Source: Nereocystis luetkeana
Lineage: Eukaryota; Sar; Phaeophyceae; Laminariales; Laminariaceae
DNA length: 64,000 nucleotides
NCBI GenBank assembly: GCA_031213475.1
Contig: JARUPZ010000010.1
Span: 10,525,917 to 10,589,916 of the forward strand
Direction of reading: 5' to 3'
Shown here: in pieces, positions 1 through 64,000 of the stretch
How positions within the stretch are numbered: position 1 is the first letter of the stretch
Layout of the letters: every line of letters begins with the position of its first letter
The notes under the pieces: generated by a model
What the model saw: only the letters and a program-made list of their open reading frames with translations
Told to the model about the DNA's origin: nothing
Databases searched by the model: none
Made by a program: the position numbers and the translations under genes

Positions 1-345
1 CAATAGCCTACATCTGCGTACCGTCGTCTCAACGCTCTCAGAGTTTGTCCTGAGAAGGGCGCTAGCATAGGATAGAATGTGGTCTTCGCGCTTTCGTTTT
101 CGTCAGCCGATGCATCGGAGAAGAATCTTGTGGTGGACCTCCCGTAGCCTACCGTAATCAGTCTTGATCGAGCTCCGAGTAACGCAACCGTAGAGCAACG
201 TTTCGATCACCTCGGCTCTCAGCATCCGCACCTTCAGGCGTAGGCGCACGCCTGGGCGGTCATAGATTTCCATCTCATGCCGCCCGAAGCACGCCCATGC
301 CCTCCGGAGTCGACGCGTTACCTCGACACTTCTACACAGCAGCAA
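1..345 (-). mobile_element. LINE (non-LTR retrotransposon) 3' coding tail, copy in block A
   Basis: Read on the minus strand, this encodes the segment after the reverse-transcriptase palm of LINE proteins: RRLRRAWACFGRHEME, then LRAEVIETLLYGCVT, then REVHHKILLRCIG. This order is typical of non-LTR elements. Just after CIG there is a TGA where related elements usually have Trp; the frame then continues with QKRKREDHILSY. The same TGA is in the 45-kb copy, so it predates the duplication. Similarity fades upstream of about 345, where a short tandem repeat begins, so the copy is 5' truncated. The clade is not assigned. Confidence 0.75.
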
Positions 346-387
346 TATGTGCGGTCTGCGACACAGCAGCAGTATGTACGGTCTACA
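334..387. repeat. 27-bp unit tandem repeat, two copies
   Basis: Two adjacent 27-bp units start ACACAGCAGCA and end near ACGGTCT. The second begins at 361. They sit at the truncated edge of the LINE tail and are also present in block A' (about 45702-45755) with three base changes. Confidence 0.6.
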
Positions 388-521
388 GCGCAATTCTCGT
401 ACTTTGTACGAGTACAAGGTTTCAGCCGCTTACGCGTCCGTCCGCTCACGAAGCGATCCCAAGATTCATGACACACCAGTGATGAACGTGCTTGGTTTTG
501 ACTCGCTGTATATATGTACTG

Positions 522-993
522 CAGTGTTGGAGATCGAGATCGATTTGCCGTTTCTGAATCGCGATTTTCCCGATCTTCCAGAGATGGAGATCGCTTTTCG
601 TTTATTCCCAATTCTTTCGATCTTTCGCTCCTAGCCCGGAAAACGCCTTAACCATGGTACAGGAAATCCCCGTTTTTCTCACACCAGCGTCCAGAGCAGC
701 GCACCAGATAACAGACTGCGCGTAGTTGTAATTGAAAGGAAATACCCATTTTGGGACAAATTTCGTTGAAAAAGCATGGGAATATGTTCGGATGCACGGT
801 CTTACTGCTCGTCACCGACAACACGGCATACAGTACAAATCGGTCGAATTTTGCGAGGATAGAGAATCGAGATCGTGATAATCAAGATGGCCCCGTTTTG
901 CAAAGATCGCCCAAAAGATCGAGATCGCCTTTTTTTGGCCGATCTTTTCAATAAATCGTTCGCCATCAATTTCAGAGACGGTCTCCAACAGTG
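522..993. mobile_element. hAT-like non-autonomous TIR element
   Basis: The left end reads CAGTGTTGGAGATCG and the inverted right end CACTGTTGGAGACCG, the start expected of hAT TIRs. Flanking 8-mers ATGTACTG (514-521) and CCGTACTG (994-1001) agree at 6 of 8 positions, fitting an aged 8-bp target duplication. The interior is rich in GATCGAGATCG words, which occur in both orientations as subterminal repeats. No transposase is encoded, so it would move only in trans. Confidence 0.55.
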
Positions 994-1057
994 CCGTACT
1001 GAAATACTATTGCAGTACCAGGTATTCACTATTTTGAGACGGAAATCTAGCCGTCTT

Positions 1058-1893
1058 AGACCTATGCCAAAGGAAACGCAAAGTTCCCACGAAAATCTGG
1101 AATTCCAGAGATACCCGTCCAAAAACAAACATGTACAGCTAGCTTGCCATGAGCAGGATTCTTTAAACGGAAAGTTCCAAACTTTTGGAAAATCCCGAAA
1201 AAAACAATTTTGGGGCCGACTTTGGGCCAAGATCGGCTTCAGAAAAACTCGGGCGGATGTTTATTTCGAAGCGGCGAGATTCCGAGTCCTCGACTGACAT
1301 CGATCGACAAAACCAACCAATGGATCATGAATTCTGAACGGAGTGCGCTCGTTAGGGGCTCTGACCCACCCTAGGGTCACCGTGTTAACACCATGTCCGG
1401 TGAAATGTAGCGGGAACTGGCTAGGCATATGATAAAAAGGAAATGGCCGCTGGTGTGTACAAAACAGAAGACGAAAATGCTATATCCGTCTCGAATGGCA
1501 AAACATAGGGGGTTTTCATGTTTGGGAGGATACCGTAAGACGCCGCCGGCAAGCTCTCGCCTCAAAGAGCATGGATCCAACTGATATTTTCGAGTCCGTC
1601 ATCTATACTCGTTGGCCTCGCCCGACACCGAGCGGGTTGGCCGTGGACTGAGTTTATGTCGAGATCGAGCGTCTATCTTCGCACGAGCTGATTTTTATCG
1701 GCGTGTTGACAATTTGCAACGAAAACAAACAAATTGCGCCTCGTGCAGCCGTTCGAAAAAAGAAGGAGAAAAAAAACAAACCTGTTTGCCCTTTTTTCCC
1801 ACTGCGGCGGTACGAGGATTTTCTCAGCTGTTATTTGAAAGCCATTTTTTTATATAAAACGTTGTGACTTCTCGTTTCCATTGGCGTAGGTCT
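1058..1893 (+). mobile_element. Element E, an 836-bp TIR transposon of unknown superfamily
   Basis: The ends are inverted: AGACCTATGCCAAAGGAAAC at the left and, on the opposite strand, AGACCTACGCCAATGGAAAC at the right. Another copy lies in inverted orientation at 25157-25989, where it interrupts repeat R, showing that E moves as a unit with these ends. A reading frame on the minus strand here (motif CFAIRDGYSIFVFCFVHTSG) aligns with a 178-codon frame in the other copy (FAIRDGWRSFVFCFVQTSG), so some coding constraint is possible, but no transposase signature is visible. The target duplication could not be resolved. Confidence 0.75.
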
Positions 1894-2190
1894 AAACGCT
1901 GCTGTGGTGGTTTTTCAACGTCGCTGCTAGATTACGTGATAGTATATCAAAGAGGCATGCACCATCGCTCCAGGTTGCGCGGCGTCCGGTACGCGGTTTT
2001 ATAGTATGTAGTGTTGTGCTGTGGGGGCGATGAGAGGGGACGAGGCCAGGAGCCTCATGGTCGTGTTGCATCGTACGCAATGCTTGTCCACATCTCGCTA
2101 CTGTAGTCGCAGAGCGTGTGTGGTCCATGCAGGAGTATTTTTGTTGTTCCAATTTTCAGTGCAGATCTTTTGAATATATACCAATTGTAA

Positions 2191-2967
2191 GGCCGTTTCC
2201 TATGCGGTTCGATTTCTGAGCTTCAGATTTTGGCCCGATCACATTTTCAGATGTGAAGTTGGCAAATCGAAACAGCCTTCCTATGCGGAAAAATCAGATT
2301 TATTTTGTGTAGAGATTTGAGCAAACGTCGAGACCAACTGGTGTTTTTGAGTTTGGCGCCGCGAAGAGACGCACTGGGCGCGCTGCACTGCGCGTAGGAC
2401 CCAAGCGTCCAAGCCAAGGCTGACCATCTCTGATCTGGTGGCGAAGAGATATGGCGAGTGCGCTAGAGCCACCTGTCTTGGTATTTTGGGTTCCATGTTG
2501 TGACTGACTGCTGCTGCTGCTGTACAGCAGTGTACGTACAAGTACTCGTACGTATCCACGGAGAGGTGCGTGCCGAGTGCGCTTCTCTTGGTCTCTAGGC
2601 CCGAGCCCGCGCCAGGCGACTGACGTCTGGCCACGGAGGGTCGCGCCGCCCGCCGCCCGAGCGCCGGGCGCGAAGCGACGCCGCTATACAGCTGTGTCAC
2701 CTTCCAACTCATCGATCGTTCTGCGGCTGTTTGCTGCCATGGATAACATCTTGAATTTAGAGAGCATGCCATTTTTCGATTTGAAAATCGGATGACCCAG
2801 GTCGTAGGATTTTGGGCCAAAATCCGACAACTTGGGTCATCGGATTCTCAAATCGAAAAATTTCCGGTCAGATTTTGCATATTTCGACTGCATAAACAGG
2901 GTCATTCGTTTTTGAGATCGAAAAATACTAATCTGAAGCTCGAAATCGAACCGCATAGGAAACAGCC
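2191..2967. mobile_element. Element F, a 777-bp TIR element with nested ends
   Basis: The left end GGCCGTTTCCTATGCGG and the inverted right end GGCTGTTTCCTATGCGG continue matching for about 35 bp, through GGTTCGATTTC and GAGCTTCAGATT. An internal AATCGAAACAGCC followed at once by TTCCTATGCGG (about 2266-2290) looks like two element ends abutting, as if a short (~90 bp) relative were joined to or inserted at the left end. The centre carries an 89-bp near-perfect hairpin. No transposase is seen. Confidence 0.7.
2772..2860. repeat. 89-bp near-perfect inverted repeat (hairpin) inside element F
   Basis: Two arms of about 44 bp, 2772-2815 and 2817-2860, are reverse complements with only a few mismatches. 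The left arm runs from TTTTTCGATTTG to GGATTTTGG. The duplicate at about 48143-48231 keeps the structure. If transcribed it would fold into a long stem. Confidence 0.85.
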
Positions 2968-3235
2968 TAGGGCAAAACAACAATGGCCGTGACCGCCGTC
3001 GCGAGCTACGTCGATAATCGCGGACTTTTTTTTTTGTTTTTGGAAAAATGCAACATTTTCGACCAAAATCCCCCCTAAAATCCCGCAAATACCCCGAAAT
3101 ACCCCGAAGTGAGCACTAATGACACCCTCACACACAGCTGATCACATATCAAGCCGTATAATACTGCTGCGCAGCGCAATGGCAACCGGCAGCTAATTGT
3201 ACGTATGTGCGTTGAACATACGATACGATACTTGC

Positions 3236-6200
3236 ATACAAGGTTCCGCTTCGGGATGTGGGTAACTTGAAGTCCCGGGGGCGTCGCAAGGCGGAAAGGG
3301 AGTCACAGGTATTACCCGTAGAGCTGCTATTGGCGGGATCGGGAGCAATCGGTTAGCGTATTGGTCGAAGGAAAGAGTGATAGTAGTCGGCAGGAACTGA
3401 GTACTACTCTTTCTGTGGTGGATACCGCACTACTACAGTACATGTACGCGGTACCATGGGTTGACTACTATACCGTCACTCCCTATACACCACTACCCCT
3501 ACTATATGTGGTACAGGTAGGGGCAGCATGCACTCTGCAAAATACTACCTGGTACACTACTTCTACTGCTACGACTACTACCTATACTACAAAGTACTGC
3601 TGCGGACCAAACGCCCATACAATGTACAGACAACCTCGTGGTGAGCAGAGAGGTCAAATGACCACGCGGTACTATGGGTTGGGGCATGGCTGCTATAATG
3701 TTACTATACTTCACCACCAGTAATACGTACAGTAGATGCAGTGCAGGTAGAAACAGCATGAGTGAATACTACACTACAATACCTGCTGCTACTACTGCTC
3801 CTGTCATACTAAAACTTACATACAACGGCGACGTAGCACGAAAGTCGTACCATGAGTAGGGGGCATGACCACTATACTGTTACTCTTGATGTACATCACT
3901 ACTACTACTTCGCATACTTCTTCTTAGATGTTCTGTAGTAAAGGTAGAAGCAGCATGCACGCTACAAATTACCTGGTACTAGACCACTACGACTACTATT
4001 AATAACGATTTTGTAAATGTACAGGCTACGTATTAGATACGGTTGAGGGCATCTACTGCTATTGGCCAGGTAGAAGCATGCAGAGCTAGACGGACCGAGG
4101 GAGCCAGTTTTGTGGTCACGTATGTACGTGTTCGGTGTGAGGTGTGTGGTGTACGTCAAAGGGCTAGGTGAAACATGTGTGACGCTCGACAGACGTGTAT
4201 CGTTGCTGGTGCTGTATCTGCTGCTGCTGAGGTTGATCAAATACGGGCGATTTCAAAATGATTGAAATTTTCAACGCAGAGAAAATTCAGCAGAGAAAAT
4301 TATCGTGCTCGTGCGGGATTGATTATTGTTGACTGCTCGCCACGACTCGCGAGCTCACGGGTGGGTTTCCAAGCCTATTGCACCGAAAAAACAAATACAC
4401 GAGACCACGATCACTCGATTGCTCGACCTGGAGAACACTGCACACACATACTATATGAATACTGCTGTTGTACAGCTGCTGCTATTGTAGTGAACTCCGT
4501 GGCTGCGCATTGCGTTTGAAATACGTACGGAGGACGTGTGAGTTCGGACGAATCGTCGTCCTGCCCCTACGCAGCTTCCAACTAATTGCACCTTTATCGA
4601 GATTATATATGTGGTCGTTCCTACTTCCTTGGTTGACAGGAATCACGGCCCACACACGCACACACACAAAATGCGCTAGCCGTGGCCGTTACAAAAGAGA
4701 GTGCTTGATGAACGACTGCTGCTGTGCCGTGGCTGCCTCTGTAGAGAGCTCGAGGGACGGTGGGATCAGACATGATACAGCAGCAGACAGCAACAGACAA
4801 AAATATTTGAAATGATGGGGTCTCCATTGTCCTGCTTGGCTCTAGCAGGTCGGAATTATTCCCAGTAGTTATTTGCCAGAACTCGCGACTTCGGAGGCCC
4901 AGAGCACGCGCCACGGACCTCGCCCGGGGCTCGCATTTGCACCGTGGTGTGCACGCGGGCTCCCTGTGTGCCACGCAGCCTAGAGTGCGAGAGAAGACCC
5001 GCGGCCGAACGAGAAAAGTAAAGCATTCCGGAAAAAAAGTCAATTTGATACTAAGTAATATACCAATTACTTCATAATTTTTTACCTGCGTGTCAAAAAC
5101 AGCGTCAACAGTACAGAAAGGCCAACCGAAAACAGCACTACGTAATATTAATAGTAGTAGGAAGCAGCTCCTCTGTATTTGTTGACGTACAGGTATACAT
5201 ACAGTTGGGGCACGATGAAAAAGTTATCTGCATCTATTTGTCATGAAAAAAATCTAATGAATGTCAAATAAGTACTCACGGCAACAGCACAGCCGACTCG
5301 TGGCAATACCCAGTAAAAATCTACTCGTACAGTAGCCTCTTCACGTCAATAGGTAGCAACATGTTTACACACGATTGAGGGCATCATGAAAAAAATATCT
5401 GCACCTGTCTTGAAATGTTTCTCTCTACGTTTAAATGACTGACTCCCAAAAGCAGTATAATATGCTCATGGTTAGAGCAATAGAATCGTGGCAACGGCAG
5501 CACAGTACTACCTACTACCAATGCTACTACTACTATTGCTACTATGCTAGATGCACACCGAAACTGGGTGGGTAGAGGCAGACGGGCGGCAGAATGAGCC
5601 TGGCTCTGTCGCTCTTGCCCGGTTCAATTACCTGCTGCTGAGAGCGTGCGGCTGATACCTGCGTATAAAATAGACAACTGCTACCAATTTCCCCCAGCTA
5701 ACCAGTTTGTGGTGGCGTACGTGCTCGGTGTGAGGTGTGTAATGTACGTCAAAGGGGCTAGGATATATGACGCTCAACAGACGTTTACTGCTGCTGCTGT
5801 ATATACTGCTGCTGCCGCTGAGGTTGATAAAAAACCAAACTGGACAAGCGGGAAATTTCACAGTTTGTTGATATTTTCAACCCAGAGAAAAAGCAGCGGA
5901 GAAAATTCTTCGATGCTGAAAGTGCACGCAGCACACAGCTCGTCATATCATACGGCAATTTTAGTACAAATAGAATATCCAGCCAGGCAGTCGGGCGGTG
6001 TGGGCCATGCCCGGTCCCATACACCAAGGCAGTACAGCGAGACGGCAAGAAGTATGGTCCTGGCTCTGTGGTTCTTGCCCGTTGCGATTACCTGCTGCTG
6101 AGGGTATGCGACTGGCTGTAGGTATAACACCAATACCGGGTACCAAAGTCTCCCAGATAGGCGGACCGTTGTGGTCACGAACGTGCTCGGTGTTAGGCGT

Positions 6201-6580
6201 CAAAGGGCTTGGTGCAGCAGATACGACAGCAGACTGACAGATGCGTACTGCAGTTGCTGCTGTATGTCTGCTGTGCTGCTACTTCAGCTGAGGTTGAGAA
6301 CATATGTACAGCAGAGGGAAGGTTGAGGTTGGCGGGCTATTGACGAAAACAAAACAAAATGTAGGAGTTTCCGTGTCACCTACTCGGCTCGGCGAGGCGG
6401 AAAGCAATCCCTTGTTTTTTAGAGCCATCTCAGCGACGTTCAATACCCCGAGCACCGCCACGGTGCTCGGCTGGGATCCAGACATGCGTGGTAATGTACC
6501 CACGGCCCCCTTGCTTGCCCCGCAGCCGAAAGTGCGAGAAATAACCATCGGCCGCCGGAGAGCAGCACGCCTAAAAAACA
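3236..6580 (+). repeat. Compound dispersed repeat R, copy 1
   Basis: A diverged direct copy occurs at 24146-27870 and a near-identical one at 48605-51519. Shared blocks in order are a GC-rich start (TCCCGGGGGCGTCGCAAGGC), TAC/CTA-rich tracts with ACCATGGGTTG, a tract with AAAGGGCTAGGTGAAACAT and CTGCTGCTGAGGTTGA, and a 3' block with CCTACTCGGCTCGGCGAGG. The ~460-bp module containing CTGGCTCTGTGG and CTTGCCCG is repeated in tandem inside it (about 5595-6055 and 6056-6300). The 3' block (6370-6575) holds a GAGCACCG/CGGTGCTC palindrome. No LTR, TIR or poly(A) end was found, so the class is unknown. Confidence 0.7.
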
Positions 6581-7592
6581 ATGTATCTTATACATATACA
6601 GATACTATTACATGTGGCTGATATATCAGTCATGGTGTATGCCAGGGGCGAACCTCACTCAAGCATCACGTACTATTTTAGTATGTAGTGTGTCCTATTT
6701 ACGTACTATTTTTAGTATGTAGATTCCTCTGGGTCCACATCATGTGGCGGCAAAATCAAATTACGAAGATCTCACGAAATATCGATAATATCCCCCCCCC
6801 AAAAGCCCGCGCCTCAGGGATAGATGAAAGGAATCGTTTGCCGCACTCTTTTTCAAAATCATATGACTGGTTATCCCGAATAAAACGATTAAAGTCGACT
6901 TTCCAGATCCAATATTTTTTTTAATAGTTTAATCAAATTTGACGTTTTCAAAAAACTAAAACACCGCGTTAAGAAAATGTTAAGAATTGTCCAAATCCGT
7001 TGAGATTTTAGAGATCACGAACGTGCATCGATCCCAAAAAACGCAACAAGTTTTTTTTTCCGGTTTATCTAGGATAAAAGGCTCAGAGAAGAAAAACGAA
7101 TACAAAATCTCCGTGGAGACCTACGCCTAGAGACGGGGCGTTTGCCGGTGTCTTTGGATTTCGGAACAGCTGCCTCCACCCCGAGTAAATTGCTCCAGTT
7201 CTCATACTCAGACCATCTCCCTGACGGGAGTTTGAGGGACCACTTCGGTCAAAATAATACGTACTTGAGTCCTTTGGGGAAAATGTTCGTTGTCTGTTTA
7301 GAGCAGCAATACTATTTATGGTACATTAACGCCGTACTCAGACCATCTCTCAACCAAGGTACAGGGTTTTCGTTTATGGCCTTTATAAACAGGACGTGTT
7401 GGGGTCCTTCGATTTGCAGGGGGGGGCAGACGTTGGTATGTTTGCATCACCAAACGCATTTACTCAGCAGCAAGAGTTATGATCATTCCGGAGCTCCTGT
7501 TTGGTGTTTTCATCTTGCCGTGGCCGTGTACGGGTAGGACGCTACGGGCGGTCGAACTAGAGGCCCAGGTAGATTATCTCACCACAGTAGCG
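6581..7592. other. Gene-free tract, A+T-rich
   Basis: I see no gene. The part 6680-7080 is A+T-rich with homopolymer runs that differ in length between the duplicate blocks. A short direct repeat, CTCAGACCATCTC, occurs at about 7208 and 7337. Confidence 0.6.
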
Positions 7593-7703
7593 CTATTACG
7601 GGGGACCATAGTTAATAGGACCTATGTTATACATAAAAACCTATATATTTCACCATTTTTACTAACAATATTTGGTCCTATTAACTATGGTCCCCCGTAA
7701 TAG
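7593..7703 (+). mobile_element. MITE family M1, 111 bp (TA-target, Tc1/mariner-like)
   Basis: Perfect inverted ends CTATTACGGGGGACCATAG, continuing to TTAATAGGACC, enclose an A+T-rich core. Taking CGGGGG as the first base of the TIR, the element is 99 bp flanked by TA on both sides, fitting Tc1/mariner-type insertion. Copies of the same length are at 24299-24409 (inverted), 26626-26736 and 52532-52642. There is no coding capacity. Confidence 0.9.
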
Positions 7704-8877
7704 TCGTTTTCGTCGATCTCCTAATTAAAACAATATCAGCAGCCTGGGAAACTTCCATTTTTCAGGCTCGTTCATGTATATGGATAGCAGAGGTATGGGG
7801 AGTCGGTTTTTGGTAAGAGACCCTCTATGTACATGATGCAAAAGGCGTTGGATTAGTCCGGCGCCTGACACACTACAAAAATATGTACATGACCTAAGCT
7901 CTCTAAAGCTGCCAAGAGGGGATTAGTATGAGCATTAGAATTGGAAAAAAAAATGTTTTCGGTAGGGAGTCATGAAAGGTCCAAAATTTGCCAGAAATAG
8001 TTTTGCAACTGGAAAAAAAACGGCTTGTTTTTTTTCAAAAGCCTGCTGTGCTTTAAATTTGTTTGCCCGAAGGCGCCCCAGAGCGGTGGGTGATGGGGCA
8101 ATCTTCTTGTGTGTCCGGCGCCAGACTTATCCGACGACTTTTCCATCACGAAAAATGCCTCGGACTAAAACACAACTCCCGATACCTCTGCTACCCATAG
8201 ACGAGTTTGAAGAAATGAAGTTTCTCAGGCTGTAGCTGATGTATACTGTTTTAATGATTTGACTCAGGTTTTCGCCGACAACGCCGAGCTTTACTAGTAG
8301 TAGGCGAACCTGCTTGGGCCTTTAGTTCCACCGTCCGTCCGCAGCATCCTACTCCGCCACAGCAGAAAGTAGGTTTGGGGTGCTACCCGTTCGTCTACTG
8401 CCCGAAATACCCGACGGGTTTACCCGGACGGGCACTACCCGTCACCTAGTCCGAGTCCGACCCAAACCCCGCCGGGTACTTTGGGCCGGGTAACCGGGTA
8501 CCCAGTTAGCAACGCGTCCCCGGGCTGAGTATCCCTGACAATCGCCCCAGAAACCCTCGAAACACGCAAGCGATCTAGCAGGACTACACTCTCACAAGCA
8601 CTCGTACTAGCTTTGGAGTTACAGTGCGTGCGTCAAGATGATGAGCTCGAAGGAATCGGCCAGTAGCAGCAGGAGGGAAGCAGCTACAGCAGTACCTCTG
8701 CGGAGATTTTGTTTCGTTTACTCTGTATCCACGTGTACTACAGCAGTACTTAATACTGGTATAATACGTACCTGATATACGCGTACAGTTGTTTTATTGC
8801 TCGGTTTATAAGGAGAGGACTGGCATGTCATCGTATTAAACACGAGAGGCGCAACATACACACGAAAGCAATCCAGA
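7704..8877. other. Gene-free tract with an ACCCG/CGGGT cluster
   Basis: I see no gene. Positions 8380-8505 are packed with ACCCG and CGGGT in both orientations (CCCGACGGGTTTACCCGG, GGGTAACCGGGTACCC). Comparable clusters recur at 10296-10325 and 16209-16231. Such subterminal arrays occur in some TIR transposons, but no ends were found here. Confidence 0.5.
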
Positions 8878-9208
8878 TTTTTTTTTTGTTTTTTTCCATC
8901 GTCTTTGTCATCTTCCCCGTTCTGGCTCCTGCTCCCTCCTAGTCGTAACTCAGATTCGGGTCACTAAGTAAGTAGGCTCTCCCCCCCTTTCCCCACTACG
9001 GTATTGTACGTGCTTTTCATTTTTGAGAGTTCAGCACCTTCTTCTCTCGTCGACTCCCGTCGAACTGTGCCTATGTACCCACGCTGAAATAGGCGCTCTC
9101 GATAAGTTGGTGTCATTAGATAATATATAACGACACACGGAGACTCGAACCGTCGATCTCAACCTTAGGAGTATTCGAGGTCAATCATTAGACCGCCGGG
9201 GCGACCGG
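8878..9208 (-). mobile_element. Candidate tRNA-derived SINE
   Basis: On the minus strand, 9208-9130 reads like a degenerate tRNA: a D-arm-like GCCCCGGCGGTCTAATGA and a B box GGTTCGAGTCT (consensus GGTTCGANTCC). The ends do not form an acceptor stem, so this is not a working tRNA. A body follows (9070-8930), then an A-rich tail of about 20 bp (8899-8879 as T's on the plus strand). The body recurs without the head at 39340-39470. Head, body and A-tail in that order fit a SINE. Target duplications were not found. Confidence 0.45.
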
Positions 9209-10125
9209 CTATTCATATTAAAAGAGACACACAAGAGGAAGAGGAAGGAAGAAAGAAGGAGGCGTGCCCCCCCCGGAGCAGATACGATCGACAGTAGACA
9301 ACACTAATGGAACAAAAGAACCAATACAACGACACAAGCAGAAAGGACCACCAAGAGCAGGTGCGCCAACCATCAAGGCAAACAATCATGACATCTTCCA
9401 TTTTGATAACGATAGGAATAAGAACGAAAGGACAGGAGGACAGAAAAATCAAAGCGCAACAAAAGCACCTTCGAGGCAGCCGCAGCTGTTTATGGCACGA
9501 GTAGCAGAGACAAGTTCTACCCACTAATCGGCCTGGTACCTGGCTGACCTGTCTGCCGTCTCCTTCCTGCTTTCGTCAACCGCGGTTTCCCTGTGGCCGT
9601 TGCCTCCCCTCTCCCCATCCCCTTGGATGCTCCCCACATAACGGATGCGAACGTCACTTGATTGGGTAGCCGCGCCTCGTTTTGCCGCGCCACGGCCCCT
9701 GCAAAGAAGAGCCGTCGTTACAATGCTTAATCCGACTTGTCATCTTCGGGTCTCGGTCGCGTAATTTTTTGTTTTGCTCCGTGCGGGGCCATATGGTTGT
9801 ACACACTACTGTACCAGTATACGCATGCTGAACAATAGAAATAAAAAAACTTGCAACCAATGACAAATCACCACCACGCGTCGCAGACAGGATGGCGGGG
9901 AGCGAGGCGGGGCGTTGCCCCACCCCGTACCCCATTCGCTGACAGCTCCGTGTGCGTGCCAAGCATTGCCTCTCCGACTCCGTGAATTATTGACAGGATG
10001 GATTTTTACAGCGTTTACAGCAACCAGACCAGAGTGGATCAGCCTGCCCTGCCGTTCATGCCGCCACATGCAGACAGCGCTTATGCAGAAGAACGAGTAT
10101 TAGTATATAGCGGCAGCAGTAATGG

Positions 10126-10165
10126 TTTTAGTAGTAGTAGTAGTAGTAGTAACGTAGTAGTAGTC
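10126..10165. repeat. (GTA)n microsatellite
   Basis: It has eight or more GTA/TAG units with one interruption and the same length in block A' (55065-55104). Confidence 0.8.
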
Positions 10166-10295
10166 TTAGGAGTCTTCTAGAGGTGTTCTCCTCCGAGCAC
10201 TCGCGGCCATCGAGTACTCGCCAAAGCTGGGGGGGAACCGGTGTACTCGCGAACGTTTGCGGCTATTGTTGGAGCGTAGCCGAATACCCGCAGTT

Positions 10296-10325
10296 CCGAC
10301 TACCCGGGTACCCGGGTACCCGGGA
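10296..10325. repeat. Stacked GGGTACCC palindromes
   Basis: ACCCGGGTACCCGGGTACCC is a self-complementary array of KpnI-like and SmaI-like palindromes. It is embedded in a tract with repeated GAGTACTCG and GCACTCGCGG words (10190-10260). Confidence 0.7.
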
Positions 10326-11749
10326 CCGTATTTGACCTTGTTCAGTTCTTAACGTGGCATTGAACAGAGAGTAATTGGTAACGCTGCGGGGGCAACCTTT
10401 GACGGGAAACGTGCGACAATGATCTACATGTATATTCCATAAACAGACCACGAGGTACTACGTACTGTACCCCATATTGACTTTTTTTCTGTTGTGTTTT
10501 TTTTTCCCGAGAAGAATTTTTCTACTCCAGAGTTGTTGGAGCCTGTGCTGTGACCGCGGACTGAATTTTTGGCGACCAGTTGATATGATAACAATCAACA
10601 CCAGCATATCAACTGTACATACCTGGTATGTGTTATCGTGTGTTCAAAGCAGACGGATCAGGCATGATCGATGCTTAGAATAAGGTAGAGAGCGAATTCG
10701 ATGCGCTACGCGCGTCGCGTGCAATGCTCTGTCGCTTGGCCAAGTCTCTCAATCCGACCGTGATTCGAGTAAAAGCAACAGTCCTCCTGTTGGTTGGCAC
10801 GTTTTCATTCGATTGTATTGAGCCGCTGAGTATATGCACGATTGACTACCATGACCACCGATGTTTGTCATGGCGGTGGCGGTGCTGTGTGTTCGTTTAG
10901 GGTGGGTACCTGTATCTCTCGATCGCCACTGGGGTCCTGAGCAACCGCTGATTTTTCCTGGTGATTTAGCCTCATTTTTCTGTGACAGGACCACTTTACG
11001 GTCCTCTCCACTCCATTAGTGTGTATATTACTATCACTATTCGTAATGACCTACCACCCTGCCGCCATTTGTGTAACCTGATTTTCAGACGTACTCAAAC
11101 TCAGATTTAGGGTACTTTCTGACCCACTACGGAAGTGCTCTCTTAAAGACTACGATGCAAGATGACGTCGCATGCAGTACCGCGAGAACATGGGAAGAGC
11201 TCTTACTTGCACTATTTAATATCGTCCACGCTGCTGTTGGTGACTGCTGCATGACCGGCATGGGCACGGACGACGCGGTGGACCACTACAGTAGTAGTTT
11301 AGTAGCGACCTCAACCGATAGAGCTGAATACAAGGATGGAGATGTAGGAAAGCACAGCGGTGACCGCAATCCGGCAAATGGATCGTATGCTTTAGTTTAT
11401 CGCCAGGAGCCGGGCGCAATAAGACGAACCGAGGGCACCGTGGCAACATGTAGGCAGCGCAGGCGTTTGACCTATGGGACACTCTTGGGAGATATATCAT
11501 GGCCCGTACGTACTTAGTCATGTATATACAATAGCGAGACATACTGACAGCCTTGTTGTGATCAATCAACATGCGGCCTACCTTTACGGGTATTCGACGC
11601 CCTCCGCTATTGCCCCGCTGCGCCCCCTGCGCCCGCTGCACACACCGTCGGTCGTACCGCGCCGCAAAGGGGGAGCTCGACACGGAAGGGGAAGGCAATA
11701 CTTCTGCCAAGACGGTGGTGGCCCGAGTGAAAGGTGTGTTTTTCTTAAG

Positions 11750-11781
11750 AGAGAGAGGGAAAGAGAGAGAGAGAGAGAGGC
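11750..11781. repeat. (AG)n microsatellite
   Basis: This is a nearly pure GA run ending at the CGATCGTCG boundary, unchanged in block A'. Confidence 0.8.
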
Positions 11782-13645
11782 GATCGTCGTGTCGTGTTGA
11801 CCCACGCAAGAGAAAAAACGCTTTACAAACTCTTACAAGTAAGGTTTTAGTGACGCAACGCAGTAGACGGTATCATACCAGGTGCCTGGTACCAGATGTA
11901 CTGTTTGTACGAGAGCAATGAGTCAGCGCCTACGATTGAGTACAATACGAAACAGATGAGGGTGTAAAACGTGACCCAGCCGCCTGGCCAGTAGTACTAT
12001 GAAAAGGCATGATAACACCTAGCCGCCGACGTCAGTCAACTACCGGTAGCTGACGGCTTTTCAACCAATCGCTCCCTGCAAAAATCACCACCAGATCTCT
12101 CGGGTTATATGACAAACACATGTGCAATTTCCGACACCAGAAAAATAGTACCGGAATATATTGTTGGATCGCCCAGTGTTCTTATTGTCTTGAGCGATCC
12201 TTCGCCGTAGCAACAGCAGCAGCAATAATATGTACCAGGTGTAGATGCAAAGGCCCTGCTGCTGACGCCCCATCGTTAAAACAAAGAGATTCCAAGACCG
12301 TTGAACAATGGAAGGGTCGGGTGAATACATCATTTACTCGTCGTCTAGAAAATACGCGGCTCTCAATATTTGAGGACCGACGACGACAGGGTTGTAAAAC
12401 AATCGAGAGCAGCTCCGTGTTGGTGCGAAACCGCGAGAGGCAGGTATTCAAGGGGTGCAGCTGTTCGTAACAAAGGTAACCATAGCGCGTCGCGGCGAAG
12501 AGGTCCCTTGTATTTCAGCGTCCCTTATCAGAGCTTTCCCCGCTTGAAAGGGTCCGGTCGTTCAAGGGACTACAACAGGGGTCCGGGACAACGGCATGCA
12601 GAGTAGGGAACGGGGAGACGGCGCACGGTGGTAAACCCCTAGTCCAAAGTCAACATGTGGCACTTGGGAGTATCTAACTAGCCTTCTAGCAATCTTTGTG
12701 GTGTTGTTCGAGCGGAATAAAGCGTGTTGGCCCATTGGGGTTCCTCTGGGAGTGTGGCGTTCTAGGAAACATGATGCGCAGATGTGAGAGGTCCCGTCCA
12801 TGCCTTTTTCCGTCATCGACGGGTCCCTTTCAAGGGGTTAACCAGCTGTATACCTGGTGCATACTCGCACCGTGTATATTATTGCGGCGTACAGTACGTT
12901 AATACGATGGTCCCGCTCCGCTGTATACGTAGCACGTATTGCGTTGGCTCCTACCGAGCACAGAGGAGGCAGAGCGACAAACCCTTGAAGGTCCCGAAGG
13001 GAGCAATGGTAGTTTGCACGGCACGGAGGGAGCTCATATCACGAAACATAACATACCATGGTATACGTGTCAGCGGTTGTTGGGAGAGCGCGTTCGGACG
13101 TGGGGCAATATCATATCTGGTACGTATCAACCTGGACCAACGGACTAGCGTTTTGCCCTGGACCAACGGGTCAACGTATGAGTTGAGAGTACACGCTGGG
13201 AGGGTGCAAATGTTGGTTCCGATATATATTTTTTCTCGATCCGGTGTCCGAAGTGTCACACCCGAGTTTATCTCAACCGGCGAAGTGCTGCAAAGCTCTG
13301 GTGGCTTTCCGCACCGCGAGCAGTACAAATAGTAGCAGGAGAATGATACTAGGTAACTGGCACGATTTCTACAGTACTATAGCTCCAGAAACTAAAACAG
13401 GTACACTGTGGGGAGCGGTGCTCAAGGGTATTTCATCTCTGGCATTGCGTGACAGCAGCAAATTTGGATACCCGCCACCTGATACATACTATTAATGGTA
13501 GAGATTGGTACCGGATAAAAAACGGTCAACAGAGGTTTTTGGAATCCAGTGCGGCGCATCCCCCACCCCGCACACCCAACACTCACACACGGCAAACACG
13601 CACGACACGGTGTATCTCGCATGCCCCACACGCCACCACTCCAAC

Positions 13646-13816
13646 ATGAGCCAAGCGGTGGCTTTCGTCGATGACGTGGATGCGGCAAAGGACGATAGCA
13701 GCAGCTCAGGCGAACAGTTCTTGTTGAGTCGGACAGAAGGCGCCGGCCCCGAGTCAAAAGGAAAACGACCCAGTCGGTCACTACGATCCCAACCTCACGC
13801 ATGCCGTTGTGTATAG
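13646..13816 (+). CDS. Possible short coding exon or small ORF, 56 codons
   Basis: The ATG at 13646 is in a reasonable context (CCAACATGAGC) behind a C- and CA-rich leader-like tract (13555-13640). The predicted peptide begins MSQAVAFVDDVDAAKDDSSS, is acidic then basic (KGKRPSRSLR), and has coding-like composition unlike the surrounding repeats. It could be the missing first exon of the USP gene, whose visible 5' exon opens with a basic stretch and a hydrophobic segment. However, no standard GTRAG donor is present before the stop, so the link is unproven. The frame is unchanged in block A' (58586-58756). It may also be a chance ORF. Confidence 0.25.
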   Translation: MSQAVAFVDDVDAAKDDSSSSGEQFLLSRTEGAGPESKGKRPSRSLRSQPHACRCV

Positions 13817-16800
13817 AGTATATGCTTACGCGTCAAATATTGCACTGACCGCCGCAAAATCCCCACGTATTTTGTCCGCTTTCACTGATTGCCCGATATT
13901 TCTTTACCACTTATTTTCACCATTCCAAGGGATTTTTTTCCCCCTCATTGCAGGTGCATTATTTACTGTAGTACCGCGGCTTGGTCCCTGTAAAATTGAC
14001 TGCTGTTGTACGAGTACACCGTACACGAGGCTCTCGCTATGTAACAAATCGCGCTGGTGGGTATTTGTAACTACCGTCAATCGTGTGCGTGCGATGCTGC
14101 GAGCTTCGATATATCTTCTCTTCGATATCTCGGTCTCGCCGTCGCAAACGCTTCCTCTCGACTACCTCCCTAGGCGGGTCGCCTTTAGCCTCTTCCACCC
14201 CGTCCACCTTGCCTCGTCTGGATACGAATATAGTACAGCAGCGAGCGCAGCAGTAGTTTTGATACAGCAGTACAATACGGCAACCAACAAAAAATCGGCT
14301 TAAGAACGCCAGATACCATGTACCTTTCTTTTCGCGGGTTGATTACTTACCAGACTAGTAGCTGCAGTAGGTGCAGTTGTTGTATTACGGCAGTAATACT
14401 GCTGTACAATGGTACGAGGTACGTACCAGTCTGCTCAGAAGCGAGCCTGGAAGAGATTGTATGCGTATATAGATATCATACATAAATACATAGACTACTA
14501 AAAGTACGTCGTACTGCTGTATACTGCTTGTATGTATCCAAGAACTGGGTTTCTCTACAGTATAATGAGCATTCATAGGCTTGGATCAGTACTCAAACGA
14601 TAATCGACGACACGAAGTAGGGTCGGGACAAGAAAACCCCGACAGAAGCACCCACTACCAGTATCCAAACTCCAAAAACATCACTCACGATGCTGACAAT
14701 CAATGTGTTTCACGCTGTTCGTTGAAAATCTCAATCTAAAACGAGTAAAATCTCTCAATTCCCAAACATAATTCCCGAAAACAAATAAAAAGAGTTCAAA
14801 AACTTCAAGTTGCTGCTCTAGGGGTTAATACGCCGTTATAGGTGCCGCTCACTACAAACCTCACCAAAAACAATCCTTTATAAAACATCAACATGTCTTT
14901 CTATAGGCAGTGGTAGAAGTAGAACCAGGTACCAATTACTAAGGTGCGTAGAAGAAGAACAAGCGAGAGGTGTATTCCGTCCGCTTTCTTATGAATCAAT
15001 CTGGGGCCCCATCAAGGCTCCCATTCGAAAATATAGAAAATACACAACCCGCCGCATCTCCGCAGAGCTCATACAGTTACACATTACATAGTCGACGTTG
15101 ACGTAAGTATCCATACAATCCTACATACTGCTCCGACTATTAGTGCTACTGCTACTACCACTACGACTACTACTAAGAACACTAACAGTTCTGCCTTGAC
15201 GAGGCAGAGATACGCGCACCGAGTGCAGTAGTACGTAACGAATGACACAAACTACGAAACTACACCAGGACACAGGCAGGCTGGTTGAAGGAAAATGCCC
15301 CAAATGGTGTCCGCCACGAATGCCGCATGCAATAGCTACTTGGATGCTACACATTTAGAAATATCATACTGACCGCCATGAACAGCGAAAGAGTGTACCA
15401 TAGGCAGATTTGGTTTTAAGGACCTAGGGCTGGCGCTAGCCGGCGAATGTGTGTCCCTACCGACCACAGGCCTTAAAAAAGGCTGTCAGGAGTTTTGGCA
15501 GGAAGAAGCACTTACTTTTCATAAACGAGTCGGTTTCAGGTCCTCCAAGGCATGTCTGCAAACATAGTTCGCGCATATATACGAAGAATATTGGCTGGGT
15601 GGGGCCAATCGCAAGACATGTTCAATACCCAAAGTTGATCCTACAATGAAATATCGTATTTTGTACACTCGTACCAAACAGAATTGACCAAAGTTCACGC
15701 CACTTGTTGGAGCTGTGTGATTTTGTTCACACGTGTTCTATTAGCCCTTGCCAAATCGCCAACGAAAGGGGATTAGTGTGTTTACCAGGTATGTATTTTC
15801 GCCGTAAAATTGGGATCCCCCAAGACCCAAATAGAATAATCACTAGCGCCAAATTACCTCACAAAAAATATACCTGGACTGTTTTTTTTACTATAGAGGC
15901 ATCTGTTAACGGCTTGGCAGGGGCGCGTTATAGAATATGTGCAAAAAAACAGAATCTATCTCAAAACACGGCGTCGACTTGCGACGCTAAAAAAAACGAA
16001 TGCGGCTTGAATCAGCCTGTAGATAGTGGTGGAGAGGTGGCAAATGATGGAGATGCACATATCGTATATATAGGTTTAATTTGAAAAAAAAAACAGCTGT
16101 ATGATCGAGGATATCCTCGAACGATAAATTTATGTACCTGGTACATAACAAGCGCGAAAATCGAAGGTTATGTTCTGTAGGGTATGTACAAAACCATAAG
16201 GGGGTATTTTCCCGGGTACTTCCCGTACCCAGAAGTTCTGGTTCGTAGCCTCAGGCAACGGTAGCCCAGACTGCACGGCAGTCTATGGATGTAGTTTCAG
16301 GTCATGTATTATTGGCCTCCCACAGAGTAGGGGCAGAGAAAAAGTGAGCCTTGTGCGTCACCACTTACAACCTCAGATGTCAAGAGTCACATAATCCACA
16401 ATAGGCACAGGTACCCACCGGTACGTAACTGTCGTTTGAAGAGACCAAACGAACACCCTCCCTGGCTCTTTACATAACAGTGACGAACGAAAATATACAG
16501 AACGTAAGCCCTTGGCCTACATCAACCACGGAGTGATGACAAGAGGAAACCCATCCCGACGACGACAAGCTAAAACCTCCCCCTCAATCCCACACAAACT
16601 ACTGCAATCGCGGGAAAGATTGCAGTAGTCGCACCAAAAAAATAGAAACTAAGCCGAAAAATATCATGCCAGAGATCGCGAGTTTCCCCCGACAAAAACA
16701 TTATTTTTGTCCCTTCCTACCACCGCCATATATACACGTATTGTAACCGTAAATGCGAGATAGCATACATCCCTTTTCACACAGAAGGTATCAGGAACTA

Positions 16801-19061
16801 AAATTACCCGAAATATAGTCGCTTGTGATACATAATAAACCCGAAAATACTCCTATTTTCTGTAGTATTTTGTCTCGATGTCCTGGATCATTTGATACAA
16901 GTATTGAATTTTTGGATTAGGCCTCCTGCGCGGCAGGAGTCCTCGTCCGGCATGTCGCCCCACGATGAGTGGACGAGCGCACCGCCTGCTCTGCGCGGGG
17001 CTAGTACCTGCAAATGGACCCTAGTTACGACGTCGTTGTGTTAACTACTGGGAGAGTGCTGTTACAGCCAGTATCGTTCATAATCTTCTTTTCTATTCGG
17101 GCTTGAGGTAGTTGAAGGGGTTCCGTGTTGCACAGCAGGGACGCAGCTGTTTGGATCTACATTGGATGTTTTTGTTATGTTTCCGGAGTGGTTGCACTAT
17201 TTCTTGTAGAGTCGCATCATGAGGATTTAAGATGAACGAGTGCGGATCTGGTACGGCATAGACACTAGTATGAGAATGTCGCAAGCAGGGGCAGGGGGGC
17301 TGTAAGATGTTCTGGGTGCTTGCGCCAAGCTCGACTAGATGTAACTGTATGAGTTCTACGGATATGCGGCGGGTAAGTGTATTTCCCGCTTTGTGGGGTC
17401 CCAAATTGATTCGCATGAGAACAGAAGGGATGCATCCTATCTCTCTTGTTTTTCTTCTGCTGACCTTGAGAGAGCAAATCCCGTAACGTATGAAACAGGG
17501 CACATGTTTTCCTCTTGTATATTGTTGTTGGTTTTCGGAAAATTCACTTGATAACTCCGCTGAGACGTATGAGATGGCTTGATATGTCTTGAGGAAAGCA
17601 AAGATCCGTCCCTACAGCCTGTTTGCTGCCAGGTACCAGGTATGCATGTGGTAAGCACACACATATGCTGCACCCGTATGCTGCTTTACCGAGGCAGCTG
17701 CCAGCCAAGCCAGCACCGTCACACGCTCATGACTATACCAGACACGGTAGGGAGACGACAGGAAGGGGTATGTTACTCTCGTACCTTCTACGTGCCAGTA
17801 TATGAGACTGTAGCGCGAGTTCGAGCACGAGTACGATACACTTTTTCAACAACGTCTTTCATCTCGCAGTACTGCTGTACACCGCACTAAAAGTAAGATG
17901 TGTGAGAATCAAAGATGACATCGCACGTATGAATACGAGTACAAAGCATATCTTACCTCGTATTCGTATGATATTGCCTGTACCTGCTTGTTGCTGGGTA
18001 GCCCTAAACAATGTCGAAAATAGTCCAGATTGGAGCCGTGGCGTGAGGCACCGAGGCTGAAGGACTAGCGGTGCGCTCGTGCTTTCGTCAGGAATGGCAC
18101 CGCTCACTCGGTGGCTAGCTTCATTCTGCTGAGAGTAGGGTGGTTGATGGCCGTTCATGGCCTCCGATGGAGTCTAATCTAAGCGGAGTTCCGTATTAGG
18201 CATCCTGTGGGCACGCGAATAGTACACCTTGCCACAGAGCAGCGTCAGCGACCAAGCAGGACCGATCTTGGGCTACCGCTCACGATTATTATCGCGGGCT
18301 TAGCCCCGGGAACCGACTCTATCCCAACGAGGCACCTTTAGGCTGTGAGTCCTGGGCGGGGAGAGTAGGCTCCATACGCTGGATGGCCTCAAGCGAAACG
18401 CCAAATTTTGTGACGAGAATTCTTCGACAACTCCAAACAGACCAAAAACGTCGATGGGGCAGAAATCTCGACACACACGTCAAACTCCGCAGATTCCTTG
18501 CGAATGCAGCCTACTGATACGGGTTCGGGACGATTGGCACTGGATTATCAACGCCAGCCCGAGTCCGAGGGCTTGGCTCAGAAATGGTTTGATCGGCTCA
18601 AACAGAGCTGAGGACCGGTGATCTAACTCTGGGTGTGATTTTGCTTCATTCCAAGGATTTAGTTTTTTTTCGCTCCTCACGTTACGGGCGACCGTCGAAC
18701 TTTGTACCAAGATCAACCTGAATTAGTGATTCGGGTGGCTTTATTTCTTTCCGTGGGGACCTGTAGTTCCCGGTCGGCAATCCGAGTATCCTCCATCCTC
18801 GGACAAGCACTGGAAATTTGTGCTATTGTGTGCCAATTAGTGGCGAATAAATTAAGTTGTGGTTATTTATTTCTTTTGGCCTACATTTACGCCGCCAACA
18901 ACCATCAGGTGACATTCAGAAAAGAAGCGCGTACTCCACTTCGGGACTGCTCCCCTGATATTTGATGCGGACCTGGTTCTAATTCTACTCCTGCCTGATG
19001 GCAACCATGGCCTCGAGCTACTCCTCGTCGTGATCCAGCCAACCCTTTTCATGAGCTGATC
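13817..19061. other. Gene-free tract with small hairpins
   Basis: No recognised gene. It holds a perfect 16-bp palindrome TCGAGGATATCCTCGA (about 16106-16121; broken by one base in A'), a 12-bp-arm hairpin at 16598-16629, an inverted ATACGAG/CTCGTAT pair (17928-17969), and GGGTACTTCCCGTACCC near 16213. Several TACC(A/T)GGTA words occur (15783, 16135, 17634). Confidence 0.5.
16598..16629. repeat. 32-bp hairpin with perfect 12-bp arms
   Basis: ACTACTGCAATC and GATTGCAGTAGT are exact reverse complements around an 8-bp loop. The duplicate at 61539-61570 is identical. It is too small to classify; it could be a mini-MITE remnant or a transcript hairpin. Confidence 0.8.
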
Positions 19062-19480
19062 GATTGTAGTAGTATTTGTAGCAGTAGGAGTACTAGTTGT
19101 AGTACATAGTAGTAGCGGTAGTAGTAGCAGCAGCAGTAGTAGCAGGAGAAGTACCCCTTGTAGAACATTGTAGTCGTAGTACGTAGCAGTAGCAGTAGGA
19201 GTATTTGTGTAGTTCATAGTAGTAGTATACTGGTACAGTATTAGTTGTTGTAGTAGTGGCAGTCTTATATGGTAGTAGTTCTAGGAGTAGTAGTTGCAGT
19301 TAGCAGCAGTAGTATTAATAGCAGCAGTAGCAGTGGTAGTACTGTTGGTAGTAGTAGGAATAGTAGTTCTAGGAGTAGTAGTTGTAGTTAGTAGCTGTAG
19401 TATTAATAGTAGCAGTAGCAGTGGTAGTATTAATAGTAGCAGTAGCAGTAGTACTAGCAGCAATAGTAGTAGCAGTATCG
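19062..19480. repeat. Trinucleotide tandem array (AGT/AGC/GTA) with an 88-bp higher-order unit
   Basis: The tract is built of AGT, AGC and GTA triplets. GTAGTTCTAGGAGTAGTAG occurs at about 19275 and again at about 19363, giving an 88-bp second-order unit of two copies, followed by a shorter AGTATTAATAGTAGCAG repeat. It lies just past the last base comparable with block A' and just before the first visible exon of the USP gene. Open frames here are Ser- or Val-rich by-products of the triplets. Confidence 0.85.
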
Positions 19481-19642
19481 GTAGACGTAGAGCGATGCGC
19501 GCAGCAGGACGCAGGACGCGTGCCGAGACAAATTCGGGACCCCGGAGTGAGCTCTGTAACGGCCGTACACCACCACACTACTTGCAGATATCGCCTCCAC
19601 ACCGTTTGTGATTGTCGTCTGTTTACATTCATATATCCCCAG

Positions 19643-22084
19643 GACTCAAGAACCGAGACGCTCGGCGGGGGAGGCGTCGATGGTTGCTTCCGGCAGTCGT
19701 GTCTGTGGCTGCCTTGGTCGGCGTGGTCGGTGGTCAGGAAGTCGGTGCCGCCCCGCCGGGTGGCCTCAGCGACGGCGCGGCGGCACTTGAGAAGCGGCCA
19801 AACGCGGAGGCTGCCCGCGACAACAGGTTCCACCTCCTGATGGAGGGTGTGAACCTAACCCGACTCACCAACAACAAGCACGTTGTGCGCGCCAGGGCGT
19901 ACAGCGAGCGCGAGAAGAAGGGAGACCTCCTTCGGGCAGAGTCGGTGAGCAACGAGGAATGAATGCGATAGTTTGCCTTCTCTGAAGACGTTTTCGTGGT
20001 GCGTATGGTGCTTACCGATACCTCGTGTTGTACAAGACCGTACCAAGCAAGCGTATCCTGTGTACTGTGTGACTTTTGTGTTTTGTCTTGGCGTTTATTT
20101 GCCAGCTTGACTCGCGTGTACCCTTACTCAGCGGCCTTCTGGACAAGCCGCGGCCACAGGTAATTGGTGTGTGGTCACTTGTCCCCCCCCCCGGTACTTC
20201 GTTCTTATCGCACATAGTCCAACACAAGGGTAGGGTTTGTCAGTTTTTTCCCATTCATCTTCGTGTAATTTCGTTGTGTTTCAGGCTGCTCCTCGATCCC
20301 TTTACCGGCGTGACATACCCGACCGTGTAGTGTTCTCGAGATTGAGCCAGTCGGATGCCATTTATTCATACCTGTCTGTGCAGCAGTACCCCCTGCAAAC
20401 CCTACAGAGGCTCTATGAACTGGCAATGATAATACATTGGATACCATACTATTGATAACCCTACCATTCTTTCGAAAAAAGCAAGCATCGTAAAATGCGG
20501 TTGATTGATTTGCGTTGAACCGCCGCCGCGGACAACTGACATTCGAAAAATTCAGGACGATGGCCTTCGCGAGGCACGGATGGGCATCACGGCCGGCCAC
20601 ATGATGACAGGGCCGCCGCAATCAGCGGCAAGCTGGGCGCCGACGGCGGTTTTTATTGCTGCTGGTTGTGTGGCTATGTGTATTGCGGTATTCGTGCAGG
20701 GCGTGGCCCCCATCGACAGCGTCATGGACAAGGCCATTAACCTCGTGGCAGCCCCCCCCGCCACCATCCACGCCAGGCCCGAGCCCTCCAATGTCGACTT
20801 TGGTGATTTGGAGATGGTGGTGAGTGGTTGGAAAGTGCTACTGTAGCGCCCTTGGGGACTCCACCAGACACAGACCAGGAGACACTTGCGATATGTATGC
20901 AAATACGTATTACACCGGTTCATCAGTTTATACTACTATTATAGGTGGAACAAGACAGCTGTAGCCTAAAGTAGTTGAGGTGCAATGCGTACGAAACACA
21001 ATACGAAATACAGTACGAAGTACAGTACTATTCCTATCATAGGTACAATGCCCAGGATTATATCAGGTATACAAAAGTACGTTCTTACGTTAACAAGTAC
21101 GAGGTACTCGTATTCACAGTACTGTACATACTTGTTTCTACCCAGAGGTGGCGCGGGTTTTGGAAGCTCTGCGCGTTGGTGTAGTAGTTGCACAAGGCAT
21201 TTTCCTGGGGCTTTTCTCCGGTCGCTGAAAGCACGATGTACTACATATGGATCGTGTGAGTGGGCAAAGACAACAGGTTGTTTGAGTGGACAAAGTGCCT
21301 GAAAATCGACGAGCAGTGCAAAATACTGAACCCTAGTCGTATGGTTAATATGAAGTAGAATGTGCCGGGGGGGGGAAGGGAAGACGCCTGTGACCTGTCA
21401 CCACGGCTTGTCTAGAAGGCCGCTCAGCGTAACACCCAATGGTATATATATACATATATATGTATACAGTATATATTCGATGGCAGGAAAAAGGTGAGGA
21501 CGAGACTATACTTTTGAGGTACCCAGGTGTGGCCGGGTACTCACCTGGGTATTCACTCGTTATCTTCTCGGTAGAACATAACAACGGGTACATGTTACGT
21601 CACATGACGCATTGCCACTCTCCAGTATGCTTGTCGATGATGTCACTCGGGTGCTGCAGCTCAAGGATCAATCCGGTGTAATATACTGTACCTAGAGTAC
21701 GATCTTGTTATTGATCTGGAGTTCCAGTAAAATATTCCGGACCGTTTTGTAGTCTCGGCTATACGACCCACCCGCTTGACCCTATCATACACCCTACTGA
21801 ACACACCATTGATAGAGTATATAACTGGTACGTACGTATATGCTTCGAGTAGAAGAATAACAGCATACTAGTACGAAATGCCGAGTAGACCCATTTGCGC
21901 TGTGTGGTGCCGCCAACGACACCAAACACCGAATATCCGCGTTTTCTCCGGCCAACAGACGCAGCATGTCTGGGTGACAGCGCAGCAGTGCGCTGCGAGC
22001 GTGGCCATGGCCAATGACCACCAGAAATGTCGAAGCGCCAACCACCTGAGGATGGTTGAGGAAGACTACGCGGCGCAGATGGCG
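19643..22084 (+). CDS. Probable 5' exons of the USP gene: membrane anchor and start of coiled coil
   Basis: Exons with good splice sites and compatible phase are 19643-19944, 20106-20159, 20556-20819 and 21959-22084; 20285-20326 is a possible small exon. The first encodes a basic run (RDARRGRRRW), then a hydrophobic stretch (LLPAVVSVAALVGVVGG). The exon at 20556 carries a second one (AVFIAAGCVAMCIAVFVQ). The exon at 21959 (start TQHVWVTAQQCAASVA, end MVEEDYAAQMA) begins the coiled-coil region. Apart from its first boundary (entry phase 1), junctions are phase 0, matching the next exon at 28437. No in-frame ATG precedes the first hydrophobic segment, so a first exon is missing; the ATG of MEGVNLTRL is the only alternative. 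Assignment to one gene with the USP exons is inference from phase and continuity. Confidence 0.55.
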
Positions 22085-22674
22085 GTGAGCAAGGAGCAAC
22101 ACTATTACTACTGAAGTGGGGGCAGCGTTGGGGATACGGTACCGCTAGGAGAGCGGGGGCTATTAGGCTAGATTGAATGCTCTGGTACGAGGTGTACACC
22201 AGGCATCAGGAAAGGAACATGCAGATACATGCATGGTAACAGTTAGGCATGGGAATGGATTCGTTTTAGACGTGAATAAATGTCCAGTCTATTCGAGGAT
22301 ATGTAAAACCAAAATGAAAATAGTCTGTCACCACCCTATTTTACTTGGTTTCAGACTACATTCACGGGTGGCACCGAACACCCGATTTCTCGACACGGGA
22401 AATGAATTGGATTATAAAGCTCGACAGACACCTCCAATCAATGGAGAATGATCGACTGGCTCGTTGTGTTTTGATCTGCAGATTTTTGTTCCGTTAATTA
22501 TTGTGGAAATACGCGGGACAACTCGATTTTTCAGGTTGTGTTCGTATCTTTCTGTCTAGGGAAGAACTATTTGACTCTACTCGAAAATCTAAACCATTCA
22601 ACGGATGCGGCAGGGCTTTGCGCACACAGCAATACAATCTGCGACTGATGAGGGCGTGTCTTAACTCCCACCAA

Positions 22675-23056
22675 AGAGCATGGGAACGAGCGGAACGGAA
22701 CGCGGCTGTTCGTGGTCATTCGTTCCGTTCGTACCAAAACAAACGTGTTTGGGTCCATGCAGAATCCTGGGCCTAGCCTGCCGAATCGGCACGAACGGTA
22801 TGCTTTGCACATACCAAAGCAAATTGGTGTCCACATCCATCTTCGGCGGTGTCCATCTACAACAAATAATCTGCTATTTGTTCCCGTTCGGTCGGGCCGT
22901 TCGGTCCTCCCAAACAAGAAAAAGGGGTGCAATACTTCTTCCTCTTCCTAGATATACTGTTTTTCTCGGGCTGCACTGAATCAATTCGTTTCCCACAACC
23001 AACCAACATCAATTCATGCGGAAAATAATATTCCATTCGGTTCGTTCCAATGCTCT
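22675..23056. mobile_element. 382-bp TIR element in a USP intron
   Basis: The left end AGAGCATGGGAACGAGCGG and the inverted right end AGAGCATTGGAACGAACCG match through about 27 bp with a few changes. The interior is GTTCG/CGAAC-rich with no coding capacity. No target duplication is visible; hAT is possible but unproven. Confidence 0.6.
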
Positions 23057-23192
23057 CTGGGGGGGGTTAAGACGCACCCTGAAGCCGACAAGTAGCCGAC
23101 ATGAAATCTGTTGCACGAATTGACCCTCTACTTGAAAAGTCACTATATTTGTCTCACGTGAGAAAACGATCGAGTAAAAATACTCTATCGTA

Positions 23193-23271
23193 CCACCCTG
23201 TCCGGAAATATAGGAATGGTCTAATCATAAATATGAAGATGAGCTGTTTTTTACTTTTCCGGACAGAGTCG
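23193..23271. mobile_element. 79-bp TA-flanked MITE (Tc1/mariner-like)
   Basis: The ends CCACCCTGTCCGGAAA and, inverted, CGACTCTGTCCGGAAA match at 14 of 16 positions and are flanked on both sides by TA. It is far too short to encode a transposase. It sits directly against the coding-like segment at 23277. Confidence 0.65.
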
Positions 23272-23276
23272 TAGGT

Positions 23277-23390
23277 GCGTACGAGTACATACAGCAGCGC
23301 CATGCAGAGTTCAGGCGCGTGGTGAATGCTGTCTTGGCCGCAAGGTTCAAGCCTAGCTGCACGTACAGCAACAACATGCCCATGTTCTAG
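23277..23390 (+). other. Coding-like segment of unknown origin in a USP intron
   Basis: One frame reads AYEYIQQRHAEFRRVVNAV and goes on LAARFKPSCTYSNNMPMF before a TAG. Composition is protein-like and unlike the flanking repeats. A GTGAAT donor after FRRV would exit in phase 0, so it could be an extra coiled-coil exon of the USP gene, but no acceptor of the right phase was found. It may instead be a captured or decayed gene fragment. Confidence 0.3.
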
Positions 23391-24298
23391 AGGTGGGGCG
23401 CGCTGCCACGAAGGTGAAGGCAGCGCCGTCTAAATCCCGGTCTCGGCGACTTGCAGTATAGCAAGCCGCAGCCGATTGTTGATGCTGTGTGTAGGTATGT
23501 TCTTCTTGTTCACAAGTGCCCAACAGCAGTAAAACAGGACCACATACTGCGATTTGATCTGTACAAGAAGATGTGTATCACAGCGGGGGACAGCTTTCTC
23601 GTGCCACGTACCGGTCGCCAATCCCAAGGCCTCCCCAGGAACGTGCGATTCGTTCACGCTCGCGCGTCCTTGTCTACGCTGATGCTCTACGCTCTGGGCT
23701 TGGTTGTGCGCTGTCCTTCAGCACGTGTCGTGCCAAAAGTAAGGCTGACTTTTTTTCAGCTATAGCTCAACGCCACATCATCGATACCGGCACTGCTTTT
23801 TATTTCATTTTTAAGAGGCAGCATCATAGAACGGGTTATTCGGTGGCAAAGTTTTTTTTCCTAATCACGGATTGGTTAATTTCCTAAACATATTTTTCTC
23901 CCCCAGATAACGACCCGGCGACATCCTTTTTTTTTTTTTTACGTACTTAAACGAACCCATTCACACCCTTTAACAGTACGGTAGAGTCTACAATAGTACT
24001 TGTACAACGGTGCAGTACCAGCCAGTTGTACATTTGCTCTACTATTTCTAGTCAGCCCGAGACCTTGGCATTCGGTGCAAGGCACATATCATGCACTCCT
24101 CTCCTCCCCCCTCCCCCTACATCATACATCTAGTATATATATATATACAAGGGATGTAGGTAAAGTTGAATCCCGGGGGCGTCGCAAGGCGAAATAGGTG
24201 TCACAGGTGACGCACATATAGTTCTTGGCGGAAACGTGAGCCATGGGTTAGCGTATTGCTCAAAGGAAAGAGCAATAGCAGTCATCAGGGACTGAGTA

Positions 24299-24409
24299 CT
24301 ATTACGGGGGACCATAGTTAATAGGACCAAATATTGTTGGTAGAAATTGTTAAATATATAGGTTTTTATGTATACCACAGGTCCTATTAACTATGGTCCC
24401 CCGTAATAC
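24299..24409 (-). mobile_element. MITE family M1, inverted copy in repeat R
   Basis: It has the same inverted ends and length as 7593-7703, with the core reversed. The empty site is seen in copy 1 of R near 3400 (GAGTACTACTCTTTCTGTGG), which lacks the insert. Confidence 0.9.
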
Positions 24410-24623
24410 TATTTCTGTGGTAATTGTTACATCTCATGCATTCGACACCTTGGGTTGCTACTATATGTAATGTTACTATACAGCACTACCACTACTGCGC
24501 AGATGTAATACAGGCAGAAGGAGCATGCACTCTACAAAATAATACCAGGTATTTGGTATTAAATACCTGGTACACTACTACTACTGATCGCTATCTATAC
24601 TACTATGTACTACCACTCTGAGC

Positions 24624-24680
24624 GTAAACATAAGGACTGTTTGCTCTTCATCTTAATGTATAAACGGTCCTTATATTTAC
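24624..24680. repeat. 57-bp inverted repeat, mini-MITE candidate
   Basis: The arms GTAAACATAAGGACTGTTT and, inverted, GTAAATATAAGGACCGTTT differ at two of 19 positions around a 19-bp loop. Copy 1 of R has no such hairpin at the matching place, which favours an insertion. Confidence 0.6.
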
Positions 24681-25156
24681 ACCTATAGTGGTACAGTTTA
24701 CTGCTAGAGAATGAACACGCGCTCATACAGTATAGACAACAAGTAACCACGTGGTACCGTGGGTGGGTTGGGGCATGACTACTCTACTTTGTTACACTAT
24801 ACACCACTGCCAGTAGTGCGTAGATGCAGTATACAGGTAGAAGCAGCATGAGTACATCTTTCACTACAGTAGTAGTACCTAGTACTATGACTATACTTTT
24901 AATATGTGTAAATGTACAGGCTACCTATTGAATACGGTTGAGGGCATCTACTGCTATTGGCCAGGTAGAAGAACAGCACGCAGACGACAACAATAGCAAT
25001 AGCGGACACCACAACAACTACGACTATTGCTACTACTTATAGCAGGGTGGTCCGATACTGCTATTGGACAGGCGGTAATAGAGAAGCAGCATGCGCTCGG
25101 TACCATGGGCTACTATTAATATGAGTATTCCAACTACAATTGTATATACTCTACTA

Positions 25157-25989
25157 AGACCTATGCCAATGGAAACGCGAAGTTGAAAAGTTTTTTTTCA
25201 AATATATGGCTTTAAAAAAACAGCCGGAAATTTTCTCGTACCGCCGCTGTGGGGAAAAAAGAGAAAAATGTTTGATTTTTTCTTTTTTTTTCCCCCAACG
25301 GCTGCAGGCGGCGCAATTTGTGTTTTTCTGGTCGCAAATTGTCAACACGGTGATCGAAACCAGCTCGTGCGACGATCGACCCTCGATCTCGACATAGACT
25401 CAGCCCACGGCCAACCCACTCGGTATCTGGCAAGCCCAACGAGTATAGACTACGGCCTCGAAGATATCAGGCGGATCCATGGTCTAGGGGGCGAGAGCTT
25501 GCCGGCGGCGTCGTACGGTATCCTCCCAAACCTGAAAAAAAGACTATTTTTTGCCATTCGAGACGGATGGAGAAGTTTTGTCTTCTGTTTTGTGCAAACC
25601 AGCGGCCAGATGTTTTTTTATCACACGCCTGGTCAGCTCCCACCACATGACACCGGCCATGGTGTGAAGACGATGACCCTAGGGTGGGTCGGAGCCCCTA
25701 ACGAGCGCACTCCGTTCAGAATTCGTGACGCAATCGTTGGTTTTGTTGATCGATGTCTGTCGAGGACTCGGAATCTCGCCGCTTCGAACCAAAGATCGGC
25801 CTGAGTTTTTCTCAAGCCGATGTTGGCCCAACATCGGCCCCAGATTTGCTTTTTTCGGGTTTTTCCAAAAGTTAGGAACTTTTTTTTTTTTTTAGGTGGC
25901 CCACAGGAAGCGTGTTCTGAAAAAATTGGCGGGTATCTTTGAAATTCAAACTTTTTATTGCAACTTCGCTGTACCATTGGCATAGGTCT
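25157..25989 (-). mobile_element. Element E, inverted copy nested in repeat R
   Basis: It is 833 bp, with ends AGACCTATGCCAATGGAAAC and inverted AGACCTATGCCAATGG(T)ACAG. The interior is the reverse complement of 1058-1893 with moderate divergence. A plus-strand frame of 178 codons (25268-25804) crosses most of it; its core RDGWRSFVFCFVQTSG is shared with the other copy. The frame matches no transposase I know. Confidence 0.8.
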
Positions 25990-26469
25990 CACTACTTCAG
26001 AATTATGTTCCTGCGTGTCGAAAACAGCGTCAGTAACACAGAAAGGCCAAATAACGAAAAGCATCACTATTATTAATACTAATCGTAGGAAGCCGCTTCT
26101 CTTTACCAGGGTATATATTTATTGATATGCAGGCATACGTACGGTTGGGGCACGATGAAAAAGCTATCTGCATTTATTTGTAATGAATAAAAAATAATGG
26201 TTGTCAAATAAGTACTCACGACAACAGCACAGCCAACTTGTGGCAAAAGCAGTAGAACTCTACAGCAGTAACATCACTATTAACAATAAAATAGGCAGCA
26301 ACAACAGGTCTACACACGATTGAGGGCACCATGAAAAACATATCTGCACTTGTCTTGAACTGTTTCTCTCTACGTTTAAGTGAATGGCTGCCAAAAGCGG
26401 TCTAATCTACTATTGGTTACAGCAGCAGACTCGTGGCAACGGCAGCACAGTGCTACCTACTACCGATGC

Positions 26470-26480
26470 TACTACTACTG

Positions 26481-26518
<38 letters not shown>
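26470..26518. repeat. (CTA)n microsatellite
   Basis: About 15 CTA units with one GCTA interruption lie inside copy 2 of R. Copy 1 has only four units at the matching place, so the array expanded in this copy. Confidence 0.85.
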
Positions 26519-26521
<3 letters not shown>

Positions 26522-26625
26522 GCTGCTACTATGAATACTGCAACAACTATATTAATACCACTCTCCTACCCCCCCTCCTCTTACCATTTCTACTACTGTA
26601 CTACTATCAATACCATCAAATACCA

Positions 26626-26736
26626 CTATTACGGGGGACAATAGTTAACAGGACCTATGGTACACATAAACACCTATATGTTTAACCATTTTTACTAACA
26701 ATATTTGGTCCTGTTAACTATGGCCCCCCGTGATAG
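26626..26736 (+). mobile_element. MITE family M1, third copy, in repeat R
   Basis: Same orientation as 7593-7703, with a few substitutions in the ends (GGACAATAGTTAACAGGACC) and one flanking TA changed to TG. Confidence 0.88.
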
Positions 26737-28186
26737 TTTACGACTGCAACTACTACTCGTACTACTATATCAGATGCACACCGAGACAGGGGGGGTACAC
26801 GGAGACGGGCGGCAGAATGAGCCTGGCTCTGTGGCTCTTGCCCGCTTCAATTACCTGCTGCTGAGAGCGTGCGACTGGGCAACTCATTCTCCATAAGTAT
26901 GATATCTTGCATACACATACAGAAGATACCTGATCCCAATTTCCTCCAGGTAGACGGACTGAGGGAGCAAGTTTTGTCCTCACGTACGTGCTCGGTGTGA
27001 GGTGTGTGGTGTACGCCAAAGGGCTAGGTGAAACATACATGACGCTCAACAGACGTTCATTGCTGCTGCTGTATCTACTGCTGCTGCTGCTGCTGCTGGT
27101 GCTGAATGTATTGATAAAAACCAAAACTGGACAAGCTGGCAATTCCAAGAATGTTGATATTTTCCACGCGAAGAAAAACCAGCGGATTTTTTTTTTTTGT
27201 TGAAAGTGCTCGTTGTATCATACGGGCATTTTTGTACAAGTACAATGTCCAGCCAGGCAGGGGCAGTGTTGGCCATGCCCGGTGCCGGCAGTACAACGAG
27301 ACGAGAGGCAGTATGGACCTGGCTCTGTGACTGTTGCCCGTTGCGATTCCCTGCTGCTGAGAGCGTGCGACTGGACAACCACAGTAGCTATTAATAGGTA
27401 TGACACCAATTCCTGCTGCCAAATATTCTTCCAGGTAGACGGACCCCGTTGTGGTCATGAGGGTGCTTGGTGTCGGATGTGCGCCACCCGTCAAAGGGCT
27501 TAATGCAACAAATACGACAGCCGATTGGTGTGTCTTGCTGTTGCTGCTGTATGTCTGCTGCTGCTCCTGCTACTTCTTCTGCTGAGGTTGAAAACCCATG
27601 TACTGCAAAGGGAGTGGTCGAGGGTGGCGGGCTATTTAGGATAAAAAAAATGCGGGGTTTTCCATGTCACCTACTCGGCTCGGCGAGGCGGAAAGCAATC
27701 CCTTGTTTTTAAGAGCCAACTCAGCGACGTTCAATTCACCGAGCACCGACACGGTGCTCGGTCGGGATCCAGGCATGCGTCGTAATGTACCCACTGCCCC
27801 CTTGCTTACCTCGCAGCCGAAAGCGCGAGGAAGAACCCTCTGCCGCCGGAGAGCAGCATGCCTAAAAAACAAAAATGCGTATTATATATCAATATCCAGG
27901 TTGGGTTGGCGTCGGTTGGCGAAGACGCTGTGAAGCACGCCTCTCACTGCGTGAGCTAGCCAGCCAGGGTACCGTTTGGTTTTGTTTTTGTTTTTGGAGG
28001 TTACCATGGCTGCCGGTCAAGTTAGATATTTTTTGTGCGGGTTGGAGAACCTTTACTCCGCACAAGGGTGATGATCGTATCACGTAGTGTGTATATAGCG
28101 AGGCACCCACGAGGCAGTTACATAGTAAACCCATTGCTGTCATGGAAATTGGCCACACCCGAAATTAAATCAATTAACTGATGCTG

Positions 28187-28390
28187 TCATCCATATGCAA
28201 GACAATCCGCATCTAAAGCGGTTCTTCGTAGGATGCAGCTCACCCTTCATGCGACTCGCCCAACGCCTCAAGGCGCTTCGCGCTTCGTGCAAGTAATGTC
28301 TGCCTGGTCGGTGAGAACCCGACGTGCTTCGTCCCGGCATTGTAGGACTGCGAAGGTCTATGGTCTATGGTCATACGACTACGGCCATGA
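28187..28390 (-). repeat. Dispersed repeat V, inverted arm 1 (last bases of the large USP intron)
   Basis: It is the reverse complement of 35669-35860. The shared core includes GGATGCAGCTCACCCTTCAT, GCGACTCGCC and TGTCTGCCTGGTCGGTGA. It ends about 45 bp before the exon at 28437. No coding capacity. Confidence 0.85.
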
Positions 28391-28436
28391 ATGATAATGA
28401 GTACACCCCCCTCCCCCGTCCCCTCCCCTCCCCCAG

Positions 28437-31400
28437 AGGGCGGAGGAGGCTCGCCTGACTGAGCACCATCGGGTTAAGGCGGAACTGTCTGCCGCGCGCC
28501 AGGACTGCAAGTTCGCGCGAGAAACCTCTGCAAAGGCCCGGGCGGCGGCGTGCCAAGCGGGAAACGACAGGGACGCGTTAAAAACGCGTAACGATAACCT
28601 CGAGGTGAGGCGATGTGATATTGTGGCTTCGCCTCGAAACCTATTGTAGGCTACCTCTACGCTACAGTGATGGCTGATATATATTTGTTTCTTACCGTGG
28701 TCGTTCGTGATAAGGCTTAAGAAAACGTCACGCTGACTCGTGTGCAGGTAATGCACCGTGACGGTTCAATATTAAATCGATAGGGTACCTTGCTGTGGGG
28801 CTCGGGCGCTAGAACTTCCAGTTGCTACCCAAGAAGATTGAACCGCCGGCCTGCTCGCTATCGAGCAAACAGTGGGAGTGAATCAGCCTTCAATGCCGGG
28901 AACATTACGAAACGGGCATCGTCCGGGTTGGTTTAGGCGAGCGCTCCAAGGCATTCTACCTTCTACCACATCACATTTGTAAAAGCTGTATTTTCTTTTT
29001 ACTACACTCCCTCCTCTCGCATTTGTCATCGGTCGACGGTTCGAGTCAACGTATGTACGAGGTACTTTTATATTATTTTATACCCCAGGTATGTGGTTAC
29101 GATAAAAGTATGGCCTCGCTCCGCAGAAGGAAGCGTGTCCTGCGAATGGGTAAAACGTCCACAGCAAGATCAGGTCAGACACTACGTGCAGGAAAGCAGA
29201 GCGCAGTGGTACCCCTCCGCGCCCCCCCCCCCCTCCTCGCTCGTGCTCACTACGTCAGGCCCGCGTGGTTGAGATGACCCGCGAGAATCAAGAGGCCAGC
29301 GCAGCGGCCGAGACCGCCGCGAAGGTGAGCGCCGACCTGAAACTGGAGTTGGTGCAGGTGCGATCCAACCTGGAGACGACGCGGCAGAGTCTGCAGGGGG
29401 AATCGCACAAGCTCACCGCGGAGCTTGCCGAGACGAGGAAGTCGCTGTCGGCCGCTACACGTGCTTCGGCGGACTTGCGTCAACAGTGCGACAAGGCGCA
29501 GACTCACTACAAGGCTCTTGATGCGGAGCTTTGCGAGACCAAGGGTGAGCTCAAAGAGGCACAGCAGAGATTGCAATCTTTGCAGGTGGAGCTGGCGGCG
29601 GCTAAGGAGAACGCTGCCAACATCCAGGTGAGGTGGTGTAGTACTTGTGCTTCCAAGTAGTGCGATAGCTCCGACCGAAGCAAAATTACCCCTGCGCGAT
29701 AGTACGAGCGACAGTTGCCCGTGTCTCCCTTGGTGCTATGGGCCGAGGAAGGAAGTTCAGGAGGGAGTTAGTCCTACAAAGACGCCCACCGTCAGAGCTG
29801 TTTCTGCAGGAAGCAGTGTATGAGCAGGGAGAGCATGACGCTATGTAGCGGCAGTTCGATCACGGCGCGGGGTACAGCAAGTCCCGTATGTTTTTCATAG
29901 ATCCAACTTCCACGCAGCTGCAGCAGCATCAGAGCAGCAATGCATGCTCCGGCACCAGCGGTACCAACCATAGCTTCGCATCGCCATGTTTCTGCCCTCT
30001 CTCTGCAGGGCGGCCTGATCGGGGAGGCATCCAAGGACGACATTTCCGCGCAGTGAGTGGCGGCCAAAATTCTCGTCTACGGTGCTCCCTCACTGTACAG
30101 CCGCGTAGCTGTACTGACGTGCAGAGAGGGGTTTATGAGCACCATACTCGGGGAGTGCTTAGGTCGAAAATTATGTTGTTGCCGGATGTCTTCGTGTGCG
30201 ACTAGCCTTAGGGCAAAACCGGGAGTACAACAACCTCCCGCGGTATATAATATGTGTAAATATAAAAATAAATATATCTCTCTGCGTGCGAATGCGTACA
30301 CGTCAGGGGCCTCTTGAACATCGGTAACATGTGCTCGCTCAACTCGAGCATCCAGTTCTTGAGGCACTGGGGACTCTTTCGGCAGCTCGTTTCCGAGTCG
30401 AAGATGCGACGGGACGAGGAAGTGGTGCAGCGCGATGCTGCACGATGGATGCTGCCCCGCAAAGGTGCTGATGGTCGTTGGCCCTGCGTTGTATTCTACT
30501 GATATCATGGTGCGAGTGGTTTCGAAGGAGGGGAATCAAGGGCCGCGCTGCCTGTTTGCATGTAGAGTCTTGGTCGATTGCGTCCTGCCCGTTTCGCTGG
30601 GGAGCATGGTGTGAGTTGGTTCAGAAAAAGCCAAGCGCAGATATCCTCTACTGGCAGCGATCCAGGCAATGCGGCAGAGGATGGCAGGAAATCCTTCGGT
30701 GTTGGGCAGTAGTGGGCACGAACGAAAAGGTTTGCACGTGCGCATGGGGTTCGCCGTGTTGGTCCATCTTCTCGTTATACAACCCCTACACAAATATGTC
30801 TGGCGTATTGGTATCGAGTAGCGTGTGGTAGTCATGTAGGCGTGGCGCTTCCGCGCATACTGTATGTGTTCCGACGCGTGAGGTATTGACCGCACCCCTT
30901 TCCCTGCCGTTTGTCTTGCCTTGCCTTGCCTCGGCATTGTATCTGTGGAATGGCTTCAGGGCACCCTACGGTTGGAAGGGAGGAGGTCCCGCACGACGTG
31001 GCCTCCTTTCTTGGCACCCTGATCCAGGTACAACTCATGCCTCTGCGCGTTTTGTCAGCTGCCCCATATCTTAAAACGAGTTTTCGCTGTTGTGTGTCAG
31101 CGGGTCTAGGTATCGTGGAGGGCGATTGCCAGCCGGTGCTCCCCTTGCGATGGTCTACAGTAGCCTTAACCCTTCCCTGCCGGGCACCCTATCGTGTGTC
31201 CCTTTTCTGTCACTGGGTGGACATTGGGGCGAAAGCGGGTGCTGTCGAAAGGCTCAGGCTACCTCGGTGCGTCGCACTTTCCCTTGTCAGGATCAACACG
31301 AGCGGGGGCACCGTATGTATGCCAGTGTGTCTGCCCTGCTGGCGTGATAGACATGTTTACATTACCTCAGCAACGTCCAACCCTCGAGCGTCGTGTGCTG

Positions 31401-34400
31401 TTTGTGGTGCTTGTCGACCGATCTACTGCGGTCAGACCTTGCAATTGCAATTACCCGGAGCAGGATTTACCTACGAGTTCGTGAAGATGTTCCTGACGAA
31501 CGTGCATGCGGTGAGACCGGACGTTTCCTGCGGTGCAGGGTGGTATGTTATCTTCGCGAGCTCGTTACTCCGCTTCTTTGACTGCTGTAACTGTACGATC
31601 AGGGTTTGTTTCACCTTGTCCGCAGCCTTGTCAGGAGCGCTGGACTGAACGTATCGTGTCTTGGAGTTGATTGCAGTATTTCCCTGGGGTATTCAGGCTC
31701 GCGCCCTTTTCTTTTACGTGAATGCATCGGATGAGGGGCGAGCAGGAAGACAGAGAGGGAGTTGCTCCAAACAGTCTCGTTTCGTGCCTTTTCGTAAGTT
31801 TCAATACCTGTCGCACCCACCGTGTGACTATCTCGTCGCCTCGCTTGCAAACGTGACGGGCAGGGAAATGCCTCGAACTAGCTGTAGCAGTGTAAGATCG
31901 ATGAGACCCACGGTACAGCCGGCCATGCCTGAACGTACCACATACCCCCGTCTTTGTCCCTCGCGCGAATACCCAACTACACAGCTTAAGAACGGCGGGC
32001 AAGCTGACGCCGCCGAGGTAATGGGTGCCCTCCTCAACGCCCTGTCTGAGGTGAGTGAACCGGACGGTGTCACTTGAGCTTGTTGAGCTTCAAGACCCTC
32101 TGAATTAAAACCTGGCGGATGTTTTTTCTGCCCCGTCTGTAGCACGAGCATAGCCTGAGAAGGCCCTACACCACGCGTAGACCAGACCGCCGTTCTGCTG
32201 CGCCCCGACTTTCACCCTTAGAGTATGTGTGTGAAGTCTTCTATGAAACTTTCCTCAGGGCGCGTGCAAGCGCCGTAGAAAGAACCGATCGGCTGCCCTC
32301 CTTCCTGGCACTAATTTCCGTGAGCCCTGCCCCTTTTTTTTATCAAGGTCGCCACTACGAAGCCTGCAGTAGAGGCAGCCACGGGCAAGACGAGGTCGCG
32401 TTACGAGTGTGCCCACGGCTGGGTGAGTGGGCAACACACCGTGTTTCTCACTGCGCTGCTTACCATGCGGGCGTGCAGTCAGTAGTGTTGATAGCTCACC
32501 ATTGCTTGCGTCATAGAGCAGTAAGGTATGTCATACTCGGACGCACCCTTTTAAGTATGATTCTTGGGCGTTTGACCCACGGCCTCGCGTACTGCTGCAA
32601 CGTATCATTGTGGACGTGTTCCACAGAAAGTAGGCAACAAAGTCGAAGAGGACATTCGCACCGTACATGTAGGTCGTTCGGGAAGGGATGTCACCATCCA
32701 CCCGGTACTATGTACGTGTAAGCCGACGTCGTGACAGAGCCCAACGATATAGCTTTTGTTATCCGTGCTTGCTTGAGCCGCCTATTTAACAACGTGGGCG
32801 GCCGATTCGAATGGTTGGGTGGGTATTGAATCGCAGCGGGATCCCGGCATCGGTTACACCCTCGATCAGACGTTGCTGGCAGTGCAGGCCTTATGAGCAT
32901 CCAACCCTAAGGCACACTGCCGCCTTTTCGCTGGCAAAGTCTAGTCGTATCGCATCCACCGACCTTGTCGATTGTTTTCGTGTGTGTCGAGACCAGGCGA
33001 AGCAAGACGATCCTGAATCCTTCAACATCCTCAACCTGCCCATGGAGCCGCTGAGCAAGGGAGGAGCAGGAGGAGGAGGAAAAGGAAGTGGAGGAGGTGG
33101 AGGAGGAGGAGGAGGAGGGAAAAAAGGTAGAAGAAGAAAAGGGAAAGGAGGGGGCGGAAGTGGTGCTGGGGCAGGGGCAGGAGGAAGAGGAGCAGGAGAA
33201 ACTTCGGCACCTAGTGTACCTGGCCTACTTCGAAAGGTGCGGTATGAGCAAGGACAGACCATACATCGAGAAGCAGAGATAAGATATATCTGGTAGTGTT
33301 TAGTTATGTGCAGCAGTGTCGGCCTCGCAGGACTATTTATTGGACTACGAACCGTGACCAAATTTCGAAGCTGTTGCAGCATCCCATGCTCTTGCCACAC
33401 TTTCCTTCACACTGGCGCAGACGGTCTTGGTTTCTGCAGCGGCGATGGGTCCTGGTTGCGCCGGTTTGTTCAGAGGTTTCTGCATCATAACGGTTTTCCT
33501 CGTGCATGATTGTTTAATGCTGTCCGTCTTCCCGCGCTGAACCCTCCATTTCAAGGTCTTTGAGTCCAAGGAGCAGTCCAGGTCATGCACGGGCTGCAAC
33601 GGGGACAAGGTATTTTTCAACAAGTTGGAGCTCCTTAGGCAAAATGTGATAGAATGTACTATACGACTATCCTCTATGCTGGCTTTCGGCCGATGGCTTC
33701 CGTGCAGAGACGTAGAAGAGAAAGCGAATGAGTCAGTACGATCCAGTAGCTCTCTTTTGCAAAGCGTTCTGTTCAAGAGGCTGGTCGGTCGTTGTCCGTC
33801 CCGCACGCCTGCATATGCGGTAGCCCACGGTGATTTTTTTTCGCGTGTAAGCAAAGGTGCGTTTGGGTGGCGCTGTTTTAAAGGCACATGGCGAGCGAAA
33901 ATACTGAGCAGCCGCCAAGGACCGTGGGTGCCTAATGCGCCCTAAGGGGCTGCGCTAGGCTTCCTCAGCAGTTATTCTCTGACGGAAGTACAGCCAATAT
34001 CGTGGGCTGGGGTCGGACCTCGATTTACCAGATCCCCAACCGGGATTATTTGCTATTTGTAAGATGCCGTACTCACCGAACCCACAATGAAACTAATGCT
34101 TCCGCACGTGGGACTTGCTTCGTTGGCGCTGACCCCAGGTGGCCCCCCACAAGTTGACTGGGAAAGACACAATCACCCAATTGCCCACCCAGCTGTTCCT
34201 GCAGCTTGGGCGGGCCTACTTCGACCAGTGAGTGAAGGGCAGTGCAAGAAATGCCATCGCGATGCTGCGAGGTCCAGACACAAATCCCGGTAGCGCAGGA
34301 AGTCGGTTACACGTGTGTTTACCGCACTTGTTGTGGTATACTTCCTGCCGTCAAGACCAAAGCAGGAGCTTGCAGGCGGGGCTCAAAGTCTGTTTTTCGT

Positions 34401-35417
34401 GTTACACGCTGCTAGTCGAACGGCGGCATGAGGAAATGTTAAAGCGACGCCACTCTTCGGGTACTGTAGTGCCATGAAAGAATAGTTTGATCGCTTGCGC
34501 GAAGTGGCGTACATGCCCTGTGTGCCGGGGGGAGGTGGAGAAGTGGAGAATGTTCGCCCTGCCCGTACACAGGGGCACGCCAACAGATGAGGTAGTCAGA
34601 CATAGCCGACAGCCCTTGGGGCTTTGGCGTCTGGGCTATAGCGCGGCTGGCACGGCACAAGGATAGGAATACGTGAGCGACGGAAAGTCAGTTTTCTTCG
34701 ATTTTCGCAGACATGCTATTAATAGTAGGCTCGATCACCTTGTTTCGTATGATGGGGTGCTAACATCGTGCTTGTACGCCAGGTAACCGTCTAGCCAGTA
34801 CCAGGAAATTCACACTCCGACGATCAGCCATGTCCTGTTGGTACCGTGTACTTGCCACCTGCCATTCTCCCTCTGGGACCTATCGACATCCTAACAGTAG
34901 AAGGTAATTCGTATGCTGGAGCCGCCTGCCGTCACAGCGACCAACCGCCCTCTTGTATGCACGCGTGTTTGTTCCTGCCGTTGCCGCCCACAGGGCTAAG
35001 GGTACATCCATCAAACTCACCCACAAGGTGGACATCCCCCTCGAACTCAACATGGGAGAGTTCACCGACGACAAAGGTCAGAGCACGATATTGTAGCCTT
35101 GTGTTTCGCATCCTATGGCCTCTCTGTTGACGCATGGTCGTTTTACGAGTGATGCTACATTCCCTTACCACCTACTACGCCCCGCGTCGCTCGTCGATCC
35201 ACCGTACTTTGCTCCAGTCGACGCCAAGTACGACCTGCAGGGGGTCATGCACCACACGAGTGGGAATGCGAGCGCGCAGAGCGGCCACTACTACGCGTGT
35301 ATGCGGATGGAAGGCGACACTTGGCGCATTTACAGTGACCTGCTGGTCAAGACCGTCGACTCCACCGCGGTGCTGACCAAAGACGCTGTGTTTCTCTCGT
35401 ACGCTCGCCGTGTCTAA
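28437..35417 (+). CDS. Ubiquitin-specific protease (USP, peptidase family C19), coiled-coil and catalytic exons
   Basis: USPs are thiol proteases that remove ubiquitin from proteins. Exons: 28437-28604 and 29259-29627 (Glu/Ala/Lys-rich coiled coil, about 180 residues); 30009-30052; 30307-30464, with the Cys box GLLNIGNMCSLNSSIQ; 30960-31027; 31436-31510 (or 31291-31312 plus 31464-31510); 31985-32050, with QADAAEVMGALLNALSE matching the QQDxxEF box; 32143-32226 (uncertain); 32348-32422; 32627-32668 (uncertain); 32997-33236; 33556-33609, with a zinc-type CTGC pair; 34139-34227 (LPTQLFLQLGR, the usual LPxxLxxxLKR); 34994-35076; 35218-35417, with the His box SGHYYACMRMEGDTW and YSD. Junction phases agree, and catalytic Cys, His and Asp are present, so activity is likely. 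The first finger CxxC seems degenerate. These exons give about 604 codons, ending at TAA 35415-35417. The subfamily is not assigned. Confidence 0.9.
33060..33215 (+). repeat. GGA/GAA-rich low-complexity insert within the USP coding sequence
   Basis: It lies in exon 32997-33236, between NILNLPM (usual USP LDLSLPL strand) and PGLLRK. In the gene frame it gives a Gly/Lys/Arg-rich linker. A second frame is also open and Glu-rich, but only the Gly frame joins the next exon in phase. It falls where USPs commonly tolerate insertions, next to the zinc finger. Confidence 0.8.
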
Positions 35418-35668
35418 AATTTATGTACTGGTCGTGAGGTGCTGGAGAGGGGGTTGTCGAGGTTGTACTACCACTTCTCTTGAGTAGATTTTTTCCAGGA
35501 AATACCACTTGGTTCTGTGTCAGGAGGTGGTCCGGGAGGGGAGGGGGAGGGGGGGAAGCGGGTGTACTTAAAGTATGTCATGTATGGCCGAAGTCAGACG
35601 ACCATGGACCGTCGCAAGTGGTCGGGGGGGGGGGGGGACTCGATAGGAGAGATGTACTCGATCTCACG

Positions 35669-35860
35669 CATGGCCGTATTCGTATGACCATGGACCCTCG
35701 CATCCCTACAATGCCGGGACGGAGCATGTCGGGTTTTCACCGACCAGGCAGACATTGGTTGCACCAAGCGCGAAGCGCCGTGAGGTGTTTGGCGAGTCGC
35801 ATGAAGGGTGAGCTGCATCCTACTAGGAACCGCTTGCGAGGCGGACTTGCATATGGATGA
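35669..35860 (+). repeat. Dispersed repeat V, arm 2 (about 250 bp past the USP stop codon)
   Basis: It pairs with 28187-28390 in inverted orientation, so the two arms enclose the USP catalytic exons. Its first ~40 bp (GTATGACCATGGACC) is partly duplicated just upstream at about 35580-35615. It may overlap the 3' untranslated region. Confidence 0.85.
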
Positions 35861-36356
35861 CCGCTTCAATGAAAGTGGTCGAGGGGGGGAGGTTTTTCGA
35901 AGTGTTGGGGTTTCGCCGATACCGTACGTATCGGACGAACCTTACCTTATCCCGACTCCAGCTATACATGCGAGTCCGTACTTTTTTTTTCCTCTCTTTC
36001 TCGTGTTTGTGGACGACCGCTGCCATCGCCAACAGAGCCATGTCAAAAAGGAGTACAGCTGCGATAGACGCAATTTCCTATTGATATGCTGTATCCTTGG
36101 GGAAAAGCAATTGGCACTCGTATGATATGAAATTTGTTTAGCTTTCTCCAGGAGGTACTGGATATAGATCGGTGCTCTCCCGACGGATGGCAACAAGACG
36201 TCCGTCATCCTTGAGGGTATGGCCCTGCTCTGCCTGCCCTGTGTTGCACGCCGTCTGTGCGCATACTGTAGTGCCGGAGCATAATGAAAGCGACAGGCCT
36301 GGTAGGCCTACTACTCTACATCATCACATGAGCCGCCTGTGAGCTTTGCTGTTTCT

Positions 36357-36692
36357 GTAAAAAAACCAAAGTCGTCGACCCGCAAGGAAAAAGGACGGTT
36401 TCAAAACGCGTGAAAAAACTGCCACGGTGCCACCATACACCGGGCCTAAACCCCAAAATCGATTTCCTTTGCGCACCCCGCAAATAGCTTCTCAAATTGT
36501 ATGACAAAAATCTTAGGGATTGACGCGAAAAAACAATAGTCGTTGACCCGCTAGAAAAAAGGACTGTTTCAAAACGTGTGAAACAAACTGCCACCATGCC
36601 ACCATACACCGGGCCTAACCCCAAAACCGATTTCCTTAGCGCACTCCGCAAATAGCAGCTCAAATTGTATGACACAAATCTTAGGGATTGCA
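36357..36692. repeat. 168-bp tandem dimer
   Basis: Two adjacent units of about 168 bp share CCACCATACACCGGGCCTAA, CGATTTCCTT and CTCAAATTGTATGACA with about 90% identity. This is satellite-like but only two units long. Confidence 0.88.
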
Positions 36693-36699
36693 AATATAT

Positions 36700-37499
36700 T
36701 TGGCGTTTTGCATTTTATCCTCAGTTACTGTATGGGCGGAGAGCCACTTCAGTCGGAACATATGGCCCGGAGATACCCCCCTCTACTGCAGTAGCGCATG
36801 GCTCGATGACCCCCTAAAATATACCAAGGTACAATAGTAGCTCTACTGACAACAATAGCTCTATCAATAGCGACAATTATTACTGACATCAGGCACACGA
36901 TGCGGTAGGGTAGTTGTACAGTCGTACCTAGCTCCTCCCCCTCTGCGTGACAGCAGGTACACGATGCCGTTGGCTAGGTGTACAATCGTTCCCGCCCCCC
37001 CTCCCACATCCGCAATCGTCCTGACTTGTCCTCCGAACAAGACATATGCTCACCAAGCAGCTCAAACAACCACCAACCGCAAGTTGCGGCGGGAGCCATA
37101 AAATTTGTATCCCTCACCGAAGCAAAGAATGGGCGAAGAGAAAACTACAGTACGACAAAAATAGAACGGCTGTATACACCGTACAGCCGCCCCTCGCCTC
37201 GCCCCACAGTATCACCCCCACCAGCAGCAACACCAACCGCCACCGCATTGTGGTCTACGTGCTTGGTCCGCGGGCTGAAGGCGAAAATTGCGCTGGAGCA
37301 CAGCAGCAGTACGCAACAGCACTAAAGAAACCGGGAGTTGAGAAATTAAGAAGCTGTGGCTCGACTTTTCCCCGAAACATGAAAAATACCCCGGTATATT
37401 TTTGAATTATTTGTATACCGGAATTCGCCCTACTGCCTGTGACCCCAAATTAAAGTGTATTAAGAGTAGTGTCCTACTGAGGTGTGTTGTTGGTACGCA
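36700..37499. other. Gene-free tract
   Basis: No gene recognised. A short direct repeat involving ACACGATGC and AGGTACACGATGCCG lies near 36896 and 36955, and C-rich tracts follow to 37220. Confidence 0.5.
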
Positions 37500-37800
37500 A
37501 AATAAACGCCACGCATATCCTTGTCAGCCCCACCCCTGACCGCCTCTCTCCCACCGCGTTGCCCAGCTACAGTACGAGCAAACACCACCAGTTAGTGGAT
37601 GCCGGGTTCTCCGCACGGCAGCAAGAGGCCGATTTTGTGCCAACCAAAACTCGACTACTAGAGAGAAACATATTCAAGCAACTTCGTACTTCGACTTTGA
37701 GTTGGGCAAGTCGAAAGAAGAATGAACCCTGCTTATTACAGTAGCAAAATAGTGCCTTTTTGTTCGTTTTCACGCGGCTCAATAAACTCTTCTTCATTGA
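37500..37800 (+). repeat. Dispersed repeat H, copy 1
   Basis: It is shared with 39875-40150 in direct orientation: GTTGCCCAGCTACAGTA, then AACACCACCAG, then GAGTTG.GCAAG and a 3' TTTTCACGCGGCT. It has no TIR and no clear coding frame. Copy 2 differs by substitutions and small indels. Confidence 0.7.
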
Positions 37801-39265
37801 CAACCTATTTATCCTACTATTGTTTTGTGTAATGTAGTATGGGGATATTTTTTGCCGTGTGGTAAAAGGGCTAAGACTGCAAAATGATCCCACACACATT
37901 CCTAGAAATCTGTCCTAAATAAAGGTGGGCGAGGTTCATTTCCAAAGGAGTAAAAACTTCAATACTGTGAAGACAAATATAAACCCTAACTCTGATTCCG
38001 AGTATTATACCAGTATTTCCTATTATTATTGGTAAGCCTCTTTCCTATCGGAGTTTTTTTTTTCTGATATTATCGCAAAGTTTGGGTTTTTGGAACATCG
38101 CATCAAGTTACGGAGGCGTTCTGTTACAAATTTGTGAAAGCGCAAATAGCAGGATAGTTAACTTTCACGTACCAGTATAAAAAAAGACAAGGGAAATGTG
38201 GGAGATGAAACATTTGCGCGAAAAACATGTGGAAATCATGGCAAAAAAGCTCTACGATAAAACAGGTCCCAAGCGCGGGCTTAGCCGTCAAGGGTTTCAG
38301 CCAGCAGTGAGCGAGCGGTTTCCGTACAACGCACGCGGGCGATCTTCCTGTACCTTACTAGTATACCTGCACGCTTATATAACTACTGTAATCACGGTGA
38401 TAACTAGTACCAGGTACGTACAGCAGGATGTTTGGTCGAGTCAGCCTCCTCATCAGTGCCTCGAACAAAAGCACCGAGCACAGACCCCGCCGAGCCTGGC
38501 CAACCCAACCAAAGCGTCTACATACTCCGTCTATACTCGCAGCACCCCCCCTCCTGCCACCAACAACTTGCCTGCCACCGCTATCTGCCACCCACACCAA
38601 AACCACCATTGGGTACTGCTGTGTATAGCGCGAACATCTCCGCTTCTCATGCGCTATCTATACGCTGTACGAGGCATACCTCCCTCTCCCCTTCTCCCCC
38701 CGGAGCCAACCAGGGCAGCTGCAAAACCTCCCTACTGCTAGCCGTATCCCGGCGCGGCACAAAAGAGGAGAAGTGGGTGGAGGGGGAAACGAAAGTAAAA
38801 AGGCTGACATATATGCGCGTACGCAATGCAAGGAAGTAAGATGAGGGTACGGCTTCCACTCAGCGGCCAAAGCACATTCGTCCCAGCAGCAGCAGGATAG
38901 AACAAAACGTTCTGAAATAAAGTAATCGCCGACCCACTTTCGACAGAAATAAACTAAATAAAAAGTAACAATAAAAACATTATTTTGCCTTCGACAGCAT
39001 ATTCAGCGCTACCAGTTTCGCCACGCTGGAGTGGTTGATTTTCGCTCCGTAGAAGGTCCCAGACTTTCCCTGTGCCATGTATGTGTTGGAATACCTGTGA
39101 GATGGGAAGGCGTTTCGCATCCCGGGTCAGGCGAAACAATGTCATCGGCCGCGGAAACGTCGCTCCCTTGTTGGAAACAAAATTACGAGGTTACTGACGG
39201 CACTCCCTCACATGATACCGTCATTTCTACCCGTCGACATCCAGCGCACTTAATGTCCTATTCGT
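37801..39265. other. Gene-free tract
   Basis: I see no gene. TACCAGTA is at 38171 and TACCAGGTA at 38408. Open frames at 38196-38741 and 38428-38839 overlap in different frames without a conserved motif. Confidence 0.5.
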
Positions 39266-39475
39266 GTGGCTTCTTCTTCTTCTTCTTCTTCTTCCTCCTC
39301 CTATCTGCTATCTTCGCTCTTCTTTTATCTCTCCCTCCTATAATTTGCCGTAACTCAGATCCGGGATCGCATAGCAGGCTCTCTCCTCCCCCCTCCCTCG
39401 CCGCTACGGTTCGTGCCTTCATTTCTATCGCGAGAAGACGTCAGCCATTTTCTACCCTCGTCGACTCGCGTCTAG
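39266..39475 (-). mobile_element. Headless SINE-like copy with a (GAA)n tail
   Basis: On the minus strand the body matches 9070-8930 (CGTAACTCAGATCCGGG, GCAGGCTCTC, CTCGTCGACTCGCGTC on the plus strand). It ends in a GAA run (TTC on plus, 39271-39293). The tRNA-like head is missing, so it would be a 5'-truncated member. Confidence 0.45.
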
Positions 39476-39874
39476 ATAACTTAAGGTTTACGTCGAAAAA
39501 ATTGGCGAAAATAAGGGATTGTCTAACAATGGATAGTCCTTAAGTTGAAAAGCCCCATCAGTCAGGAATATTTGCCTTGTCAGGCGAAAAGTTGCTACGG
39601 GTGCACCCCTATCGTATCTAGCATCCGTTTTCTTCTACTCCAGAGTGTATTGGATTTTGTCTCGAGACCGGGGTTTGGCTTGCACGAACACACAGGAGGA
39701 AATGCACTTTTTTTGTAATCCCCGAAATCCATCGACCCCACTGTCATAGATAAGAAATTGTAACCCATGGCCCACAATAATAATATTATTTGGTGTCGTG
39801 TACTTGTATTTTAGTCTGCTGTTTGTTGGTGGGCAGCGGATGCCACACATATACCCTTATAAATAAATACGAGC

Positions 39875-40150
39875 ACCACCTCTGCCCAGCCTGCCCACCT
39901 CTCTCTCACCACGTTGCCCAGCTACAGTAAGAGCTAACACCACCAGCCAGTGGTGACGGGTGTTGTAGTATGCACGGTATCCGACTGATCGTGTGCCCTA
40001 ACAAAACGCCACCACAGAGGGGGAAAAAATAAAACTCGAACCCCAACTCAGAGTTGAGCAAGCCGGGAGAGGAAATAACCCTGCTCAGTAAATGAGCGTC
40101 TATTGTTTTCTGTTTCACGCGGCTTTCTTTACCCAAGGAGGACCTCTCAG
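39875..40150 (+). repeat. Dispersed repeat H, copy 2
   Basis: Direct copy of 37500-37800, sharing GTTGCCCAGCTACAGTA and TTTCACGCGGCT. The two copies lie 2.4 kb apart. Confidence 0.7.
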
Positions 40151-40880
40151 GAGTTTGTTCTCGAGTAGGCGCGCGCAGGCTTTGCCAAAATACGTTGGCA
40201 AACCAGATACCCTATGTACAATAGCCCTTTCGAAATATGGAATAAAAATGCTTCAAATTAATAGGCAAGGATTCAGAGCATTTTTTATGTTTGTTTCACT
40301 CCTTTCGGGCCGGATCACGTACTACCTCCAACTGGATCGAAATTCCCCTGCCCGCACTATTTTCGGAAACGTCACATTATTAATAGTTCAAAATGCCCAC
40401 CTCAAGAACAGCCTACGTGTACTGAAAGTCATGTTGTAATCGGTGATGTAGCCATGACAACCACTAGACTCTCGCCAATGAAGAAGTGATTTCTGGAGAT
40501 TTAGCGAGTTTTTCGAGCTGCTGGTTTGCAACTCCGAGAATACTAAAACACCACACGTCAGTCGTTTCTGGTTGCCCGCGATAACTCACCCGACACCCTC
40601 ACCCGCTCCACCAAGAAGAGCGTTCCTCGATTTTGCGGGCTGTGGCTACGTCTGAGGACCTGTAGTTGTCTGGTTGTGTAGTACAAACGATCAGCTGGGG
40701 GTTACTTTTAGTCTCATTTTGTGCACCCCACGTTTCGACCAACTTCGACCACTGCAGCACCTCACCATCGAGGTGCAGGTCTCTCTTGAGAAAGCGAGGG
40801 CGCTAATCTGAAGGTGAAACACTATATAACTAAGCTTATACACACCCGCTCTCTGTTAAGTAAGGGTCGTTCCTAACAAA
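40151..40880. other. Gene-free tract
   Basis: I see no gene and no repeat in this stretch. Confidence 0.5.
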
Positions 40881-40887
40881 CAAGCAA

Positions 40888-41030
40888 TCAACACGATTCG
40901 TGATGGTCCTGTCATGAATCGTGATTCTCATGTCACCATACACGACAAAAACCTCACGAATCATGACGGCGCCATTTCCTTTTAGATTTTGCGTGAACAA
41001 CACAAAATCACGCTTCGTGACTCGAAATAC
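40888..41030. repeat. Cluster of CACGA(n)TCGTG palindromes
   Basis: CACGATTCGTGA, TCATGAATCGTGA, CACGAATCATGA and CACGCTTCGTGA occur within 140 bp, in both orientations, with the spacer AAAATCACG. It could be the subterminal part of a TIR element whose ends I did not identify. Confidence 0.6.
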
Positions 41031-44000
41031 ACCTGATCAAGGGACTTCGTGACCCATGCGGCCCCAACGGCAACCGACGGCCGGTATAGGGGTATGGCAG
41101 ACTCTGCTTCGTACGCCGATCGTGGACAACGGCCGGCTGCCCAAAGACACCTTTGGGCGCGGGCTAACGAGCACGTTGCGGCCTCAAAACTCCGAGAAGA
41201 AGGAAGAGACACATCGCGAAGTAAACTAAAGGTAATCTGATAACCTTATGGACCAGGCGGGTAGACGACCGGTGGGGTTGGAATCTCTTTTTGTATTGTT
41301 CGACTGCAGGTATAGCCCTAGGCATGGATCAGATCAGCATAAATTATACCATTCCGATCGAAACATCTGCATATATATTAGAATAGCTGGGAAACCCGGG
41401 GATGGTGGGGTGGGAGATATGCCCAGTGGCCGTAAGCATGCAATTATCCAAACGTACACTAAACAAGCAAACGTTTCCCCAAACCAAAAGGCGAAGAACT
41501 CGAAAAAATCGGGAAACCTTACGCTCAAAAAAGAACAAACTACAGTAGTAGCGTCAGCGAGAGGCTTGTACCCTTCCCATGCAGTTGATTTTTGTTTGCA
41601 GCCGGAGGTTGTGCCGAGTGTTTTTCTCGATTTTGCCGTCCCCCTACTTGAATCTAAAGGCCCGGAGGGGTTTCCATCCGGTTCATTGACAGATTCCGCG
41701 AGGGTCAAGGACTTATCTTTTCTTATGGGCGCCCCTGTCTTGCAAACCATGTTTCATCGTATTGAAGGTCGAAGGCCTGCCCACATGTACTCGGTGATAT
41801 GGCCTACCTAGCTCAACTCAGTTGTTGTCTTCTGAGAAGTAAGGGCGAGGACACCAGGGAGGGTGTGTGTCTCTAGGCAACATCTTGCGTGGTACTATGC
41901 CATACCCGCCTTTTCTATTTTACCCTTTGTGACACAGATACAGCTATATCAGAAAATACTACCAGGTACAACTTCTAATGGTGACGTAGAGTGTATACAA
42001 TCTAGGGATCGAGCGCGAGGGGGAGTTGTGGTGCATTCGGTGCAAACCTCCGCGTCTCCTTGTCGGTATGTGTACCTGGTATGGTAGATACGTTGTGTGT
42101 CCTTCTGCGGTGGTGGGGCAATACAGCAAGCTGCATGACCGTTGGTAAGCAGCAATTATTTTCGGCGGATTGTTGGGCATCGATACATACTACAGTGCAA
42201 AACTATCGCCGCTAAGTTCACTGATTTACGCGAGGCTCAGTCAGCACAGCTAGCAGTAGTGTGTTAGTGTGTACGACGACGACAACAATCAGCAGGAGGC
42301 AGTAACGTATTGAATTTCCAGGCACGTACGAGGTACTGCATCAGTGGTGTGTGTACGAGTATGCGCTCGCTTCTTTTCTCGCCCCCATTCAGCTTCTCCA
42401 TTCTATGAACTTGCTTCGAAGATCAGAGTGCTACTGCTATTTGTTACTGCTGTTGTACAGCAGCACTGATTGCACTGTAGTATGTACGAGCACTGATTAA
42501 TGGTGCTCCTCACGATGAAATGTCAACCAACACGGCAGCAGCACAGTGTAACCTGGCCTCCAGCGTCCAGCCACGTCTCTATGAATATATTGCGTACCTG
42601 TACCATAACTATAATACGCACAGCAGTAGTAGTATCGTTGGCGTCGGTTTCAAAGCACATTTTGAAACAATCCGACCCCCGGCGCCCCACAGGCAGGATA
42701 ATGCCGCGCAACTATTGCCACTCCCAGAATGCCCCGTCGGGTACGTCGTACCACATGCGCCTTGGTCGCCACATCGATTCTAGACCAACCCGCAAGCAAC
42801 GAATGGGACGGACATTTTGGAGTTGGCTGCCGGCCTGCCGTGCAGCGCTCAAGGAAGGTTGGCCTGGCACAGAGGACCAACAGAGGAGGTAAGAGGTTAT
42901 AGACTCCATGCGAGCTCCAGAAACCCGTTTTCGCGACTAGGCGACAAAGCGGCGGTCCTTGTTTTGCGTTTTCTTGTTTTATAACAACACAACAACAACA
43001 ACAGTCTTGGACTGCAGCCAGTCACGACGACGCGAAACGTTATTCTTACTCTGACCAGGTACGTGGAGTGCTCTCGTTATCGTGTACCACTTCAGGCGCA
43101 GAACAACGCAAGGGCAGTATACTGCTGAGCTGACTCTGCGCCTTGCAATGTGACCCTGTCGTGGGCCATCCCGTCAAACCCAGGGAGCATTGTTCGTGAT
43201 GTTTCCCACTGTAGTACTATCTGGTCACAACCCCTGGGGAGCATCGTTCGTAGTGTTACCTGGTACCGGTAGGTGCTGCTTGCTGCACAGAAGATACACT
43301 CGCACCCTCGTCGGGAATCTATAGACAGGCATACGCTGTGCAGTGGGAAGGTCGTTGGGGTATGCCAAGTCCTTGGGCCCTCGCGCGCATCGTCGTGCCA
43401 GCGCGGTCCGCAAGCGCCCACCCCGGATCCAAGAGATCCAGCCCAGCTGCCAGGGCCGTTGTTTTTGTTCGTTTTTGCGCAACTTCCCCCCGGATAAGGC
43501 AGGTCTTTCGAAGGTGGTTGAAACCCCCCTCTACTGTGAGAAATCTCGCCGCATGTTGTACTACTGTACCTCGAACATACAGCAGTAGAGTAGGCAGCTC
43601 GTTCTGCAAGACCCGAGCCGGACACAACAAGGACTGCGTTGAGAAGGCATCAGAGGGGGCTATAGTGATGCCCGGTCACGTTGCGTTGCCGATGATGTTG
43701 CACTACTGCGCGCATCGGCTTGAGCATGCCTTCTGGACCCGGTCGTCTCGTGAAGCATTTCTTGGAACAGCAGGAGCAGCAGGTCAGGCTAGCGATACAC
43801 CTGGTACACCTGGTACAGCAGTACGCCGTTTATGAGTTGCAGAAATACCTCATGACACACTTACAACTGCCATCACAACCCTCCCCTGCTTGCGACTGGC
43901 GCAGGGCAATGCCGCCCGTGCTGGGACTCAATGTGAATAAACTCGGGCGGGAACTCGAGGCTCATGACGATGAAGAGCTTGAGGTGCGAAGCGTCTGAAT

Positions 44001-44046
44001 CAAAAGCGGCAGCAGTGTGCCATCTTTGCTCGTTGCTCATCAGGCA
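41031..44046. other. Gene-poor tract
   Basis: No recognised gene. TACC(A/T)GGTA words occur at 41960, 42073 and 43257. Open frames 41248-41811 and 43720-43998 lack any motif or splice support. Tandem CACCTGGTA is at about 43798-43817. Confidence 0.45.
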
Positions 44047-44132
44047 CAAGTTGTTGTTGTTGTAGTTGTTGTCGTTGTTGTTGTCGTTGTTGTCGTCGTT
44101 GTTGTCGTTGTTGTCGTTGCTGTTCTTATCGC
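44047..44132. repeat. (GTT/GTC)n microsatellite
   Basis: It has about 28 GTT units with GTC and GTA variants. On the minus strand it gives an Asn/Asp run in an otherwise unsupported open frame. Confidence 0.88.
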
Positions 44133-44399
44133 CACAATACAATGCAGTCCGAGGTCGCAGGATAGGCTCCGATAACTCTGTAGTGGAATAAATACTTGGG
44201 TAAAAATAGAACAAGCAAATAATAGTACACATCCTGTACATATGAGAACTGAAGCATATCTACACCTCAGACGAAAAATAAAAAGCGAGGTCCGCGCACC
44301 CGCTCACAGATCAGATACGTACATGCGGTACGCTGTACCAGGTACAAGGTACGAGTCGCCACAGAAACCGACAAGGCCGCATACTACCCAGAAAAAATA

Positions 44400-44850
44400 G
44401 ACAGGATGAAAGTAACAACTCGATGTCGAAAACTCGAAACCAAAATCGGAAAAATCACAAATCCCAAAGGGAAGGGAGAGAACAAAAAGTTCAATGCAGG
44501 CAAGGAAGCAATAGAAAGCAAGAAATCAAGAAAGGAAACACACAAGAGAACGCGTAATTTTTCGCAGATTTCAGGCTCGCACGCTACGCGAGGGGTGTAG
44601 AACAGAGGTAATAACAAAACGACAAACATACGTACTCTGCCTCTAGAATAAGAACACCAGGCAAGCTAAAAATAGACTAACAGAGAAAAAACAAAAAGGA
44701 AGACGAAGCAAACCAAAAAAGCAAAAGCAGATAGCAAAAACGCCAAACGGAAGATACAAACAGAGACACAAAGAGATACAAACGGGAAAGAATGGAAGAT
44801 GAAAAGAAGGGACAAAAACGGACAAAAACGGATAGTGGGGGGGAATAATT
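44400..44850. other. A+G-rich strand-asymmetric block
   Basis: Poly-purine composition (AAGGAAAGAAGCAAG-like words) runs for about 450 bp on the plus strand, next to the end of the LINE tail at 44901. No gene. The asymmetry may come from an unidentified retrotransposon untranslated region. Confidence 0.5.
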
Positions 44851-44900
44851 CGAAAGGCAGGAACTGGTGCCTACAGACACGCAAAGTTGCCCGGGTGGCA

Positions 44901-45715
44901 CTATGCTAGTTCCTCGGGTCCCAACGAAGGGAGCGCATCATGACGATGATGGCCATCCCCAGGCTTCAGTCTGGTGGGCAGACCGCCTCCCCCCTCCCCA
45001 TTCCCCCTCGTCCCCCTTTCGCCACCCCCCTCTTCCCTGCCATTCTGCGTACGTGTGTTGGCGTCAACGGTTGTAGTCGTGGTTGCAGCCATCCTGTGCC
45101 ATTCTGCCGATGCCTCTTTCTCATCCTTGTGCCATTTCCGCATGGAAACCTCCACCCCTTCCTCGACCCGTCGGAACCATCCGCCGGCTTTGTGCGCTGC
45201 CTCGCACCACCCTTCGAGCTTGATGCCAAACTCCTTGAGGTCCTCCTCAAGGTACCTCATCCAGTCCCACTCCTGTCCTCTGGAGTAGCCCTTACCCCCG
45301 ACCATCTCCCCAAATATCACCCTCTTCGGCAGACGCGCCCCTCCCATGCATGTCACAAAGCCCGCAAACAATAGCCTACGTCTGCGTACCGTCGTCTCAA
45401 CGCTCTCAGAGTTTGTCCTGAGAAGGGCGCTAGCATAGGATAGAATGTGGTCTTCGCGCTTCCGTTTTTGTCAGCCGATGCATCGGAGAAGAATCTTGTG
45501 GTGGACCTCCCGTAGCCTACCGTAATCAGTTTTGATCGGGCTCCAAGTAACGCAACCATAGAGCAACGTTTCGATCACCTCGGCTCTCAGCATCCGCACC
45601 TTCAGGCGTAGGCGCACACCTGGGCGGTCATAGACTTCCATCTTATGCCGCCCGAAGCACACCCATGCCCTCCGGAGTCGACGCGTTACCTCGACACTTC
45701 TACACAGCAGTAATA
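44901..45715 (-). mobile_element. LINE 3' coding tail spanning the A' junction
   Basis: Minus-strand reading, 45715 to 44901: RRLRRAWVCFGRHKMEV, LRAEVIETLLYGCVTWSP, REVHHKILLRCIG, a TGA, then QKRKREDHILSYASALL, LLFAGFVTCMGGARLPK, GEMVGGKGYSRGQEWDW and EEDLKEFGI. This is the carboxyl-terminal region of a non-LTR reverse transcriptase protein. Except for the TGA the frame is open to a stop at 44901, with a Thr then Gly/Arg-rich, poorly conserved end. Only the part right of 45369 is duplicated within this window. Confidence 0.8.
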
Positions 45716-45889
45716 TGTACGGTCTACGACACAGCAGCAGTATGTACGGTCTACAGCGCAATTCTCGTACTTTGTACGAGTACAAGGTTTCAGCCGCTTA
45801 CGCGTCCGTCCGCTCACGAAGCGATCCCAAGATTTATGACACACCAGTGATGAACGTGCTTGGTTTTGACTCGCTGTATATATGTACTG

Positions 45890-46361
45890 CAGTGTTGGAG
45901 ATCGAGATCGATTTGCCGTTTCTAAATCGCTATTTTCCCGATCTTCCAGAGATGGAGATCGCTTTTCGTTTATTCCCAATTCTTTCGATCTTTCGCTCCT
46001 AGCCCGGAAAACGCCTTAACCATGGTACAGGAAATCCCCGTTTTTCTCACACCAGCGTCCAGAGCAGCGCACCAGATAACAGACTGCGCGTAGTTGTAAT
46101 TGAAAGGAAATACCCATTTTGGGACAAATTTCGTTGAAAAAGCATGGGAATATGTTCGGATGCACGGTCTTACTGCTGGTCACCGACAACACGGCATACA
46201 GTACAAATCGGTCGAATTTTGCGAGGATAGAGAATCGAGATCGTGATAATCAAGATGGCCCCGTTTTGCAAAGATCGCCCAAAAGATCGAGATCGCCTTT
46301 TTTTGTCCGATCTTTTCAATCAATCGTTCGCCATCGATTTCAGAGACGGTCTCCAACAGTG
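45890..46361. mobile_element. hAT-like element, block A' copy
   Basis: Duplicate of 522-993, with several substitutions, including one inside TCTGAATCGCGATTTT. Confidence 0.55.
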
Positions 46362-46425
46362 CCGTACTGAAATACTATTGCAGTACCAGGTATTAACTAT
46401 TTTGAGACGGAAATCTAGCCGTCTT

Positions 46426-47261
46426 AGACCTATGCCAAAGGAAACGCAAAGTTCCCACGAAAATCTGGAATTCCAGAGATACCCGTCCAAAAACAAACAG
46501 GTACAGCTAGCTTGCCATGAGCAGGATTCTTTAAACGGAAAGTTCCAAACTTTTGGAAAATCCCGAAAAAAACAATTTTGGGGCCGACTTTGGGCCAAGA
46601 TCGGCTTCAGAAAAACTCGGGCGGATGTTTATTTCGAAGCGGCGAGATTCCGAGTCCTCGACTGACATCGATCGACAAAACCAACGAATGGATCATGAAT
46701 TCTGAACGGAGTGCGCTCGTTAGGGGCTCTGACCCACCCTAGGGTCACCGTGTTAACACCATGTCCGGTGAAATGTAGCGGGAACTGGCTAGGCATATGA
46801 TAAAAAGGAATTGGCCGCTGGTGTGTACAAAACAGAAGACGAAAATGCTATATCCGTCTCGAATGGCAAAACATAGAGGGTTTTCAGGTTTGGGAGGATA
46901 CCGTAAGACGCCGCCGGCAAGCTCTCGCCTCAAAGAGCATGGATCCAACTGATATTTTCGAGTCCGTCATCTATACTCGTTGGCCTCGCCCGACACCGAG
47001 CGGGTTGGCCGTGGACTGAGTTTATGTCGAGATCGAGCGTCTATCTTCGCACGAGCTGATTTTTATCGGCGTGTTGACAATTTGCAACGAAAACAAACAA
47101 ATTGCGCCTCGTGCAGCCGTTCGAAAAAAGAAGGAGAAAAAAAACAAACCTGTTTGCCCTTTTTTCCCACTGCGGCGGTACGAGGATTTTCTCAGCTGTT
47201 ATTTGAAAGCCATTTTTTTATATAAAACGTTGTGACTTCTCGTTTCCATTGGCGTAGGTCT
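46426..47261 (+). mobile_element. Element E, block A' copy
   Basis: Duplicate of 1058-1893 at the same length (836 bp), with a handful of substitutions. Confidence 0.75.
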
Positions 47262-47558
47262 AAACGCTGCTGTGGTGGTTTTTCAACGTCGCTGCTAGAT
47301 TACGTGATAGTATATCAAAGAGGCATGCACCATCGCTCCAGGTTGCGCGGCGTCCGGTACGCGGTTTTATAGTATGTAGTGTTGTGCTGTGGGGGCGATG
47401 AGAGGGGACGAGGCCAGGAGCCTCATGGTCGTGTTGCATCGTACGCAATGCTTGTCCACATCTCGCTACTGTAGTCGCAGAGCGTGTGTGGTCCATGCAG
47501 GAGTATTTTTGTTGTTCCAATTTGCAGTGCAGATCTTTTGAATATATACCAATTGTAA

Positions 47559-48337
47559 GGCCGTTTCCTATGCGGTTCGATTTCTGAGCTTCAGATTTTG
47601 GCCCGATCACATTTTCAGATGTGAAGTTGGCAAATCGAAACAGCCTTCCTATGCGGAAAAATCAGATTTATTTTGTGTAGAGATTTGAGCAAACGTCGAG
47701 ACCAACTGGTGTTTTTGAGTTTGGCGCCACGAAGAGACGCACTGGGCGCGCTGCACTGCGCGTAGGACCCAAGCGTCCAAGCCCAGGCTGACCATCTCTG
47801 ATCTGGTGGCGAAGATATATGGCGAGTGCGCTAGAGCCACCTGTCTTGGTATTTTGGGTTCCATGTTGTGACTGACTGCTGCTGCTGCTGCTGTACAGCA
47901 GTGTACGTACAAGTACTCGTACGTATCCACGGAGAGGTGCGTGCCGAGTGCGCTTCTCTTGGTCTCTAGGCCCGAGCCCGCGCCAGGCGACTGACGTCTG
48001 GCCACGGAGGGTCGCGCCGCCCGCCGCCCGAGCGCCGGGCGCGAAGCGACGCCGCTATACAGCTGTGTCACCTTCCAACTCATCGATCGTTCTGCTGCTG
48101 TTTGCTGTCATGGATAACATCTTGAATTTAGAGAGCATGCCATTTTTCGATTTGAAAATCGGATGACCCAGGTCGTAGGATTTTGGGCCAAAATCCGACG
48201 ACTTGGGTCATCGGATTCTCAAATCGAAAAATTTCCGGTCAGATTTTGAATATTTTGACTGCATAAACAGGGTCTTTTGTTTTTGAGATCGAAAATACTA
48301 ATCTGAAGCTCGAAATCGAACCGCATAGGGAACAGCC
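47559..48337. mobile_element. Element F, block A' copy
   Basis: Duplicate of 2191-2967. It has one extra CTG unit in the CTG run near 47880 and keeps the central hairpin (48143-48231). Confidence 0.7.
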
Positions 48338-48604
48338 TAAGGCAAAACAACAATGGCCGTGACCGCCGTCGCGAGCTACGTCGATAGCCGCGGACTTTTT
48401 TTTTTTTTTTGGAAAAATGCAACATTTTCGACCAAAATCACCCCTAAAATCCGGCAAATACCCCGAAATACCCCGAAGTGAGCGCTAATGACACCCTCAC
48501 ACACAGCTGATCACATATCAAGCCGTATATTACTGCTGCGCAGCGCAATGGCAACCGGCAGCTAATTGTACGTACGTGCGTTGAACATACGATACGATAC
48601 TTGC

Positions 48605-51519
48605 ATGCAAGGTTCCGCTTCGGGATGTGGGTAACTTGAAATCCCGGGGGCGTCGCAAGGCGGAAAGGGAGTCACAGGTATTACCCGTAGAGCTGCTATT
48701 GGCGGAATCGGGAGCAATCGGTTAGCGTATTGGTCGAAGGAAATATTGATAGTAGTCGGCAGGAACTGAGTACTATTCTTTCTTTGGTGGATATCACACT
48801 ACTACAGTACATGTACGCGGTACCATGGGTTGACTACTATACCGTCACTCCCTATACACCACTACCCCTACTATATGTGGTACAGGTAGGGGCAGCATGC
48901 ACTCTGCAAAATACTACCTGGTACACTACTTCTACTATTAATAACGATTTTGTAAATGTACAGGCTACGTATTAGATACGGTTGAAGGCATCTACTGCTA
49001 TTGGCCAGGTAGAAGCATGCAGAGCTAGACGGACCGAGGGAGCCAGTTTTGTGGTCACGTATGTACGTGCTCGGTGTGAGGTGTGTGGTGTACGTCAAAG
49101 GGCTAGGTGAAACATGTGTGACGCTCGACAGACGTGTATCGTTGCTGGTGCTGTATCTGCTGCTGCTGAGGTTGATCAAATACGGGCGATTTCAAAATGA
49201 TTGAAATTTTCAACGCAGAGAAAATTATCGTGCTCGTGCGGGATTGATTATTTGTTGACTGCTCGCCACGACTCGCGAGCTCACGGGTGGGTTTCCAAGC
49301 CTATTGCACCGAAAAAAAAAAACACGAGACCACGATCACTCGATTGCTCGACCTGGTGAACACTGCACACACATACTATATGAATACTGCTGTTGTACAG
49401 CTGCTGCTATTGTAGTGAACTCCGTGGCTGCGCATTGCGTTTGAAATACGTACGGAGGACGTGTGAGTTCGGACGAATCGTCGTCCTGCCCCTACGCAGC
49501 ATCCAACTATTTGCACCTTTATCGAGATTATATATGTGGTCGTTCCTACTTCCTTGGTTGACAGGAATCACGGCCCACACACGCACACACACAAAATGCG
49601 CTAGCCGTGGCCGTTACAAAAGAGAGTGCTTGATGAACGACTGTTGCTGTGCCGTGGCTGCCTCTGTAGAGAGCTCGAGGAACGGTGGGATCAGACATGA
49701 TACAGCAGCAGACAGCAACAGACAAAAATATTCGAAATGATGGGGTCTCCATTGTCCTGCTTGGCTCTAGCAGGTCGGAATTATTCCCAGTAGTTATTTG
49801 CCAGAACTCGCGACTTCGGAGGCCCAGAGCACGCGCCACGGACCTCGCCCGGGGCTCGCATTTGCACCGTGGTGTGCACGCGGGCTCCCTGTGTGCCACG
49901 CAGCCTAGAGTGCGAGAGAAGACCCGCGGCCGAACGAGAAAAGCAAAGCATTCCGGAAAAAAAGTCAATTTGATACTAAGTAATATACCAATTACTTACA
50001 GAATTTTATACCTGCGTGTCAAAAACAGCGTCAACAGTACAGAAAGGCCAACCAAGAACAGCACTACGTAATATTAATAGTAGTAGGAAGCAGCTCCTCT
50101 GTATTTGTTGACGTACAGGTATACATACAGTTGGGGCACGATGAAAAAGTTATCTGCATCTATTTGTCATGAAAAAATTCAATTGACTGTCAAATAAGTA
50201 CTCACGGCAACAGCACAGCCGACTCGTGGCAATACCCAGTAAAAATCTACTCGTACAGTAGCCTCTTCACGTCAATAGGTAGCAACATGTCTACACACGA
50301 TTGAGGGCATCATGAAAAAAATATCTGCACCTGTCCTGAAATGTTTCTCTCTACGTTTAAATGACTGGCTCCAAAAGCAGTATAATATGCTCATGGTTAG
50401 AGCAACAGAATCGTGGCAACGGCAGCACAGTACTACCTACTACCAATGCTACTACTACTGCTACTGCTACTATGCTAGATGCACACCGAAACTGGGTGGG
50501 TAGAGGCAGACGGGCGGCAGAATGAGCCTGGCTCTGTCGCTCTTGCCCGGTTCAATTACCTGCTGCTGAGAGCGTGCGGCTGATACCTGCGTACCAGTAT
50601 AAAATAGACAACTGCTACCAATTTCCCCCAGCTAGCCAGTTTGTGGTGGCGTACGTGCTCGGTGTGAGGTGTGTAATGTACGTCAAAGGGGCTAGGTGAA
50701 ACATATATGACGGTCAACAGACGTTTACTGCTGCTGCTGCTGTATATACTGCTGCTGCCGCTGAGGTTGATAAAACACCAAACTGGACAAGCGGGAAATT
50801 TCACAGTTTGTTGATATTTTCAACCCAGAGAAAAAGCAGCGGAGAAAATTCTTCGATGCTGAAAGTGCACGCAGCACACAGCTCGTCATATCATACGGCA
50901 ATTTTAGTACAAATAGAATATCCAGCCAGGCAGTCGGGCGGTGTGGGCCATGCCCGGTCCCATACACCAAGGCAGTACAGCGAGACGGCAAGAAGTATGG
51001 TCCTGGCTCTGTGGTTCTTGCCCGTTGCGATTACCTGCTGCTGAGGGCATGCGACTGGCTGTAGGTATAACACCAATACCGGGTACCAAAGTCCCCCAGG
51101 TAGGAGGACCGTTGTTGTCACGAACGTGCTCGGTGTTAGGCGTCAAAGGGCTTGGTGCAGCAGATACGACAGCAGACAGATGCGTACTGCAGTTGCTGCT
51201 GTGTGTCTGCTGTGCTGCTACTTCAGCTGAGGTTGAAAACATATGTACAGCAGAGGGAAGGTTGAGGTTGGCGGGCTATTGACGAAAACAAAACAAAATG
51301 TAGGAGGTTCCGTGTCACCTACTCGGCTCGGCGAGGCGGAAAGCAATCCCTTGTTTTTTAGAGCCATCTCAGCGACGTTCAATACCCCGAGCACCGCCAC
51401 GGTGCTCGGCTGGGATCCAGACATGCGTGGTAATGTACCCACGGCCCCCTTGCTTGCCCCGCAGCCGAAAGTGCGAGAAATAACCATCGGCCGCCGGAGA
51501 GCAGCACGCCTAAAAAACA
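48605..51519 (+). repeat. Compound repeat R, block A' copy with a 430-bp deletion
   Basis: Duplicate of 3236-6580, but the segment matching 3568-3997 is gone. The breakpoint is CTACT/ATTAATAACG, with a CTACT microhomology on both sides in the longer copy. Copy 2 of R (24146-27870) retains the lost segment, so this is a deletion here. It also carries the TACCAGTA insertion at 50592-50599. Confidence 0.85.
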
Positions 51520-52531
51520 TTGTATCTTATACATATACAGATACTATTACATGTGGCTGATATATCAGTCATGGTGTATGCCAGGGGCCAACCTCACTCA
51601 AGCATCACGTACTATTTTAGTATGTAGTGTGTCCTATTTACGTACTATTTTTAGTATGTAGATTCCTCTGGGTCCACATCATGTGGCGGCAAAATCAAAT
51701 TACGACGATCTCACGAAATATCGATAATATCCCCGAAAAAAAAGCCCGCGCCTCAGGGATAGATGAAAGGAATCGTTTGCCGCACTCTTTTTCAAAATCA
51801 TATGACTGGTTATCCCGAATAAAACGATTAAAGTCGACTTTCCAGATCCAATATTTTTTTTAATAGTTTAATCAAATTTGACGTTTTCAAAAAACTAAAA
51901 CACCGCGTTAAGAAAATGTTAAGAATTGTCCAAATCCGTTGAGATTTTAGAGATCACGAACGTGCATCGATCCCAAAAAACGCAACAAGTTTTTTTTTTC
52001 CGGTTTATCTAGGATAAAAGGCTCAGAGAAGAAAAACGAATACAAAATCTCCGTGGAGACCTACGCCTAGAGACGGGGCGTTTGCCGGTGTCTTTGGATT
52101 TCGGAACAGCTGCCTCCACCCCGAGTAAATTGCTCCAGTTCACATACTCAGACCATCTCCCTGACGGGAGTTTGAGGGACCACTTCGGTCAAAATAATAC
52201 GTACTTGAGTCCTTTGGGGAAAATGGTCGTTGTCTGTTTAGAGCAGCAATACTATTTATGGTACATTAACGCCGTACTCAGACCATCTCTCAACCAAGGT
52301 ACAGGGTTTTCGTTATGGCCTTTATAAACAGGACGTGTTGGGGTCCTTCGATTTGCAGGGGGGGGCAGACGTTGGTATGTTTGCATCACCAAACGCATTT
52401 ACTCAGCAGCAAGAGTTATGATCATTCCGGAGCTCCTGTTTGGTGTTTTCATCTTGCCGTGGCCGTGTACGGGTAGGACGCTACGGGCGGTCGAACTAGA
52501 GGCCCAGGTAGATTATCTCACCACAGTAGCG
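51520..52531. other. Gene-free tract, duplicate of 6581-7592
   Basis: Same content as the first copy. The C-run near 51733 is replaced by GAAAAAAAA. Confidence 0.6.
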
Positions 52532-52642
52532 CTATTACGGGGGACCATAGTTAATAGGACCTATGTTATACATAAAAACCTATATATTTCACCATTTTTA
52601 CTAACAATATTTGGTCCTATTAACTATGGTCCCCCGTAATAG
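52532..52642 (+). mobile_element. MITE family M1, block A' copy
   Basis: Identical in structure and position to 7593-7703. Confidence 0.9.
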
Positions 52643-53816
52643 TCGTTTTCGTCGATCTCCTAATTAAAACAATATCAGCAGCCTGGGAAACTTCCATTTT
52701 TCAGGCTCGTTCATGTATATGGATAGCAGAGGTATGGGGAGTCGGTTTTTGGTAAGAGACCCTCTATGTACATGATGCAAAAGGCGTTGGATTAGTCCGG
52801 CGCCTGACACACTACAAAAATATGTACATGACCTAAGCTCTCTAAAGCTGCCAAGAGGGGATTAGTATGAGCATTAGAATTGGAAAAAAAAATGTTTTCG
52901 GTAGGGAGTCATGAAAGGTCCAAAATTTGCCAGAAATAGTTTTGCAACTGGAAAAAAAACGGCTTGTTTTTTTTCAAAAGCCTGCTGTGCTTTAAATTTG
53001 TTTGCCCGAAGGCGCCCCAGAGCGGTGGGTGATGGGGCAATCTTCTTGTGTGTCCGGCGCCAGACTTATCCGACGACTTTTCCATCACGAAAAATGCCTC
53101 GGACTAAAACACAACTCCCGATACCTCTGCTACCCATAGACGAGTTTGAAGAAATGAAGTTTCTCAGGCTGTAGCTGATGTATACTGTTTTAATGATTTG
53201 ACTCAGGTTTTCGCCGACAACGCCGAGCTTTACTAGTAGTAGGCGAACCTGCTTGGGCCTTTAGTTCCACCGTCCGTCCGCAGCATCCTACTCCGCCACA
53301 GCAGAAAGTAGGTTTGGGGTGCTACCCGTTCGTCTACTGCCCGAAATACCCGACGGGTTTACCCGGACGGGCACTACCCGTCACCTAGTCCGAGTCCGAC
53401 CCAAACCCCGCCGGGTACTTTGGGCCGGGTAACCGGGTACCCAGTTAGCAACGCGTCCCCGGGCTGAGTATCCCTGACAATCGCCCCAGAAACCCTCGAA
53501 ACACGCAAGCGATCTAGCAGGACTACACTCTCACAAGCACTCGTACTAGCTTTGGAGTTACAGTGCGTGCGTCAAGATGATGAGCTCGAAGGAATCGGCC
53601 AGTAGCAGCAGGAGGGAAGCAGCTACAGCAGTACCTCTGCGGAGATTTTGTTTCGTTTACTCTGTATCCACGTGTACTACAGCAGTACTTAATACTGGTA
53701 TAATACGTACCTGATATACGCGTACAGTTGTTTTATTGCTCGGTTTATAAGGAGAGGACTGGCATGTCATCGTATTAAACACGAGAGGCGCAACATACAC
53801 ACGAAAGCAATCCAGA

Positions 53817-54147
53817 TTTTTTTTTTGTTTTTTTCCATCGTCTTTGTCATCTTCCCCGTTCTGGCTCCTGCTCCCTCCTAGTCGTAACTCAGATTCGGGT
53901 CACTAAGTAAGTAGGCTCTCCCCCCCTTTCCCCACTACGGTATTGTACGTGCTTTTCATTTTTGAGAGTTCAGCACCTTCTTCTCTCGTCGACTCCCGTC
54001 GAACTGTGCCTATGTACCCACGCTGAAATAGGCGCTCTCGATAAGTTGGTGTCATTAGATAATATATAACGACACACGGAGACTCGAACCGTCGATCTCA
54101 ACCTTAGGAGTATTCGAGGTCAATCATTAGACCGCCGGGGCGACCGG
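53817..54147 (-). mobile_element. Candidate tRNA-derived SINE, block A' copy
   Basis: Essentially identical duplicate of 8878-9208. Confidence 0.45.
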
Positions 54148-57100
54148 CTATTCATATTAAAAGAGACACACAAGAGGAAGAGGAAGGAAGAAAGAAGGAG
54201 GCGTGCCCCCCCCGGAGCAGATACGATCGACAGTAGACAACACTAATGGAACAAAAGAACCAATACAACGACACAAGCAGAAAGGACCACCAAGAGCAGG
54301 TGCGCCAACCATCAAGGCAAACAATCATGACATCTTCCATTTTGATAACGATAGGAATAAGAACGAAAGGACAGGAGGACAGAAAAATCAAAGCGCAACA
54401 AAAGCACCTTCGAGGCAGCCGCAGCTGTTTATGGCACGAGTAGCAGAGACAAGTTCTACCCACTAATCGGCCTGGTACCTGGCTGACCTGTCTGCCGTCT
54501 CCTTCCTGCTTTCGTCAACCGCGGTTTCCCTGTGGCCGTTGCCTCCCCTCTCCCCATCCCCTTGGATGCTCCCCACATAACGGATGCGAACGTCACTTGA
54601 TTGGGTAGCCGCGCCTCGTTTTGCCGCGCCACGGCCCCTGCAAAGAAGAGCCGTCGTTACAATGCTTAATCCGACTTGTCATCTTCGGGTCTCGGTCGCG
54701 TAATTTTTTGTTTTGCTCCGTGCGGGGCCATATGGTTGTACACACTACTGTACCAGTATACGCATGCTGAACAATAGAAATAAAAAAACTTGCAACCAAT
54801 GACAAATCACCACCACGCGTCGCAGACAGGATGGCGGGGAGCGAGGCGGGGCGTTGCCCCACCCCGTACCCCATTCGCTGACAGCTCCGTGTGCGTGCCA
54901 AGCATTGCCTCTCCGACTCCGTGAATTATTGACAGGATGGATTTTTACAGCGTTTACAGCAACCAGACCAGAGTGGATCAGCCTGCCCTGCCGTTCATGC
55001 CGCCACATGCAGACAGCGCTTATGCAGAAGAACGAGTATTAGTATATAGCGGCAGCAGTAATGGTTTTAGTAGTAGTAGTAGTAGTAGTAACGTAGTAGT
55101 AGTCTTAGGAGTCTTCTAGAGGTGTTCTCCTCCGAGCACTCGCGGCCATCGAGTACTCGCCAAAGCTGGGGGGGAACCGGTGTACTCGCGAACGTTTGCG
55201 GCTATTGTTGGAGCGTAGCCGAATACCCGCAGTTCCGACTACCCGGGTACCCGGGTACCCGGGACCGTATTTGACCTTGTTCAGTTCTTAACGTGGCATT
55301 GAACAGAGAGTAATTGGTAACGCTGCGGGGGCAACCTTTGACGGGAAACGTGCGACAATGATCTACATGTATATTCCATAAACAGACCACGAGGTACTAC
55401 GTACTGTACCCCATATTGACTTTTTTTCTGTTGTGTTTGTTTTTTCCCGAGAAGAATTTTTCTACTCCAGAGTTGTTGGAGCCTGTGCTGTGACCGCGGA
55501 CTGAATTTTTGGCGACCAGTTGATATGATAACAATCAACACCAGCATCTCAACTGTACATACCTGGTATGTGTTATCGTGTGTTCAAAGCAGACGGATCA
55601 GGCATGATCGATGCTTAGAATAAGGTAGAGAGCGAATTCGATGCGCTACGCGCGTCGCGTGCAATGCTCTGTCGCTTGGCCAAGTCTCTCAATCCGACCG
55701 TGATTCGAGTAAAAGCAACAGTCCTCCTGTTGGTTGGCACGTTTTCATTCGATTGTATTGAGCCGCTGAGTATATGCACGATTGACTACCATGACCACCG
55801 ATGTTTGTCATGGCGGTGGCGGTGCTGTGTGTTCGTTTAGGGTGGGTACCTGTATCTCTCGATCGCCACTGGGGTCCTGAGCAACCGCTGATTTTTCCTG
55901 GTGATTTAGCCTCATTTTTCTGTGACAGGACCACTTTACGGTCCTCTCCACTCCATTAGTGTGTATATTACTATCACTATTCGTAATGACCTACCACCCT
56001 GCCGCCATTTGTGTAACCTGATTTTCAGACGTACTCAAACTCAGATTTAGGGTACTTTCTGACCCACTACGGAAGTGCTCTCTTAAAGACTACGATGCAA
56101 GATGACGTCGCATGCAGTACCGCGAGAACATGGGAAGAGCTCTTACTTGCACTATTTAATATCGTCCACGCTGCTGTTGGTGACTGCTGCATGACCGGCA
56201 TGGGCACGGACGACGCGGTGGACCACTACAGTAGTAGTTTAGTAGCGACCTCAACCGATAGAGCTGAATACAAGGATGGAGATGTAGGAAAGCACAGCGG
56301 TGACCGCAATCCGGCAAATGGATCGTATGCTTTAGTTTATCGCCAGGGGCCGGGCGCAATAAGACGAACCGAGGGCACCGTGGCAACATGTAGGCAGCGC
56401 AGGCGTTTGACCTATGGGACACTCTTGGGAGATATATCATGGCCCGTACGTACTTAGTCATGTATATACAATAGCGAGACATACTGACAGCCTTGTTGTG
56501 ATCAATCAACATGCGGCCTACCTTTACGAGTATTCGACGCCCTCCGCTATTGCCCCGCTGCGCCCCCTGCGCCCGCTGCACACACCGTCGGTCGTACCGC
56601 GCCGCAAAGGGGGAGCTCGACACGGAAGGGGAAGGCAATACTTCTGCCAAGACGGTGGTGGCCCGAGTGAAAGGTGTGTTTTTCTTAAGAGAGAGAGGGA
56701 AAGAGAGAGAGAGAGAGAGGCGATCGTCGTGTCGTGTTGACCCACGCAAGAGAAAAAACGCTTTACAAACTCTTACAAGTAAGGTTTTAGTGACGCAACG
56801 CAGTAGACGGTATCATACCAGGTGCCTGGTACCAGATGTACTGTTTGTACGAGAGCAATGAGTCAGCGCCTACGATTGAGTACAATACGAAACAGATGAG
56901 GGTGTAAAACGTGACCCAGCCGCCTGGCCAGTAGTACTATGAAAAGGCATGATAACACCTAGCCGCCGACGTCAGTCAACTACCGGTAGCTGACGGCTTT
57001 TCAACCAATCGCTCCCTGCAAAAATCACCACCAGATCTCTCGGGTTATATGACAAACACATGTGCAATTTCCGACACCAGAAAAATAGTACCGGAATATA

Positions 57101-58585
57101 TTGTTGGATCGCCCAGTGTTCTTATTGTCTTGAGCGATCCTTCGCCGTAGCAACAGCAGCAGCAATAATATGTACCAGGTGTAGATGCAAAGGCCCTGCT
57201 GCTGACGCCCCATCGTTAAAACAAAGAGATTCCAAGACCGTTGAACAATGGAAGGGTCGGGTGAATACATCATTTACTCGTCGTCTAGAAAATACGCGGC
57301 TCTCCATATTTGAGGACCGACGACGACAGGGTTGTAAAACAATCGAGAGCAGCTCCGTGTTGGTGCGAAACCGCGAGAGGCAGGTATTCAAGGGGTGCAG
57401 CTGTTCGTAACAAAGGTAACCATAGCGCGTCGCGGCGAAGAGGTCCCTTGTATTTCAGCGTCCCTTATCAGAGCTTTCCCCGCTTGAAAGGGTCCGGTCG
57501 TTCAAGGGACTACAACAGGGGTCCGGGACAACGGCATGCAGAGTAGGGAACGGGGAGACGGCGCACGGTGGTAAACCCCTAGTCCAAAGTCAACATGTGG
57601 CACTTGGGAGTATCTAACTAGCCTTCTAGCAATCTTTGTGGTGTTGTTCGAGCGGAATAAAGCGTGTTGGCCCATTGGGGTTCCTCTGGGAGTGTGGCGT
57701 TCTAGGAAACATGATGCGCAGATGTGAGAGGTCCCGTCCATGCCTTTTTCCGTCATCGACGGGTCCCTTTCAAGGGGTTAACCAGCTGTATACCTGGTGC
57801 ATACTCGTACCGTGTATATTATTGCGGCGTACAGTACGTTAATACGATGGTCCCGCTCCGCTGTATACGTAGCACGTATTGCGTTGGCTCCTACCGAGCA
57901 CAGAGGAGGCAGAGCGACAAACCCTTGAAGGTCCCGAAGGGAGCAATGGTAGTTTGCACGGCACGGAGGGAGCTCATATCACGAAACATAACATACCATG
58001 GTATACGTGTCAGCGGTTGTTGGGAGAGCGCGTTCGGACGTGGGGCAATATCATATCTGGTACGTATCAACCTGGACCAACGGACTAGCGTTTTGCCCTG
58101 GACCAACGGGTCAACGTATGAGTTGAGAGTACACGCTGGGAGGGTGCAAATGTTGGTTCCGATATATATTTTTTCTCGATCCGGTGTCCGAAGTGTCACA
58201 CCCGAGTTTATCTCGACCGGCGAAGTGCTGCAAAGCTCTGGTGGCTTTCCGCACCGCGAGCAGTACAAATAGTAGCAGGAGAATGATACTAGGTAACTGG
58301 CACGATTTCTACAGTACTATAGCTCCAGAAACTAAAACAGGTACACTGTGGGGAGCGGTGCTCAAGGGTATTTCATCTCTGGCATTGCGTGACAGCAGCA
58401 AATTTGGATACCCGCCACCTGATACATACTATTAATGGTAGAGATTGGTACCGGATAAAAAACGGTCAACAGAGGTTTTTGGAATCCAGTGCGGCGCATC
58501 CCCCACCCCGCACACCCAACACTCACACACGGCAAACACGCACGACACGGTGTATCTCGCATGCCCCACACGCCACCACTCCAAC

Positions 58586-58756
58586 ATGAGCCAAGCGGTG
58601 GCTTTCGTCGATGACGTGGATGCGGCAAAGGACGATAGCAGCAGCTCAGGCGAACAGTTCTTGTTGAGTCGGACAGAAGGCGCCGGCCCCGAGTCAAAAG
58701 GAAAACGACCCAGTCGGTCACTACGATCCCAACCTCACGCATGCCGTTGTGTATAG
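58586..58756 (+). CDS. Possible short coding exon, block A' copy
   Basis: Identical in sequence to 13646-13816. If that ORF is the first exon of the USP gene, this one would serve a second USP copy beyond the window. Confidence 0.25.
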   Translation: MSQAVAFVDDVDAAKDDSSSSGEQFLLSRTEGAGPESKGKRPSRSLRSQPHACRCV

Positions 58757-61538
58757 AGTATATGCTTACGCGTCAAATATTGCACTGACCGCCGCAAAAT
58801 CCCCACGTATTTTGTCCGCTTTCACTGATTGCCCGATATTTCTTTACCACTTATTTTCACCATTCCAAGGGATTTTTTTCCCCCTCATTGCAGGTGCATT
58901 ATTTACTGTAGTACCGCGGCTTGGTCCCTGTAAAATTGACTGCTGTTGTACGAGTACACCGTACACGAGGCTCTCGCTATGTAACAAATCGCGCTGGTGG
59001 GTATTTGTAACTACCGTCAATCGTGTGCGTGCGATGCTGCGAGCTTCGATATATCTTCTCTTCGATATCTCGGTCTCGCCGTCGCAAACGCTTCCTCTCG
59101 ACTACCTCCCTAGGCGGGTCGCCTTTAGCCTCTTCCACCCCGTCCACCTTGCCTCGTCTGGATACGAATATAGTACAGCAGCGAGCGCAGCAGTAGTTTT
59201 GATACAGCAGTACAATACGGCAACCAACAAAAAATCGGCTTAAGAACGCCAGATACCATGTACCTTTCTTTTCGCGGGTTGATTACTTACCAGACTAGTA
59301 GCTGCAGTAGGTGCAGTTGTTGTATTACGGCAGTAATACTGCTGTACAATGGTACGAGGTACGTACCAGTCTGCTCAGAAGCGAGCCTGGAAGAGATTGT
59401 ATGCGTATATAGATATCATACATAAATACATAGACTACTAAAAGTACGTCGTACTGCTGTATACTGCTTGTATGTATCCAAGAACTGGGTTTCTCTACAG
59501 TATAATGAGCATTCATAGGCTTGGATCAGTACTCAAACGATAATCGACGACACGAAGTAGGGTCGGGACAAGAAAACCCCGACAGAAGCACCCACTACCA
59601 GTATCCAAACTCCAAAAACATCACTCACGATGCTGACAATCAATGTGTTTCACGCTGTTCGTTGAAAATCTCAATCTAAAACGAGTAAAATCTCTCAATT
59701 CCCAAACATAATTCCCGAAAACAAATAAAAAGAGTTCAAAAACTTCATGTTACTGCTCTAGGGGTTAATACGCCGTTATAGGTGCCGCTCACTACAAACC
59801 TCACCAAAAACAATCCTTTATAAAACATCAACATGTCTTTCTATAGGCAGTGGTAGAAGTAGAACCAGGTACCAATTACTAAGGTGCGTAGAAGAAGAAC
59901 AAGCGAGAGGTGTATTCCGTCCGCTTTCTTATGAATCAATCTGGGGCCCCATCAAGGCTCCCACTCGAAAATATAGAAAATACACAACCCGCCGCATCTC
60001 CGCAGAGCTCATACAGTTACACATTACATAGTCGACGTTGACGTAAGTATCCATACAATCCTACATACTGCTCCGACTATTAGTGCTACTGCTACTACCA
60101 CTACGACTACTACTAAGAACACTAACAGTTCTGCCTTGACGAGGCAGAGATACGCGCACCGAGTGCAGTAGTACGTAACGAATGACACAAACTACGAAAC
60201 TACACCAGGACACAGGCAGGCTGGTTGAAGGAAAATGCCCCAAATGGTGTCCGCCACGAATGCCGCATGCAATAGCTACTTGGATGCTACACATTTAGAA
60301 ATATCATACTGACCGCCATGAACAGCGAAAGAGTGTACCATAGGCAGATTTGGTTTTAAGGACCTAGGGCTGGCGCTAGCCGGCGAATGTGTGTCCCTAC
60401 CGACCACAGGCCTTAAAAAAGGCTGTCAGGAGTTTTGGCAGGAAGAAGCACTTACTTTTCATAAACGAGTCGGTTTCAGGTCCTCCAAGGCATGTCTGCA
60501 AACATAGTTCGCGCATATATACGAAGAATATTGGCTGGGTGGGGCCAATCGCAAGACATGTTCAATACCCAAAGTTGATCCTACAATGAAATATCGTATT
60601 TTGTACACTCGTACCAAACAGAATTGACCAAAGTTCACGCCACTTGTTGGAGCTGTGTGATTTTGTTCACACGTGTTCTATTAGCCCTTGCCAAATCGCC
60701 AACGAAAGGGGATTAGTGTGTTTACCAGGTATGTATTTTCGCCGTAAAATTGGGATCCCCCAAGACCCAAATAGAATAATCACTAGCGCCAAATTACCTC
60801 ACAAAAAATATACCTGGACTGTTTTTTTTTACTATAGAGGCATCTGTTAACGGCTTGGCAGGGGCGCGTTATAGAATATGTGCAAAAAAACAGAATCTAT
60901 CTCAAAACACGGCGTCGACTTGCGACGCTAAAAAAAACGAATGCGGCTTGAATCAGCCTGTAGATAGTGGTGGAGAGGTGGCAAATGATGGAGATGCACA
61001 TATCGTATATATAGGTTTAATTTGAAAAAAAAAACAGCTGTATGGTCGAGGATATCCTCGAACGATAAATTTATGTACCTGGTACATAACAAGCGCGAAA
61101 ATCGAAGGTTATGTTCTGTAGGGTATGTACAAAACCATAAGGGGGTATTTTCCCGGGTACTTCCCGTACCCAGAAGTTCTGGTTCGTAGCCTCAGGCAAC
61201 GGTAGCCCAGACTGCACGGCAGTCTATGGATGTAGTTTCAGGTCATGTATTATTGGCCTCCCACAGAGTAGGGGCAGAGAAAAAGTGAGCCTTGTGCGTC
61301 ACCACTTACAACCTCAGATGTCAAGAGTCACATAATCCACAATAGGCACAGGTACCCACCGGTACGTAACTGTCGTTTGAAGAGACCAAACGAACACCCT
61401 CCCTGGCTCTTTACATAACAGTGACGAACGAAAATATACAGAACGTAAGCCCTTGGCCTACATCAACCACGGAGTGATGACAAGAGGAAACTCATCCCGA
61501 CGACGACAAGCTAAAACCTCCCCCTCAATCCCACACAA

Positions 61539-61570
61539 ACTACTGCAATCGCGGGAAAGATTGCAGTAGT
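61539..61570. repeat. 32-bp hairpin, block A' copy
   Basis: Same arms and loop as 16598-16629. Confidence 0.8.
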
Positions 61571-64000
61571 CGCACCAAAAAAATAGAAACTAAGCCGAAA
61601 AATATCATGCCAGAGATCGCGAGTTTCCCCCGACAAAAACATTATTTTTGTCCCTTCCTACCACCGCCATAGATACACGTATTGTAACCGTAAATGCGAG
61701 ATAGCATACATCCCTTTTCACACAGAAGGTATCAGGAACTAAAATTACGCGAAATATACCAGGTAGTCGCTTGTGATACATAATAAACCCGAAAATACTC
61801 CTATTTTCTGTAGTATTTTGTCTCGATGTCCTGGATCATTTGATACAAGTATTGAATTTTTGGATTAGGCCTCCTGCGCGGCAGGAGTCCTCGTCCGGCA
61901 TGTCGCCCCACGATGAGTGGACGAGCGCACCGCCTGCTCTGCGCGGGGCTAGTACCTGCAAATGGACCCTAGTTACGACGTCGTTGTGTTAACTACTGGG
62001 AGAGTGCTGTTACAGCCAGTATCGTTCATAATCTTCTTTTCTATTCGGGCTTGAGGTAGTTGAAGGGGTTCCGTGTTGCACAGCAGGGACGCAGCTGTTT
62101 GGATCTACATTGGATGTTTTTGTTATGTTTCCGGAGTGGTTGCACTATTTCTTGTAGAGTCGCATCATGAGGATTTAAGATGAACGAGTGCGGATGTGGT
62201 ACGGCATAGACACTAGTATGAGAATGTCGCAAGCAGGGGCAGGGGGGCTGTAAGATGTTCTGGGTGCTTGCGCCAAGCTCGACTAGATGTAACTGTATGA
62301 GTTCTACGGATATGCGGCGGGTAAGTGTATTTCCCGCTTTGTGGGGTCCCAAATTGATTCGCATGAGAACAGAAGGGATGCATCCTATCTCTCTTGTTTT
62401 TCTTCTGCTGACCTTGAGAGAGCAAATCCCGTAACGTATGAAACAGGGCACATGTTTTCCTCTTGTATATTGTTGTTGGTTTTCGGAAAATTCACTTGAT
62501 AACTCCGCTGAGACGTATGAGATGGCTTGATATGTCTTGAGGAAAGCAAAGATCCGTCCCTACAGCCTGTTTGCTGCCAGGTACCAGGTATGCATGTGGT
62601 AAGCACACACATATGCTGCACCCGTATGCTGCTTTACCGAGGCAGCTGCCAGCCAAGCCAGCACCGTCACACGCTCATGACTATACCAGACACGGTAGGG
62701 AGACGACAGGAAGGGGTATGTTACTCTCGTACCTTCTACGTGCCAGTATATGAGACTGTAGCGCGAGTTCGAGCACGAGTACGATACACTTTTTCAACAA
62801 CGTCTTTCATCTCGCAGTACTGCTGTACACCGCACTAAAAGTAAGATGTGTGAGAATCGAAGATGACATCGCACGTATGAATACGAGTACAAAGCATATC
62901 TTACCTCGTATTCGTATGATATTGCCTGTACCTGCTTGTTGCTGGGTAGCCCTAAACAATGTCGAAAATAGTCCAGATTGGAGCCGTGGCGTGAGGCACC
63001 GAGGCTGAAGGACTAGCGGTGCGCTCGTGCTTTCGTCAGGAATGGCACCGCTCACTCGGTGGCTAGCTTCATTCTGCTGAGAGTAGGGTGGTTGATGGCC
63101 GTTCATGGCCTCCGATGGCGTCTAATCTAAGCGGAGTTCCGTATTAGGCATCCTGTGGGCACGCGAATAGTACACCTTGCCACAGAGCAGCGTCAGCGAC
63201 CAAGCAGGACCGATCTTGGGCTACCGCTCACGATTATTATCGCGGGCTTAGCCCCGGGAACCGACTCTATCCCAACGAGGCACCTTTAGGCTGTGAGTCC
63301 TGGGCGGGGAGAGTAGGCTCCATACGCTGGATGGCCTCAAGCGAAACGCCAAATTTTGTGACGAGAATTCTTCGACAACTCCAAACAGACCAAAAACGTC
63401 GATGGGGCAGAAATCTCGACACACACGTCAAACTCCGCAGATTCCTTGCGAATGCAGCCTACTGATACGGGTTCGGGACGATTGGCACTGGATTATCAAC
63501 GCCAGCCCGAGTCCGAGGGCTTGGCTCAGAAATGGTTTGATCGGCTCAAACAGAGCTGAGGACCGGTGATCTAACTCTGGGTGTGATTTTGCTTCATTCC
63601 AAGGATTTAGTTTTTTTTCGCTCCTCACGTTACGGGCGACCGTCGAACTTTGTACCAAGATCAACCTGAATTAGTGATTCGGGTGGCTTTATTTCTTTCC
63701 GTGGGGACCTGTAGTTCCCGGTCGGCAATCCGAGTATCCTCCATCCTCGGACAAGCACTGGAAATTTGTGCTATTGTGTGCCAATTAGTGGCGAATAAAT
63801 TAAGTTGTGGTTATTTATTTCTTTTGGCCTACATTTACGCCGCCAACAACCATCAGGTGACATTCAGAAAAGAAGCGCGTACTCCACTTCGGGACTGCTC
63901 CCCTGATATTTGATGCGGACCTGGTTCTAATTCTACTCCTGCCTGATGGCAACCATGGCCTCGAGCTACTCCTCGTCGTGATCCAGCCAACCCTTTTCAT

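Follow-up and report, generated by a model that had tools for sequence, protein, structure and literature searches.

TA-flanked TACC(A/T)GGTA words in a partly duplicated 64,000-nt window as candidate transposon excision footprints

The window, its duplication and the motif sites

In the window, the whole stretch of 64,000 nt analyzed here, one open reading frame (ORF) gave a ubiquitin-hydrolase match in a Pfam scan, with no PDB relative at E 0.001. This match and the presence of MITE-like elements indicate nuclear DNA, and organelle DNA with palindromic repeats of the Haematococcus or Volvox type was set aside on these grounds. Positions 1–19052 (copy A) occur again at 45369–64000 (copy B) with 98–99% identity. 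Exact matches to TACC(A/T)GGTA number 21 in the window, among them all 14 positions listed for the motif in the original prediction. Of the seven sites after 45368, six are duplicated counterparts of sites in 1–19052 and one, at 61757, is new. Because 45369–64000 duplicates 1–19052, we tallied the 14 sites in 1–45368 plus the new one in copy B; sites 24543 and 24564 are the two arms of one palindrome, and the 15 sites therefore make up 14 loci. The features are listed below; none has a strand, and each was located by exact match unless stated otherwise.

1016..1024 (counterpart 46384): TACCAGGTA, candidate scar
3546..3554 (counterpart 48915): TACCTGGTA, candidate scar; a paralogue (C) has the 30-bp palindrome 24543–24572 at the equivalent place
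3970..3978: TACCTGGTA, within 430 bp absent from copy B
10620..10628 (counterpart 55560): TACCTGGTA, candidate scar; implied empty target ACA-TA-TGT
11876..11891 (counterpart 56816): TACCAGGTGCCTGGTA, candidate footprint with both ends retained, from a palindrome search
15783..15791 (counterpart 60723): TACCAGGTA, candidate scar
16135..16143 (counterpart 61076): TACCTGGTA, candidate scar
16816..16817: TA alone in copy A, opposite TACCAGGTA at 61757 in copy B
17634..17642 (counterpart 62582): TACCAGGTA, candidate scar
24543..24572: TACCAGGTATTT-GGTATT-AAATACCTGGTA, 30-bp palindrome containing sites 24543 and 24564, from an inverted-repeat search and exact matches
38408..38416: TACCAGGTA, candidate scar
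41960..41968: TACCAGGTA, candidate scar
42073..42081: TACCTGGTA, candidate scar
43257..43265: TACCTGGTA, candidate scar
44336..44344: TACCAGGTA, candidate scar
61757..61765: TACCAGGTA, in copy B only, as a 7-bp indel (TACCAGG) relative to copy A

The sites are scattered across DNA with few recognised genes, and GTAC is frequent (467 in the window).

Enrichment and dependence on flanking TA

The motif had been predicted to be strongly over-represented, and it is: 14 copies were observed in 1–45368, where Markov models of orders 1–4 predict 0.35, 0.71, 0.53, and 0.95, respectively. In 100 dinucleotide shuffles of the window the mean count was 0.50 and the maximum 4, vs. 21 in the real sequence. 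With triplet tracts masked, it had the highest ratio of observed to expected counts, 26-fold (14 vs. 0.53), among 9-mers occurring at least six times in 1–45368, and CCAGG led by z among all TA-bounded cores of 1–7 bp. Without this masking, cores of triplet type, among them CTACTAC and CTAC, outscored CCAGG between two TAs, as did TTAA and CAGCAG at order 2.

What is in excess is the CC(A/T)GG core flanked by TA at both ends. Among 216 occurrences of TA-N5-TA, CCAGG was the core in 14 and the runner-up core in 6. CC(A/T)GG as such occurred 105 times in 1–45368, where an order-1 model predicts 87; 14 of the 105 had TA at both ends, 8 on the left only, 16 on the right only, and 67 on neither side. 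Subtracting the 14 TA-flanked cores leaves 91 vs. 87, and the core is therefore otherwise near expectation. Across the whole window, TACCNGGTA was W-centred 21 times and S-centred twice, the latter pair being one locus and its duplicate (6134/51077); in 1–45368 the S-centred form was found once (0.31 expected). Information content over 40 positions flanking the 9-mer reached at most 0.77 bit, with no strong conservation.

Copy comparisons and longer palindromes

The low-divergence part of the A/B alignment contains 16 substitutions in 11,053 aligned bases (0.14%), and its sole internal indel of more than 1 bp is TACCAGG, such that copy A has TA at 16816 and copy B has TACCAGGTA at 61757, a pair in which gain or loss is readable only with an outgroup. 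Possible 7-bp deletions converting the motif to TA in that part of copy B number 15 of 11,062, at five motif sites including 61757. In paralogue C, which is older, TACC and TGGTA are separated by 21 bp at the place where A and B both have TACCTGGTA, and both ends of this 21-bp indel, as aligned, lie within the motif. Taken together, the two sequence differences suggest insertion, although the change between C and A/B may instead reflect slippage across a hairpin, from one TACC repeat to another.

Two further A/B indels were considered and rejected. The 430-bp indel was not retained as a transposon; sequence related to part of it is present in paralogue C, and the difference is thus an apparent deletion in B. 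Nor was the GTACCA indel at 50591 retained as a second scar gain, since C aligns with B there with the six bases ungapped, and a deletion in A looks like the better reading.

Both hairpins noted in the original prediction were recovered, one as two perfectly matched 12-bp arms around a 6-base loop (24543–24572), the other, near 11877, as TACCAGGTGCCTGGTA at 11876–11891, repeated at 56816. Both palindromes start with CCAGG and end with CCTGG, each end adjoining TA. In an inverted-repeat scan of 19053–45368, 12-bp arms were found only in the 24543–24572 palindrome, which is a candidate TA-flanked mini-element or partial remnant.

Excision footprints and alternative explanations

Given these patterns, TACC(A/T)GGTA is probably the footprint left on excision by a cut-and-paste transposon with TA as its target, which we infer to have had the ends CCAGG...CCTGG. 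We prefer this reading because of the dependence on TA flanks, the TA/TACCAGGTA difference between copies, the palindromes with matching ends, and flanks that lack strong conservation. Transposon scars had been proposed originally, partly from indels; that proposal fits best, without the 430-bp and GTACCA (50591) indels, which form no part of it. The transposon would insert at TA and duplicate it, and staggered excision would leave a 5-base single-stranded tail of terminal sequence on either flank. Two CCAGG tails could then pair save for a central A:A mismatch, and repair would yield TA-CC(A/T)GG-TA, with imperfect repair giving the double-ended form at 11876 as well as shorter and longer variants. 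Tentatively, the scars might even record a recently active, TA-specific transposase family that cut 5 nt inside its ends and left about one scar per 3 kb, its lost activity being readable from the scars alone.

If the excision reading is true, past excisions could be counted from the 9-bp word, one transposon come and gone per scar, and the word would reveal excisions invisible to element-based annotation. A 5-base stagger would extend the reported span of cleavage positions for transposases that target TA, and TA-CCAGG...CCTGG-TA could be used as a genome query for the parent element.

The nearest likeness is to the Sleeping Beauty and Frog Prince footprint, given as C(A/T)GTA (PMC3878927), and a TACWGTA footprint has also been described (PMC4378557). 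TACC(A/T)GGTA shares with TAC(A/T)GTA the TA on both sides and a quasi-palindromic core with central A/T, and both are explicable by annealed self-complementary end tails; footprints made by NHEJ are described as the same as the 3' overhangs (PMC7827188). In Sleeping Beauty, two CAG tails give TAC(A/T)GTA, and our proposal adds one base pair per side. Unlike the 3-bp C(A/T)G core of Sleeping Beauty, however, the core here is the 5-bp CC(A/T)GG, and the parent and its transposase are unseen here. Footprints are given as 2–4 bp for Tc1/mariner elements (PMC7913693) and as 0–4 bp for Passer (PMC9976928), vs. a recurring 5-bp core between TAs in the window. A TA duplication may be reflected in the core excess between two TAs only and in the single TA vs. 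TACCAGGTA pair, with no intact insertion seen. As with Stowaway MITEs and Osmar5, plant Tc1/mariner elements, a duplicated TA and a few terminal bases would remain and presence/absence differs between related sequences; their footprints are varied and mixed, whereas the 14 loci here share a single, exact 5-bp core. The motif resembles a Sleeping Beauty footprint, and we do not claim Tc1/mariner membership. The main text of an Ectocarpus transposon paper describing 17 Mariner-Tc1 families (PMC12477816) contains neither "footprint" nor "excision." Whole-word searches with three spellings of the motif returned no paper, and no 5-bp TA footprint appeared in titles or abstracts among the matches listed by our footprint searches, a scope that allows for a report elsewhere.

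It is unlikely that the motif is instead an independent palindromic micro-element, a 9–32 bp unit inserted at TA and trans-mobilised or templated during repair, and not the scar of a larger element. Several short palindromes ending in TACC/GGTA would fit such a unit (11876, 16 bp; 24543, 30 bp; 21520, 32 bp, TACCCAGGTG...; 10301, TACCCGGGTACCCGGGTA), but 13 of the 15 sites consist of the 9-mer alone, the remaining two are the arms of the 24543 palindrome, and strong conservation is lacking in the flanks. To our knowledge, a 5-bp interior is too small for transposase binding sites by known mechanisms, which also counts against it. Selection for function, e.g., for binding by a protein that reads palindromes, seems quite unlikely. 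The quasi-palindromic form, the single sequence class and the scatter in DNA with few recognised genes agree with it, yet one site is TA in one copy and TACCAGGTA in another only 0.14% apart, and CC(A/T)GG outside paired TAs is near expectation. One-mismatch forms are moreover in excess (24 vs. 10.0 expected), as neutral decay predicts; decaying or imperfect copies would yield these and the one-base-shorter forms (11 vs. 4.6 expected) alike.

Local composition or mutational bias, with GTAC-rich and CAG/CTG-rich DNA and hairpin slippage producing the motif, is improbable. Besides frequent GTAC, the separate word TACWGTA (3-bp core CWG) is enriched (24 vs. 9.2), and models of orders 5 and 6, partly trained on the motif itself, raise the expectation in 1–45368 to 3.6 and 7.5. 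Against this, 14 copies compare with 1.24 at order 5 once motif sites are masked and with 0.93 at order 4 once triplet tracts are masked, and among the other W-centred 9-bp palindromes none has more than 6 copies there. The original prediction allowed that a Markov model including local bias might account for the counts; within the window it does not. A TA-target transposon with an ordinary 2–3 base stagger, its 5 bp joined from both ends (CC + A/T + GG), is very improbable: putative Stowaway footprints do mix 2–4 bp from one end with 1–2 from the other (PMC1925063) and TACCATGGTA occurs at 13054 (counterpart 57994), but the longer palindromes have CCAGG itself at their ends and CCA or CCT cores between TAs show no excess (10 vs. 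9.45 expected).

Searches for the parent of the proposed footprints returned only the palindromes at 11876 and 24543 as pairs enclosing at most 80 bp, and exact CCWGG ends with long arms up to 9 kb apart gave nothing beyond these two among the best 40 pairs. An intact parent spanning up to 9 kb between a TACCWGG-like and a CCWGGTA-like end was rejected, the best 40 pairs being led by a different MITE and short palindromes. A Pfam scan of 40 ORFs (10 of the 63 listed for 28–45 kb plus the full set of 30 with lengths of 125 aa or more and ends before 28.5 kb) detected no transposase domain (DDE/D), and the parent need not lie within the window. Viral contigs gave no relatives of the palindrome or of ORF 44904–45470, and neither viral nor genome contigs gave relatives of the MITE arm. 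Outside the motif, the pairs 41960–43265 and 41960–42081 match weakly. Bias at the candidate target sites is also weak, with YR flanks at 15 of 30 vs. 30% (p = 0.026), Y at +1 in 24 of 30 (p = 0.058), and a target palindromy of 1.53 vs. 1.35 out of 5.

Enrichment of TACC(A/T)GGTA and its flanking TA

The motif TACC(A/T)GGTA occurs at 21 exact sites in the window: 14 in 1–45368, six counterparts in copy B of a large duplication, and one site present in copy B only (61757). The over-representation proposed in the original prediction was borne out, with the 14 sites in 1–45368 compared to expectations of 0.35, 0.71, 0.53, and 0.95 under Markov orders 1, 2, 3, and 4, respectively. After masking of triplet tracts, 34,305 9-mer classes were present, and the motif had the highest observed/expected ratio (14 vs. 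0.53) among those with ≥6 occurrences. Because the A- and T-centred spellings are reverse complements of each other, their comparable counts carry no evidence. Sites were unevenly spread, with none between 24573 and 38407, a 13.8-kb stretch in which the GC-rich part and a hydrolase ORF sit. The Sleeping Beauty-type footprint TACWGTA was also in excess in 1–45368 (24 vs. 9.2; order 3, triplet tracts masked).

The flanking TA belongs to the motif. TA flanked 14 of the 105 CC(A/T)GG cores in 1–45368 (87 expected from dinucleotides) on both sides; a further 8 had it only to the left and 16 only to the right, and 67 lacked flanking TA. Removing the 14 doubly flanked cores leaves 91, near expectation. 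CCAGG ranked first among 216 occurrences of TA-N5-TA, with 14 compared to 6 for the runner-up core. The odds ratio of CC(A/T)GG for TA on both sides was 7.0, which alone is not decisive because some rare cores score high from counts of 1 or 2. Among TA-bounded cores of 1–7 bp, CCAGG ranked first by z with triplet tracts masked; unmasked, it was second at order 3 (after CTACTAC) and fifth at order 2 (after CTACTAC, CTAC, TTAA, and CAGCAG). S-centred forms were rare: among 23 TACCNGGTA sites window-wide, 2 were of this type (a single locus with its duplicate), and 1–45368 contained 1 vs. 0.31 expected.

Several variants were also more frequent than expected, including forms with one mismatch (24 vs. 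10.0), forms shorter by one base (11 vs. 4.6), and, among those tested, forms longer by one base (3 vs. 0.74). CCA/CCT cores between TAs were at expectation (10 vs. 9.45), and CCGG occurred once (0.63 expected). Beyond the 9 bp, information content peaked at 0.77 bit over 20 positions on each side of 15 sites. Flank preferences were weak.

Indels among the paralogous copies

1–19052, copy A, near-identical to copy B
45369–64000, copy B
24151–27871, copy C, older paralogue of about 3253–6581 (77–95% identity in pieces)

Aligning A with B gave 116 substitutions, 19 internal indels, and a terminal gap where the window stops; six of the internal indels exceeded 3 bp (430, 14, 7, 6, 6, and 4 bp). 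Divergence was 1.5% (98/6,547) up to 7 kb and 0.14% (16/11,053) over 8–19 kb. These duplicates lie ∼45 kb apart, and the drop in divergence near 7.3 kb suggests gene conversion or two events. Indels in the young part (8–19 kb) comprised two of 1 bp and one longer, TACCAGG, where copy A has GAAATATAGTC and copy B GAAATATACCAGGTAGTC; the direction (gain in B or loss in A) can be taken either way. Among the 11,062 7-bp deletions possible in the young part of B, 15 would convert a motif to TA, at five sites including 61757. One of the 16 young-part substitutions sits 8 bp from this indel.

An earlier suggestion that the motif, together with the indel evidence, points to transposon scars held in part: the TACCAGG difference is one of TA vs. 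motif, whereas two others resemble plain deletions. With copy C as outgroup, the GTACCA indel (50591) looks like a plain deletion, as does that of the 430 bp absent from copy B (3563–3992), which begins with CTACT, is followed directly by another CTACT, and was probably lost by microhomology deletion; both count against an insertion/excision pattern. At the position of TACCTGGTA in A and B, copy C carries TACCAGGTATTTGGTATTAAATACCTGGTA. One reading of this difference is a TA-flanked palindrome of 26 bp cut down to a 5-bp footprint; another is slippage between TACC repeats. Copy C further contains TACCAGGGTA (26104), inside 12 bp absent from A and B.

Probable excision scars and known footprints

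We lean toward reading the motif as a transposon excision scar, without assigning it to Tc1/mariner. In the Sleeping Beauty footprint, two CAG tails pair apart from a central A:A; two CCAGG tails would pair likewise, giving TACC(A/T)GGTA. The proposed 5-nt stagger with CCAGG tails differs from the 3-nt overhang with CAG tails of Sleeping Beauty. Keeping both 5-base ends would give TACCAGGTGCCTGGTA, a form found at 11876 and, in duplicate, at 56816.

Sleeping Beauty cleavage produces 3′ overhangs of 3 nt, whose end joining yields footprints identical to these overhangs (PMC7827188), given as C(A/T)GTA (PMC3878927) or TACWGTA (PMC4378557); TAG(T/A)CTA, the form printed in a further review (PMC2874221), conflicts with the latter two. 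Reported footprint ranges are 2–4 bp for Tc1/mariner (PMC7913693) and 0–4 for Passer (PMC9976928), so a 5-nt stagger would fall outside them; its novelty is tempered by mixed Stowaway footprints, in which more bases in total can remain (PMC1925063).

Other repeats and coding content

7593–7704, 24298–24408, 26626–26737, and 52532–52643, MITE-like element, ∼110 bp, arms ∼31–32 bp (...TTACGGGGGACC...)
1171–1893 and 25157–25882 (inverted), repeat of ∼730 bp, 84% identity; copy at 46539–47261
35097–35414, 106-aa ORF, ubiquitin carboxyl-terminal hydrolase match above the Pfam cut-off (E 2.4e-8)
29154–29657, sub-threshold Pfam match, coiled-coil families
11219–11872, sub-threshold Pfam match, Oleavirus_coat (E 0.0064)
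18870–19280, sub-threshold Pfam match, Cyt_bd_oxida_I (E 0.00029)
44904–45470, − strand, 189-aa ORF

The MITE-like copy at 24298 is missing from paralogues A and B, and the ∼730-bp repeat in paralogue C is flanked on both sides by parts homologous to A. GC content was 46–55% across the 64-kb window (4-kb steps), and ORFs were short (longest stop-to-stop 252 aa in 28–45 kb and 218 aa before 28.5 kb). Apart from the hydrolase, none of 40 ORFs matched Pfam above cut-off, and the sub-threshold matches were taken as chance. The hydrolase ORF had no phmmer match in PDB, and Rfam gave no match in the window at gathering score. No transposase was found in the 40 ORFs scanned, which comprised 10 of the 63 listed for 28–45 kb and all 30 of ≥125 aa ending before 28.5 kb. 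No relatives emerged from viral or prokaryote contigs, as expected of collections that include no eukaryotes; the window is taken as eukaryotic nuclear DNA. The 189-aa ORF, with no Pfam match and no relative in viral contigs, may resemble retroelement-derived proteins of brown algae.
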